Origin: Nymphaea colorata
Lineage: Eukaryota > Streptophyta > Magnoliopsida > Nymphaeales > Nymphaeaceae
Direction: 5' to 3'
Length of the DNA stretch: 64,000 bases
NCBI RefSeq assembly: GCF_008831285.2
Contig: NC_045144.1
Location: 20,165,716 to 20,229,715, forward strand
This document shows positions 1 through 64,000 of this stretch, piece after piece. Under the pieces are notes generated by a model that was given only the letters and a program-made list of their open reading frames with translations, ran no database searches and was not told the DNA's origin. Position 1 is the first letter of the stretch. The number at the start of each line of letters is the position of its first letter. The translations under genes were made by a program, and so were the position numbers.

Positions 1-1024
1 GCTGATATTCTGAATTGGGCAAACAATAAAGTCAAGAGTGTGGGAAGAAACTCTCAAATGGAAAGTTTCAAGGTATCAGATATTCTTTGTTTGCATTCAT
101 CATTTTACATTCACAAATTCCGGATTTGGAATATGCATTTACAGTGTATTTCCTCTATTTCTTTTTTCCTATTTATTTTGAAAGGATAAAAATCTTTCGA
201 ACGGGATATTTTTCCTCGAACTTCTCAGTGCTGTAGAGCCAAGAGTTGTCAACTGGAACCTTGTCACAAAAGGCGAAAGTGGTATGCTTGCATAATGCTG
301 TTTAAATTTCTTTGATTTTTTCATTCTGTTGCTATCCATGATCTGAAACTATTATCTCTGAACTGGTCTTTATGGTATTCTGGCTTTCTGAAGTTAAAAG
401 TTTGTCAATTATCTTTAATGCCATTCTCCTTTACTTATTGTTGTTTTCTGATCCATGTTCCTGTCATTGTGATGCAGACGAAGAGAAGAAACTGAATGCA
501 ACATACATTATCAGTGTAGCACGAAAGCTTGGTTGTTCCATTTTCTTGTTGCCTGAGGACATCATGGAGGTACTACTATCTGGACTTTTCTATTATTGCT
601 TGTGTTGGAACTTGGACATGTGCCAAATTGGAATTTATGTTATGGAAATAATATGACAAAATATTATGTCTATCCTTCACTTTTGTGATCTGTTTTTGCC
701 TTTTGCTGTGTGCTGTGTCCTTTCCTTTTCTGGCAGGTGAACCAAAAGATGATTCTGACATTGACTGCAAGCATCATGTATTGGAGCCTGCAACAACCAT
801 CTGAAGATGCACCTCAAGCCACTCCAGATATTGAAAACGGAAGCATCTCCAATGGTGTTGACGCCTTGAGAATTGAAGATAGTGTTTCAGAAACATCATG
901 TACAGATGAAACAACCTCCGAAGCATCTGCGCAGGTTGTCGAAAGCCCTTTACCAACCACTGAATCTTCTTCACCATCTGCTGAAGATGGAGACAGCATT
1001 GCTAGTGAGCCCCTGCAACAGTAA
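1..1024 (+). CDS. Fimbrin (actin-bundling protein), 3' part only
   Basis: Plant fimbrins bundle actin filaments in the cytoplasm through tandem calponin-homology (CH) actin-binding domains. Four exons are visible: 1-72, 185-281, 478-569 and 737-1024. All junctions are GT-AG and the joined frame is open for 182 residues to a TAA at 1022-1024. The fragment begins [13 protein letters not shown] and contains [38 protein letters not shown] and [16 protein letters not shown], which match the last CH domain of plant fimbrins. After SLQQ comes a tail of about 75 residues rich in Ser, Glu and Thr, of the variable kind that ends plant fimbrins. The 5' part of the gene lies before base 1. Which fimbrin paralog this is cannot be told from the C-terminus. 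The family call is very secure. Confidence 0.93.
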
Positions 1025-2401
1025 AAGGGAAAAGCACAACGCTTGAGAAACTATACTTTTATCTTTTTTATTTCTTTTATTTGTTTATTTGTTTATTTTT
1101 TGGTTCTTTATACACGAACAGGTCACTGGCATTAAAGATGTACGTAGGTAAAATCAGTCTGATGTAGCAATAAGTTTGTCCCTTACTGTGTATGCTTGTA
1201 ATTTTTTTTACGGGCAGTACAAAGTGTATCTAAAATTCGTCATATAAGCTGGAGGCTTCAGTTGATTCAAGCTAGATGTGTAAATATATGTTCTGGTGGA
1301 TTTAATCCCAGCATTTTGATCAGTACACGTACGTCTCTATCCGAGTGATGAAGAACTGGTTTTTTGCACTTTCCTGCATTAGACTTCCAGTGTGCACAGT
1401 GGCATGGAATAGGAATTGCCAAATTAGTACTCAAATTCATCCTCGATATCAGTTGTGAATGGTTCAGATCTATGATGAAGGTGTTGCTATCTTGTGCCAG
1501 TTCTGTCTTCCTGTTTTTTTCAACCGTTCGTAGTGATCTTACCCGTTTTGCCCGTTTGTGTTTGTTCTCGAATATTTTTTACGGCTAAGACTACCAAATG
1601 AACGGGTTGTGTGGAGGAGAGAAAGAGAGAGAGAAAGTGAAAGTGGTATAAGCCAGACTCTAGGAACCTTCAACCTCGTTTGCGTTCAAACTTCAAACGT
1701 TAGTAAGTCTCTCCCACCCCCGACGGCCCTGGAAAGAGAATGGGCTGCCACAACAGCCCCTTCTCTTTTGAGTGCCCCCATCTTTCTTTTGAGAATATCT
1801 CTCTCCCTCAAACCAGAGAGGGGCTCCGTCCTTTCTCTCCCTCTATCTCTGACTTTGCATTGGTCGATGCCGTCTCTTTTTGTCTGCGATGGGGTCGCAG
1901 CTGTGCCATTTTTCTTTTGTAATTTTTTAACTTGATGATGGTACAATAATAAGAAACGTGGTTCAGCTGGCAAAAAAATGAAGAATTAGAATAAGCAATA
2001 GAATGTTGCATGCCTACGCATGTGGCAGAATGTATTTGACATTTGAATGTCAAATAAAAATGCTATCATTAAATTATGATATAACTATGTTAACTGAAGA
2101 TTAGCAAATGAGCTGATAACGCAAATGGAAAGGAGAGGTACAAGTAAAAGCGGTCTTAAGGAACCTTTTAGTGATGACTTTGTGCATATGATCTGTATGG
2201 TTCTAAACCACGAGATTATTTTGTTTTGATGTCTAAATGGGATTTCATTGTAAAGTTCAATAGCGTAATGTTTTTGAAAGTTCAAGCTGCAGGCTGTTAT
2301 AATTTGCAAGTGATAGAAAGAAAGATGCAACCATGAATTATTAAGTTGTTAATTGCTGTGGCAACCGGCCCTTTCTCTGCCATGGCTGCTTACTGCATGT
2401 A

Positions 2402-2445
<44 letters not shown>

Positions 2446-3319
2446 GGTTGAAGAAGCAGCAATGGCGGTACCATTTCATGATCCAGTTTTCAAAGGTCCT
2501 ATGCACGTGTCTGTGCACGCGATGGAATAAATTTTCTACAGGCATAGACAATTCAACAAATTTAAGCAATTCTTTTCCTGCAGCGACTGTATGGGATGCC
2601 ATTCAACAAATTTGACCAACTTTCCATAATATCATTGGGCCGTTCATAGGCATTTAGCTTGATCGAGAATTCGAACCATTTTATATCCCTAAAAGTTCGA
2701 CGATTGTAGGAACTGCTAAAAAAATTGCCAAGATCCAGGATGTTAAGTGTCACTTTTGGCCTGATCTCACGTTTCCCATGCAAACTCTGAATGAGGATTG
2801 CTCATTTAATTAGAATCATCCGTGAGACTGCACATCAAGGCAACAAATTGTTTTACGTCCATGCGCACTGTGTACATTAATCGATTCTTCAAGCCCCGGA
2901 ACGTAGAGAAAGCATGACATTTGTGGCTATAGCAACGTATCGAGATATTCCATGTTCATGCTAATCTACTTCATGATCTTCAATGGAGCTACCTGAAACT
3001 GAAATGGATCTCACAAGATTGCTACAGTTAATACAGTAAGTCCAAGTGGTAGTATAATCATATTAGGAGGTAGATACCGTTCATGAACAGATGCACGATA
3101 ATTCCAAGCATATGATAATTTGCTTGCACCAACTCAATTCACAGCCTTCTCCATGGACGACACCCTTTTCGATCCCCTCAAGGTCTCTACTTTGCGAGTA
3201 CTCTGTGCAGCATCAAGACAGGGCAGCAAGGTCAGCGGCTCGCAACAGCATGACAACCCTCCATCATCCATACGCAAAATGTGTTAGTCCAAACAATTTA
3301 CAGTCAGCCGTGGCGGTTC

Positions 3320-3613
3320 GTGGGCATGATTGGACTGCTAGATTAGGCTTTTAAGACACGTTTTTCTTTGTCAGGAAGGTGGGTAAAAGGCCTTTTCAGC
3401 TGTTCATTCAGGTTGCCGGAGAGGGGGTCCGGCAGCTTTCCGGCCTGAGAAAGAGAGAGAGTCGTTCAAGGGCATGCCTGGACTGCTACATCTGGCTTTG
3501 GAAGACACTTTTCTGGTTGTCAGAAAGGGGGTAAAAAGCCCCATTTCAGCCATTCATCCCGGCTGCCGTAACACCCCTTCCAGCAACTTGCCGGCCTGAG
3601 AGAGAGAGAGTGA
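3320..3613. repeat. Tandem duplication, two units of about 148 bp
   Basis: The segment beginning GGGCATGATTGGACTGCTAG at 3322 recurs diverged at 3470 (GGGCATGCCTGGACTGCTAC). Both copies continue through a GGTAAAA/GGGTAAAA stretch, a TTTCAGC-TTCAT stretch and CCGGCCTGAGA, and end in a short GA run. Divergence is considerable, so the duplication is old. No coding potential is seen. Confidence 0.75.
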
Positions 3614-4855
3614 GACTGTGAGAAGCGGTGCGGTGCAGTCAAAACGAGCGGAAAGAACAGTCGCAGTTCATAACAGCAGAGAGCGGCACCAGTTCGACCA
3701 GCGAGGAGCGGCAAAGCGTCAAGGCTTTGCCGTCAATCTAGGGGCCAAAAAATCGGGAAAGTTTAAGCCCCCGACATTTTCTCGTTGCATTCCAGGATAG
3801 TTTAAATAGAAAATCCAGAAAAAATATTTCTTACCGTTTGATTAAGTACTGGCAAGTCGCAACTATTTTGAAAACCATATTCAAGTTATGCCCATTCAAT
3901 TCTAAGCATACGTATAAATAAGCACCCATTTTTTGAAAAATTATGGATAGCCACATGAGTTATACAATCATTCAAATACAGTTCACTGATAAAAAAAACG
4001 CTAAAATATTCTTAAAAGACACTTCAATACTTATTAAAAAATAATTGAAAATTTTAAATTACATTATGTAGATCTACTATTCCGCGAGTTTACATCTGTT
4101 TTCCTCTTTCGTTTCTACAATCAATGTGAAATCATGTAAAATTATCTGAAAAACTTTCTCTCAAAGGCAATTTATTTTTCCTTTAGACAAATATATTTTG
4201 AAGCTACTTTAACATTTTATAAAACTTGTGCTTGTGAATTATTCTGTGAATGTAAACAATTATAGATTGTTAAAACATTAATATATTAAAGAATTTAACA
4301 CTTATTGTAAATTTCAAATGCTTCAAATCTAGGTAAGCAACCACTTGTAGACTTAAAAAACAATTAATATAGACACTTAACTTTTTAAAGTAACAAAAAA
4401 GTATCGGTTATTTTATAGTTTTTTGTCAAAAAGTAAATCCAGTTTTCAGGGTTAAAGAAAACTTGCCGTTTTAGTTTTGGAAGCAAAACCATATTGTTTG
4501 CCCACAAAGTGTCCTTTTTGACGTACATAATAAGTAGTGACTTATTGGGTTCCCAAACAAGTTATATATTTTGCCCTTTTATTTTAAGTCACATAGGTAC
4601 TTCAGCAATTAGGACATACTTGAATATTTTTTAATCAAAATTAATTCCAACTACTTAATTTTATTTCATTTAGTTAGCATCTAACTCAAATTTGATTTTA
4701 TAGAATTATCATGCATTAGCAATTAATGTTTTTATTTATATAACTTATTTATTTAAATATTTGTTTCATTTTTTTTTTGTGATATTTTCATATACATTCT
4801 GCCGTACATACTCATAACCTATATCCCTATTAATTGAATCAGATTACTAGATACC

Positions 4856-4999
4856 TTAAAAGTTGTTTGGTAAATATAAGACTTTGTATATGTTTCATGA
4901 GTCTAATGAAACACCTAGTCCTAGCGTTTCATACACCTACCCTAAACTTTAGGATTAATTCATGAAGCATGTAATCCAACTACCAAATGACTCCTTAAA
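4856..4999. mobile_element. MITE-like element with imperfect terminal inverted repeats
   Basis: The left end reads CTTAAAAGTTGTTTGGTAAA and the right end reads CTACCAAATGACTCCTTAAA, which is its imperfect inverse. The interior is AT-rich and non-coding. Immediately after the right end a second ATTGTTTGGTAAATAAAACA occurs, suggesting a nested or truncated second copy. The TTTGGTA-type end resembles short hAT-like MITEs common in plants. No target-site duplication was resolved. Confidence 0.45.
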
Positions 5000-5379
5000 A
5001 ATTGTTTGGTAAATAAAACATTTTGTAAGCATTTCTTGTATCTATCTTAAAGATTATGATAGATTCATGAATGAAATAGATTTACGGAACTCTAACTACA
5101 AAACTGCTAACAGCTGACGTGTGTACATTCATACTAGATCCGAAGAAAACCTTGAATTCCATGGACTTACACTTAAATTTGGATGTGGATTTGATAGGAA
5201 TCTGATGGCAAAGGAAAACATGTCATATTTTTTTCCATTATATAAACGAATAATTCTAAAATCAGAGAAATGGCTCATGTGAAAATTCCGGAATGGCTAA
5301 GATTCTGTTTTAGCGTAAGATTACAAAATTGCAATTTCTAACCTTTCATAGTCGGTGTCGCCGTAGGCGCCCGTGGTTA

Positions 5380-5567
5380 TTATTTCTCAGAAACGTTGAA
5401 GGGTCGGGGTACATAAATCAATATAGTGGGAGCAGAAGCCGACGGGAAGCGTTCTTGAAGTCCCCGTTCGTGGGTTCCGATCAGATGAAGGAATAGGGAG
5501 GGACGGTTCTGAGCAGACAGCAGCAGAAGAAAAAGAAGAAGAAGAAGGAGAAGAAGAGGGGGAAAAG
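5380..5567 (+). promoter_or_regulatory. EDM2: Probable EDM2 5' UTR exon with purine-rich tract
   Basis: The coding ATG at 5791 sits three bases after a good acceptor (GCTGCAG ending at 5787). The start codon is therefore preceded by a 5' UTR intron. The best donor is AAAAG/GTATTG at 5567/5568. Upstream of it lies a GAA/AGA-rich tract (about 5518-5566), typical of plant 5' UTRs. The transcription start is not determined; a cDNA would settle it. Confidence 0.5.
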
Positions 5568-5790
5568 GTATTGAAGGCAAAATCTTGGAACGATTTTTTC
5601 TCACCACTGAACAAGATTTTAAAACCTAAAATGCTCGATATACTTCATTTTTTCATTGTTTTCTGTCTCTCTCTCTCTCTCGCGAAAACCAATTTTTTTG
5701 TGTCAGTATTTTATTATTGGGAACTTTCCTGATTCATTGACGGTTTTCGGTTGATGGTGGTGGTTGTTTCCTGGTTCATTGCTGCAGGCA

Positions 5791-8700
5791 ATGTCGATGT
5801 CGGATGAAGACGAAGAGTTTGTGCCGGACCAGGTATCCAGGTATTACTTCGTGGATGAGAACGAGGACCCAGTGTCCTTCGCGGTTTTGCCTTTTCAATG
5901 GAGCGATGGGCAGAAGACGGGGGGCACCGATGGGGAGGTTGTTTTGCATGGCATTGCCGATAGTGGGCAGCAGAAGGTGTACAAGCCCGTCATCGCCTGG
6001 AAGCTGGAGCTTTCCGCGAAGAAGCCTACCATGTTTGTTCTTTCCAAAGATGAGAAGTGGTATGATTATCCTGCAAATAGTTGTGTATTAGGCGCTATTG
6101 ATTTTCTTTGTTTCGTTGTCTTTTCACTTTTCGGACCAGTTATCAGGGAAACAATCCAGCTTTTTATTTCTTGGGTTACTGTGGTTTCCAGGATAGAATT
6201 GTCCAAGCCAAGGCCAAGTTACGAGGAAATGATAAGGTCGGCCTTGATTATGGTGCATGCTCTTCACTTTGGATATTCAAATCCCAATGCTTCGGAGAAG
6301 GAATTGTGGGATTATTTACTGAAGACATTCAGGTTTACAGTCGTTTCTTGGCCATAGAGAATGCCATGTTCTTAATTTGTTCTGAAGACTGCAATTTTCT
6401 ATTTTAAAGCTAATTTGGCTCCCGTTGCGTCCTTTTTTGATGACCAATTTGACAATCTACTTTTGGATGAGAAATTCTGAATGGGGTTTTGTGCAATTGG
6501 CAGCATATATGAGCCTGAACCATCTGATGATGATTTGCGGGAACATCGGTCTTTGATTCGTGAGATTATCCAAAGCGATGAAGTCCTGAAAAAGTCTAAG
6601 GTTAGGCTGAAAAGTTTCTGTTTGAACGTCGTGGTACAGAAAGTGCAGATTAGGTCACTGCCGGGTTACCCGGTGAACGTGCAATGCCATCAGGACCGCA
6701 TACGTATTGACTGGTGTTTCGTGAGACTGGTGTTCAACGAACGGGACATTGGTGAACTAACCAGCGATAGATGCGGGTCCCTGGTGGTGTTATGTAACAC
6801 TCAGTGATTCAGTATCATTTTATCCTTTCTTGCTGCTGTTCCTAGAATTTTACATTTTTCAGTGATCTACCTTACCAGTCCAAAATTTTCTGGATCCCTT
6901 GGAGGAATGTCATATAACTAACTACTCTTGCTTCTGGCTAGGTGTAAATAAGAGGCTTGCTTGAAAACTTTTTTCTTGCTTACATTGCTGAAGTGATTAG
7001 ATAGTAAGAATGCTTTCATGGGTTTGGATCCGCCTTTGCTTCAAGAGTCGTTATTGTGAAATGGTGGAGAAAGATTGTTATGTAGGACACCTGAAATTAA
7101 AATCTTTTTGGGCACAAGTTGTTAAACAGGGTTTTCGGATTCCCGCAAAATGGGAAGCAGGAAAAAGATCGACAAATGAAGACAAAGAAAACCAGGAGAT
7201 GTTAAGTTTAGCATGCAAGCATCTAATCCTGGCGGGCTTGTATCCTCCTCCTCTTCTGCTCATCTTGGTGGGCAAGCTGGAGGATGACCCCATAGGACTC
7301 AAGCCCCTGGTTATGATAGTACAACCTTATCTATAACTGCCTCATCCCTTTCGTTATTCGTTTTTTTCACATGCATCTCGTTCTTACCCATCAATTATGA
7401 ATCAGCAGTTTTTCTTTTCTTCTTTTTTACAACATAATGATAACAACCAGTTATATCTGCAGGATTATATATTTGACTGCTTCACTAGCAGCATAACGGT
7501 TGATGACTAGTATAAATCAATAAGAACACTCTGATAAATTGTATGCAGCATTACAAGTTTCTAAAGATTAACATAGTTGTTTGTACTTCATGGAAACGAG
7601 AATGCTTATTGAGCTCATAAAATGATAAAAGTCATGTCCTGAATCTTTAGTACTCAGTAGGAATGTTTGATTAAGATGGACACTTATATACAAAGCAAGT
7701 CATGCCATTGGGTATTTTATTGCCAAAACTAAAAAGTCTTTAGTCTATATTCCTGTCTCTGTTTCTTTTTTTCTCAATGCAAGCCCCAAAGGAGTATGTT
7801 TCTCTAATTGGTTCTTCTGATATTTTTGCAACATTTGGAACTCCAAGTAATGTTTTGGTGGTGGTTAGCATTATAATTGGGGCTCTCATATCCTAGATTT
7901 TTGGAAGCCCAGCAGTATTTGGTGAAGAACTATAAGTAGATTAGCTGTTTTTCTCATATTGCTTTTCTTTTCTCAATTAGGTGGCACAGCTACTTGTTGA
8001 GGACACTTCAACAAAGAGTAAATCAGTGACTGGGGTTTGTACACATGAATGAATTCCTTATTTTTAGGAACACTTTTTCTAATGTAGTGTTTTGAACATT
8101 TTCATTTTGTGATTTCCACTGGTAGGGTTCTCTGTCTAACTCTGGTGTTAAGAAGCGCAAGTTTATAGTTGATGGTGCTGATGATACTGATGATGGTGAC
8201 GACGAGGATTTAGGAGACTCTGAAAGTAATTCAGATGATGATGATGAAGAATCAGACTTGTTTGACTCTGTCTGTGCAATTTGTGACAATGGTGGTGATC
8301 TTCTATGGTAGAACTTATTGGCAAACTATTATTATTATTTTTATGTTCTGCTTTTAACTGTTCAATTAATAATGTTCTTGACAAGATAAAAACTATGTTG
8401 GTTTAGGTTTATTAATAAATGTCACCAAATTATTGACACTATAAAAATTTCAAAATTGACTAAAAATAGGAAAGAAAGCTTATTTTTTTTGTTTCTCTTC
8501 TATAACTATAATGATGAAAATGTCCATTTGAAATCGGTTTTGAAATTATTTTGACATTTACACTTTAAATTGCTTTTTCAGAAGTAAAAGACTTCTGAAA
8601 TGTATTATTTTCAAGATAATTAGTGACACATATCACTATTGTTTTGGTTTAACCTAGTGTGCCTTATTTTTGAGGCCTCTTATTTGATGCTTAAGTAGTC

Positions 8701-11145
8701 CTTTAGTGTGTATTGTATTGGTTTTTGTTTTCTTTGATTTTCCCATCTTTTGCAAGTTTTTTAGGTTTTTGCTTTTTTTGTTTGGCAATTTTTCTTACGT
8801 CCTTGGCTTTTTAAAAGTAGGATTGCATGGTGACACTGATAGCCGTTGAGGTCATTTTGTATGTAGGGGTAAATCCCTCGTACATGCACATACACATGGA
8901 TATGCACACTTACACATGCCTTTGCTGTAGAATCTAAAATTAGTGGTATCCATATTCTGCATTGGAATCTGTGCACATGGATGCTTACATATGTTTATAC
9001 ATTATATTACATCTCCTTTTAAATATGATGAACTTTGTAGTTCACTTTTTGAACCTACCTTTCCCTGGCAGTTGTGATGGCTGTTGCTTGAGGGGCTTTC
9101 ATGCTATTTCTGAATCTGACTGTCCATCACTAGGATTATCATCCAAGGCTGAAGTAAAGGTATTTCAAGTTGTTCAGCAAATTTCAAATAAATGTCTTAG
9201 ATTATTCATATTAACCATGCTTTGTACATTCACTAACTCATATTTTATGGTCGTTGTGCAGGCTATTCGAAATTTTTATTGTGGAAATTGTAAATATAAA
9301 CAACATCAGTGCTTTGTTTGTGGAAAATTGGGATCCTCGGACAAATCATCAAATCCTGAGGTTGGATATTTTTCTAGAGTTTTTCTTGGATCACTTGCAT
9401 GTCTCCCATGTATTTTCTTAGAGCTGGTCAGTACTTTGCATGCATGGAATGGTTGAAGACTCAGGCTTTCAAATGTAATTATTCTACTGTACTCATTGTA
9501 CTCATTTTCCATAATGATTGCAGTTGTGGTGCCTTAAGTTGAATTTCTTCTTTCTGGAGGTGCAGGATACGTGTCCTCTAGTATCCACTTAGTCTTCCTG
9601 GTCTCAGCCCCTAATCAGTCTAAACCAGTTGTTGGGCAGTCCACACAGAAATTATAACTATACATTTTGATGAGGTTGAAGGGACTCAACCTCCTTGAGT
9701 GGTTGGTGTCTAACCATTTTGTCTTGCTTGATCTCAGATGAGGCTGGCCTTTGCAATACTAACCTTTACTTGGTTATATTATCCAACATTTGCATACCTG
9801 ATCTTTTTTTTTTTTTGGGTTGAAGATACTTATTAAGGAATTGGTAAACTCAAGATGGAATCAACAATTTATGGTTGGTTTCACCTTTAATTGATTTGGA
9901 TGAATATAGATAAATGCTTTGTTGGAGGTGAAAATGTATTGACATGATGTATATGAGAGAGCTATGATGACAGTGGTGTAAACTGTAAAGACCTCAGCGT
10001 GCAAGCTTGGTTTGCGCAGAAAACCACAAGAGATATTTTTTCGGATGCTATGATTTGTTAAACAAGAACAAATAACAAGAAACAGGTTCTTCCTTGGTTC
10101 TACTAATTGAGGGCCATTGTTGTCTGGCAGCAGAGCTCCTTTTGCAAACTGAGGCAGTAGCTTAACTGCTAGCCTTTGTCAATTTGGCATCCACAAGCAG
10201 TTATAAACTTATAACTTTGCTTCGAAAAAAGGATTCTCAGCTGAAGGGTTGGTTAGCTCCTTTTGCCTGAGTCTTCAAGCTTCCTTTCATGTCCAGCTTT
10301 GCAGTATATTAGGACACCTCCTGGAGTGAAAACTTTTATGCTTCTGTGGTTTGTAAACGATATTCTCTGTCTTCACGCTTCTATTTTAAGGTGCCAATAA
10401 CTGGTGCCATCTTTGCCTTTCCAATTTGTTTATCTGTAGTTTGTGCTTTGGTTCTGAATCCTGGAAAGGAGGGGACATCCATGGGACGTCACTAGCCTAT
10501 CATATAGTTTTGATGTCTGACCTGTTCCATATGCAGTGAGATTGTACATATAATCTTTGAACGCTTTCTTCATCTTTGAATTAATCTGGATTTGGCAGGC
10601 ATGTGGAAGAGATAAGGTGGTAATCTGGTACTAGATGTGAAGATCATTAATGACCTTTGATGGAATTCTGAAACACTTTTTCAGATGTCTCTCTTCATTG
10701 TTGGAATACCATCATATAGTTTGATGTTCCAACCTTTTCCATGTGCATTGAGGAATTCCATAGTTCATCTTATAGATATTTTTTAAGGCATTATCAAATT
10801 TCACTCTTCGGTTTGATTGGAATAATTTTTCTCAGGTATTAGTTGGGAAGTTTGTTTTTCTCAGGAAAATCATGAGAAAGATTTAAAAATACAAAAACAG
10901 TCATATGAAAATTTGAGTTTTGTACTATTTTTTTTGCAAACATTGATCAAAGTAAACATATCTAATAATATTTTGTTAAAATAAACCTAAAAAATTAAAA
11001 TATAATAATATCATCTTTCGGAAAAATTAGGGTTAGGTTATTGATAGTTTTGGTTAGGCACAATGAATGCTATGTCACATGCGGGTGGGGCCACTGGCGC
11101 GAGTGCATGTGTGGCAAGGGTGCATATATATATATATATATATAT

Positions 11146-11189
<44 letters not shown>

Positions 11190-14100
11190 CAAAATTGTCC
11201 TTAAACAAGACAAAATTATCAATTAACAAATAATAAATTACTGCCAAAGTCACATTCTGGATTCGAAAATCTGTAGCATTCTATTTCTTCCATGTCGTAT
11301 ACATTATTGTGGAGTCTGATGTCAAATTTTACAATCTTACTGATAACATGAGCTGTGCATGTTATATATCCAGTATTATAAGTTTACACTCATATAAACA
11401 TACAGCATGTATTATTAAAACTGGTAATACGTACATAAAATTTATAAACAGCATATATATATGTATGTATCTATATAAAATTATAAAAAAATTATAAATA
11501 TATATCATAGAACTGATTAACAAAACTTGTGCACAGTATACAGTAAACTTGTTACCCAATTAACAAAACTTAACTTATAAGCAGCACGAAATATATGAAC
11601 ATATGCAGTGTATAAACAGCATATATTGCATCCAATATTAAACTGCAAAAGTATGCAGTAAAATACAAACATCAGTATAGTAAATGCAGAAAAGCAATTA
11701 AAAATTGAAAACATACTTTAGAAAGGCATCACCTTTTTTTTGTCGAAAAGAACTGAAAAGGACAAAAGTGTCCCCGACAAAGTTTGACCACAGCTGACTC
11801 ATTGGTTGCTGACTTGCTGCAGTCGGTGACTGCTGCGTCTGAGCCACCACTATTTTGGTGAGTCCTTGTGGCATAGGATGAATGGGGATAATATATAAAT
11901 ATATTCATTTTGGTGGAGAGGTGCTAGGTCCTTCTAAGTCCAGTCGATAGGTACTTTAGCCATCTGATGGCTGATGCTGAGTTGATACATGGGTATTCCT
12001 GAATCTGGGTGTAGAAGGTGCCTAAAGAAATAGTCTAGTTGAAGTTGGACTATAGAATTTGAACTAGTTTCATGTAAGTAACCGAAGTTGCTTGAACGTA
12101 GCAAAGGCTCTGTACCAATCTATAGATTTTCTGGTGATTTCTTACCTTTAGCATACTCCTTGCTTGTCATTCTTTTCTTCAGGCTGGCTCTTGTTTTGTT
12201 TTATCTTCTCACCCATTTGTAGCAACTGTTCTATTCATTCCCCTTCTTGCAGGTCTTTCAATGTGTTTCAGCAACTTGTGGACATTTTTATCATCCAAGT
12301 TGTGTTGTAGGATGGCTCTATCCAGATAATGAAGCTGATGCACAAAAATATGAGAAGAAAATTGCAGCAGGAGAGCCCTTCACATGCCCTGTTCACAAAT
12401 GCATTGTATGTAAACAGGGAGAAGATAAAGAGAACAAAGAAATGCAGTTTGCAATTTGTAGACGTTGTCCCAAGGCATATCATAGAAAGTGCTTACCAAG
12501 GTACTCGTGATATATAATATCTTATCAATGATCACACCTCAATGCCTTAGAAAAAAATTGAAATTATTTGCAGCGAGTTTCGTAGGATGTTCCTCATTTT
12601 CTTTGTTGAACAGAGAAATATCTTTTGAGGATGATGAGGATATAATTCAAAGGGCATGGGATGATCTACTTCCAAACAGAGTGTTAATATATTGCCTGTG
12701 AGTTCTCCCTTGCTTAAAAACGACTTTCTATGTATTTATCAGACCCTATAAATTTTAGTGTTCTTTGAACAGAGAGCATGAGATTGATGAAGAATTGGGT
12801 ACTCCAGCAAGAGATCACCTGATATTTCCAGAAGAATCATTGAAGAGGAAAGTGCACCCTCCATCGCATGAACAAGTAAAGGAAAAATCTGCATTGAAGA
12901 AAAGAAAGATCTCTACTGAAGGCATTAGTCAGGGGAAATCAACTGTTGGAGCACTTCAGAAAAAACATGTGATGACCTCGACCGTAAAAGGAACTGAATC
13001 TCCTAAAAGAATTGTAAAAGCACTCACGGTTAAAGCGGTTGATTCTGTCCCCGAATCCAAGATGCATGATGTCATTAAGAAGTCAAGAAGTAGTGCTGCC
13101 TTGAAAACGAAGACTTCCACATTGGGTAATGGGGATAAAGTAGCCAACTCTACGGCAGTTAAACCCTTGAAGCAATCTAAGAAGAATGATCAGATGCTAA
13201 TAGAGACTGCTGCTGTGGAAGCTAGTTCAGAACCTATAGTGGACAGTGAAGCAGAAAAGAGGTTATTATTCTCTTTGCTTCAAATATATAGCACTAGCTT
13301 AATGCTGTAGGTTCATAAAATATAGCCATTTTACATCTTATATGTTGGGCTGCATCTTAGATAATCAACCTAATATAACTTGGACGCAATGCTATGCAGT
13401 GCATACTAATATTTGAGTACCGTTATTGGTTAAGATATTTTTTTTTGACCAAATACATGCAGTATAAATAGTGTATAAAATGTTGGGGTCATGTTTAGGT
13501 GGAGTGCAATGTTGAGTGCTTTATCTTGTATGTTACAGTGAACTAAACAACCATTGAAGCCCATGTCCATGTAATGTGCTAGACATCCATCCAAGACAGA
13601 CAACTGTACGACCTTATCTTGTATATTACAGTGAACTAATAATGAAATGTGCAATGTCATTTTCTATGATAGAATATTTGCTATTCTAGAATATGTGGAT
13701 TCCTAGACCATTGGTAAACTGATTCATGATTTTCCAATTCATGCAGAGTGGTAGCTCTGATTGACAAATGCAAATCTGCCGTGACTTTAAAAGACGTTCA
13801 GAAAAAGCTGAAGGTGCCTTCTATCTATTCCCATGGTTCCACACAGTCAGTTACCTATGGAAAAGTAGAAGGTTCAATTGAGGTATTACTACTTAGATTG
13901 TAAATGGATTTAATTTCTTGTGTAAATTCCTCTTTCCTCAAATCCCTTTGGCATTAATTTTTGTGAGAATGCCTTTAGGCTATTAAAGCAGCACTGACAA
14001 AATTGGAAGAAGGTGGTAGCATTGAGGATGCAAAGGCGGTTTGTGAAACTCGGATGCTGAATCAAATAATAAAATGGAAGGTAACTTTAAACTGAATTGC

Positions 14101-16430
14101 TTCAATTGCTTTTGGTTAATTGAAGGTGGTCTTTGTTTGTTACTTGACATCTTATATACTTTTAATCATGAGAATGAAGTCACTACATTGAGGTGCATAT
14201 ATTGTAGGAAGAGCTAATAGTTGACATACCAATTTGCAGCCTATGCCACATTGGTACTCATATTTGGGTTTTGCACTCATGCTAGCATGGCTGGGCATGA
14301 GTGCAGATGTCAGGGTGGTTCTTGACATGGCTTCAATGTCATGACCCAAGTTTTGACACATTGTTTTTTATATATAAGAGGAAAATGTAGATATGTCGTA
14401 GAATGAACATTAAGTTTTGAAAGTCAAATCAAATCTTTGGTAATGACCAAAGCAAAAACAGATCTAACGAAAGATCAATGTCACAAGGACCCATATCGAG
14501 TCCAAACAAATGATTACGACAGCTCAGTGAAAATAAAGTCACAAAAATCTCAGACTTGAATCAATGCCTAGATCCCCAATGCTAGTCTGTCGCAAAACTA
14601 AGGGAATCTGTCCAAAATCCATCTTGTTAATCAAAGACTACCTGTAGAGATAGAAGGGAAAATGGGTCAGATTTCTCTGAGTATGGAGATATCCAACAAT
14701 AAGTGGAGCATGGCTCGACAATATAGATATTCAATTATATCAAACAAAAACCAATATGCAGCTCAAGGCCACCACCTATGAAATGAAAACTTAAGCCACT
14801 CTACAGCTAAGCTTACTATCACAAATGTAGTAACACAAATCATTGTGGGTTGTAAAGATACACTGATAGTCTAACAACCACCAATTATGGTCATAGTGAT
14901 GAGCATCAACAGAAATTCTTGTGGGTACAAGACACAAGCAAAACAGAACCAATCATCACTAGGCAGTCCACAAAGACCAAGGGTGACCTGTAGTGAAGCC
15001 TCTTGAGATATCCCATATCGCTGCAACAGCAGCATGGTCCAACCACCCAACCTTAGCCGAAGTGGAAGATCAGCCCCTTTAGGCACCCGGGTTGAGGAAC
15101 GAGGAGAGGCCTCACTCTCCAACACAAACTGGAACAGAATCCTGGGCCCTTGTGCCTCCCAATACCCTGTGCACAGTTTGGTGCATATGGAGGAATGGAC
15201 AGCCACAATGAGCTCTTGCCATCCTATAACTTCCCGAGACAAACCAACCACCAGACCTCACTCCCACTCACATGTGCCATAGCATAAGACATATTCAGTG
15301 TTCTTTTGTATATCAACAGTGTTCTTTTGTATATCAACAGCGGAGTTCTTTTGTATATCAACAGTGGATTTTCCATATCAAAACATATTCCAGTAATTCC
15401 TCATGGAACCCAGCCTTGAGCGCAATTCTCAAGACCAACAAGTTCAACTACCTAAGAACACCTTACCATACAAAATTTTGATCACTTTAATAAGATTGGG
15501 TTACAATAGGCAATGCTGGTCAGCATATCTCTGAGAAGAGCAACTTTTCAATTCCATTTCATTTACACCCACAATATAACATTGTCATGAACAACATTAT
15601 CGATGCTCAAATGTATTCATAAGATTGTCCATGTGCCCTTGAATATACATATGTATGAGCATCATTATCTCTGCCCTGGTGTGTTCATAGAACTTCATAC
15701 AGTTGTCGTCAATGCAAATAGATATGAATAACACTATCTCAATTTTAACATACCCATAAGTTTGCCAAGCATATATGCATAAGAACAACATTATCACAAC
15801 TCTAACGTGCACAAATAGCTGCCACGAAAATACATGTATGACACCATTTATCTATGCTCTAATATGTACAAATGATTGTCATATTTATAGATAAGAACAA
15901 CATTATCTCATTTCCGATGTATCCATATGGTTGTCATATTTATTCATGCAAGAAAAGTATTATATCATCTCTGGTATATCCACAATTCCATATAGTTGTC
16001 CTATATATTCATGTACGGATAATATGATCTCATCTCTGTTATATCTATATGATTGTCATCTTTATACGTATAAGAACAATATTATCCCATCTTTGATGTG
16101 TCCATATGATGTCATATTTATATACATGTAAGAACAATATTATCTTATCTCCAATACTGATTGTCATATATATACATATAAGAACAATCTTGTCTCATCT
16201 CTATATGTACATATGATTGTCATACATATACATATAAGAACAATATTATCTCATCTTTGATATGTCGATATGGTTTGTCATATATATATATGTGTAAGAA
16301 CAACATTATCTCAACTCTAACCTGCACATGAGGTTGTCATATATATAGGTTAGAACAATATTATCTCATTTATGATATAACCATATAATTGTCAAATATA
16401 TGTGTAAGAATAGGATTTTTATGATTGTAG

Positions 16431-16471
<41 letters not shown>

Positions 16472-16787
16472 AACAACAGTATTGTCTCATATATAATATA
16501 TCCAAATGATTGTCATATATATATATGTGTGTAACAACTGTATTATCTTATCTATGATATATCCAAATGATTATCATACATATATGTGTAACAATAGTAT
16601 TATCTCATCTATGGTATATCCATATGGTTGTCAAATTTGCACAAACAACATTATCTCAATTCCATTTTCCTTAAGCTAGTAGATATGCCTCATAGAATTA
16701 TGCACCGCATCAGTTTTATCGTAACATTGATATAAATAACATCATTGCTCCATAACCAATACATGCTTAGCTTTGCATATTGATGAA

Positions 16788-16860
<73 letters not shown>

Positions 16861-19800
16861 ACACACAAATACATTTAGGTATCAAAATACATCTAAACAC
16901 AACAACATTCTTGAACTACATACTACACTTAGGTTTAAATATTCCCATACTTGAAAACATAAGGTCTGCTCACTTAATCTACCTGTGGGTCTGTGTACTT
17001 CAAGCACAGTCCACCAACACTCTAGTTTAGAATAGTTGCTGCACTAGCTCTCGCTATACACCCTTGTGACATATATATGCGTATATATTTACAATCACAT
17101 CATAACATACTCATTTAAAACTGTATAGATGTCCAAACATGAGCTTGTTTCTATTTCTAAATACGTACTTGAGAAATTTATAGATAGAGGGAGTCCTGGT
17201 TGACTATGACTGATCAGTTCTTTCTCCTTCCTTGCACTGCACATACATAATCATATATGTGCAGATTACAACATAGCCTTTTCCACATAACGATATCTAT
17301 ACGTTCAGGATTGCAACCCAAACTAAGTAGAGCACTTACCTGAATAGAGATGACTTGAATCTAAATCAGCAGCCTACTAGCTTCCTTATCTAACACTTCG
17401 TGGCTGAGATGATACGAGAACCAGTCATTATCGTCGACTTAAACTTCAACCAGGAATGTAGCAAGAAAATGGAAGGTATCTCGTTCTCTCTCCAATCTTT
17501 TTGCTACAGGAGCCTTTTCCACTATGATAACAGCATGTAGAATGCTAAAATGCTAAACCTCTCTAATTATAATTACAGCAAGTAGAAAAAGGGTGACCTT
17601 TTGGCTTCTCTCACCTCTATTTAATATCTTATTTACTCTTTTTAGCAGTCCTAACATTCTACTCAACCACCTCTCTAATTATAATTACAGATTTAATACT
17701 TAGTTTGACTGGTCCCAATGCTTCATAAAAATAAACAGATAATATATATATATATACACATATATGTTTTCGTTTGAAATTATTGGGCTTTACATTCAAT
17801 GCTTAGTAGTAAAAAAAAAAAAAATAAATGCATGCAGGCTGGACGGTCTCCTGACTTATAGAACCTAGATGGGCTGCTTAGGCACTCAAAACAGGTTTTT
17901 GGAAAGGTTTTCTTTTTCCTGCCATTTATTCTTTCTGTCATTTCCCCTTATTATCTTCTTCTTCCTCTTATTCCTTCCCTTTTTAGAACATGACATCTAA
18001 AAATATGGTGTTTATGGTGCCAGGCTGTTCCGATCTATCAAAAGTTGATGGATGTACTGAGAATTTCCTAAAGTTATAGGATTCAATCCCGTGTAGATTG
18101 AATTTTATAAAATGAGATTGTTTAATGGTCTTACAAATTGAGCATCGAAGTCCAGTCTACACATTGATTTTTATGATCTTATTTGAATGCTACATTTTTG
18201 GATGTTCCAAGCTCACCTGCATAATTGGATTCTTCAAAGCTGCCTTGAACAACTGGGAAGCCGAATGGAAACCATGGATACCGTATTTCTGGACATCATA
18301 ATGAATGGACTTCACACACATATGAGTTTATCTCCACTATTAGCACAATGTGGGAGGGTGAAAACTAATGCACACCATAAGTTTGCTTTCACTTGGGTCA
18401 CTCCTTTGAAGGTTCAAATTCTTCAAATCATTCTCAATTGGACCCCAAAATGGTATCAAAACTAGCAGAAATTTTTTACGGTTTCTCTCATCCTCCGTGT
18501 TTTTATCCCCCCACTTCTCTCTTTTTCCCATTTTGTTCTTCTTCTTGGATACAAGCGTACAATACCCACCCTCTCTCATGGATGAAATTAGTATATAATT
18601 CCCATAAATTCATTGCTCACGAAGTGGGGGAAAAACAGTTGTCAGCTCCATCTTCAGTTCTATGGTAAATGATTATTGAGAAAACAGTAGTTTCCTACCA
18701 AAATTTTTTTTCAGTGACATATTTATCCATTGGAAACTGATATACTTTGCTCTTCTCGAGGATAAGTATTGATGGATGTCTCAGTGCAAGTTACTTCTGT
18801 TGGAAAAATTTTTTGGATGCTTTATTCAACAAGGAGGATGAAAATGATGTATACTTCTTCATGCATGACATATTTCAGGACCTGGATGTTTGCCTATTCA
18901 TCAAAGTTTACTCGAGTTTGGTCATACTTAGTAAGCGTAGAATTAACTTACATGAATTGCAGTAGGCGGAGTTAAAATTCTCTTCCTAGAAATACCAGGA
19001 TTTGTGGCAGCAGGTTTCACATACACATGTTAAATTAGTAGGACCAGTTAACTTTTGAACTGTTCCTACCAGTGACATTTTGGACCTGAGATGGCTCTCT
19101 CCAAGGGACTAGGCGTGCACCTTTTTGGAAAAGGAGGTGATTATCATTTATATTAAGTTAATAACCACCCATTTTGGTGGCGTCCTCCAAGGATGAGTTT
19201 GTATTAGAATATTATGCATGTGAGAGGGAGCAACCTCATGGTCACCATCCTCTATTAGTGCACCTGGAAGTTGTAAAAAGTTTCGACATTCCACTTGGTT
19301 GTTTGAGTTTGAAGAAGTAACCTCGTTAACCATGAAAGGCAACCACAAAATAAAATGAACGTGAGGTTCTTTTGGAAGGTGAAAAACTGGTGAAGGTTGG
19401 TCTACTCCTATGATGTTCCCTTCACATTATCTCTTCTAACTTGAATGACTATTTTTATTACTAATGTACATAACAATAGACACGTCTTGATTAAGAAAAC
19501 TGAATTTCGCTTTCTGTACAGAAAATAGATTCGACATTAATAAAGATACAATTTCCTAATCTCTACCTCAAATTTCTTGCTGGCCTTCTGAGAATTTTTG
19601 ACATAGATTGGTAAACAAATTTCCTATGGATCTTTATAAAAGGTGACTTCTTTGGTTTCGTCTTTCTGCTCTTAATGAAATGTAATCTAGTTAATCTAGT
19701 TCCACATTTTTTTGTTTTGTCATCTTCTTTTGGGTAATTCAAATAGCCGAGGCACCAAAAAGGGGCTTTTGATGAGTCTCCGTGAACATGGTTGTCTGGC

Positions 19801-22800
19801 TGTCTTGTTGGCCTGACTGTTTTGTTGGCTATTAGATTGTCCGCCAGTTTATCCTTAGAGATGCATTTTAGTTAGTAACTGCACACCTTGTAGATGGATC
19901 TTCTGTGAATCTGCATTTTCAGAAGCTGTCTATTCAAAAAGCACAAGCTGAACTTAGAGTTGCCAACGTAGTGTTTAAAAGTCAAGAATATATTATTGAA
20001 GTACAGAAAAATCAAAGGCTAATTTGAAGTCATCAATATGATTTTTAATGATTGCACATAATTGTTTGCCTGATTTTTAATTGATGATATATATTCTGGT
20101 TTGCCAGACGAAGCTCAGAGTGTATCTTGCACCTTTTATTCACGGTGCTCGCTATACATCTTTTGGTCGCCACTTCACAAAGGTCTCAAAGCTTGAAGAG
20201 GTATTTGCTTTTTATCCTATGTAATAGTGGTGGATTTTTTATTTCTATGCATGTTGTATTTTTTTGTCTATTTTTCGAGTCCATCTGAGATCATAAGGGC
20301 TTGGATGCGACAAGGTCTGCTATGGAACTTATTCTTTTTCTCTGGTTCTTTGGTTATATTTGGTTGATACATGAAGAATATCTGAAAGACTGAAAGTGAG
20401 TGAGTATTTATTTTTTTAAATCAGGCTAACACGGATAAGTAAAATGAAGTAGGTGCATACATCCGCGTACCCACATAATATCTATATATCAACGTTCTTG
20501 GTAAGGGCTAGGTTGATAACAAGGCTTAACAGTGTACTGCTTGTTCTTATCATATGGTGCTCAAACTATATTAGATTGACATACGGAGTAGAAATTGCTT
20601 CATGTACATCCCTTGGTAACTGCAATAAAATAAAGGGACAAAGATTTTAAAATTCTTTAGATTGATTCAACCTCTTGCATATGCAACTGAACCAAGAAAA
20701 TCTGTTGCACACAATATATACATTTGTCTACTTGTAAGTATGAGGTTATTAACATGGATGATTGCTGAACTGCTTGTTATTGTCTTATGATGCCCTAGTT
20801 ATATTGGATCGACACGTGGCACAGAGTTACTTCATGTACAGCATGCACAATCAATGTACCTAATAAGAGAAATAATTTAAAACTCCTAGCATGAACTCAC
20901 ATCTTGTATATACAACTGAAGTACTGAACCAAGACACAAAAATATTTGTCTGAAGGAAGTAAGTTAGGATTTGTCTCTTATTTATTAGACTAATGTGAAT
21001 AAATAAATGATTTACATAAAATAAAATAAAGTCCAAAGAAGTGAATGATCTACATGTTCTATGCACACATGCACAGAAAATTGCATGCATATTTGTAGTG
21101 CTTTCATTCACTTGTCTGGATAACTGTCTAGGCTGGAGTATACCTAAGTGGGTTGCATATACGTGCATGTTTTGGCTTTCATATTCCTGTGTAAGAAACA
21201 TGGCCGCACATATTGCAATATTTTAAAAAATAACGTGATATTAATGAAAAAATAAAAAAAGATAAAAACGGGAAAATATTGCTATATATTGACAAAAAAG
21301 TTAAAAATGAATTTATTACTATTATTTATTTATTTAATTCATTTGCTGTTTTTTATTTTTTTAAACTTTTGTTTCATTGTTTTATTTCCTTTTGTTTTAG
21401 GTCTTTAACATGACCTCCTAAATGCAATACAATACTTATTAATTTTTCATTTCTTGTATTTTTATCTAACATTTTTATTTTTATTCTAAAAACTTTGAGA
21501 TTTTCCCAGGAACAACTACTTTGCTGATAAATACCGGAGAAAACCTTACTGATAAAAACCCGATAACGATATTGGCTATGGTACAAAATGAAATATAGCA
21601 CATTGTTAAAAAACAAAATTGAAATATCCTGGTCCCCCTATTGTTTCTTTCAATGGATGGTTATTGATTAACAATAAGATTAACATGACATTAGGCGGTA
21701 TCAGAAGATTTAAAAGGTAAGTGGATGGTTGCAGTGGCTCACAGCAGGGCCTGACTATAAGCATCTGATAGGCGTTTTCTCCTATCTTTGCAGTCTTTGG
21801 AGATAACATGATATACCTGGACTTCTTTGAGGAACTCTATATAAAGATCATTGCTTCACGTGAAATTATTATTTTCCATCGTTTGCAGAATGTAATGAAT
21901 CATCTTATAGGATGTACATTAACCGTATTTTTCTTTTGCCTGCATTAGTTTCGAGAATCCTTTTGCTTAAAGTTACAGAGTGAAGCAGTTTTTGCAGGAA
22001 ATTCTGCAAAAACTGCTTTTTCTAGGATGGTAAAGTGAATTTATTTCTTTTCATGTGTAAATTAACTAGAAAGGCTAACCATTTATGCAGATTGTGGAGA
22101 TGCTCCATTGGTATATCAAGACTGGCGATACGGTGAGATTGTGGTTTATTGATATTTATACTTTGCACTTTCTGCTTGCCCCTGAATTTGTTACTTCCTT
22201 TACATGTATAAAGCTTGGAAAACTTGTAAAATTTTAATGTAAATTCGACACTTTTCTGGATTTTTGGAATTCTCTTGAATTTTATTTCACATCCACCTAT
22301 GTTATAGGGAAGTGCAATGGTGTACAACTATATCATTGGATAATATGTTGGTTGTACTCTGCGGTTGGCTGAGGCAGTGTGCTAAATTATGTGACATAAT
22401 GAGTTGAGTCAGAATAAGAAACATATCATAGGGGAAGTGTGTATGCAGTAATTCTAGATTTACTTACAAGACTTGTTTGTGCTGAAGAGAAGAACATAGT
22501 GTTGTGGAGAAAATCTAAACAAATAATACAGGAAAAATGACAATAATTGCAAAATGGAACTGGGGTTTCACGAAGTACATGAAATGTTGAATGCATAAGA
22601 ATAAAAAGTATACGATGTAACTAGCATGCATCTTTACAGAAGAAAGTAATGAAAATTAAAGAACTTAATATAGAGTACATAAACTTTAGAGTTGAAGCTA
22701 CTTCCCATGAAGCAATCAGTCCATCAAAAGATGGGGACCATGAAGCAATCAGTTCATGGAAGAAAGATGGGACCCACTTTGGGCTGAGAGTGCACGATGA

Positions 22801-25800
22801 ACACAAAGTGTTGATGGAAGGAAATTACTATTATAATGTACTTGATGAAATGGTGGCCTGGTGAGTTGAAGTTCAACCTGAAGGTCCTGAACTGTGAGCC
22901 CAATGAAAAAGTTTTTCCGAACTAGGAGAAGAAGGAATTTATGCAGAGCGAGGCATTCCCCTCTTGGGAGTATTCTATTTGTCCACATTCTACTGCATGG
23001 AAAAATCAAACTTTTGCCTCAAAAAGATAAACTTGAAAGACACCTGGAGGCTTGTGTAGACATTTTGATGAAAAATGTGAATAGGCAGGCGTAAAACAAT
23101 TTTCAAACTTGCAGAGAGAGGACAAGTATAGTCCCATCAATGATAAAGGTGGGCATTTTCAATGACCTAGGACAGTCTTTCAACTACCTGAACAGCAAGA
23201 CCTACTTTTATGTGCTGATTTCCAAAATTTCCATTACCATGTGGCTTTGAGCCGTTGGCATAAATGTTAGCATGGTAAATTGAAGTGCAGTAAGCCATAG
23301 TTGTAAAAGCTGTATTCTATTGCATATCGGTCGGGCTGACCTATATGCGTATTGTAAGCGTATCATAAATTTATTTTTTAATTCAATAAAAATATGAAAA
23401 AATCCAGAAAATAGAGAAAAATTTGGAAAAATAAGGAAGAACTAGGAAAATGTTTTCTATATAAAACTACTCATCACAGTATTGCACACATAAATAAACA
23501 TTCATAATTCGTCATCCACGCACATAATATGATATGCATCATAAAGTTTAAAGTCTTAAAAGCATTTATGGTGGAAGTTTTACTGTTTTAGATCATATCA
23601 TCAAAGATTTAAAACTTTGAATCTATCTATTCATCTTCATTATAATCTGTCTACTCATCTTTTTCATCTTCATTATAATCTTCATCCTCAATGTAGCAAT
23701 TTCTCATTTATCCCTTCAATCTTCTATTTTTTGGCAATTTTTCTCCAAAATGGCAAGCCACCTCCTCGCACATTCCTTAGGAATGCTGGAAATGAAAGAG
23801 AGGAGGAGGTTTTACATATTAAATGTTTGAAAAAGGCATCGGGCAACTTGAAAGAAAAAAAAAAGACAAGCTCATATCGTAAGTTGTGGGCCATATGGCC
23901 GTATCATGTGATACAGAGGCCCGTATCGGTACATATCGTATGGGCATGATACACAACCAATTTGCATATCATGCCCATATCATATCGTTTTTCTCATACG
24001 ATATGATATGCTGTATCATACAATATAGATAACACTGCAGTAAACTACTCTATTCTCGTTTCTAGCATTTGAAAATTGTATGCAAGCGCGGCTTTTGGGT
24101 GAGTAATCCTTTCCAAGAAGACTTGCATTGGCAGTTACTACTTGTTAGGCCTATTTCTTGCATGCAGCCAGCCAGGCTAGGCTATTTCTGAGTAAAGGAT
24201 TTCTGTCCAACAAAAGCATGCTATTTTATGCAACGACTTCTTTTAGTTTCATATCATAGTCACAGATAATGTGGCGGGGTTTTTCTTGGGTATAATATGA
24301 CGAACTTGAAAAAAATAGAAAAATACGGTAAATTTTTAAAAAAATTAAAAATATTAAAAATGGGAGAAAAATAAAATAAGTGAGAAACTAATAACACAAA
24401 CATTAAAAAATAAGTAGATTTGCAACAAATAAAAAATAGAAGATGAAAAAAAAAACTGTTTGGAACTTTGGCATTAAAAAAATGAAAAAAGTGAAAAAAA
24501 GAGCAATTCGCTTTCAACGTTTTTTTTTCAAAAAACACCTTTTTTTAGAAGTTTTCTATGGCAATTATTGTGTTTTTTCGCATTTTTTTCAAAAAGAAAA
24601 CGTGCATTTTGTGACACTGTTTCATATATGTTACTTTGGCTTTTCTCTCCATTGCCCTGAAAGAAATTTCTTTTTGTGATTAAATCTTCTCATGTTGCAA
24701 AAAGGGCCTCATTCTTTTGTTAAACTTCATATATGATTATGTGCTTAGTCACATGGTTCCAGATGCAGATGCATGAGAGGAGCAAGTTCAAAAAACTTGG
24801 GTGTGAGGATACAATTGTACACCATTACACAAACACATGTTCATATACAAGTACACATCGATAAGCCCATTCTTGAACAATTACTTCTAACTTCCAATTG
24901 AGAAGGATAACTTAACTGGCCAAATCAAAATAATATTAAACTTGGTCAAAGTCAACTGAAGTTCGAAGTTGAAAAGAAGGCAATGGAGAATCAAACCCAC
25001 ATGCCTTGTGCCACGCTTAGTTGTTTCCAGTAACGCACAGGTGCAGCTGCATTTTAGAGTGTCTCTGTGGCATAGTTATGCTTCAATGGTAAAAGAAGAA
25101 TCATCTCAATTCTGAGTCTCATCCTTCAAGCTGAGGGTGTTGTATCATTCTTTGAAGTCCCAATTCTGATTGTTGTCTCTCAAGCCGTAGCCATGCAGAA
25201 GGTTTCCTTTCTATGTTATGTAGGTGTGGGCACAAAGTGTACAACATTGTAATTTTAGAAGTATGAGCACATGGAGGAATGTTGGGTATAGAATCAACTA
25301 TGCACACACTCAAATAATAATTTATTAATTAATTTACTTCAAAAGAAGTGCATAATCCACTCAAAGGACTAAGAGGTCTTCCTTTGTCTTTACCAAATTT
25401 GATTACCAAAGAAAGCTTCCACAAAATAAGTTTTGGAACTAACCTAGATCTTATATGAGGTGTATCTAGGGTGTATCCAAGTACCTGTGTTTCTGTCTAG
25501 CTGTGTTGATGTAGGTACCACATCCAAGTGGCAAATCCATGTTTCATATGTTGGGACTTTTTTTTTCTTTTTACTTTGCAACATACAAGAAATGCTACTC
25601 ATTACGAATCAGTGAAATTACGAAAGCTTTTGTGTTTCGAAATTATTCGTTTTTTAGAATCAAATGCTCTAAACCAGTAATCAATCTTTGCTGTCATAAA
25701 CACTTCAGTCTTTAATACATTTACTGTGTTAACAAACCTTTATCAGTCAACTAAGTAGGTTGAAACCCCTGAAAATCATCTGAAAAATTTGACGTGAAAA

Positions 25801-28800
25801 ATTTAATGCCTTTCTCCCGTTGTGGTGTGTGTAAGGCACTTTCAATTTTTTGATGGCTGCTGCAGCTCAGTATTTGAGTTATCTTGTATGATTTTGTACC
25901 TGATACTTATGGATTTGCAGTTAGTTTTCATCTTTTTTCTTCATTATGATCTATTTATGAACTTTTATTATCTTTCGGTAGAATTATTTATCTACCTGGA
26001 ATAATAGTTTCTCTTACAATTTCTTATCTGCTTTTGATGTTATTCAGATTGTTGACTTTTGTTGTGGTGCCAATAGCTTTAGTAGCTTGTTGAAAGACAA
26101 ACTTGAAGAGACTGGGAAAAAGTGCTCTTTTAAAAACTTTGATATTATTCGCCCAACGGTGAGTTGATCTTTATTTATTATTTTTTTTTTACAGAAGAGC
26201 ATATTCTAACATTTCAGTGTCTCTGTGTGGTATATGAAATGTTCTCTTTTTTCTCATGCTACTGTTGTACAATTGTTACTTTCTTTCTCTTGTGGAAGAT
26301 CTGTTTTCTTTCCCCATCAACCACAGAAGACTGGAAAACTGGCTAAAAATAATTTCTACGGTTGCAGCCCCTATTCTGTAAAATTGCATCTAATATGTTT
26401 TCTCCTACAAAGTTGCACAGTTTTCTTTTAGCCAAAGCCGTAAAATATTCCTTGCTTGGCCAGTTGAAATGCATCTGATGCCTGTCTTTGAGATATGACA
26501 ACTTTTTTCAGCATAAATTGTGGAAAATTGTATTTCCTTGTTTATATTTGATCGTGCACCTTACCTGCTTGTTTGACCAAGATTCCAGCCGTATTTTTTT
26601 CTGGATGCTGGTGTTATTGGTTTGGTTACTCCCTGTCATCTTAAAATTGATTAATCCTGCTTCCTGATAATCTGGATTCATGCTTGGTTGTCTTCTTGTT
26701 CATACAAGTTCAAGAATTCTCAAGTGTGCTTTCCTGAGCTTAGCAGAATTATTTCAGGAATGTGATCCACAGACGAGGAGAATGTTGGGGTGGTCCATTG
26801 ATTGTTAGTACCTTGTGATAATGACTTGATACATGTTCTCCTTTGTGATAGAAAGCTTTACCAAAGAAATATTTCTTACTTCTTACTAGTTCCGATATCG
26901 CAGAATGACTTTGACTTTGAAAGGAGAGATTGGATGTCTGTGGAGCGTAGGGAATTGCCAACAGGATCACGCCTGGTAAGTTGGTAAAGCTTAGTTTGTG
27001 GTTTCAAATGAACTGTCCAATCTTTGAGTTCACCTAATGTTCTTATGTGGTATTTAGCGAATAAAGTTTGATTTAAGTTGCCTTTGGCTGTCGTGAAGAT
27101 CATTGGACTGAATCCTCCATTTGGGGTTAAAGCTGCTTTAGCAAACAGATTCATTGATAAGGCTCTCGAGTTCCGACCAAAACTCATTGTACTTATTGTT
27201 CCACCGGAAACAGAAAGGTTGGCTCTCTCTATCTTTTCCTCTCTCTCTCTCTCTCCCTTTCTCTCCCTCTCTCCCATATGCACAGGTCTTGTAGGTTAAT
27301 TTGGCTCTATCTAACAGGTTAGATCAGAAAAAATGTCCTTACGATCTAATTTGGGAGGACACAGAGAAGTTCCAGGGGAAGGTCTGTTTCCTAACTTACG
27401 TTACTTCCCTTCTCTCTCTCTCTCTCTCTCTTGCTCTCTCTCACATATGTATTTCTAGGCTTTTTACCTGCCAGGATCTGTGGACGTGGAGGACCATTCT
27501 ATTAGTCAGTGGAATACAAAGCCACCTGTTCTCTATCTTTGGAGTCGGCCTGATTGGACATCTAAACATCGAAGCACAGCCTCAAAGCAGGGACATGCAT
27601 CAAAAAGTATAGTTCAAGTTGAAAATAGTAATGAAAAAAATGTTCAGACAGTTGATACTGATGGTGAAAAGTTCAATTTGTATGATACAAGTGAGACTTC
27701 TGTTGCCAATTACAAGAAGTCTCTCGTCGAGGTGGCCATCAAACCTGAGAAGCAGATACCTACTCTTCCACCAAATCTGAAAGGCTCGAGCAGGTTTGAA
27801 CATGAGGACAAGGACAAGCATGAAGGAGTCATGGGGGAACAGGAGAGAAAGAATGTTGAGAAGGTCAAGAATGATCGTTCCATTGCATACCAAGTAAGCA
27901 ATAAAATGGACAAAGCCATGAAGGATATAATTATTTCGGATCAGGAGCGCAAGCATGCTGACAAGGCCAAGAGTAACGGAGTTACTGGGGGTCAAGAGAA
28001 GCAGAGCATGGACAAGACCTGGAATGATAGGGTTACTGGAGTCCAGGAGAACAAGAGCGTGGGCAAGGGTTGGAATGATAGGGTTACTGTGGTTCAGGAG
28101 GGCATGGATGCCGACAGGGCCAAGAGTGATAAAGTTGTTGGGGGTCGGGAGAGTCAGAACAAAGACAAGGCTAAAAATGATGGGGTTCAAGGAAGCAAGA
28201 GCATGGACAACAGTAGCAGAATTATTTTGGATAAGGGCAAGAAAATGACTGAGAAGGCGTCTGATAAGCATGTTATGGACAGACCTGAGAAGCAGAAGCG
28301 AAACAGGGATCACCGGCCAGCAGGTTTACCATCTGAAGTAACGGAGTCCACAAGCGTCTTGAAAGAAAAGACATCTGAAGCATTTAGGTCTCCGAACACA
28401 GAGGCAAGGGAAGAGATGCATGAATTTCGGTTCAACGGTTCTTCACGCCTGGACACTGAAACAAGATCCACAGTTTGGCAGAACAATGCTCGCGAGCTTG
28501 ATGACATAGAAAGACGGTATTCAAGGAACGACAAGTTTCCATCAGCCACATCAAACTGGGGGTCTCCTAGTACTCATGGATTTATGAATGGAAGAGAACC
28601 AGAATATAGGCATCACAGTTCGGAGGACCGCTACCGTAGTTTTCCGATGGGAAATAGTGAAGAAACCTACGGAGCTAGTACAATGCCGAGGCCATATATT
28701 GATGATTTGGATGAGAAATATGGTCGGCCTGGCTTGGATGCTAGGTTGAATGTTAGACTATATGGTCAACCGGGGGAGTCTGATTTTGTTCCACGCAGAA

Positions 28801-29132
28801 GTGCCTACCCATTGGATCAAGAAAGGGCATGGATGGACACCTTGCCTCCACCTTCTGCGTTTGGACCATCAGGTCCTTCAGCTCCACCTTCATATAATCA
28901 ATCAAACTCATCTACGATACAGCGTTACGCTCCTCGTCTCGATGAATTGAATTATAGCAGACAAAACATGCACACTCCAGAACCTCCCTTCAGTAGAGGG
29001 GGCATGGCCTATGGTTCCATGACGGAGCCAGGGTCTCAAGGTGGCTTCCAGCGGCACAGGCTTGACTATTCAACTGCACCCCGTCGCAGCTTCCCTGGTC
29101 GAGATTCATCATGTGGTTGGTTAGATGAGTGA
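5791..29132 (+). CDS. EDM2: EDM2-like PHD-finger protein (anti-silencing / chromatin regulator)
   Basis: Nuclear regulator. In Arabidopsis EDM2 binds silencing histone marks through its PHD fingers and promotes full-length transcripts of genes with heterochromatic introns such as RPP7 and IBM1. Coding exons: 5791-6059, 6192-6332, 6504-6600, 7981-8034, 8126-8307, 9072-9159, 9262-9360, 12253-12500, 12614-12697, 12773-13261, 13747-13882, 13979-14080, 20108-20200, 22091-22132, 26048-26158, 26904-26975, 27099-27217, 27318-27381, 27459-29132. They sum to 4164 bp (1387 residues), in frame throughout. Visible parts: EDM2 N-terminal domain ([17 protein letters not shown]); acidic run about 205-232; PHD block about 235-392 ([45 protein letters not shown]); methyltransferase-like domain about 664-830 with DFCCGANSF at 711-719 and NPPFG at 774-778; repeat-rich tail. 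The start is ATG 5791; an in-frame ATG at 5797 is an alternative. Catalytic activity is not established for the family. Confidence 0.93.
6601..7980 (+). other. EDM2 intron 3 (1.38 kb) with open-frame remnants
   Basis: The frame of exon 3 stays open past its donor to a stop near 6805, so intron retention would add about 68 residues ([13 protein letters not shown]...). A second open stretch lies at 7010-7336 ([18 protein letters not shown]). I do not recognise either, and the conserved EDM2 sequence continues directly from exon 3 (DEVLKKSK) to exon 4 (VAQLLVED) without them. They may be remnants of an insertion. Confidence 0.5.
9361..12252 (+). other. EDM2 intron 7 (2.9 kb), AT-rich
   Basis: No gene is seen. 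It contains a TA microsatellite (about 11124-11184). It also holds an old internal duplication: a segment near 10495-10550 (TATCATATAGTTTTGATGTC) recurs diverged near 10708-10750. From 10900 to 11700 it is strongly AT-rich. Confidence 0.6.
11124..11184. repeat. TA microsatellite
   Basis: Long (TA)n run with two internal TACA interruptions, inside EDM2 intron 7. Open frames reading YIYIYI here are repeat artefacts. Confidence 0.95.
15299..15365. repeat. Three-copy short tandem repeat (21-24 bp unit)
   Basis: The word GTTCTTTTGTATATCAACAG occurs three times in succession, the last copy preceded by a few extra bases. It lies in EDM2 intron 12. Confidence 0.85.
15595..16640. repeat. Diverged minisatellite, unit about 60-75 bp, roughly 15 copies
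   Basis: A repeating pattern runs through about 1 kb: AAGAACAATATTATCTCATC, then a TATGTCCATATGATTGTCAT-like word, then a short TATATACATATA stretch, then the next AGAACAA. Copies are diverged and of variable length, and GT and TA microsatellites have grown inside some late copies (about 16430-16470). It lies entirely in EDM2 intron 12. The copy number is by eye. Confidence 0.85.
16791..16858. repeat. TA microsatellite
   Basis: A nearly perfect (AT)n run of about 68 bp in EDM2 intron 12, just beyond the minisatellite. Confidence 0.97.
20201..22090 (+). other. EDM2 intron 13 (1.9 kb)
   Basis: No gene is seen. The middle (21230-21600) is A/T homopolymer-rich. A perfect 15-bp hairpin lies near the 3' end (21983-22018), about 70 bp before the acceptor. 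Confidence 0.6.
21983..22018. repeat. Perfect inverted repeat, 15-bp arms and 6-bp loop
   Basis: Arms AAGCAGTTTTTGCAG (21983-21997) and CTGCAAAAACTGCTT (22004-22018) are exact reverse complements around GAAATT. It lies in EDM2 intron 13, upstream of the 42-bp exon 14. Confidence 0.95.
22133..26047 (+). other. EDM2 intron 14 (3.9 kb)
   Basis: It contains the hAT-like element at 23296-24037 and a stretch of A and T homopolymers (24300-24620). The remainder shows no gene. It is bounded by exon 14 (42 bp) and exon 15 (start of the [11 protein letters not shown] motif). Confidence 0.65.
23296..24037. mobile_element. Non-autonomous hAT-like element in EDM2 intron 14
   Basis: The left end reads CATAGTTGTAAAAGCTGTAT and the inverse of the right end reads CAGTGTTATCTATATTGTAT, an imperfect terminal inverted repeat. 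It is flanked by 8-bp near-identical target duplications, CAGTAAGC (23288-23295) and CAGTAAAC (24038-24045). The interior has no transposase. Its right part repeats CATATCGT/GTATCG words, including a run of near-palindromes at 23880-24020. Length 742 bp. Confidence 0.7.
27840..28196 (+). repeat. EDM2: Seven in-frame 51-bp repeats in the EDM2 last exon
   Basis: Seven consecutive 17-residue units occupy residues about 958-1076. They start at 27840, 27891, 27942, 27993, 28044, 28095 and 28146. The clearest are [51 protein letters not shown] and [17 protein letters not shown]. The second unit ([17 protein letters not shown]) is the most diverged. They are highly charged and likely disordered. All copies keep the 51-bp register. 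Confidence 0.9.
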
Positions 29133-30381
29133 GATGATGTGCTGCCACAGCTGGTCTTCTGTAGCTGTTGACTGGACCTCTGCTTCAGGGCTGTTTCAAC
29201 TTTTATATTATAGGCTTGCTGCTTATGCATGAATGGTGTTATATATCCGTGAAGGTTGTCATGTTTGGTGGACATGCTGCACCTCACTCTCTTTCTCTTT
29301 CTCTCTCTTCAACCCTCTTCACTTCATTCCTTTGGTTATTATTTTTTGGGAACGTTTAGGAAGGTAGGATAGACTCTTTTTATCGTCTTTTTATTGTTCT
29401 GAAATATCGAAAGTAGGGGTAAAGAGGGGCTGGATGGTTGCTTCAGATCTCTGAATGGCAGAAGACATGCATACAAGAAACGACCTGTACAAATTGATAC
29501 AAAATGAATAGCAATTACGTACACAGAGCAAAACAGAAGGCTGTTACAAAGAAGTGTCGCAAATGAATGAATTGACCCGGTCAATGTAAAGAGGAGCGGA
29601 CCCATCTCTCGACAAGCTTTTAGAAACTCGAATATTAAATTTGGTTGATCGGGTTAGTATGGTCAATTCCATCTTGTCTTTTTGTTTCGTGTACAGGATA
29701 TACATGAGCTCCACTGCAAAAAGTTCAAAAATTAAATATTCAAAAATTAAATAAATTGTATATACACTAGCATGGGTTAAAAGGGACCCAGGTCGAACGC
29801 TTAATCTGCCTCAACTTGAACGTGATGCAAACATGGAAATGAAGAGGCAAGTGCACTTAGCCAAAACCAAATGATGAGCTGTGGCCCAGCCTTGAAGCAG
29901 ACTGTGTCTCACCCGGGACAGGGAGCCGCCTCTGTCGATTACTTCTGTATTAAATCTTTTCTCCTGAAAGATCTGCGCTTGTCATGCTCCTTATTCATAT
30001 GGGTGGCTTCAAATCCAAATGAGACAAAACTTACTATGGGATTCTGGTATATTAATCTGTTTAGATATCGTTACATCTGTTTAATTAGGCATCATTACAA
30101 ATTAGATAGGTATATACGACTATATTTTCAATAGCAAAGAGATTAACAGAGTTTATGGAGTAATGATACTACATGGAATATCATTACACGGATAACACAG
30201 CACAAACTGCACATATGATCATACAAGTAATTGTTTCTTTATTGCACGAAACAAACCACAGCTTCATGCTTCCGGCATGACTTGCAATCCCCTAATTTCC
30301 CACTGTACGTAGAAGTACGTTCCACACTTGCTGATGATGCATACCATCATTATTTATTATTCAGAGAGAAGGATCCAAATT
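29133..30381. other. Convergent intergenic region between EDM2 and GRP-A
   Basis: The left part is EDM2 3' UTR, with a CT-rich stretch near 29285-29310. The right part (about 30150-30381) is GRP-A 3' flank on the minus strand. It carries the conserved inverted repeat at 30160-30187 and the TATTTATTATTC word (AATAAA on the minus strand) seen downstream of all six GRP genes. No other gene is seen. Confidence 0.6.
30160..30187 (-). terminator. Conserved 3'-flank inverted repeat of GRP-A
   Basis: GTAATGATA and TATCATTAC form 9-bp arms around a 10-base loop, about 200 bp after the GRP-A stop. Corresponding sites: 37942-37969 (B, GTAATGA/TCATTAC), 43945-43973 (C), 48118-48145 (D), 52949-52976 (E), and a shortened one near 59161-59184 (F). 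A role in 3' end formation is only inferred from position and recurrence. Confidence 0.45.
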
Positions 30382-31385
30382 TCAGTTATGCGGAATGCCT
30401 TGAGATTGCATAAGCTCAGCATACTCCTTGGCGGAACAGCACCTGTAGTAGCAGCGGTATCGGCAACCACCCCAGCCAGGACCGCCACCCCAGCCCGGTC
30501 GGCCCCAGCCAGGACCACCACCCCAGCCGGGGTGGCCGCCCCACCCTCGCCCTCCGCCCCCGTAATAATCTACGTGGTGTTCGGCATCTTTCACGTCAGC
30601 GTCCTTGTTGTCTGCATGCAAAAGCAAATTCCAGAAACGCGCTCAAACAAGCAAGATAAATGTGAGAGAGTTTAAGAATCAAATATATCAAGACAACAAG
30701 AACGAAAAAACAGGACAGACGGCCATTGAACAATTTATTATTGGAGATCTAACAGGGATGCAAGTATGCAGTTTAGTTGATATCAATGAGGAGAACAACC
30801 TAAAAAGTCGAAAGCAATAGCTTAGCTGTTTAATTAGCTGTGAGAATCCATAAAAAGGAGGCAAAATAACAATGATGAGGACGATGACAGATCATCAGTG
30901 GTCATGACCAAGGCAAATCAGTGAGTTTCATTTCTTCAGCAATCAAAGAACTCACACAGAGAAGGAATCAAAGGTTGGGTTTAACACTCGGAAGGATTGA
31001 GTTTGCATGCATATTCGCATGGGAACCTACTGACGTGCTGATAGATGGTAGCTAAACAAGAAGTGAATGGTTCAAATGACATCAAGGTGAAACAACAAAG
31101 TAGATTATTCGAAAGGTATCAAGGAAGCATATCTAGTTCTCTGCTATCCTATTCTGAGGGCTCAAAAATGCGGTTGGGGAATTCCGTTTCACCCAAAGGT
31201 ATGTCATTATCCCTTTAAAAATTGTGATCTGACAGGCAACAAGATCATCTGGAGAGAGAGAGAGAGATTTCTGGCAAATCCAGATAATGGAACCTACATT
31301 CTCTTTCGCCTAGTTGGCGTGCAAAAGCCACCGACAGCAATAAGAGGACAGTCAGAAAGAGGATGGGAACGGAGACTCGCTTCAT
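30382..31385 (-). CDS. GRP-A: secreted glycine-rich protein with Cys-rich tail (105 aa)
   Basis: Two exons: 31385-31298 (88 bp) and 30611-30382, GT-AG, phase-1 intron of 686 bp, stop TGA at 30384-30382. Residues 1-22 are a signal peptide (MKRVSVPILF...SVAFA) predicted to be cut before RQLGE, so the protein should go to the cell wall or apoplast. A charged linker (NKDADVKDAEHHVD) follows, then a GPGW-type glycine/tryptophan repeat, then CRYRCYYRCC and SAKEYAELMQSQGIPHN. This layout resembles the plant GRP family (Pfam PF07172 type) of stress-induced small wall proteins. A is the most diverged copy: Tyr-Tyr replaces Gln-Trp before the repeat, the Gly in the Cys motif is missing, and it has fewest repeats (four PGW). 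The start is the only ATG giving a signal peptide. Confidence 0.85.
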
Positions 31386-31450
31386 TGTAGACTTACACGA
31401 AGCTACAAGAGAAAGGCTGATCGGTGCAGAATCGAACCTCCTTGGTGCTG

Positions 31451-31458
31451 TATTTATA
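31451..31458 (-). promoter_or_regulatory. TATA box of GRP-A
   Basis: TATAAATA on the minus strand, 66 bp upstream of the ATG, in the same position relative to the gene as in the other copies. Confidence 0.75.
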
Positions 31459-34400
31459 AGGAAGATACAACTTACGAAAAGACAGAGTTATTGCGAAGCA
31501 ATGTACACTCAATATCATCTCATTTATGAGTTCAAACAAGCCCTTCTTCCATCAATATTTAATTGATTTGGTATAGTTGAAGAAGTCTCTAGGAAGGTCC
31601 ATTCATAAGTTGGATGATGACATTTGAATGAGTTTTCTCCCAATAATTAAGTCTCAACTTTTAGCTATTTTCGAAGCTTTTTTCAAGTTAATTGCAGGTC
31701 AATAATCCATCATCTTTTGTCCCCTTGTTTGTGCATATCCATTTCGTCCATCACTATCCAAAAAGCTTAACATTAGATGCTTAGTTGAATTAATTAGCGA
31801 AGGGAAAAAGTGTTTTTACTCCTAACTATGTCTTAATATGTAATTTAGTTGCATTTGAAATTTTACTTACGTCAACTTTGATGCCCAAAAACCATATATA
31901 AAAGTTGATCACATCAAAATTTCTTTCTTGTCAATTATAGTTTTGTCAATTCTGACAGCACTTTTTTATCTCTAATCTTCCTAAATGCTTACTATCAAAT
32001 ATTCAACCAAGGTAGTGGTACTCAGTTGTTAAGACTTGTTAGGATTAATCAAGATTAAGATATAGTTTCTTTTTTCGTTTTAATAATATACTGCAAATAA
32101 AGGGAATATATGCTGATATATAGAGTTTACACCGTCGATAGTAAAACTACGGTAATATCTTGTGTAGATTAGGAAAACCTATAACCGCTTTTCATCGCTC
32201 TGCGGAACAATCGGACCAGCTACTGATCATCGCCTTGGTAAGCTATTGCCTCACCAACTAGCTAATCAGACGCAAGCCCCTCCTCGGGTGGATTCATCCT
32301 TTTGCTCCTCAGCCTACGGGGTATTAGCAGCAGAGTTTCCAGCCTACGGGGTATTGGCAGGTTTTAATGCGTTACTCACCTGTCCGCTACTCACCTGTCT
32401 GCCACTAGAAACACCACTTCCAGTCCGACTTGCATGTGTTAAGCTTCAAATGGTTCCGAATGTGGGTTTGTATGGATGAGATCATTATAGAAGGAAACTC
32501 CATCGAGTTAGTTTGTTCAACAGCTCAACGTCAAAGTAGGAACGGATTTGCCTTCATGGGGTTTAGCAGATGTGCCTAGACCTCTGATCATGTCCCCTTA
32601 CTGACTGCCAACTTTTTGAATAAAAAATCTTGAACTTTTTGCACATTTAAAGATCCACCTTTGCAGGAGCGCTGTTGGGGCACTTTAACCAAGCTAGTCA
32701 TTTCACCAGGTCAATTGGGTTCGCTAGCATATGACATCCTCCAAAAGGTTTCCAAACGAATTCTCCAATATATCTGAATGCCTAATCAATGTGGGCTAGC
32801 TATAGCAACCTAGATGTCAGGACATCCACTCGAAGATATGCCACACATTTTGTTCCACAGGTTAAATCATGGAACTCAAAGAATGACCCTCCTGATCCAA
32901 TATAGAATTTGAGTACACGGCTAGTTCCCATGCTATAGAAGAAATTGTGTGGCCAAGTATATATTTGACTCAAGAGCAGGAATTCCTTTGATAAAAATAT
33001 TTAACCCACTATTTGATGAAGATAAACATAGCACCTTGCTCTGCCTCCCATTTGGTTTGTCAGAAATAAGAGCATAATGTGTATAAATTAATTTGAACTT
33101 GCCAAGAATAACAAGATTATAGTTGTGCATTACAACTTTTAAAATTGTTTTCTCCCTTGATATGATCTAACTACATCTATGTGAACTCCAGGGTTTAGAA
33201 CATGGAAATCCAATTTCAAACAGGCCATTAGGAAGCATATACATATATATGTGAACCTGACCCAGTAGGGATACCAAAGAAACTAAGGATCAATGAAGAA
33301 CTTCTTATCATTTTAATTTCTTTTTGGAATATAATTGGACAATTACATTGCAAGTTTTTACTAAAGGCCAAGTGAAGCAAACTCATGAACCCTTTTGTTT
33401 CCTGTTAGTATTTTAAGGTTAGCTAATAGATGATCTCTCAACTCCATTGTTGGCAGATAGCAAGGGCTTTATTAGTTAAAACCTTCAGTTTTTTCCTGCC
33501 AACTAACTACATAGGGTTGGAAGGGGTAGAATTAGTTCGATGAATGCAAAAGCAATGTCCTTAACTGATCTATATCCAATCCAGAGCTAAGGATTCGATG
33601 CAGAAGAAGAATCATCATCAGAGGCAGAGCAAGACATTTCGAATGAGGACCAGTCATTCAAAAATTTTAAACCCCTTAAATACATAGTAAAATGATTGAG
33701 GAGCACTATATATAATCAATCAAATGATTTGGGGGGCAGCTATTATGTAAATAGGCAAGTTGTGGGACCGTGTGGACAACTGCTCAATCTTGCCCCACCC
33801 TTAATCGTCCTTATCTCCAAGTCAAGCTATCACTTTCATTTCAGCATGAGGTGGAGCTTAATTATCATCATGTTTGTAGATAGGCATAGGAATCACAACT
33901 ATACATCTTGCAAGTGACTCGATGAGCAGACGATATGGAGATTAGATATGAACACTCTTAATTTCATTGATTCCGATGGGTGAGGATGAAATTTAATATG
34001 GTTATCGAGAACGTGAATTGAGCTTCAAATAATTGTGGGAGATCGGCCAACCCATCTTTATTTCCCGAAAACCGCTAAAAACCATTTATGCGATATTAAT
34101 GTATAGGTTGGTAGGGTTGACTTAGCTTATATTAATCATAATTAATGTCATTGAAAATGAAATGTTAACAAACTTCAAAGCCAATTCAACTATCTTTAAA
34201 AGTTAAGGTTATACACAATTCGAATAAGTCAGGCCCCTAAGTCAATGAGGCGTATTTGCAGTGTCATGTTAGTGCCGTATCGACGTGTTCATCGCTGTTC
34301 GACCTAATTGCTAGAATGGTGAGACAAAGGTGCTACTCTCTGTAGCTCTGGTGCCTGTGGCTTCATGTGTTGTATGCATGTCAGCGCATGCATTACATTA

Positions 34401-34474
34401 TAGTTGCTATGTAACAGTCAGATCGCTTCCGGGGTTTCATCTATTTATTAATTTGTTGTATTGTACATATATAA

Positions 34475-34580
34475 GGGTTGTTTTACAACAGTAACATTTT
34501 GTTACTATTATTTAATTTGTCTTAAAGATTCAGATAGATTCATGAACACTAAACAGTCTATTCCCTTTGCCAAACGACCC
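34475..34580. mobile_element. MITE-like element in the A spacer, shared by B, D and E spacers
   Basis: Short inverted-repeat element with a GGTCATTTGGCAATA-type left end and a TTTGTCAGATGACC-type right end (clearest at 40399-40504). Copies: 34475-34580 (A), 40399-40504 (B), 49909-50014 (D), 56141-56231 (E, GGGGGCGTTTGGCAATAAG / GCTAAATGACCC). It occupies the same place in each duplication unit, so it was inserted before the array expanded. Confidence 0.6.
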
Positions 34581-36412
34581 ATAATATATTTAGCTGCAGT
34601 TATAGGCACAAATAACTTATAAATATGTAGTTTGATTAATAGTTGATCTTGACTTTGGAGTTTGACTCCATGTCAGCCAATAACTGCCGCTGGAAATTTT
34701 ATGAATGTGGCCAATAAAGGCCAAGTTGGTAAATCTCGTCCAGGAAAAGATGAAAATTCGGCACCAGTTTGATCGTTGATCAATCGTAATGAATTAGAAC
34801 TAATAAAGCCAGTTGAGTTGCACCAATCAATTTATACGATAATCAAGCGCATTATATAGCAACTCAACCCACTCGTTAAAACCAGAAAACTTTTATTGCA
34901 CAAGTAAAGAGGTGCATTGCCAGTAACCAGCTACATTTTGCGGAAGATAGACTCACAGAAGCCTTTATCTCCTGAGACGACCAAGGTGCATTGTCAGTAT
35001 CCAGCTAACTAGGACTCAGAAACAAGTTTCCAGAAGTTTTTAGTTAAGGGGTGGGTACTAGTAATAAAAAGTTTTAGTATTTTAAGGGGTATCAATATAT
35101 AAATGAGAAAAAATTGTCTTAGCTAACTAGGACTCAGAAACAAGTTTCCAGAAATTTTTAGCTAAGAGGTACTATTAATAAAATGTTTGTCTTTTAAGGG
35201 GTATCAATATGTAAATGAGAAAAAATTGTCTTGAGGTATTAGTAGGAAAATAAACATTTTTTATAGGTTTGTACGTACAATTACTCACACACGCTAGGGC
35301 CACAAACTTGAAGCATGTCATACCTACTGTCGTGGTATGCATGCATGTATGTATGTATCCCATGCACAAACACACATTCCCATACAAACCCTCGTTGATG
35401 CCACGGCCTCAGAATGTCACGCTGTTAGTGGTGCGAGGATGTTCCTTAGACAGCCAAAGAGGCAGTATATGCACTACACTGACTATGAACCTGGTTTTAT
35501 ACGCTATACTTGTGTGGAAAAAAAATTAAAGATCTTTTCATAATGACAAAAATGCTCCTGTTTGACAGGAAAATTAAAGATCTTTTTTTAAAGACAAAAA
35601 GGAAATCGAAAAAGTGAAAAGACATTTCTTTTTCAATAATTTCAAAAATGTGCCATTTTTTTTTTTTCTTTTGGCGCATGCTTGTTGAATGCACGCAACT
35701 CAAACTCCACTGACAACGCTCCAGGTAATCTCAAATATGTCCTTCATTGCTCACCGTTGCTGCAGGTGCTTGAAGCCATGCTCGGATCCATCCTGACCCA
35801 GAAGCAAAAGAAATATTGTTTGCAACCCGTTCTCCTTAGTTGGTCCTTCCCTTTAATACAGACAGAACTCTGCTTCTATTTTTCTTCAATAAGAATTCTT
35901 TATGTGTGTTCGATTCCTTGCCCCAGTTGCAAGCATTATTTGCTTCTAGCAATGTGTCGAGCTTGTCGAAAGCGGTGTCAATTATGTTTGAAGATTGAAT
36001 TAGAACAACCGTTAGTGCTGCTTTATTCTCCTCTAAATGTTGCAAATGACATCGCTAAGCTATACAAGGCAATGGCATGATGCTTATTCTTTTCTTGCAT
36101 TTTCTCCTCGAACTTGAATAATTGAGCACCCGCATTCCAGAATCCAAATCCTGCGGCCCCTTGAAATCAGGCCTCGGCAAGGGATGCTCTGTAGAAACTT
36201 TGAAGTTGTGATGTTACTGTAAGTCTACAACTTAGATGAGTTAAACACTACCTAAAAAGCTGCGTCCTTTCATGGAAGAGGACTTCTTGCTAAGCGTGGC
36301 GTCTGATCTCTTTGAGTTGAATTGATCAACAGTCTCCCATTTGTAGTTTACTGAGTTTTACGTACCTGAGATGTAACAACCGAATGAAGCACTTGGAACT
36401 TTTTAGGTCTCA

Positions 36413-36672
36413 TATGGGTGGGCGTCCGGCCTGAAGCCCGGACCCGACTTGGCCCAGCCCGTTTAAAAACAAAAAATATTTATTAAATTATAAAATAATT
36501 TTTAATAATATAAAACATATTTTTAATAATAGAATACACATTATTAAATTTTAAAAATAATAAAAAATGATTTTTTTTTATTATTATCTGGCCGGATCAA
36601 GCTAGGACGGTCGACCCGGGCCCAACCGAGCCGGGTGTATCCGATGGGTACCCGGCCCATGGCCCAGGCCTA
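36413..36672. mobile_element. Short hAT-like insertion specific to unit A
   Basis: GC-rich ends (left TGGGTGGGCGTCCGGCCTGA, inverse of right TAGGCCTGGGCCATGGGCCG) surround an AT-rich core of about 110 bp. In unit B the flanking sequences (ACTTGGAACTTTT... and ...AACTTGGCGGTC) are close together without it, so it inserted after the units separated. Ends resemble the larger element at 60602-61754. The target duplication is ambiguous because CATATGG occurs on both sides. Confidence 0.6.
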
Positions 36673-38164
36673 CATATGGCCACTCACACAACAAACCTGA
36701 TTAAACTTGGTGGTCATGTTCTTAAGTAGTCGTAGTTGATCATAGGTGTATTGTGGTCTACCCACGTCCTAAAGCAGTCATGGACTCCAAGCACGAGAGT
36801 AAGTGGGAAGGACGCCTCTACTCACTCGAAATCATACATATACTTTATTTTGAGCGGAGTGGTACCAATATCTCTTTGGAAACCGAGGGACTTACATGCT
36901 TACAACATATTAGGCACTTCATGAGGTCTGGATCTCGGTCAGGTTCACGTTTGAGCCATTCCTTTTTAAGGCTATCAATTTTTTATTTTTAATTACAATG
37001 GGATATGCTTTGAGATTATTTTAGGTGGATTTTTTGCATTGTTGCACATTATTAATTGAGAGCAAATTTTGCCAGCTAATATATATATATATATAAAAGA
37101 GAAACACATACGTGACCTCTTTCCATAAATTAACACCTACTCGACAAATCCGCTGCATAGCCACTTTATTATGTGGCTGTGATGGGATCAAAGGTTGGTG
37201 AAACTGATCTCAAGTGGAAGCTATTTAAGGTCACCAAGCTACTAGGGAGGCCGGATAAAGTTGGGTCGAACGTTACGAGTCCGCGTCGTGTGCTTCTTTT
37301 TGACTGGGTGCTCCTTGCCGCTGGCCACAGTTCCTAGTTATGGTCGGACCTTGATTCGATTGGACCTTTTATATTATAATTAACTCAAAATTAGATAGTA
37401 ATGACCAGATCAGCTAATGAGCAAATGGTTATTTTTTATAATTAATTGTGCAAAACTTAGGTTTTAAAGTTTGTCCAGCATGCTTTAAAGGGTTGTAGCA
37501 TGGGCTGGAGTGGGTAACTGTTCACCCAAGTCTGTGTAAACCTTTATAAAAGTTTTTATTATCATGTGTTGGGCTCAGGCCTAACCATATGAAGTGCCCA
37601 CACCAAACCCAGGCTAATACCCATGCACTCAAATTGCAATAATAAAATAGATCAAAGCTTCTTTGCTGTTGATAGCAAGTTGGGCTTGCGAAAATCCGGT
37701 CATCAGTTCAATTTCCATATGTGCTACTTTTTTCAAATTACAAACTGTGACTGTGGTAGTATGATACTTTAATTGGTGGGCATATCATGGGTCCATCTAA
37801 ATCTCCAAGCCGCCCTGCACTCCACAGACAGAACTACCTCTCACTAGAGTGCCTTTCTTTGTGCGGCTACCTCTCACTAAAAAGTTAATCGGTGCATATG
37901 AATATAAGTTAAACAGCAAATAGGGTAACAAACTTCATGGTGTAATGATATTGCATAGCATTTCATTACACAATTAACACAGCACAAAACGGGAATATGA
38001 TCATACAAGCTTTTGGTTCTTTCATTACAAGAAACAAACCACAACATGATGCCCCCACTATCCTCTTAAGCTTACTTTCCATTGTAGAAGTACGTACCAA
38101 ACATGCTGATGATTCATACGACCATCATTATTTATTATTCAAAAGGATAGGGATAGACGCTTAA

Positions 38165-39089
38165 TCAGTTCTGCGGAACACCTTGGGATTGCACAAACTC
38201 AGCAAACTCTGCGGCAGAACAACATCGACCATAGTAGCAGCGGTATCGGCAGCCACCCCAGCCAGGTCGGCCCCAGCCTGGACCGCCACCCCAGCCTGGT
38301 CGGCCCCAGCCAGGACCACCACCCCAGCCGGGGCGGCCACCCCAACCCGGCCCTCCACCCCACTGATCTACATGGTAGTCGGCATCTTTCACATCAGCGT
38401 GCTTGTCATCTGATGCAAAAGAAATTGCAGATAGACACTCAGACAAGCAAATCAGTGTAAGAGAGTTTAAGATTCATATATATAGACAACAAGAACTAAG
38501 GAAAAAAAAAAAAACAGGGAAGACGGCCATTAAAAGAATAAAATATTAGGGAGTAAAGATGCAAGGATATGCAATTTAGTTCGTATCCATGAAGAGAAAA
38601 GCTTAAAAGATAAACCAATATCTCAGCTGTTTAGTTGGGAGAATCCATAAAAAGGAGCAAAAAATAACAGTAATGAGATCCATTGCAGATCATCACTGTT
38701 CCTCACAAAGGCAAACCAGTGATTTTAATTAATGACCTCACACACAGGAAGGAACCAATGGTTGTGTCAAACACTTGGAAGGACTGAGCTTACATGCATA
38801 TGCTAATGAGAGCTTTACTGACGTGCTAATAAATGGTAGCTACATGTCATTAACAACGTTCATTGGAAAAGGAAAAGGGACTGGCAAATCTTTCTAAAAA
38901 TGTGACATGACAAACTATCTTCACCATCATCTGTACACACAGACATACACACACAATCGAGAGAGAGAGAATATTATGGCGAACCAGAGAATGGAACGTA
39001 CATTCTTTTTCGCCTAATTGGCGTGCAAAGGCCACAGACAGCAATAAGAGGACGGTAAGAAAGAGGATGGGAACGGAGACTCGCTTCAT
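38165..39089 (-). CDS. GRP-B: secreted glycine-rich protein with Cys-rich tail (110 aa)
   Basis: Exons 39089-39002 and 38409-38165, intron 592 bp, stop TGA. Signal peptide (residues 1-22) then RQLGEKE, linker YDKHADVKDADYHVDQW, six PGW repeat units alternating GGGPGW and GRPGW, then CRYRCYYGRCCSAAEFAE and FVQSQGVPQN. Its linker matches GRP-E and is the fullest form in the array. The acceptor reads GCATCAG where most others read GCATGCAG, still a valid AG. TATAAATA lies at 39145-39152. A short GA run (38959-38970; CT on the sense strand) sits in the intron just after the donor. Confidence 0.9.
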
Positions 39090-39144
39090 TGCAGAAACTA
39101 AGGGGGCAGGACGATCGGTGCAGAATCAAACCTCCTTGCTGCTC

Positions 39145-39152
39145 TATTTATA
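39145..39152 (-). promoter_or_regulatory. TATA box of GRP-B
   Basis: TATAAATA on the minus strand, 56 bp upstream of the ATG, in a conserved AGAGCAGCAAGGAGG context (minus strand) shared with copies D and F. Confidence 0.75.
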
Positions 39153-41069
39153 AGAAAGATGAGAGCGAGAGTGAGCGAGAGAGAGGGAGTTATGATGGTA
39201 GTTGCGAAGGCGATGCGCATTCAATATATATCTTCTGAGATGAGACTTCAAACCAGCCCTCCTTCCTTCCATCAATATTTAATTGAAATGGTGTTATCGA
39301 AGTCTCGAGACAAGTCCACTCATACGTTGGATGGTACTTGAATGAGTTTTTTCTCTCATTTTGTACATCAGAAAATTAGAGCATAATCTATAGAAGTTGA
39401 TATGAATTTGTCAAGAATAATAAGCTTACAATTGTTCATTACAACTTTGAAATTGTTTTCTCCCTTGACCTAATAGGGAGACTAAAAAAATTAAAGATCG
39501 ATGGAGAATGTTTGATCATTTTAATTTCTTTTCAAAAGGTCACTGGACAATTACATTGCAATTTCTTACTATAGGCCAAATGAAGCAAACTCATGACACC
39601 TTTTGTTTCCTACTATTATTTTATGGTGAGCTAATAGATGAACTCTCAGCTTCATTGTTGGTGTATATGCAAGGGCGTTATTAGTTAAACCTGGCCTTCA
39701 CATTTTTTCTGCCAACTAACTACATAGGTTTGTAAGGGGATCAAATTAGTTAAGATGGTTTGGTCATTTTTTGATGTATGAAAAAGCAATATACTTAAAC
39801 TGCTCCATATCCAATCCGGAGCTTAACTACCATCATGTTTGTAGGTAGGCATGAGAATTACAACTATCTTGCAAGTGACTGGATGAGCAAAAAATGTGGA
39901 GATTAGGATATGAACACACCTAATTTCTTTGATTTTGATGGGTGATTTCGATAATTTAATATGGTTATGGAGAATGTGGACTGAGCTTCAAATAATTGTG
40001 GGAGAGATCAGCAAGCCCATCTTATTATCCGAAAACCATTAAAAACCACATATGCGATATTAATGGATAGGTCGGCAGGGTTGACTTATTGTATATTAAA
40101 TAAGGACATAATTAAAAAGTGAAATGTTACCCAACGTCAAAGCCAATTCAACTAACTTTAAAAGTTAAAATTATATAAAATTCAAATAAGTCAATGACTC
40201 GTCATTCACAATGTGCAGTTGACAGCTCCATATTGACGCGTTCGTCACTGTTCGACCTAATTGCTAAAATGGTGGAACAAATTGCTGCTACATAACGGGG
40301 GTTTGGTCTATGCATGCGAGGAATGCATTATAGTATAGTTTGGTTTATTTCTTTAATTTGTTGTAGCGGACATGAACTGTTCATGTGTGGACCTTAGCGG
40401 TCATTTGGCAATAGTAACAATATGTTATTATTATATGAATTTGCGTTAAAAGATTGAGACATATTCTTTGATTACTAACAACCTATTCCTTTTGTCAGAT
40501 GACCCCTTAATATTTTAACTGTAGTTGCATGCACTGATAACTTGTAAACATATATTTGGTTTAATGCAGGTTGATCTTGGCTTTGGAGTTTGACTCCATA
40601 TCTGCCCATTACTGCCGCTGGAAATTTATGAATGTGGCCAATAAAGGCCAAGTTGGTAGGTCTAATCCAGGAAAAGGTGAAAGGTCGGCACCAGTTTGAT
40701 CATTGACCAATCGTAATGAATTAGAGAACTAATAAGGCCAGTTAAGTTGCACCAATCAATTTGTACGATAATTAAGCGCATTTATTACCACTCGTTAAAA
40801 CCAGCAAAGTTTCGTTGCCCAATTAAAAAGGTGAGCGTATTCAAGGGGTTGGGGACCTATTGCACCCAGAAACTCAAGGTATAAGCGGCAAAGTGATGAG
40901 TAAGTTACGGCATTTTGGACGCTGCGTCCATGTTGTGGGGACAGTTCCTACTCATGGGTTCTCATCAGAGTAGTTGGTAATTCATCTAATAAATGAAGAC
41001 TCTGGAGAAAGTCGGCGCTTGCCAACAACATCATGACACTCACAAACCTTGAACTCCGTGAGCGACCTA

Positions 41070-42000
41070 GGTGCGGGGCTAAGTCACCATGGTGCGGCAG
41101 AAATGGGTGCTGGTGCGACCTAGATTTACACCCAAATCACACCAAACCGCATCAAGAAAAAAGGGATATGGGGCAGAAGCGAACGAGAGGCTGGACGTTG
41201 CAGGCAGTTACGATGGAAGGGGTGAGGTCAGACGACGGTGATGAGATGCCGTGAGAAGCAAGCTAGAGGAAGAAAGACTAAGACATCATGGGTGAACATG
41301 GAGAGAGATGGCGGTTCTCTAACCCTCATGCAAAGGCAGAAGAAATGAAACCATCTACCTTTGCCTTTGCACAGAGCTGCCTCTGCATAAAGGGTTTCAA
41401 AGAGCGAATCCTCTGCAAAGGGTTTTAGAGAAACCCTCTCCAGTGAGGAGAGAGAGACATAGGGAGAGATCTTTGGTCCGTCACAGGTTTGGTTTTGTGA
41501 GAATAGAGAAAAATAAAAAAAATAGAAAGAAGAAAAAGACAAAATATAAAAAACAAATATTGAACCCACCTGCAAACGATTTGGGTTAGAAGGGAGACCA
41601 GCCGAGAGGAGAGAGAAGAGTCGAGAGGAACAGCCGAGAGGAGGGAGATGAGAAAAAGAAAAAAGCTTGAATCGTGACTCGTGATGTTAGAACGAAAACT
41701 TTCATTCCACCCCACCTTTTTACATATATTTTTAAAATAGTGAGACATCCTTCAATAAACATTACCTATATGCCAAAATAATTTTAAGAAAATTTCAAAA
41801 CACCATTCACTTACACGATTCTAAAAAATAAAATTATGTAAATTTCATTATATATATATATATTAATATGTTATCATAATAAATTAATAATAATAATAAA
41901 AAACACCATCACCGTCCCGCCGCACCACAATTTTTGAGATGTGCCGTACCGGCACCAGCACCCGTACCTCGCACCTTGGTGACATAGGTGCGGGGCCAGT
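41070..42000. mobile_element. Insertion in the B spacer with imperfect long inverted ends
   Basis: The left end contains GGGGCTAAGTCACCATGGTG followed by GGGTGCTGGTGCG (41076-41118). The inverse of the right end (about 41952-41997) contains CTATGTCACCAAGGTGCGAG followed by GGGTGCTGGTGCC. Unit A lacks this segment: there the AGAAATTTTTAGCTAAG-type sequence follows without it. The interior is unrecognised, with GA-rich parts and AT-rich parts, and no transposase. The superfamily is not assigned. Confidence 0.6.
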
Positions 42001-43063
42001 GACCAGCGCCTCAGAAATTTTTGACTAAGGGGTATTATAATAAAAATTTTGAACTTTTCAAGGGGTATCAATAGTATGTAAACGAGAAAAATTGTCCTGA
42101 CGTATTTGTAGGAAAACAAACATTTTCTATGGGTATGTACGGCAATTAGTCACACGTGCCCATACTTACCTCCACGCTTCTCTGAAACACAAGTTATCAG
42201 GGCTATAGCCTGAAGCATGTCATATCCACCTCCTTAGTGATATGTTTGCAAGTATGTACGTATCCCATAAGTATGTACGTATCCCATGCACATACACACA
42301 CATTCTCATGTAAACCCTCATGACGCAAAGGACTCCGAATTTCATGCTTTTAGTGGCGTCAGGATGCCCCATAGACAGGCATGATGCTTATTCTTTTCCA
42401 GCATGTTCTCCTTAAATTTGAATAAACGAACAACCTCATTCCAGAATCTAAATCCTGCGTCTGCCTGAACTCTATGTCAAGTTTTGGCCTTGCCGGGGCA
42501 GGGGATGCACTGCAGAAACTTTGAAGTTTTGAGTTAAACGCAACCTAAAAAGCTGCGTCTTTTCATGCAAGAGGACCTCTTGCTAAACCTGGCGTCTGAT
42601 CTCTTTGAGTCGAATTGGCAGACAGTTTGCGATTTGTAGTTTACTGAGCTTTACGTACTCAAGACGAGATGTAACAACCGAATGAAGCACTTGGAACTTT
42701 TATGTCACACACGGGTACTCGCATAGAGTAGCTGACTGAACTTGGCGGTCGTATTAAAAGCAAGTCGCAGTTCAAGTTCTTACACAACGCACTAGTGATC
42801 CGAGTGTATGGTACCTCAATCATAGTCCTAAAGCAGCCTTGTAACACTGAGCATGAGCTAAGCGGCAAGGACTTTGACCCTTCTTTGAGTAGCTTTTGCT
42901 CACGTATGCTTATAACATGTTGGTAGTTCATGAGGTCTGGATTGAGACATTCTTTTTTAAGGCTTTCAATTTTCTATTTTTAGTTACAACGTGTTATGCT
43001 TTGAGACTACTTTAAATGGATTTTTTGGATTGTTCCACATTATTAAATGTGAACTCATCTAGT

Positions 43064-43065
<2 letters not shown>

Positions 43066-43141
<76 letters not shown>
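43066..43141. repeat. TA microsatellite
   Basis: About 76 bp of pure (TA)n in the B-C spacer. The same place in unit A (37079-37095) holds only a short run. Confidence 0.97.
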
Positions 43142-43144
<3 letters not shown>

Positions 43145-44164
43145 TTTTTAAAAATAACCGCATTTAAAATTATACTGTTGTTGTCCTGTATGCACCCCTA
43201 CTTATGTGACCTAGAGAACATTTGTCCCTATAAAAACACTAAATATTGGGCGGGACTTCTGCCACATTTGATGAGAAACACATGCGAAAGGATGCTGGGA
43301 AGACGTGACCTCTTTCAATAAATTAACAACTACTCGACAAATCCACGGCATATTCACTTTATGTGGCTGCGATGGGATAAAAGGTTGGTGAAACTGATCT
43401 CAAATGAAAGCCATTTACAGTAAGCGAACTACTAGGGAGGCCGGATCAAGTTGGGTCGAACGTTGTGAGTCCGCGTAGTGTGATGCTCCACGCAGCTGGC
43501 CACAGTTCCTAGTTATGGTCTGACTTTGACTTTTTCCAAACGAGTTGGGCCATTTATAGTACAATTAACTCAAAATTAGCTAGTAATGACCAGACCAGTT
43601 AATGATCACATGGTTATTTTTTTTATTAATGGTGCAAAACTTAGATTTCAAAGTTAGTTTTGAATGCTTAAAGGAATCTTGCAAAGCAAGTCAGGCTGGT
43701 GAGAACCCTGTTTTCAGTTCGATTACGCATGCACTACGTTTTTAAATTGCAAACGGTGGTAATTTGTTACTTGGACTGGTAGGTATAATATGGATCCACC
43801 CAACTCTCCAAGCAACTCTGCACCGTAAGGACAAAGCAGAGGGAAAGGGGTTTGGGCTTTCCTTGGGCGGCTAACTCTCACCCGAAGGTGACTCGGTGCA
43901 AATGAATACAAGTTAAACAGCAAATAGGGTAACAAACTTCCTGGTGTAATGATATTGCATAGCATTTCATTGCACATTTAAGAAAGCACAAACCGAGCAT
44001 GTGAACATACAAGTTTTTGGTTCCTCCATTACATAAAACAGACAACAACATGATGCTCCCCGCTATCCTCTTAATCTACCTTTCCATTGTAGAAGTACAT
44101 TCAACACATGCTGATGGTTCACATGGCCAACATTATTTATTACTTAGAGGTATCCGACGCTTGA

Positions 44165-44779
44165 TCACTCCTGCGGAATGCCTTGGGATTGTACAAACTC
44201 AGCAAACTCTGCGGCGGAACAGCACCGACCGTAGTAGCAGCGGTATCGGCAGCCACCCCAGCCAGGGCCGCCACCCCAGCCTGGACCGCCACCCCAGCCT
44301 GGTCGGCCCCAGCCAGGACCACCACCCCAGCCAGGGCGGCCGCCCCAGCCCGGCCCTCCACCCCAACCTGGCCCTCCACCCCACTGATCTACATGGTAGT
44401 CTGCATGCAAAAGAAATTTCAGGGACAACCAAATCAATGTAAGAGAGTTTAAGATTCATATATATAGAAAACAAGAGCTAAAAACAGGGAAAATCGGCCA
44501 TTAAATAAATCGATATTGGGGAGCAAAAATGAAAGGATCTGCATTTTAGTTCATATCGATGAGGAGAAAAGCTTAAAAGTTTAAAGCAATAGCTTAGCTG
44601 TTCAGTTGTGGGATAAAAAAGGAGGCAAAATAACAATGGTGAGACCCATGGCAGATCATCAGTGTTCTTCACAAAGGAACATAGTACATACATTGTTTTT
44701 CGCCTAATTGGCGTGCAAATGCCACAGACAGCAACAAGAAGACGGTAAGAAAGAGGATGGGAACGGAGACTCGCTTCAT
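44165..44779 (-). CDS. GRP-C: secreted glycine-rich protein with shortened linker (107 aa)
   Basis: Exons 44779-44692 and 44400-44165, stop TGA. The signal peptide is as in the other copies, then RQLGEKQ. The linker is only YYHVDQW: the DKHAD-type stretch present in B, D, E and F is missing. Seven PGW units follow, then CRYRCYYGRCCSAAEFAE and FVQSQGIPQE. The intron is only 291 bp, less than half that of the other copies, and has lost the CT tract. Frame and splice sites remain intact, so the gene is probably functional. TATAAATA at 44852-44859. Confidence 0.88.
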
Positions 44780-44851
44780 TGCGGAGCTGGGAGTTATACC
44801 AAACCAGGGAAGGAAGGCTGATCGGTGCAGAATCAAACCCCCATGCTGCTC

Positions 44852-44859
44852 TATTTATA
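44852..44859 (-). promoter_or_regulatory. TATA box of GRP-C
   Basis: TATAAATA on the minus strand, 73 bp upstream of the ATG. Confidence 0.75.
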
Positions 44860-47800
44860 GGGAAGATGCAAGATAGCGAGAGTTATGACGGTAGTTGCGA
44901 AGGCAATGTGCATTCAATATCCTCTCAGATGAGATTTCAAACCAGCCCTCCTTCCATCCATCAATATTTAATTGAATCGGTGTCATCCAAGTCTCGAGAT
45001 AAGTCCACTCATAAGTTGGATGGTATTTGAATGAGTTTTCTCGCAATGATGCTCGTCTTTTAGTTATTTTTAAATTCTGCCACCCTGGTTTGAAAGTAGT
45101 CCCTTTCCAGGAGTATTGTTGGAGCACTTTAATATGCTATTTTAACCAGACTAGTTATATTCACCAAGTCAATTGGCTTCGCTAGCATTTGACATTCATT
45201 CAATAAGTTCAACTGTCTGAATGCCTAATCCAACTGCTCCAGCTATAGGTACTAAACAGATATCAGGACATCCACTCAAAGATATGCCATAGAGTTTGTT
45301 CGACAGATTATATCATGGAACTCAAAGACAGAGGCTACCGTATCTTGATCCTCTATAGGATTTGACTACAAGGCTAGTAGTGCCAATGCTATAGAAGAAA
45401 CTTTATATGTGGCCCAAGTCATTGACTCAAGAATTTGGAATTCCTTTGATAAAGTGTATTACCCACCAATTGATGATGATAAATATACCACCTTGCTCTG
45501 CCTCTGCTTTGGTATGTCACAAATAAGAGCATAACGTTTAGATAATGGTTTCAATTTGTCAAAGAAAAGTAAGATTATAAAGGAGGTGGAGATTAATACG
45601 TTTCAAGGAGAAATGCTCAACTAGCAATCCTCTTGCAGATACCATGTAAATAGGCAAATGGGTAGAGCCAACAATACGTACATATAGAGATGTTGTGGGA
45701 CTGTGTGGTCAACTGCCCACAAAAGACCATATCTGGCTCCACCCTGATCTTTATCTACAAGTCTGATACTTCAATTTAGTATGTAGCAGAGCTTAATTAT
45801 CATCATTTTTGTAGCTAGGCATGAGAATTACAATTATCAAGCAAGTGAGTGGATGAGCAAATGATATGGAGATTATGATATGAACACTCTTGAATTTCAT
45901 TGTTTTTGATGGGTGAGGACGTTAATTTAATTTGGTTATCGAGATCGTGGATTGAGCTTCAAATAATTGTGGGAGATCAGCTAGCCCATCTTATTTTCTG
46001 AAAACTATTAAAAAACCACTTGTGCAATATTAATGAAGACGTCGGCAGGAGTTAAAATTTCGTATATTAATTAAGGACATAATTGAAAAATGTAATGTTA
46101 CAAAACTTAAAAACCAATTCAACCATCTTCAAAAGTTAAAGATTACATAAAATTAAACTAGTCAGCCCCAAAGTCAATGATGCATTATTCACAATGTGCA
46201 GTTGACAGTGCCTATAACTCACTACCTACCTGCTGCGACCCTTTTACTGACCTCTCGCTAAGCCTGACGTTGCATCTGCTTGACTTGAATTGAGCACCAC
46301 CAGTTTCCAATTTGTAGTTTATTGAGCCTTAAGTACTCAAGATGGGATCTATCATGAAATGGAACACATGGGTACCATTTATGTCACATGGGAAGGCTGG
46401 TAGTCGCAATACCTCTATGGAAATTGAGCGACCCAGATGTGAGGGTGAGTTGCGTGAACCACTCGGAACAAACTCGGTACACGCAAGACATATATGCGGA
46501 AAGAAAAAACACGGTTGGTATCGATGTATTTTAATTTTTTTTAAAAAAGGTCCTTTTTGTCTTTTAACTTTTTTTTTCTTTTTTGTCCATACAAATTTTT
46601 TTTTCCTATTAACCGTGTGATTTTTGGTCATTAAACATATTTCCTTAAAGAAAATTGTGCATGAGCGTGCACATAACCAGCTTCACTCATATGCTTAGCA
46701 CATACCAGGTACGTCATGCGTTCTGCGTCTGGGTAAGATCTAGTGGTGGAGCCCCATGGTGACTAGTGTGGGCAGTTGTCCACACCAGTCTTTTAGAATT
46801 TCTTTATTTTTAAATGAACATTTTAAACATTTATCCTTTATGCATATAACATTCCTTTTTTGTGGCTTTCAATTTCTTATTTGTAGTTAAAATGGGTAAT
46901 GCTTGAAACAATTTTGCTTGAATTTTTTGGATTGTTGCAAATTATTAGCTATCGACTCAATTTGCTTGTTTTTTGTAATATATATATACATTAACAGTCG
47001 TACTTCGTTACGTACTACACTTTTAAAAATTGGAGCTTTTAAAGTTATACTGTTGTTTTCACTCTATGCATCCGTAATTACACATGCACCCATGTGACCT
47101 AGGCTACCTTTGTCCATATGAGAACACTATATATTGAGTGGGCCTTCTACCACATTTGCTGAGAATCATATGCAAAAGCATACTGGGACGACGTGACCTC
47201 TTTCCACAACGGACTTTTAATGCTTTTATATTAGAAAGTCAGGAAATTCAACTGAAATTGAGGACGAACTGATGTTTCCTTTCTATCCAAGACAAGGGGC
47301 ATCACCAATATGCACTGATATTTTCTTTGTAGTTTTAGTGATAGTAACTCGAAAGTGGGCAGAGTACTTATTTCAAACGAGTTTTTTTTTGTGTAAGTAG
47401 CTACTAGAAAAAGAAAGGAGTTATGTGCACACCTCAATACTTGAAAAATTATGCACATGGGTATGTAATGACCAAAATAACTTGGTTTACAGTAAAACAA
47501 GGAACATTTTAAACGAATAAAAAGGTAGCTATGACAATATAAAACGTCTAAAACATTACTTTATAAAAAATTTAAAAATAGCCTAACCCCCCATCTTTTT
47601 CCTTCCGGTGTATACTAAATGGGTGCACACGATTGTGCACCCAACTTGATCTCACTACAACGGCCGGATCAAGTCGAAACTGGTTTCTTAATCAGCTCTA
47701 TGCAATGACCAAAATACTACATTAAAATAACATAGAAACTTTTTGGAAGGGTAAAGTGAAAAAGTTAAAAGTCTAAACTACCCATTATTGTATAAAGAAT

Positions 47801-48349
47801 TTCAAAGCTGCCCTCTACCTTCTTTGATACATATTTGTTGCTCGACCTGGGATCAAGTTGGGTCGAACGCAAGGATCAAGTTTGCATGCACGCTGCTCTC
47901 TGACCAGGTACTCCTAGTCGGTGGCCTCAGTTCACCGGTTATTGTTGGACCTTCATTTTTTCTAAATGGGTTGAAACTTTTATCTTATAATGAACTCAAA
48001 ATTTAGCTAGTCATGACCAAGAGTTATGAGCAAATAATTTGACTGTTTTTAGGTTTCAAAGTTCGTCTGGCATATGAATGTACCTTCGACAGCAAATAGA
48101 GTAACAAACTTCATGGAGTAATGATATTGCATAGCATTTCATTGCACAGTTAACACAGCACCAACCATGCACATGATCATACAAGTTTTTGGATACTCCA
48201 TTACATACGTGAAAAGAAAAAGCACAAGAAAATGCTCTCCGCTATCCTCTCAATGTAACTTTTCATTGTAGAAGTAAGTTCCACAAATGCTGATGATTCA
48301 TAAGGCCATCGTTATTTATTATTGAGAGAGATAGGGATGCAACTTTTGA
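44860..48349. other. Spacer between GRP-C and GRP-D (shortest)
   Basis: No gene. The shared block at about 45868-46215 is cut short: CAGTTGACAGTGCC is followed within about 30 bp by sequence that in unit D lies near 50885, so roughly 1.1 kb of the unit is deleted. From 46340 to 48150 it closely follows the D-E spacer (51000-52980), including the GAAATTCAACTGAAATTGAG block (47244 and 52050) and the CAACGGCCGGATCAAGTCGA block (47658 and 52471). A 9-bp-arm palindrome lies at 47621-47642. Confidence 0.75.
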
Positions 48350-49075
48350 TCAGTTTTGTGGAACGCCTTGGGTTTGCACAAACTCAGCAAATTCTGCGGC
48401 AGAACAGCACCGACCATAATAGCAGCGGTATCTGCAGCCACCCCAGCCAGGGCCACCACCCCAGCCTGGACCGCCACCCCAGCCGGGTCGGCCCCAGCCA
48501 GGACCACCACCCCAGCCAGGGCGGCCTCCCCAACCTGTACCTCCACCCCAGCCTGGCCCTCCACCCCACTGATCTACATGGTAGTCTGCATGTTTGTCAT
48601 CTGCATGGAAAAGAAATTGCAGAGACACATTCAGATAAGCACATCAATGTAACAGTTTAAGATTCATATATGCATACAACAAGAGATAAAAACAGGGAAG
48701 TCGGTTATTAAATAAACGAATATTGGGGAGCAAAAATGCAAGCATCTGCATTTTAGTTCATATCGATGGGTAGAAAAGCTTTAAAAAGTTAAAGCAATAG
48801 CTTAGCTGTTCAGTTGTGGGAATCCGAAAAAAGGAGGCAAAATAATAGTGATGAGACCCATGGCAGCTCATCAGCGTTCTTCACAAAGGCAAATCAGTGA
48901 GTTTAATCAATGACCTCACACACAGGAAGGAACCAATGGTTGGGTTAAACAATTGGAAAGATTGAGCATGTGCTTTACTGACGTGCTAGTAAATGGAAGC
49001 CGCACGTCATAAAAAATAGGCATTTTTCTCTAAAATTGTGACTTGACAAACTGTCTTCATCGTCATCCGCACACA

Positions 49076-49138
<63 letters not shown>

Positions 49139-49255
49139 ATTGTGGCGAACCACAGAATGGAACATACATGGTTTTTCGCCTAATTGGCGTGCAAATGCCA
49201 CAGACAGCAACAAGAAGACGGTAAGAACGAGGATGGGAACGGAGACTCGCTTCAT
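48350..49255 (-). CDS. GRP-D: secreted glycine-rich protein with Cys-rich tail (112 aa)
   Basis: Exons 49255-49168 and 48600-48350, intron 567 bp, stop TGA. The signal peptide differs slightly (PILVLTVFLLLSVAFA), then RQLGEKP. The linker is YDKHADYHVDQW. There are seven repeat units, one of them TGW instead of PGW, then CRYRCYYGRCCSAAEFAE and FVQTQGVPQN. The intron holds the longest CT tract of the array (GA on the plus strand, 49079-49133). The TATA position reads TGTAAATA instead of TATAAATA (49321-49328), so expression may be reduced. The coding sequence shows no damage. Confidence 0.9.
49079..49133. repeat. GA/CT microsatellite in GRP-D intron
   Basis: About 27 GA units. The same site carries about 8 units in A (31252-31267), 6 in B (38959-38970), 8 in E (53942-53957), 20 in F (60170-60210) and none in C. 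Confidence 0.95.
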
Positions 49256-49320
49256 TGCAGAGTTATACCAAACTAAGGGAGGAAGGCTGATCGGTGCAGA
49301 ATCAAACCTCCTTGCTGCTC

Positions 49321-49328
49321 TATTTACA
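49321..49328 (-). promoter_or_regulatory. Mutated TATA position of GRP-D (TGTAAATA)
   Basis: The site aligned with the TATAAATA of the five other copies reads TGTAAATA on the minus strand, with both flanks conserved. The second base of the box is changed. Confidence 0.75.
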
Positions 49329-52300
49329 GGGAAGATGAGAGGCAGAGTGTGCGAGAGTGAGAGTTATGATGGTAGTTGCGAAGGCGATGCGCATTCAATG
49401 TATATCTTCTGAGATGAGAAGAAGATATGGAGATTAGGATAGGAATACTCTTAAATTCATTGATTTTCATGGGTGAGGACGATAATTTAATATGGTTATC
49501 GAGAACGTGAATTGAGCTTCAAATAATTGTGGGAGAACAGCTAGCTCATCTTATATATTAACTAAGGATATAATTGAAAAATGTAATGTTACCAAACGTC
49601 AAAACCAATTCAACTATTTTCGAAAGTTAAAGATTACATAAAATTAAACTAGTCAGCCCCAAAGTTAATGATGCATTGTTCACAATCTGCAGTTGACAGT
49701 GCCATATTGACGCGTTCGTCTTTGTTCGACCTAATTGCTGGATTGGTGGAACAAATTGCTACATAACGGGTCTGATAGAGGGCTTGGTCTATGCATGTGA
49801 GCGAATGCAATGTCGTAGAGTTTGTACGTAACGGGTCAGATCGGATCCATGGGTTTGGCCTATTTCTTTAATTTGTTGCAGCGGACATGAACTTGTGTGG
49901 ACATTAGCAGCCATTTGGCAATAGTAACTGTATGTTACTATTGTATGAACTTGCGTTAAAAATTGAGTCAATTCTTTGATTCCTAACAGCCCATTCCTTT
50001 TTGTCAGATAGCCCCTTAATATTTTAGCTGTAGTTGCATGCACGGATAACTTGTAAACATATAGTTGGTTTAATGAAGGTTGATCTTGACTTTGGAGTTT
50101 GACTCCATATCTGCCCATTACTGCCGCTGGAAATTCATGAATGTGGCCAATAAAAGCGAAGTTGGTAGATCTCATCCAGGAAAAGATGAAAAGTCGGCAC
50201 CAGTTCGATCAATGACCACTCGTAATGAATTAGAACTAATAAATAATTAAGCTCATTATATACAAACTGAACCCAATCGTTAAACCAGCTAAGTTTTGTT
50301 GCACAAGTAAAAAGGTGAGCGTATTCATGGGGTTGGGGACCGACTGCACCCAGAAACTCAAGGTACATGCGGCAAAATGATGAGCAAGTTACGGCATCCT
50401 GGAGGCTGAGTCCATGTTGTGGGGACAGTTTCCTCTCATGTGTATTCATCAGAGTAGTTGGTAATTCATATAATAAATGAAGATTCTGTCAATATTGGAG
50501 AAAGTTGCGTTTTCCAGCAACATGTATGGATCTAGACGAGTACTTGTGTAGAAAGATGACAGTTTCTTCCCCACGAAGAACCATAAATAAATACGTACAC
50601 AATACCCAGTTTGACCACAGAAAGCTTTTCTGGGTTCTGCATTGCTCTTAACGTGAAAGACAGACTTGAGCATTGAATTACAGACCTTTGGTCCAATGTG
50701 GAGATTCCGATATAGTCGTAGGCATGAGGCTTATTCTTTTCTGACCTTTCCTTCTCAAACTTAAAGAAATGAATAGCCGCGTTCCAGCATCTGCCTGAAA
50801 TCTGGCCTTCGGCAAGGGACGCTCTGTAGAAACTTTAAAGTTGTGATGTTACTCCAAGCCTGTAAGTTATATGAGTTACACACTACTTACCAGCTGCGCC
50901 TCTTCATGTAAAAGGACCTCTTGCTAAGCCTGACGTTGGATCTGTTTGACTTGAATTGAGCACCACCAGTTTCCAGTCTGTAGTTTATTGAGCCTTACGT
51001 ACTCAAGATGGGAACTGTCATGGAACGAAACACATGGCTACCATTTATGTCACATTAACAGTGGATCATATATTGCAATATCTCTATGGAAACTGAGCGA
51101 CCCAGATGCGAGAGTGAGTTGTGGCACGCAAGACATATATGCCAAAAGGAAAAACATGGTAGTTGTATAGGTATTTTAGAAATTATTGTAAAAAAGGTTC
51201 TTTTTAGTCTTTTAACTATTTTCATATTTCTTTTTTGCCCATACAAAAGTTCTTTGTTTCTATTAACCATGAGAATTTTGGTCATTAAGCATATTGGCGC
51301 TTAAAAAACTTATGCACCAGCGTGTGCATATAACCAGCTTCACTCAGACGCTTATCACATACGAGGTACTTCATGGGTTCTGTGTCTGGTTAAGATCCAG
51401 GTCTGAAACATTCCTTTCTGAAGGCTTTCAATTTCTTATTTTTAGTTACAATGGGTTATGCTTGAAACTATTTTTGGTTGAATTTTTTGGATTGTTGAAA
51501 AATATTAACGATCGCACTTCCAAAATTAGGGCATATAAAGTTACACTGTTGTTCCACTGTATGCATCCGTAGTTACACATGCACCGATGTGACCATATAA
51601 GAACACTATATATTGAGTGGTTCTTCTACCAGAATTGATGTGAATCATATGCAAAAGGTTGCTGGGCGACGTGACCTCTTTCATAATCTCCTAGTCGATA
51701 AACTCCCAGCATAACAACTTTATGTACCCGTGATGGTATCATTAAATCAGAAGATTCAACAAAAGGATGGTGAAACTGCTTTTAATTAAATGAAAACTGT
51801 AAGGTAAATGCAATAATGCATAAGACACGTATATAATGTTAAACAGTGCATTCAAAATTAAAAGCAATTGGGATCCCAAGTGTAGAAGAGGCGTAAAACC
51901 TCTAAACCCAGTAACACAAAGAGGTGGAAAAGCTCTAAATCAAGTTACTCAACTCTTTGACCATGTGTCCGGTCATGACTTTATTATTCATAGTCAATAA
52001 AACAAAATTAACAAATAACGGGCTTTTAATGCTTTTAAATTAGAAAGTTATGAAACTCAACTGAAATTGAGGACGAACTGATGTTTCGTTTCTATCCAAG
52101 ACAAGGGGCATCAGCAAACCCAATATGCACTTATATTTTCTTCGTAGTTTTAGTGATCACGCCCCAAAAGTGGAAAGAAATACTGAATTAAAACGACTTT
52201 TTTTCTGTAACTTGCCAGTACAGAGCGAAAGGAGTTATGTGCACACCTCAGTACATGAAAAATTATGTATATATGTAATGACCAAAATACCTTTGTTTAC

Positions 52301-53178
52301 AGTAAAAAAGGAAGGTTTTAAAAGAATAAAAAGGTAGTTATGAGAATATAAAGTGTATAAAATAAATATTACTTTATAAAAAGTTTGAAAAATACACCAA
52401 CCCCTCATCCTATTCCTTCTGGTGTATACTAGTGCGTGCACAAGATTGTGCACACAACTTGATCTCACTACAACGGCCGGATCAAGTCGAAACTGGTTAT
52501 GTTAAACAGCCATATGCAATGACCAAAACACCTTCATTAAAATAAAAAATAAACTTTTTAGAAGGGTAAAAAAGATGGTGAAAAGGTTTAAAAGTCTAAA
52601 CTACCCATTATTTTATAAAAAATTTGAAAGTTACCTCCACAGTCCACCCTGTTTGGTGCATATTTGTCGCTCGATCTGGGATCAAGTTGGCCGAACGAAA
52701 GGATCAAAGTTCGCATGCACGCTGCTTTTTAGCCAGGTTACTACATGTCGGTGGCCTCAGTTCACCAGTTATTGTTGGACCTTGATTTTTTCTAAGTGGG
52801 TTGGACCTTTTATCTTATAATAAACTCAAAATTTAGCTAGTTATGACCAAGAGCTATGAGCAAATAATGTGACTGTTTTGTAGGTTTCAAAGTTAGCCCT
52901 GCATATGAATGTACCTTTGACAGCAAAAAGAGTAACAAACTTCATGGAGTAATGATATTGCACAGCATTTCATTGCACAGTTAGCACAGCACCAACCATG
53001 CACATGATCATACAAGTTTTTGGTTACTCCATTACATACATGAAAGAAAACCACAAGAAAATGCTCTCCGCTATCCTCTTAATGTAACTTTCCATTGTAG
53101 AAGTACGTTCCACAAATTCTGATGATTCATAAGGCCATCATTATTTATTTTTGAGAGGGATAGGGATCGAACGCTTGA
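49329..53178. other. Spacer between GRP-D and GRP-E
   Basis: No gene. Shared blocks: about 49428-49745, MITE-like element 49909-50014, 50080-50300, 50725-51010, 51060-51410, 51415-51510 and 52030-52830. Some of the upstream sequence seen in units A, C and F (the CAATTGGGTTCGCTAGCATA-type block) is missing directly after the promoter. The right half is most similar to the C-D spacer. GRP-E 3' flank begins near 52920. Confidence 0.75.
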
Positions 53179-54074
53179 TCAGTTTTGTGGAACCCCATGG
53201 GATTGCACAAATTCTGCAAATTCTGCGGCGGAACAACACCGACCATAATAGCAGCGGTATCGGCAACCGCCCCAGCCAGGGCCGCCACCCCAGCCTGGTC
53301 GGCCCCAGCCTGGACCGCCACCCCAGCCTGGTCGGCCCCAGCCAGGACCACCACCCCAGCCTGGGCGGCCGCCCCAACCTGGCCCTCCACCCCATTGATC
53401 TACATGGTAGTCGGCATCTTTCACGTCAGCATGCTTGTCATCTGCATGCAAAAGAAATTGCACATTCTCAGACAAGCAAATCAATGTAAGAGAGTTTAAG
53501 ATTCATATATGTAGACAAAAAAGCTAAAAACAGGGAAGTCGGCTATTGATAAATCAATATTGGGGAGCAAAAATGCAAGGATCTGCATTTTAGTTCATAT
53601 CGATGAGGAGAAAAGTAAGAAGTTAAAGCTATAGCTTAGCTGTTCAGTTGTGGGAAACCATAATAAGGAGACAAAATAACAATGGTGAGACCCATGGCAG
53701 ATCATCAGTGTTCTTCACAAACGCAAATCAATGAGTTTAATCAATGAGCTCACGCACAGAAGGAACCAATGGTTGGGTTAAACACCTGGAAGGCTGAGCT
53801 TATATGCGTATGCTCATGACGTGCTAGTAAATGGAAGCTGCACGTCATTAACTGCGTTCATTGGGAATGTGAAAAAATAGGCAAATCTCTCTAAAAATGT
53901 GACATGTCAAACTATTTTCTTTATCATCCGCACAGAGACACGAGAGAGAGAGAGAGAATTATGAAGAACCAGAGAATGGAACATACATTCTTTTTCGCCT
54001 AATTGGCGTGCAAATGCCACAGACAGCAATAAGAGGATTGTAAGAAAGAGAATGGGAACGGAGACACGCTTCAT
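53179..54074 (-). CDS. GRP-E: secreted glycine-rich protein with Cys-rich tail (116 aa)
   Basis: Exons 54074-53987 and 53441-53179, intron 545 bp, stop TGA. Signal peptide (PILFLTILLLLSVAFA), RQLGEKE, full linker YDKHADVKDADYHVDQW, seven PGW units, then CRYRCYYGRCCSAAEFAE and FVQSHGVPQN. It is the longest member, because it keeps both the full linker and seven repeats. TATAAATA at 54140-54147, 66 bp upstream of the ATG. Confidence 0.9.
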
Positions 54075-54139
54075 TGCAGAGTTATACCAAACTAGAGAAG
54101 GAAGGCTGATGGGTGAAGAATCAAACATCCTTGCTGCTC

Positions 54140-54147
54140 TATTTATA
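54140..54147 (-). promoter_or_regulatory. TATA box of GRP-E
   Basis: TATAAATA on the minus strand in the conserved AGAGCAGCAAGGA context (minus strand). Confidence 0.75.
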
Positions 54148-54752
54148 GGGAAGATACGATACAGAGGGAGTTATGAGGGTAGTTGGGAAGGCAATGTGCA
54201 TTCAATATCTTCTTAGATGAGATTTAGCCCTCCTTCGATCCATCAATATTTAATTGAATCAGTTTCGTCGACATCTCGAGATAAGTGCACTCATAAGTTG
54301 GATGGCATTTGATTGAGTTTTCTCCCAATAATTCTCGTCTTTTACTTATTTCCAAATTCCGCCACCCAGCTTTTTCCAGATTGCTAAATTAATCAATCCA
54401 TCATCTTGTGTCCCCGTGTTTATGCAGATCCATCTCGTCTGTCACTATCGAAAAAATGTAATACTATATGTTGAGCTGAATTTGATTAGCAAGGGAAAAA
54501 AGTGTTTTTACTCTTAACTACGTCTTGTTATGCAATTTAATTGTATCTGAAATTTTACTTTCATGAACATTCGTGCCCAAAAACCATAAAAGTGGATCAC
54601 ATCAAAATTTCTTTCTTGTCATGTATTATTTTCTTAATGTCAATTCTGATAACTCTCCTTCATCTCTCGTTAAATATTTAACAAAAATAGTGATAAGGAC
54701 GCGGTTGTTAGTCCCATGTTAGGATTACTATAAACTTAGATTCGGTTTTTTG

Positions 54753-54817
<65 letters not shown>

Positions 54818-57800
54818 ACTACCAAAATCCGACAAATATGGCACTTTGCTCTTCTTCTCGTTTGGTATATAAGGAATAAGAGCATAATGTGTAGAAATTG
54901 ATATGAATTTGTCAAGAATAATAAGATTGTAACCAACCTTTGAAATTGTTTTCTGCCTTGATATAATCTAACTACATCTATGAGAACTCCAGGATTTACA
55001 ACCTGGAAATCCACTTTCATACAGACCATTTGGAAGCATATATGTGAACATCACCTGATAGGGATACCAAAGAAATTAAGGATCGATGAAGTATTTTTGA
55101 TCAATTTAATTTCTGTTCAAAGTCATGACCCCTTTTGTTTCCTATTATTATTTTTATGGTTAGGTAATAGATGAACTCTCAGCTCCATTGTTGGGGTATA
55201 TGCAGGGGCTTCATTAGTTAAACCCTTCACCTTTTTTTGCTGCAAACTAACTGCATAGGCCAATTTTTGATGTATGCAAAAGCAATGAACATAACTGATT
55301 CATATCCAATCCTGAGAAAAGGATTTGATGCAGGAGAAGAGTCTCTTTTTACCCCTATGTACCATCATCAGTGGGAGAGCCAGACATCTTGACCGAGGGG
55401 CACTAATTCAAAAGAGCACATCTGGCTCCACCTTCATCGTTGTGCTCTGTATGGACAACTGCCCACAGAAGAGCACATCTGGCTCCACCTTCATCGTCAT
55501 TGTCTCCCAGTCTATCAAGATCATTTCAGCATGTAGTGGAGCTTAATAGTCATCATGTTTGTAGATAGGCGTAAGAATTACAACTATCTTGCAAGTGACT
55601 GGATAAGTACAAGATAGGGAGATTAGGATATGAACACTCTTAATTTCATTGACTTTGATGGGTGAGGACGATAATTTAATATGGTTATCGAGAATGTGAA
55701 CTGATCTTCGAATAAGATGGCCTAATTTTCTAAAACCATTAAAAGCCACTTATGCGATATTAATGTATAGGTGGGCAGGGTTGACTTTTGGTATATTAAT
55801 TAAGGAAATAATTGAAAAATGAAAAGTTACCAAACGTCAAAGCCAATTCAACTATCTTTAAAAGTTAAGATTATATAAATTTCAAATAAGTCAGACTCCG
55901 AAATCAATGATCCGTTGTTCACAATGTGCAGTTCATATTGACGTGTTCCTCGCTGTTCGACCTAATTGGTAGAATGGTCAACAAAGTGCTAAGAAACGGG
56001 TTAGATCGGGAGTTCTGGTCTATGCATGTGAGTGCACACATGATATTTTAGTTGCTATGCAACGGGACAGATTGGATCCGAGGGTTTGGTCTATTTTTTT
56101 AGTTTGTTGTAATGTACATGAACTTGCATTGACCTTTTAAGGGGGCGTTTGGCAATAAGAACTATTTTTTATTATTTTATGAATTTATCCGATATAGATT
56201 CATCAAATGCTAGTTGCTTGCTAAATGACCCATAGCTGTACGCATGGATAACTTATAAATATATAGTTTAATTAGTGGTTGATCGTTTCTTTAGAGTTTG
56301 ACTCTAGATCAGCCCATTATTGCCGTTGGAAATTTAATGGGCCTGATAAAGGCCAAGTTGGTAGATCTCATCGAGAAAAAGGAAAAAAATTGGCACTAGT
56401 TGGAGCAATGGTCAATCGTAATGAATTAGACCTTATAAAGTCCGAATTAGACCTAATAAAGTCGGTGAAGTTGCACCAATCAATTTAAATGATAATTAAG
56501 CCCATTATATATGAACAGAACCCACCCGTTAAAGCCAGCAAACTTTTATTGAATAAGAGGTGAGTGTATTTTAAAGCCAGCAAACTTTTATTGAATAAGA
56601 GGTGAGTGTATTCAAGAGATGAATTATATGGACCCGGGTGCAATTCTGCACAATATGGACCCCGGTGCAATTCTGCACAACCTTTGGTGGATGACATGTG
56701 TTTTTTTTACCACATGAGTCTATACACAGGTATATAGACCCAAAGCTAGTTATTTGTATACCATGTGCATGAACAGAGATGTATAATGACTAAAATACAT
56801 TGATTAGAGTAAAAAAAAAGACTTTTAAAAAGGCGTAAAACATAATAAAAATGTTACAATACTGAAAGAAATATATATACCTTTATAAAAAATTTCTAAA
56901 TGGCCCAACTTCCCTCGAGTGGTTTTTGAATGCATACGAGTTGCGTGCACACTAGAACCAGCTTGGGTATTCAAGGGGTTGTGGACCTACTGCACGCAGA
57001 AACTCGGGGGATGCGGCAAAGCGACAAGCAAGTGAGGACATTTAATTTAATAGGCTGGGTCCACGGTATGGAGCTACTTTCCTCACATGGGCTCCCGATT
57101 CAGAGCAGTTGGCAACTCATCTAATAAATGAAGGCTCCTGTCAGACCACTAAAAGCTTTTACTGGTTCTGCTTTGCTTTTAACGCGAAAGACGAACATTG
57201 AGTATTGAATTGTAGAATTTCACGCAATTCGATTGTGGGTAGACATGAGCAATAACCGCATGTAAGTTCTAGGATGGCTGCCCACTACTATGACATCTCA
57301 GCCCGCACGGGTCAGAGCCATATTCTGGTCAAGATTGGATCACACAAACCTTGATGTCCATGTCCATGGAACCAGAAATTTCTGGCAATGGACTACCAGC
57401 AATAAAATTTTAAAATTTTAACAGGTACCATTGTCAATATGAAAAGAATCATTTTTTTGCAGGCCAGAACGGGCCACACCTGCATGCACCCCTACTCGGA
57501 AACACAAGTTGTTGAGGTACACATGTTGTGTCAAGCATTATGGTATGTATGTATCCCATGCACATGCACATGCACACACTCATGTTTGATGAAAAAAAAC
57601 TCGGAGTGTTACTCTCTTAGTGGTGCCAATATGTTCCTTAGATAGGCAAAAGGTCAGTATTAGATCTACAATGACGATGCTCAGGTAATCTCAAAGACGT
57701 CATTCGGTTTCTTCAGTTTCAATGACTCAATTATGTTTGCAGATTGGATTAGAACATTGGTTAGTACTGTTGTGTTCTCCTCCAGATCTTGCATTAATTG

Positions 57801-59380
57801 ACATCGCTAAGTTATAGTATAGCTAAGAAAGCCTCTGGTCCAATGTGGAGATTCCAATATAGTCGTTGTCATGGGGCTTACTCTTTTCGTACCTTTTCTT
57901 TTTAAGCTTAAAAAATGAACATCCTAATTCCACAATCTAAATCCTGCATCTGCCTGAAATCTACAGTAAGTTTTGGCCTTGCCGCAAGGGGTGCTCTCGG
58001 GAAACTTTAAAGTTGCGATGTACTATAAGTCTATAACTTAGATGAGTTGAACACTACCTAAAGCTTCGTCCTTTCATGTAAGAGGACATCTTGCTAAGCC
58101 TGACGTCGGATCTCTTTGACTTGAATGGATCACCAGTCTCCGATCTGTAATTTATTGAGCCTTATGCATTCAAAATAGGATACAATAATGGAATGAAGTA
58201 CTTGGGTGCCTTATACACATGGGTACTCCCCAAAGGGCATAACATATGGACTGACTGTCACATTGATTGACAAAAGCATCATTAGTTCAAGTCTTTTAAA
58301 CATAACACTTTAGTTGATAGGTATATTATAGATTCACTATGGTCTTGAAGCAACCCATGACCCTAAGGGCAGAGTGAAAGACTTCAGCTCTTCTTCGGAT
58401 AGCTTTCACTCACCCCAAGTCGCATAAGTACTCTATATTGAGTGATTACCAAAACCTCAAAGGAAACCAAGGGACTCTAATGCTTATTACATACCAGGTA
58501 CTCCATAGGTTCTATGAGTCAGATCCAGGTTTGAGCCATTCCTTTTTAAGGCTTTTTTATTTTTAGTTACAATGGGTTATGCTTGAAACTGTTTTGGGTG
58601 AATTTCTTGGATTTCTGCAAATTATTAATTGTGAATTCTTTGTTTTTTTTTTTTTTGAATTATATACACATATACTGTGGGACTTCTACCATGTCTGATG
58701 AGAATCAAGATTGTTGGGACGACGTGAGTTGTATAAACCTCTTTCGATAAACTCCAACTCTATAAACCCACAGCATAACCACTTTATGTATCTGTAATGG
58801 GATAAAGATACTGTTTCCTTAATAAACCAGCAGATTCAACAACCGAAGTAAATTATTTCACTATCAACCAACAAAAGGTTGGTGAAACAAACTGAAAACT
58901 ATTTAACGTTTCTTTATTAATTAACTATTCAACAACAAAAGCCTGCATCTGAGTCTTCTTTGACCAGTTTCCAGATACTGTTCGCCTTGGATTTTTTCCA
59001 AATGGACCAGTTGGACTTTTTATCATATAATTAGCTCCAAATTTAGCTTGTACCGACCTAGGGTTAATGAGTAAATGGTTATTAATTTCTTTCTTAATTG
59101 TGCAAAACTTAGGTCTCAAAGTTATTCGTGCATATGAATATACTTTCGACAGCAAATAGAGCAATATTGCATAGCATTTCATTGCACAGTTAACACAGCA
59201 CAACCGTACACATGATCATACAAGCTTTTGGCTCGCATTACATGAAACAAACCACAACATCATTCTCTCCACTATCCGCATAATCTATCTTTCCATTTTA
59301 GAAGTACGTTCCACACATGATGATGATTCATATGGCCATCATTATTTATTTATTCAAACGGATAGGGATCTGACGCTTGA
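54148..59380. other. Spacer between GRP-E and GRP-F
   Basis: No gene. Shared blocks: about 54390-54620, 54840-55040, 55625-55985, MITE-like element 56141-56231, 56275-56520, 57870-58170 and 58545-58640. A TA run lies at 54755-54815. Small local tandem duplications: GAGCACATCTGGCTCCACCT near 55416 and 55470; a 42-bp repeat near 56530-56612; GGTGCAATTCTGCACAA near 56638 and 56665. Confidence 0.75.
54755..54815. repeat. TA microsatellite
   Basis: Pure (TA)n run of about 60 bp in the E-F spacer. Confidence 0.97.
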
Positions 59381-60157
59381 TTAGTTCTGCGGAAGACCTT
59401 GGGATTGCACAAACTCAGCAAACTCTGTGGCGGAACAGCACCGACCACCATAACAGCGGTATCGACAGCCACCCCATCCAGGGCCACCACCACCGCGCCC
59501 CGGGCCCCAGCCAGGACCGCCACCCCAGCCTGGTCGGCCCCAGCCAGGGCCGCCACCCCAACCAGGGCGGCCGCCCCAACCCGGCCGCCCACCCCACTGA
59601 TCTACATCAGCATCCTTATCATCTGCATGGAAAAGAAATTGGAGAGAGACACTCAGACAAGCAGATCAAAGAGAGTGTAAGAATAATATATATATAGACA
59701 ACAAGAACAAAAGAACCGGGCAGGCCGCCATCACATAAATCAAAGTTGGGGAGCAAAGATGCATATGCTATTTAATTCATTCCAATGGGGGGAAAAGCTT
59801 AAAAAGTTAAAACAATAGCTTAGCTGTTTAGTTGTGAGAATCCATAAAAAGGAAGCAAAATAACAATGATGAGATCCGTGGCAGATCGTAAGTGCTCTTC
59901 ACAAAGGCAAATCAGTGAGTTTCACTTCTTCCGCCATCCATAAAGTCACACACAGGAAGGAATCAATGGCAGGGTTAAGCAGTACTTGGAAGGATTGAAT
60001 TATATGCATATGCTGATAGAGCTTTACTGACGTGCTAATAAATGGTAGCTACTTGCCATTAACAACGTTCACTGGGAAAGGAAAAGAGATCGGCAAATCT
60101 CTCTAAAAATGTGATATGACAAACTAGCTTCAAGATCATCTATATATACACACACTC

Positions 60158-60214
<57 letters not shown>

Positions 60215-60330
60215 TTATGGCGAACCAGAGAATGGCACATACATTCTTTTTCGCCTAATTGGCGTGCAAATGCTACAGACAGCAATAAGAGGACGGTCAG
60301 AAAGAGGATGGGGACGGAGACTCGCTTCAT
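59381..60330 (-). CDS. GRP-F: secreted glycine-rich protein with Cys-rich tail (109 aa)
   Basis: Exons 60330-60243 and 59622-59381, intron 620 bp, stop TAA (the other five use TGA). Signal peptide, RQLGEKE, short linker YDKDADVDQW, then GGRPGW-type repeats with a variant GPGRGGGGPGW unit, then CRYRCYGGRCCSATEFAE and FVQSQGLPQN. The second exon has no internal ATG in its frame, so it is easily missed by simple ORF calling, but it is fully open. TATAAATA at 60396-60403. A GC-rich hAT-like element starts about 200 bp upstream of this box. Confidence 0.88.
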
Positions 60331-60395
60331 TGGAGAGTTATACCAAACTAGGGGAGAAAGGATGATCGGTGCAGAATTAAACCTCCTTGCTGCTC

Positions 60396-60403
60396 TATTT
60401 ATA
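60396..60403 (-). promoter_or_regulatory. TATA box of GRP-F
   Basis: TATAAATA on the minus strand, 66 bp upstream of the ATG. Confidence 0.75.
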
Positions 60404-60601
60404 GGGAAGAAGAAAGATAGAGTGCAAAGAGAGAGAGAGAGAGAGTTATGACGGTAGTTGCGAAGGTGATGTGCATTCAATATCTTTTCAGATGAGAGTT
60501 AAAGCCAGCCCCCTTTTCATCAATGTTTAACTGAGTCGGTGTCCACGAAGTCTCGAGGTAAGTGCACTCATAAGTTGGACGGTATTTGTTTGAGGTTTTT
60601 C

Positions 60602-61754
60602 TAGGGTGGGTATCATCCGAGCAGGGCCGGCCTGGATCGGCCCGTCGGGCCCAAAGCCCGGGCCCGGCCCGGTAAACAAACGGGTCAGGTGGGCCAGGTA
60701 CCGGGCCGGGCCATCAAAAATCAGGCCCAGTCCGGCCCATTAGTGTTAACTGATGGGTTGGGATGGGCCTGGCCGGGTACCGGGCTTGGTCCACAAAAAA
60801 TCAGGCCAGCCCAACCCGTTTTGTTAACTGGCAGGTTGGGTTGGGCGAGCCCGGGGTTGAGGGAGAACTCACTGAACCAGGGGAGGCAGAACTTCTAGGA
60901 AAGGAGGACGGCGGCGAGGAACCAGCTGGCGGGGAGGGAGGTGACCCTAACTGGGCGGTATCCTCCTAGACCCTTCGTCTACCCTCCTGTCGAACGACGA
61001 CGACTACCATTCGCCTCTGTCGCAGCCGCAGTAAGAGTCAAAAAGAAGAAGACAGAGATGGAGAGGGGAAGGCGATGGAAGGCGTTGGCCTTCCGTTGGA
61101 GGGCGACGGCAGGGAAGGGAGGCCACCGGCTGGTTCGCCGTTGCCGGAGGGCACCGTGCGACCCACCGGTGCCCACCCACAGCCTGCCGGTGACTTCCTC
61201 GCCGCCACTACAGCCGCCCAATCAAGAAAAAGGGTTTTGAATTGGAAAGAAGAAGACTGGATTCTGTCGGTTTTGGGTGGGCGATGGCCCGCCGTCACGA
61301 CGGGCGATGGCCGGCCGTGCTGGCGCGACCCGCCGGCGGCCACCCATGCTGTTGGGTGGCCTGCCGATGGAGTTCCACCGTTCGCCTTAGGGATGGGCCT
61401 TTCTAAGCCCGGCCCGGCCCGGATCCTAGACCCTTCGTCTACCCTCCTGCTGCTGGATGACGACGACGACGGCGGCGTTGGCCACACCGATGGGGGTCTT
61501 GAGTCGGAGATCATCGACGGCAACAACGATTGGAAGGAAGCGATGCAAAGCCTCCTCTCCTCCTGCTCCTCGTCCCCATCGCCGCCTCCGGCCTTCTCCC
61601 CTTCTCCTCCCTCTGCTTGCTCGTCGACGTCGACCTAACGGGCCGTCGGGCCGGGCCGGGCTCACTAAAGTTGAGCCCGATAAAAAAAAAGTGCGACCCG
61701 GACCCAGCCCATACCGGGCCAGCCCGGCCCGGCCCGGCCCGACGCCCAGGCCTA
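60602..61754. mobile_element. GC-rich hAT-like non-autonomous element, possibly nested
   Basis: The left end TAGGGTGGGTATC and the inverse of the right end TAGGCCTGGGCGTC share a hAT-like pattern followed by GGCCCGG-rich sequence. Outside lies GTTTTTC on the left and GTTTTCC on the right; in unit E the same place is uninterrupted (GAGTTTTCTCCCAATAA). The interior is far more GC-rich than anything else in the window. It includes a second left-end-like TAGGGATGGGCC at 61388 and a direct repeat CTAGACCCTTCGTCTACCCT (60967 and 61427). Open frames inside (up to 187 codons) have no recognised domain and no transposase. Confidence 0.7.
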
Positions 61755-64000
61755 GTTTTCCCCAATAATGCTAGCCTTTTAGCTATTTCCAAATTCTGCC
61801 AACCAGCTTTTTTCAAATTTGTCAAATTAATTAATGCTTATCTTGTGTCCCCGTGTTTGTGCATATCCCTTTCGTCCATGATCACTATTGGAAAACCCTA
61901 ATACTTTATGTTTAGGTGATTTTTTTAGCAAGGAAAAGGTTTTTATACTCCTAATTATGTCTTAATATGCAATTTAGTTGTAACTGAAATTTTACTTTCA
62001 TGAACATTCATGCCCAAAAAACCATAAAAGTCGATCACAACAAAATTTCTTTCTTGTCATGAATTAAGCAACTCTCTTACATCTTTCGTCTTATTAAATG
62101 CATGCTGCCAAATATTTAAGGAAGATAAATATTTGACTATCAAAATCCGATAAAGTCTTTTGTACTTTCCTTTTTCTGTGCGTTAAGTTCCTGTGTCCAA
62201 ATGTTTCTGAATATGGGGATGTGTTCAATATTTAGAAATCTACACTTTCGAGGAGAACTGTTGGAGCACCCACTAAGTCAATTGGGTTTGCTAGCATATG
62301 ACATTCTCTAAAAGGTTGCAAAATGAATTCTCCAAACAAGATCAACTATCTGAATGCCTAATCCAATTGGGTTTAACTATAGTAACCCAAATGTCAGGAT
62401 ATCCACTCGAGGAAATGCCATATATTTTGTTCCACAGATTATGTCATGGAACTCAAAGGAAGAGCCTCTTGATCCACTACAGAATTTGAGTACAAGGCTA
62501 GTGCCAATGCTACAGCAGAAATTATGTCACTGATATTTAACTCAAGAAGTAGGAATTCCTTGGATAAAAGATTTAAACCACTATTTGATGAAGATAAATA
62601 TAGCACACCTTGGCTCTGCCTCTCATTTGTTATACTACAACTAAAAGCATAATGCACAGAAATTGATTAGAATTACTTGATTTATATATAGCTTTTTAAA
62701 GTGCGAACTGGAATGCCTAAAGATTGGGTTAGGGTTTGCAAGACCAAGCATTGAGGACAATTTTGGGCCAAGATGTTATATTGGCATTAGAGCATGTACA
62801 GATATATGTACACTCTGTATGTATTGTGCCAGCGGGCGCCATAGTTGCTCAATTACAACCTTTAAAATTGTGTTCTCCCTTTATATGATCTAACTACATC
62901 TAAGTGAACTCCAGGGTTTGGGACCTGGAAATCCACTTCCAAACAGACCATTTGGAAGCATGTACGTGCAAGCTCATGGACCCTCTTGTTTCCTATTATT
63001 ATTTTATGGTTAGATAATAGATGAACTCTCGTCTCCAGTAACGTTGGCGTGTATGCAAGGGCCTTATTAGTTAAGCCGTTCACCTTTTTTTCAGACAAGT
63101 AACAGATTAGTTATGAAGGTTTGGCCATTTTTTGAAGTAGGAAAAAGATATGTGCTTAACGGTTCTATATCCTCCGGAACAACGGATTTGGTGCAACAAG
63201 AATCCCATTTTACACCAATATCATCACCAGGAGCAAATCCAGGCATCTTGACTGAAGCGAACTAATTTAAAAATTTTAAACCCCTTACATACATGGCAAA
63301 ATGTTGATTAAGGAGCACTATATATAAATAAGTAAATGATTGGTGGGCAGATAATATGTAAATTGGCAAATGGGTAGAGCTAACAATACGTAAATGTAGA
63401 GACAATGTGGACAACTGCCCACACATGACCATATCTGTCTCCACTCCTGAACGTCCTTATCTCCTAGTCTATCCCTTTCATTTCATCATGTAGTGGAGCT
63501 TAGTCGTCATCATGTTTGTAGCTAAGAAAGATAATTTACAACTCTCTTGCCAGTGACTGGATGAGCAAACGATATGGAGATTAGGATATGAACACTCTTA
63601 ATTTCATTGATTTTGATTGGTGAGGAGAAAAGTATTAATATGGTTATCGAGAACGTGAATTGTGCTTCAAGTAATTGTGGGAGATCAGCTTGGCCATCTT
63701 ATTTTCTGCAAACCATTAAAAACCATTTACGCGGTATTAATCTATAGGTTGGCAGGGTTGACTTAGCCGATATTAATTAAGGACATAATTGAAAACGAAT
63801 TAACGTGACCAAACTTCAACGCCAATTCAACTATCTTTAAAATTAAGATCGTATAAAATTCAAATAAGTCAGGCCACTAGATGTGTATTCACAATGTGCT
63901 GCTAGTGTCATATTGACGTGTTCCTCGCTGTTTGACCTAATTGCTAGAATGGTAGAACAAGGTGCTACTAAGCCTAGGCACCGGCATGTGCCATCCTGGA
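61755..64000. other. Spacer beyond GRP-F, array continues to window end
   Basis: No gene. Blocks shared with other units: about 61755-61830, 61830-62070, 62260-62640, 62855-63000 and 63579-63960. It resembles spacer A in keeping the block found at 32670-33060. Because the block order matches the start of a full unit, another GRP copy or a unit remnant may lie just past base 64000. Confidence 0.65.

Follow-up and report, generated by a model that had tools for sequence, protein, structure and literature searches.

A six-gene tandem array for predicted secreted glycine-rich proteins in Nymphaea colorata is under purifying selection and belongs to a wider family with a conserved cysteine module

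The window analysed here, a stretch of 64,000 nucleotides of Nymphaea colorata DNA (NC_045144.1), carries six two-exon genes on its minus strand (g1 to g6; Table 1), each with exon 1, a GT-AG phase-1 intron and an open exon 2, i.e., all six are intact. Exon 1 is 88 bp long throughout and encodes the predicted signal peptide (28-29 aa, 93-100% identical to one reference); the original prediction of the "same" first exon thus holds for length and near-identity, but not for the exact sequence. Exon 2 ends in CRYRC...CC at the C-terminus in every gene. The minus-strand array with this intron phase and this tail was found as predicted, and the spacings given earlier (7.8, 6.0, 4.2, 4.8, and 6.2 kb from stop to stop) match the measured 7783, 6000, 4185, 4829, and 6202 bp from g1 to g6. 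When 274 kb were searched with exon 2 of g5 (tblastn), all six array places were matched with E values of 3.4e-41 or better, which excludes chance matches.

Table 1. Features of the array in window coordinates.
Feature	Position	Strand	Remarks
g1 exon 1 (signal peptide, 88 bp)	31298..31385	-	ATG at 31385
g1 exon 2, to TGA	30382..30611	-	Gly/Trp repeat and CRYRCYYRCC tail, one residue shorter; intron 686 bp; protein 105 aa
g1 box TATAAATA	31451..31458	-	73 bp upstream of ATG
g2 exon 1 (88 bp)	39002..39089	-	ATG at 39089
g2 exon 2, to TGA	38165..38409	-	intron 592 bp; protein 110 aa
g2 box TATAAATA	39145..39152	-	63 bp upstream of ATG
g3 exon 1 (88 bp)	44692..44779	-	ATG at 44779
g3 exon 2, to TGA	44165..44400	-	acidic leader shortened; intron just 291 bp; protein 107 aa
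g3 box TATAAATA	44852..44859	-	80 bp upstream of ATG
g4 exon 1 (88 bp)	49168..49255	-	ATG at 49255
g4 exon 2, to TGA	48350..48600	-	intron 567 bp; protein 112 aa
g4 variant box TGTAAATA	49321..49328	-	73 bp upstream of ATG
g5 exon 1 (88 bp)	53987..54074	-	ATG at 54074
g5 exon 2, to TGA	53179..53441	-	intron 545 bp; protein 116 aa
g5 box TATAAATA	54140..54147	-	73 bp upstream of ATG
g6 exon 1 (88 bp)	60243..60330	-	ATG at 60330
g6 exon 2, to TAA	59381..59622	-	intron 620 bp; protein 109 aa
g6 box TATAAATA	60396..60403	-	73 bp upstream of ATG
Six tandem units of ~4-8 kb, gene and flanks	30092..63970	.	collinear blocks 69-93% identical between units

The box TATAAATA lies 63-80 bp 5' of the ATG in five of the six genes; g4 has TGTAAATA instead. 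The units are tandem duplications of 4-8 kb that include the flanks, and unequal crossing-over of such a unit may have given rise to the six paralogues. Past the window, the flanks of a seventh unit match at ~64.0-68.3 kb, and no recognisable gene was found in it; the earlier statement that all copies are intact applies to the six genes, not to every unit. At the expected exon 2 position of this unit (65950-66012), there is a 21-aa Gly/Trp-rich stretch (E 0.03); its DNA match to any exon 2 did not exceed 10 bp and 1 of 32 control segments scored as well, and as a gene remnant it is not convincing. The search beyond position 64000 that had been proposed for further copies also brought up an intact inverted copy, g7i (opposite orientation, extended coordinates 78804-79611), in which GG(x)3GG has no match, and a divergent exon-1-like stretch at extended coordinate 85151 for which a tail was not found. 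Spare copies of exon 1 lie at extended coordinates -59449, -58990, and -58628 (this third one lacks an in-frame ATG), with a single tail 6 kb further on.

All six proteins begin with a hydrophobic core followed by AFA-Arg, read by eye as an N-terminal signal peptide (for the g2/g6 sequence, to which the hydropathy calculation was confined, the Kyte-Doolittle maximum is 2.98). Each contains one to four GG(x)3GG motifs and four cysteines in the Cys-rich C-terminus.

Related sequences were found at 42 places on four contigs (DNA of 31 read), and the array looks like one branch of this larger family, with similar ends and a variable middle. What is most conserved in the family is not glycine, but the C-terminal module (C..C..CC, then Glu-Tyr/Phe); the signal-peptide exon is also among the most conserved parts, clearly so within contig C7. 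The middles consist of GPGW repeats, GYGYGHG, Pro-rich or Cys-rich sequence, or are nearly absent. We selected 18 modules from the clusters; all 18 share four cysteines and one Glu without exception, and the identical columns are invariant in all 16 modules of an overlapping set (the first module of L043, a C-x2-C variant, lies outside both sets). A segment-shuffle test of signal-peptide exon relatedness with six relatives gave 0/1000 for each of three C7 relatives, 1/1000 and 3/1000 for L038 and L039 on C2, and 13/1000 for L037 on C11; judged from these sequences, the relation is strong within C7 and only suggestive for C11. Several C7 relatives consist of a second exon that is short and Cys-rich; we paired two of them with a signal-peptide exon, and none of the nine C7 relatives scanned contained a Pfam family above cut-off.

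Some further leads were discarded. A profile of the 18 modules, run against solved structures, gave only eight matches (E 0.32-0.36, coagulation factor XII), which were taken as chance. DUF5118 and two more Pfam matches of the nine-module protein were at or below cut-off and were taken as repeat artefacts. A match on C2 from a first pattern with wrong spacing was a chance match, and the 40 kb around it contained no convincing family member (weak matches, E 0.008-0.04). Words of the tail sequence had no match in full-text literature.

Pooled over the 15 pairs of g1 to g6, dN/dS was 0.13, and it was below 0.3 in each pair over the whole coding sequence (Fisher p 1.4e-6, 3.9e-6, and 6e-12 for three disjoint pairs). 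The tail alone gave a dN of 0.081 versus a dS of 0.637, the Gly repeat 0.017 versus 0.318. In 15 of 15 pairs, dS was higher than intron divergence (e.g., 0.33 versus 0.09 for g3-g5); silent sites may therefore be fast, or the introns may have been homogenised in part, and the dN/dS values could be underestimates. Selection on the six genes is purifying, not diversifying, and no positive selection was seen. The selection for retention that was originally proposed is borne out by this ratio; of the two alternatives offered for it, dosage or diversification, the latter was not seen among the six copies. As far as the sequences can tell, diversification lies one level up, between the array and relatives with shared ends and other middles.

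Dosage is a possible reason for six copies. If birth-and-death duplication with retention for dosage were the whole story, the copies would be equivalent and their number incidental; this is compatible with the explanation we prefer (see below) and differs from it only in why there are six copies. Purifying selection and six proteins that have not diverged are what it would lead one to expect, and the gene-less seventh unit, the spare exon-1 copies (including the tailless one at 85151), and an internal stop at 4 of the 42 family places fit it as well. However, every pair is constrained after a dS of 0.2-0.65, which suggests that no copy was free for long, and the differing middles of the relatives hint that function has changed in other parts of the family. 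Dosage as the only reason is plausible, but rather less than probable.

The variation in module number bears on whether the family makes defence peptides, i.e., whether proteolysis frees the Cys module, or else the Trp/Gly/Arg repeat, to act on microbes directly. The C11 gene L037 contains nine modules, mostly linked by KKGAEDMHGG, about seven of which form an 87-bp repeat at 98% identity; like plant multi-peptide precursors, such a gene, and tandem copies, would raise peptide yield. The C7 relatives resemble short six- or eight-cysteine peptides, and antibacterial and antifungal glycine-rich proteins (GRPs) are mentioned in an excerpt of PMC5852109. Against this, the array proteins have one module each and are nearly charge-balanced when mature (K+R 6-9 versus D+E 5-9), the array is under constraint rather than fast change, and the dibasic processing sites are putative ones read by eye. 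We consider direct antimicrobial action an unlikely explanation of the array.

More broadly, the genome may hold a secreted family of about 40 genes with fixed ends (the signal-peptide exon with its phase-1 intron, and the C-terminal CC...E-[YF] module). Between these ends, the middle (Gly-Trp, Gly-Tyr-His, Pro-rich, Cys-rich, or hardly any) would be exchangeable, and the number of modules would range from one to nine. The Cys module would be the ligand, the Gly repeat a spacer, and the six-copy array the Gly-Trp branch. We put this forward tentatively, at somewhat short of even odds. If the module is what is conserved and the repeat is a variable spacer, GRP classes based on repeats group the wrong feature, and such "glycine-rich proteins" would count among the products of a modular family of secreted peptides. 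The family offers natural variants with which the role of the module could be tested: almost no spacer, a proline spacer, and nine modules.

The explanation we prefer, with a probability of roughly 60%, is that g1 to g6 are tandem paralogues of a small secreted wall or apoplast protein that works like class II GRPs and is kept by purifying selection. The preprotein would be exported by its signal peptide, with a cut predicted by eye after AFA; the short acidic leader and the GPGW/RPGW repeat would form a flexible, aromatic linker; and the four-cysteine, tyrosine-rich module (C-x3-C-x3/4-CC, then S-A-x-E-[YF]), probably disulfide-bonded, would be the conserved working end. By analogy with class II tails, it may either fix the protein in the wall or bind a surface receptor; this analogy does not tell receptor binding, wall cross-linking, and antimicrobial action apart.

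The analogy draws on excerpts of the papers cited here. Plant GRPs are assigned to classes according to their glycine repeats together with conserved motifs (PMC5852109), GG(x)3GG being a class II feature (PMC5852109, PMC4783359). The tails of class II members are described as rich in Cys and Tyr (PMC3045888), with six cysteines (PMC3045888, PMC7576778) or, in coffee, six to 12 (PMC3045888). Binding of AtGRP3 to WAK1 requires its cysteine-rich domain (PMC4777284, PMC4783359), the receptor CuRe1 has as its ligand a peptide of 21 aa that derives from the C-terminal portion of a class II GRP (PMC7576778), and the NtTLRP motif is described as cross-linking to walls (PMC3045888). Little is known about the roles of GRPs in planta (PMC8096328). 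A stress- or defence-related wall protein, as originally suggested, would be a reasonable comparison to draw with class II GRPs, as far as these excerpts go (PMC4783359, PMC4777284, PMC8096328).

Whether the array proteins are true class II GRPs, related to AtGRP3 and CrGRP but with a tail from which cysteines have been lost, is a related matter. They share with these the small size, the signal peptide, the GG(x)3GG Gly-rich repeat, and the Cys-/Tyr-rich C-terminus; cysteine number is not fixed because of the coffee members, and 10 of 11 C7 relatives (alignment A2) have six or eight tail cysteines (L036 has four). Set against this are the cysteine spacing and the sequence of the tail, which are unlike the single class II tail compared, Crip29 as printed in the excerpt of PMC7576778: no similarity above shuffles was found (the tail HMM gave -3.9 bits, a value that 496 of 1986 scored shuffles equalled or bettered; among 500 shuffles, 172 did as well as the mean Smith-Waterman score and 30 as well as the best single module). 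The Pfam family PF07172 matches g1, g2, g4, g5, and g6 with 27.6, 27.4, 21.1, 28.2, and 23.3 bits, and g3 has no match at E values up to 0.1; the match spans the signal peptide/N-terminal and Gly-rich parts, not the tail. These sequence comparisons do not establish strict class II membership of g1 to g6, and their being true class II GRPs is plausible, but somewhat less likely than not.

Compared with known systems, the array proteins differ from class II GRPs, which have at least six cysteines, in having four (C-x3-C-x3/4-CC), a Trp/Pro-rich GPGW repeat, a conserved Glu-Tyr/Phe after CC, and a tail unlike Crip29. PF07172 is matched weakly by five of the six, all below the gathering cut-off of 30 bits, whereas the inferred spliced model of the C2 relative L039 exceeds it with 39.7 bits. 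As for plant cysteine-rich peptides, a broad grouping, several C7 relatives are like them in their short Cys-rich second exon; the six array genes, unlike these peptides, carry a long repeat, and the C7 relatives scanned lack a Pfam family above cut-off.

For each of the six minus-strand array genes (g1-g6), the gene model comprises an 88-bp first exon encoding the signal peptide, a GT-AG phase 1 intron and an open second exon (acidic leader, Gly/Trp repeat, cysteine tail), and these models hold for all six. The predicted stop-to-stop spacings were likewise recovered (7783, 6000, 4185, 4829, and 6202 bp). The window (C7:20165716-20229715, where C7 is contig NC_045144.1; assembly of 407.8 Mb in 783 contigs; window coordinate w corresponds to C7 position 20165715+w, also for negative or larger "extended" coordinates) has exon 1 and the tail six times each, all on the minus strand, and none further. 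The encoded proteins are 105-116 aa long and contain 21-28% glycine. For the dN/dS comparison proposed with the original prediction, Nei-Gojobori counts over the 15 pairs among g1-g6 gave pooled dN and dS values of 0.049 and 0.379, a ratio of 0.13. By part, the ratio was 0.18 for exon 1, 0.09 for the acidic leader, 0.13 for the tail, and 0.05 for the Gly repeat, the last value being sensitive to how repeat units are aligned. For three disjoint pairs, Fisher tests using back-calculated site numbers and rounded counts yielded p = 1.4e-6, 3.9e-6, and 6e-12. As dS exceeded intron divergence in every pair (0.21-0.65 versus 0.09-0.39), either silent sites in the GC-rich exons change fast or the introns are partly homogenised, and dN/dS may therefore be somewhat underestimated. 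Within the 300 bp upstream of the ATG, TATAAATA was present at 63-80 bp in five of the genes; g4 carries TGTAAATA. The array is genuine, intact, and constrained, and its Gly-Trp-rich products carry signal peptides. In one respect it is ordinary, as tandem arrangement is common among small secreted protein genes.

Self-comparison of 29-90 kb showed that the repeated unit (∼4-8 kb) comprises the gene plus flanks, that is, more than the gene alone. Collinear blocks between units are mostly 69-86% identical (one 150-bp block, 93%), a divergence which excludes an assembly artefact as the source of the copies. The search suggested beyond position 64000 did reveal one more intact gene, g7i, in inverted orientation, but the seventh unit itself has flanks without a recognisable gene. 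Its blocks run to ∼68.3 kb (extended 64000-68350, C7:20229715-20234065) and preserve parts of both flanks (64.06-65.49 and 66.33-68.35 kb), between which no gene could be recognised. A 21-aa Gly/Trp-rich frame at extended 65950-66012 (tblastn E 0.03) occupies the position expected for exon 2. Its DNA matches to the six second exons do not exceed 10 bp, and one of 32 control segments (4.5 kb each) gave an equally good tblastn match; it is therefore a doubtful exon 2 remnant and was not counted as one. The intact g7i also has TATAAATA upstream, its repeat is shorter than in g1-g6, and its dS versus the six (signal peptide plus tail) is 0.9-1.5. Before it lies a 382-bp direct repeat (extended 70656-71037 and 75772-76153, ∼5.1 kb apart, 99.2% identical), which is far younger than the array and possibly marks where a recent insertion begins and ends. 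Within the window, two plus-strand exons (5755-6357 and 12223-12510) together resemble a putative EDM2-like chromatin gene.

Location of family clusters and other features
Feature	Location	Strand	Remark
Family places, C7	19.82-20.25 Mb; two at 21.67-21.68 Mb		
Family places, C2	1.478-1.565 Mb		
Family places, C11	9.857-9.876 Mb		
C7 relative with Cys-rich middle	extended about -29635 to -28362	-	CC pairs at regular intervals of four or five residues
g7i	extended 78804-79611	opposite to the six	intact gene
DNMT1-RFD (PF12047, 40.2 bits) and NSD-like PHD (PF22908, 61 bits) exons	window 5755-6357, 12223-12510	+	Pfam
TA-rich simple repeats	window 11105-11232, 16742-16941, 43022-43193, about 54709-54860		

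Of more interest, the array appears to represent one branch of a family in which the ends are constant and the middles vary. Genome searches with the exon 2 protein, a 25-aa C-terminal module (C..C..CC followed by Glu-Tyr/Phe), and an upstream relative gave at least 13, 40, and 23 matches, respectively, and were complemented by local tblastn. The match counts of these searches are lower bounds; merging by hand on position gave at least 42 places, 23 on C7, 14 on C2, four on C11, and one on C12, each being a last-exon match in a putative gene. Of these, 31 were read at the DNA level, the remainder including four weak places (E >0.001; C7:19822616, C7:19850936, C7:21684740, C2:1514603); the tail was present in all seven other weak places chosen for reading. 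Four of the 42 have a stop within the match (C7:19822616, C2:1511826, C2:1514603, C11:9875453), and the C12 copy loses its frame after CC.

Four cysteines and one glutamate were invariant in 18 modules from the C7, C2, and C11 clusters, and the serine after CC was present in at least 90% of them; in an overlapping set of 16, the invariant columns were the same and the serine was less constant. The 18 modules were hand-picked; the counts describe these two sets only, and neither includes the first module of the relative L043 (C-x2-C). At the other end, the relationship of the signal-peptide exons is clear within C7, and for C2 and C11 it is less certain (six relatives tested, exons being putatively paired by position and phase). 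Exon-1-like signal peptides also occur at extended -59449, -58990, and -58628 (within 1 kb, one lacking an in-frame ATG, with a single tail ∼6 kb on) and at 85151, where no tail was found; some of these are probably relics.

Upstream C7 relatives mostly lack the Gly repeat. In several, a second exon of ∼45-52 aa carries CC-x3-CC-x3-CC; L046 and L050 have a repeat-free middle containing Pro or Lys, L036 a short GGGVRGGAKGG middle, and L052 a GLLGGGGGLGGG stretch. The relative with the Cys-rich middle appears granulin-like by eye only, and Pfam gave no match for it. C2 and C11 genes carry repeats of the GYGYGHG, GPYGRGPY, or GPFGRGPF type and one to three modules. L037 (C11:9857589-9858392) has nine Cys modules, about seven of which form an 87-bp tandem repeat (98% identical), a recent expansion within one gene. 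In a limited search of open-licence literature, the four tail sequence words occurred in no full text, and the top titles and abstract starts describe no such family.

The closest known comparison is with class II glycine-rich proteins (GRPs), defined, in excerpts of PMC5852109, PMC4783359, and PMC4777284, by a signal peptide, GG(x)3GG repeats, and a Cys-rich C-terminus; coffee members have six to 12 cysteines (excerpt of PMC3045888). Although g1-g6 share the signal peptide (by rule) and GG(x)3GG, they fall short of six cysteines. Similarity between their tail and the one class II tail compared was not above that of shuffles, and none of the six reached the cut-off for the Pfam Glycine rich protein family (PF07172; best, 28.2 of 30 bits); these proteins are therefore not filed as class II GRPs. 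The C2 relative L039 scored 39.7 bits for PF07172 in an inferred spliced model; in nine C7 relatives and the two-module C2 relative L038, no Pfam family exceeded its cut-off. According to the excerpts available, WAK1 binding requires the Cys-rich part of AtGRP3 (PMC4783359, PMC4777284), the ligand of tomato CuRe1 is a C-terminal peptide of dodder CrGRP in which several cysteines matter (PMC7576778), and CpGRP1, of unstated class, is a pectin binder that modulates CpWAK1. Judging by the analogy with AtGRP3 and CrGRP, the likely working end of the g1-g6 proteins is their module, and these proteins most likely work like class II GRPs without being filed among them.
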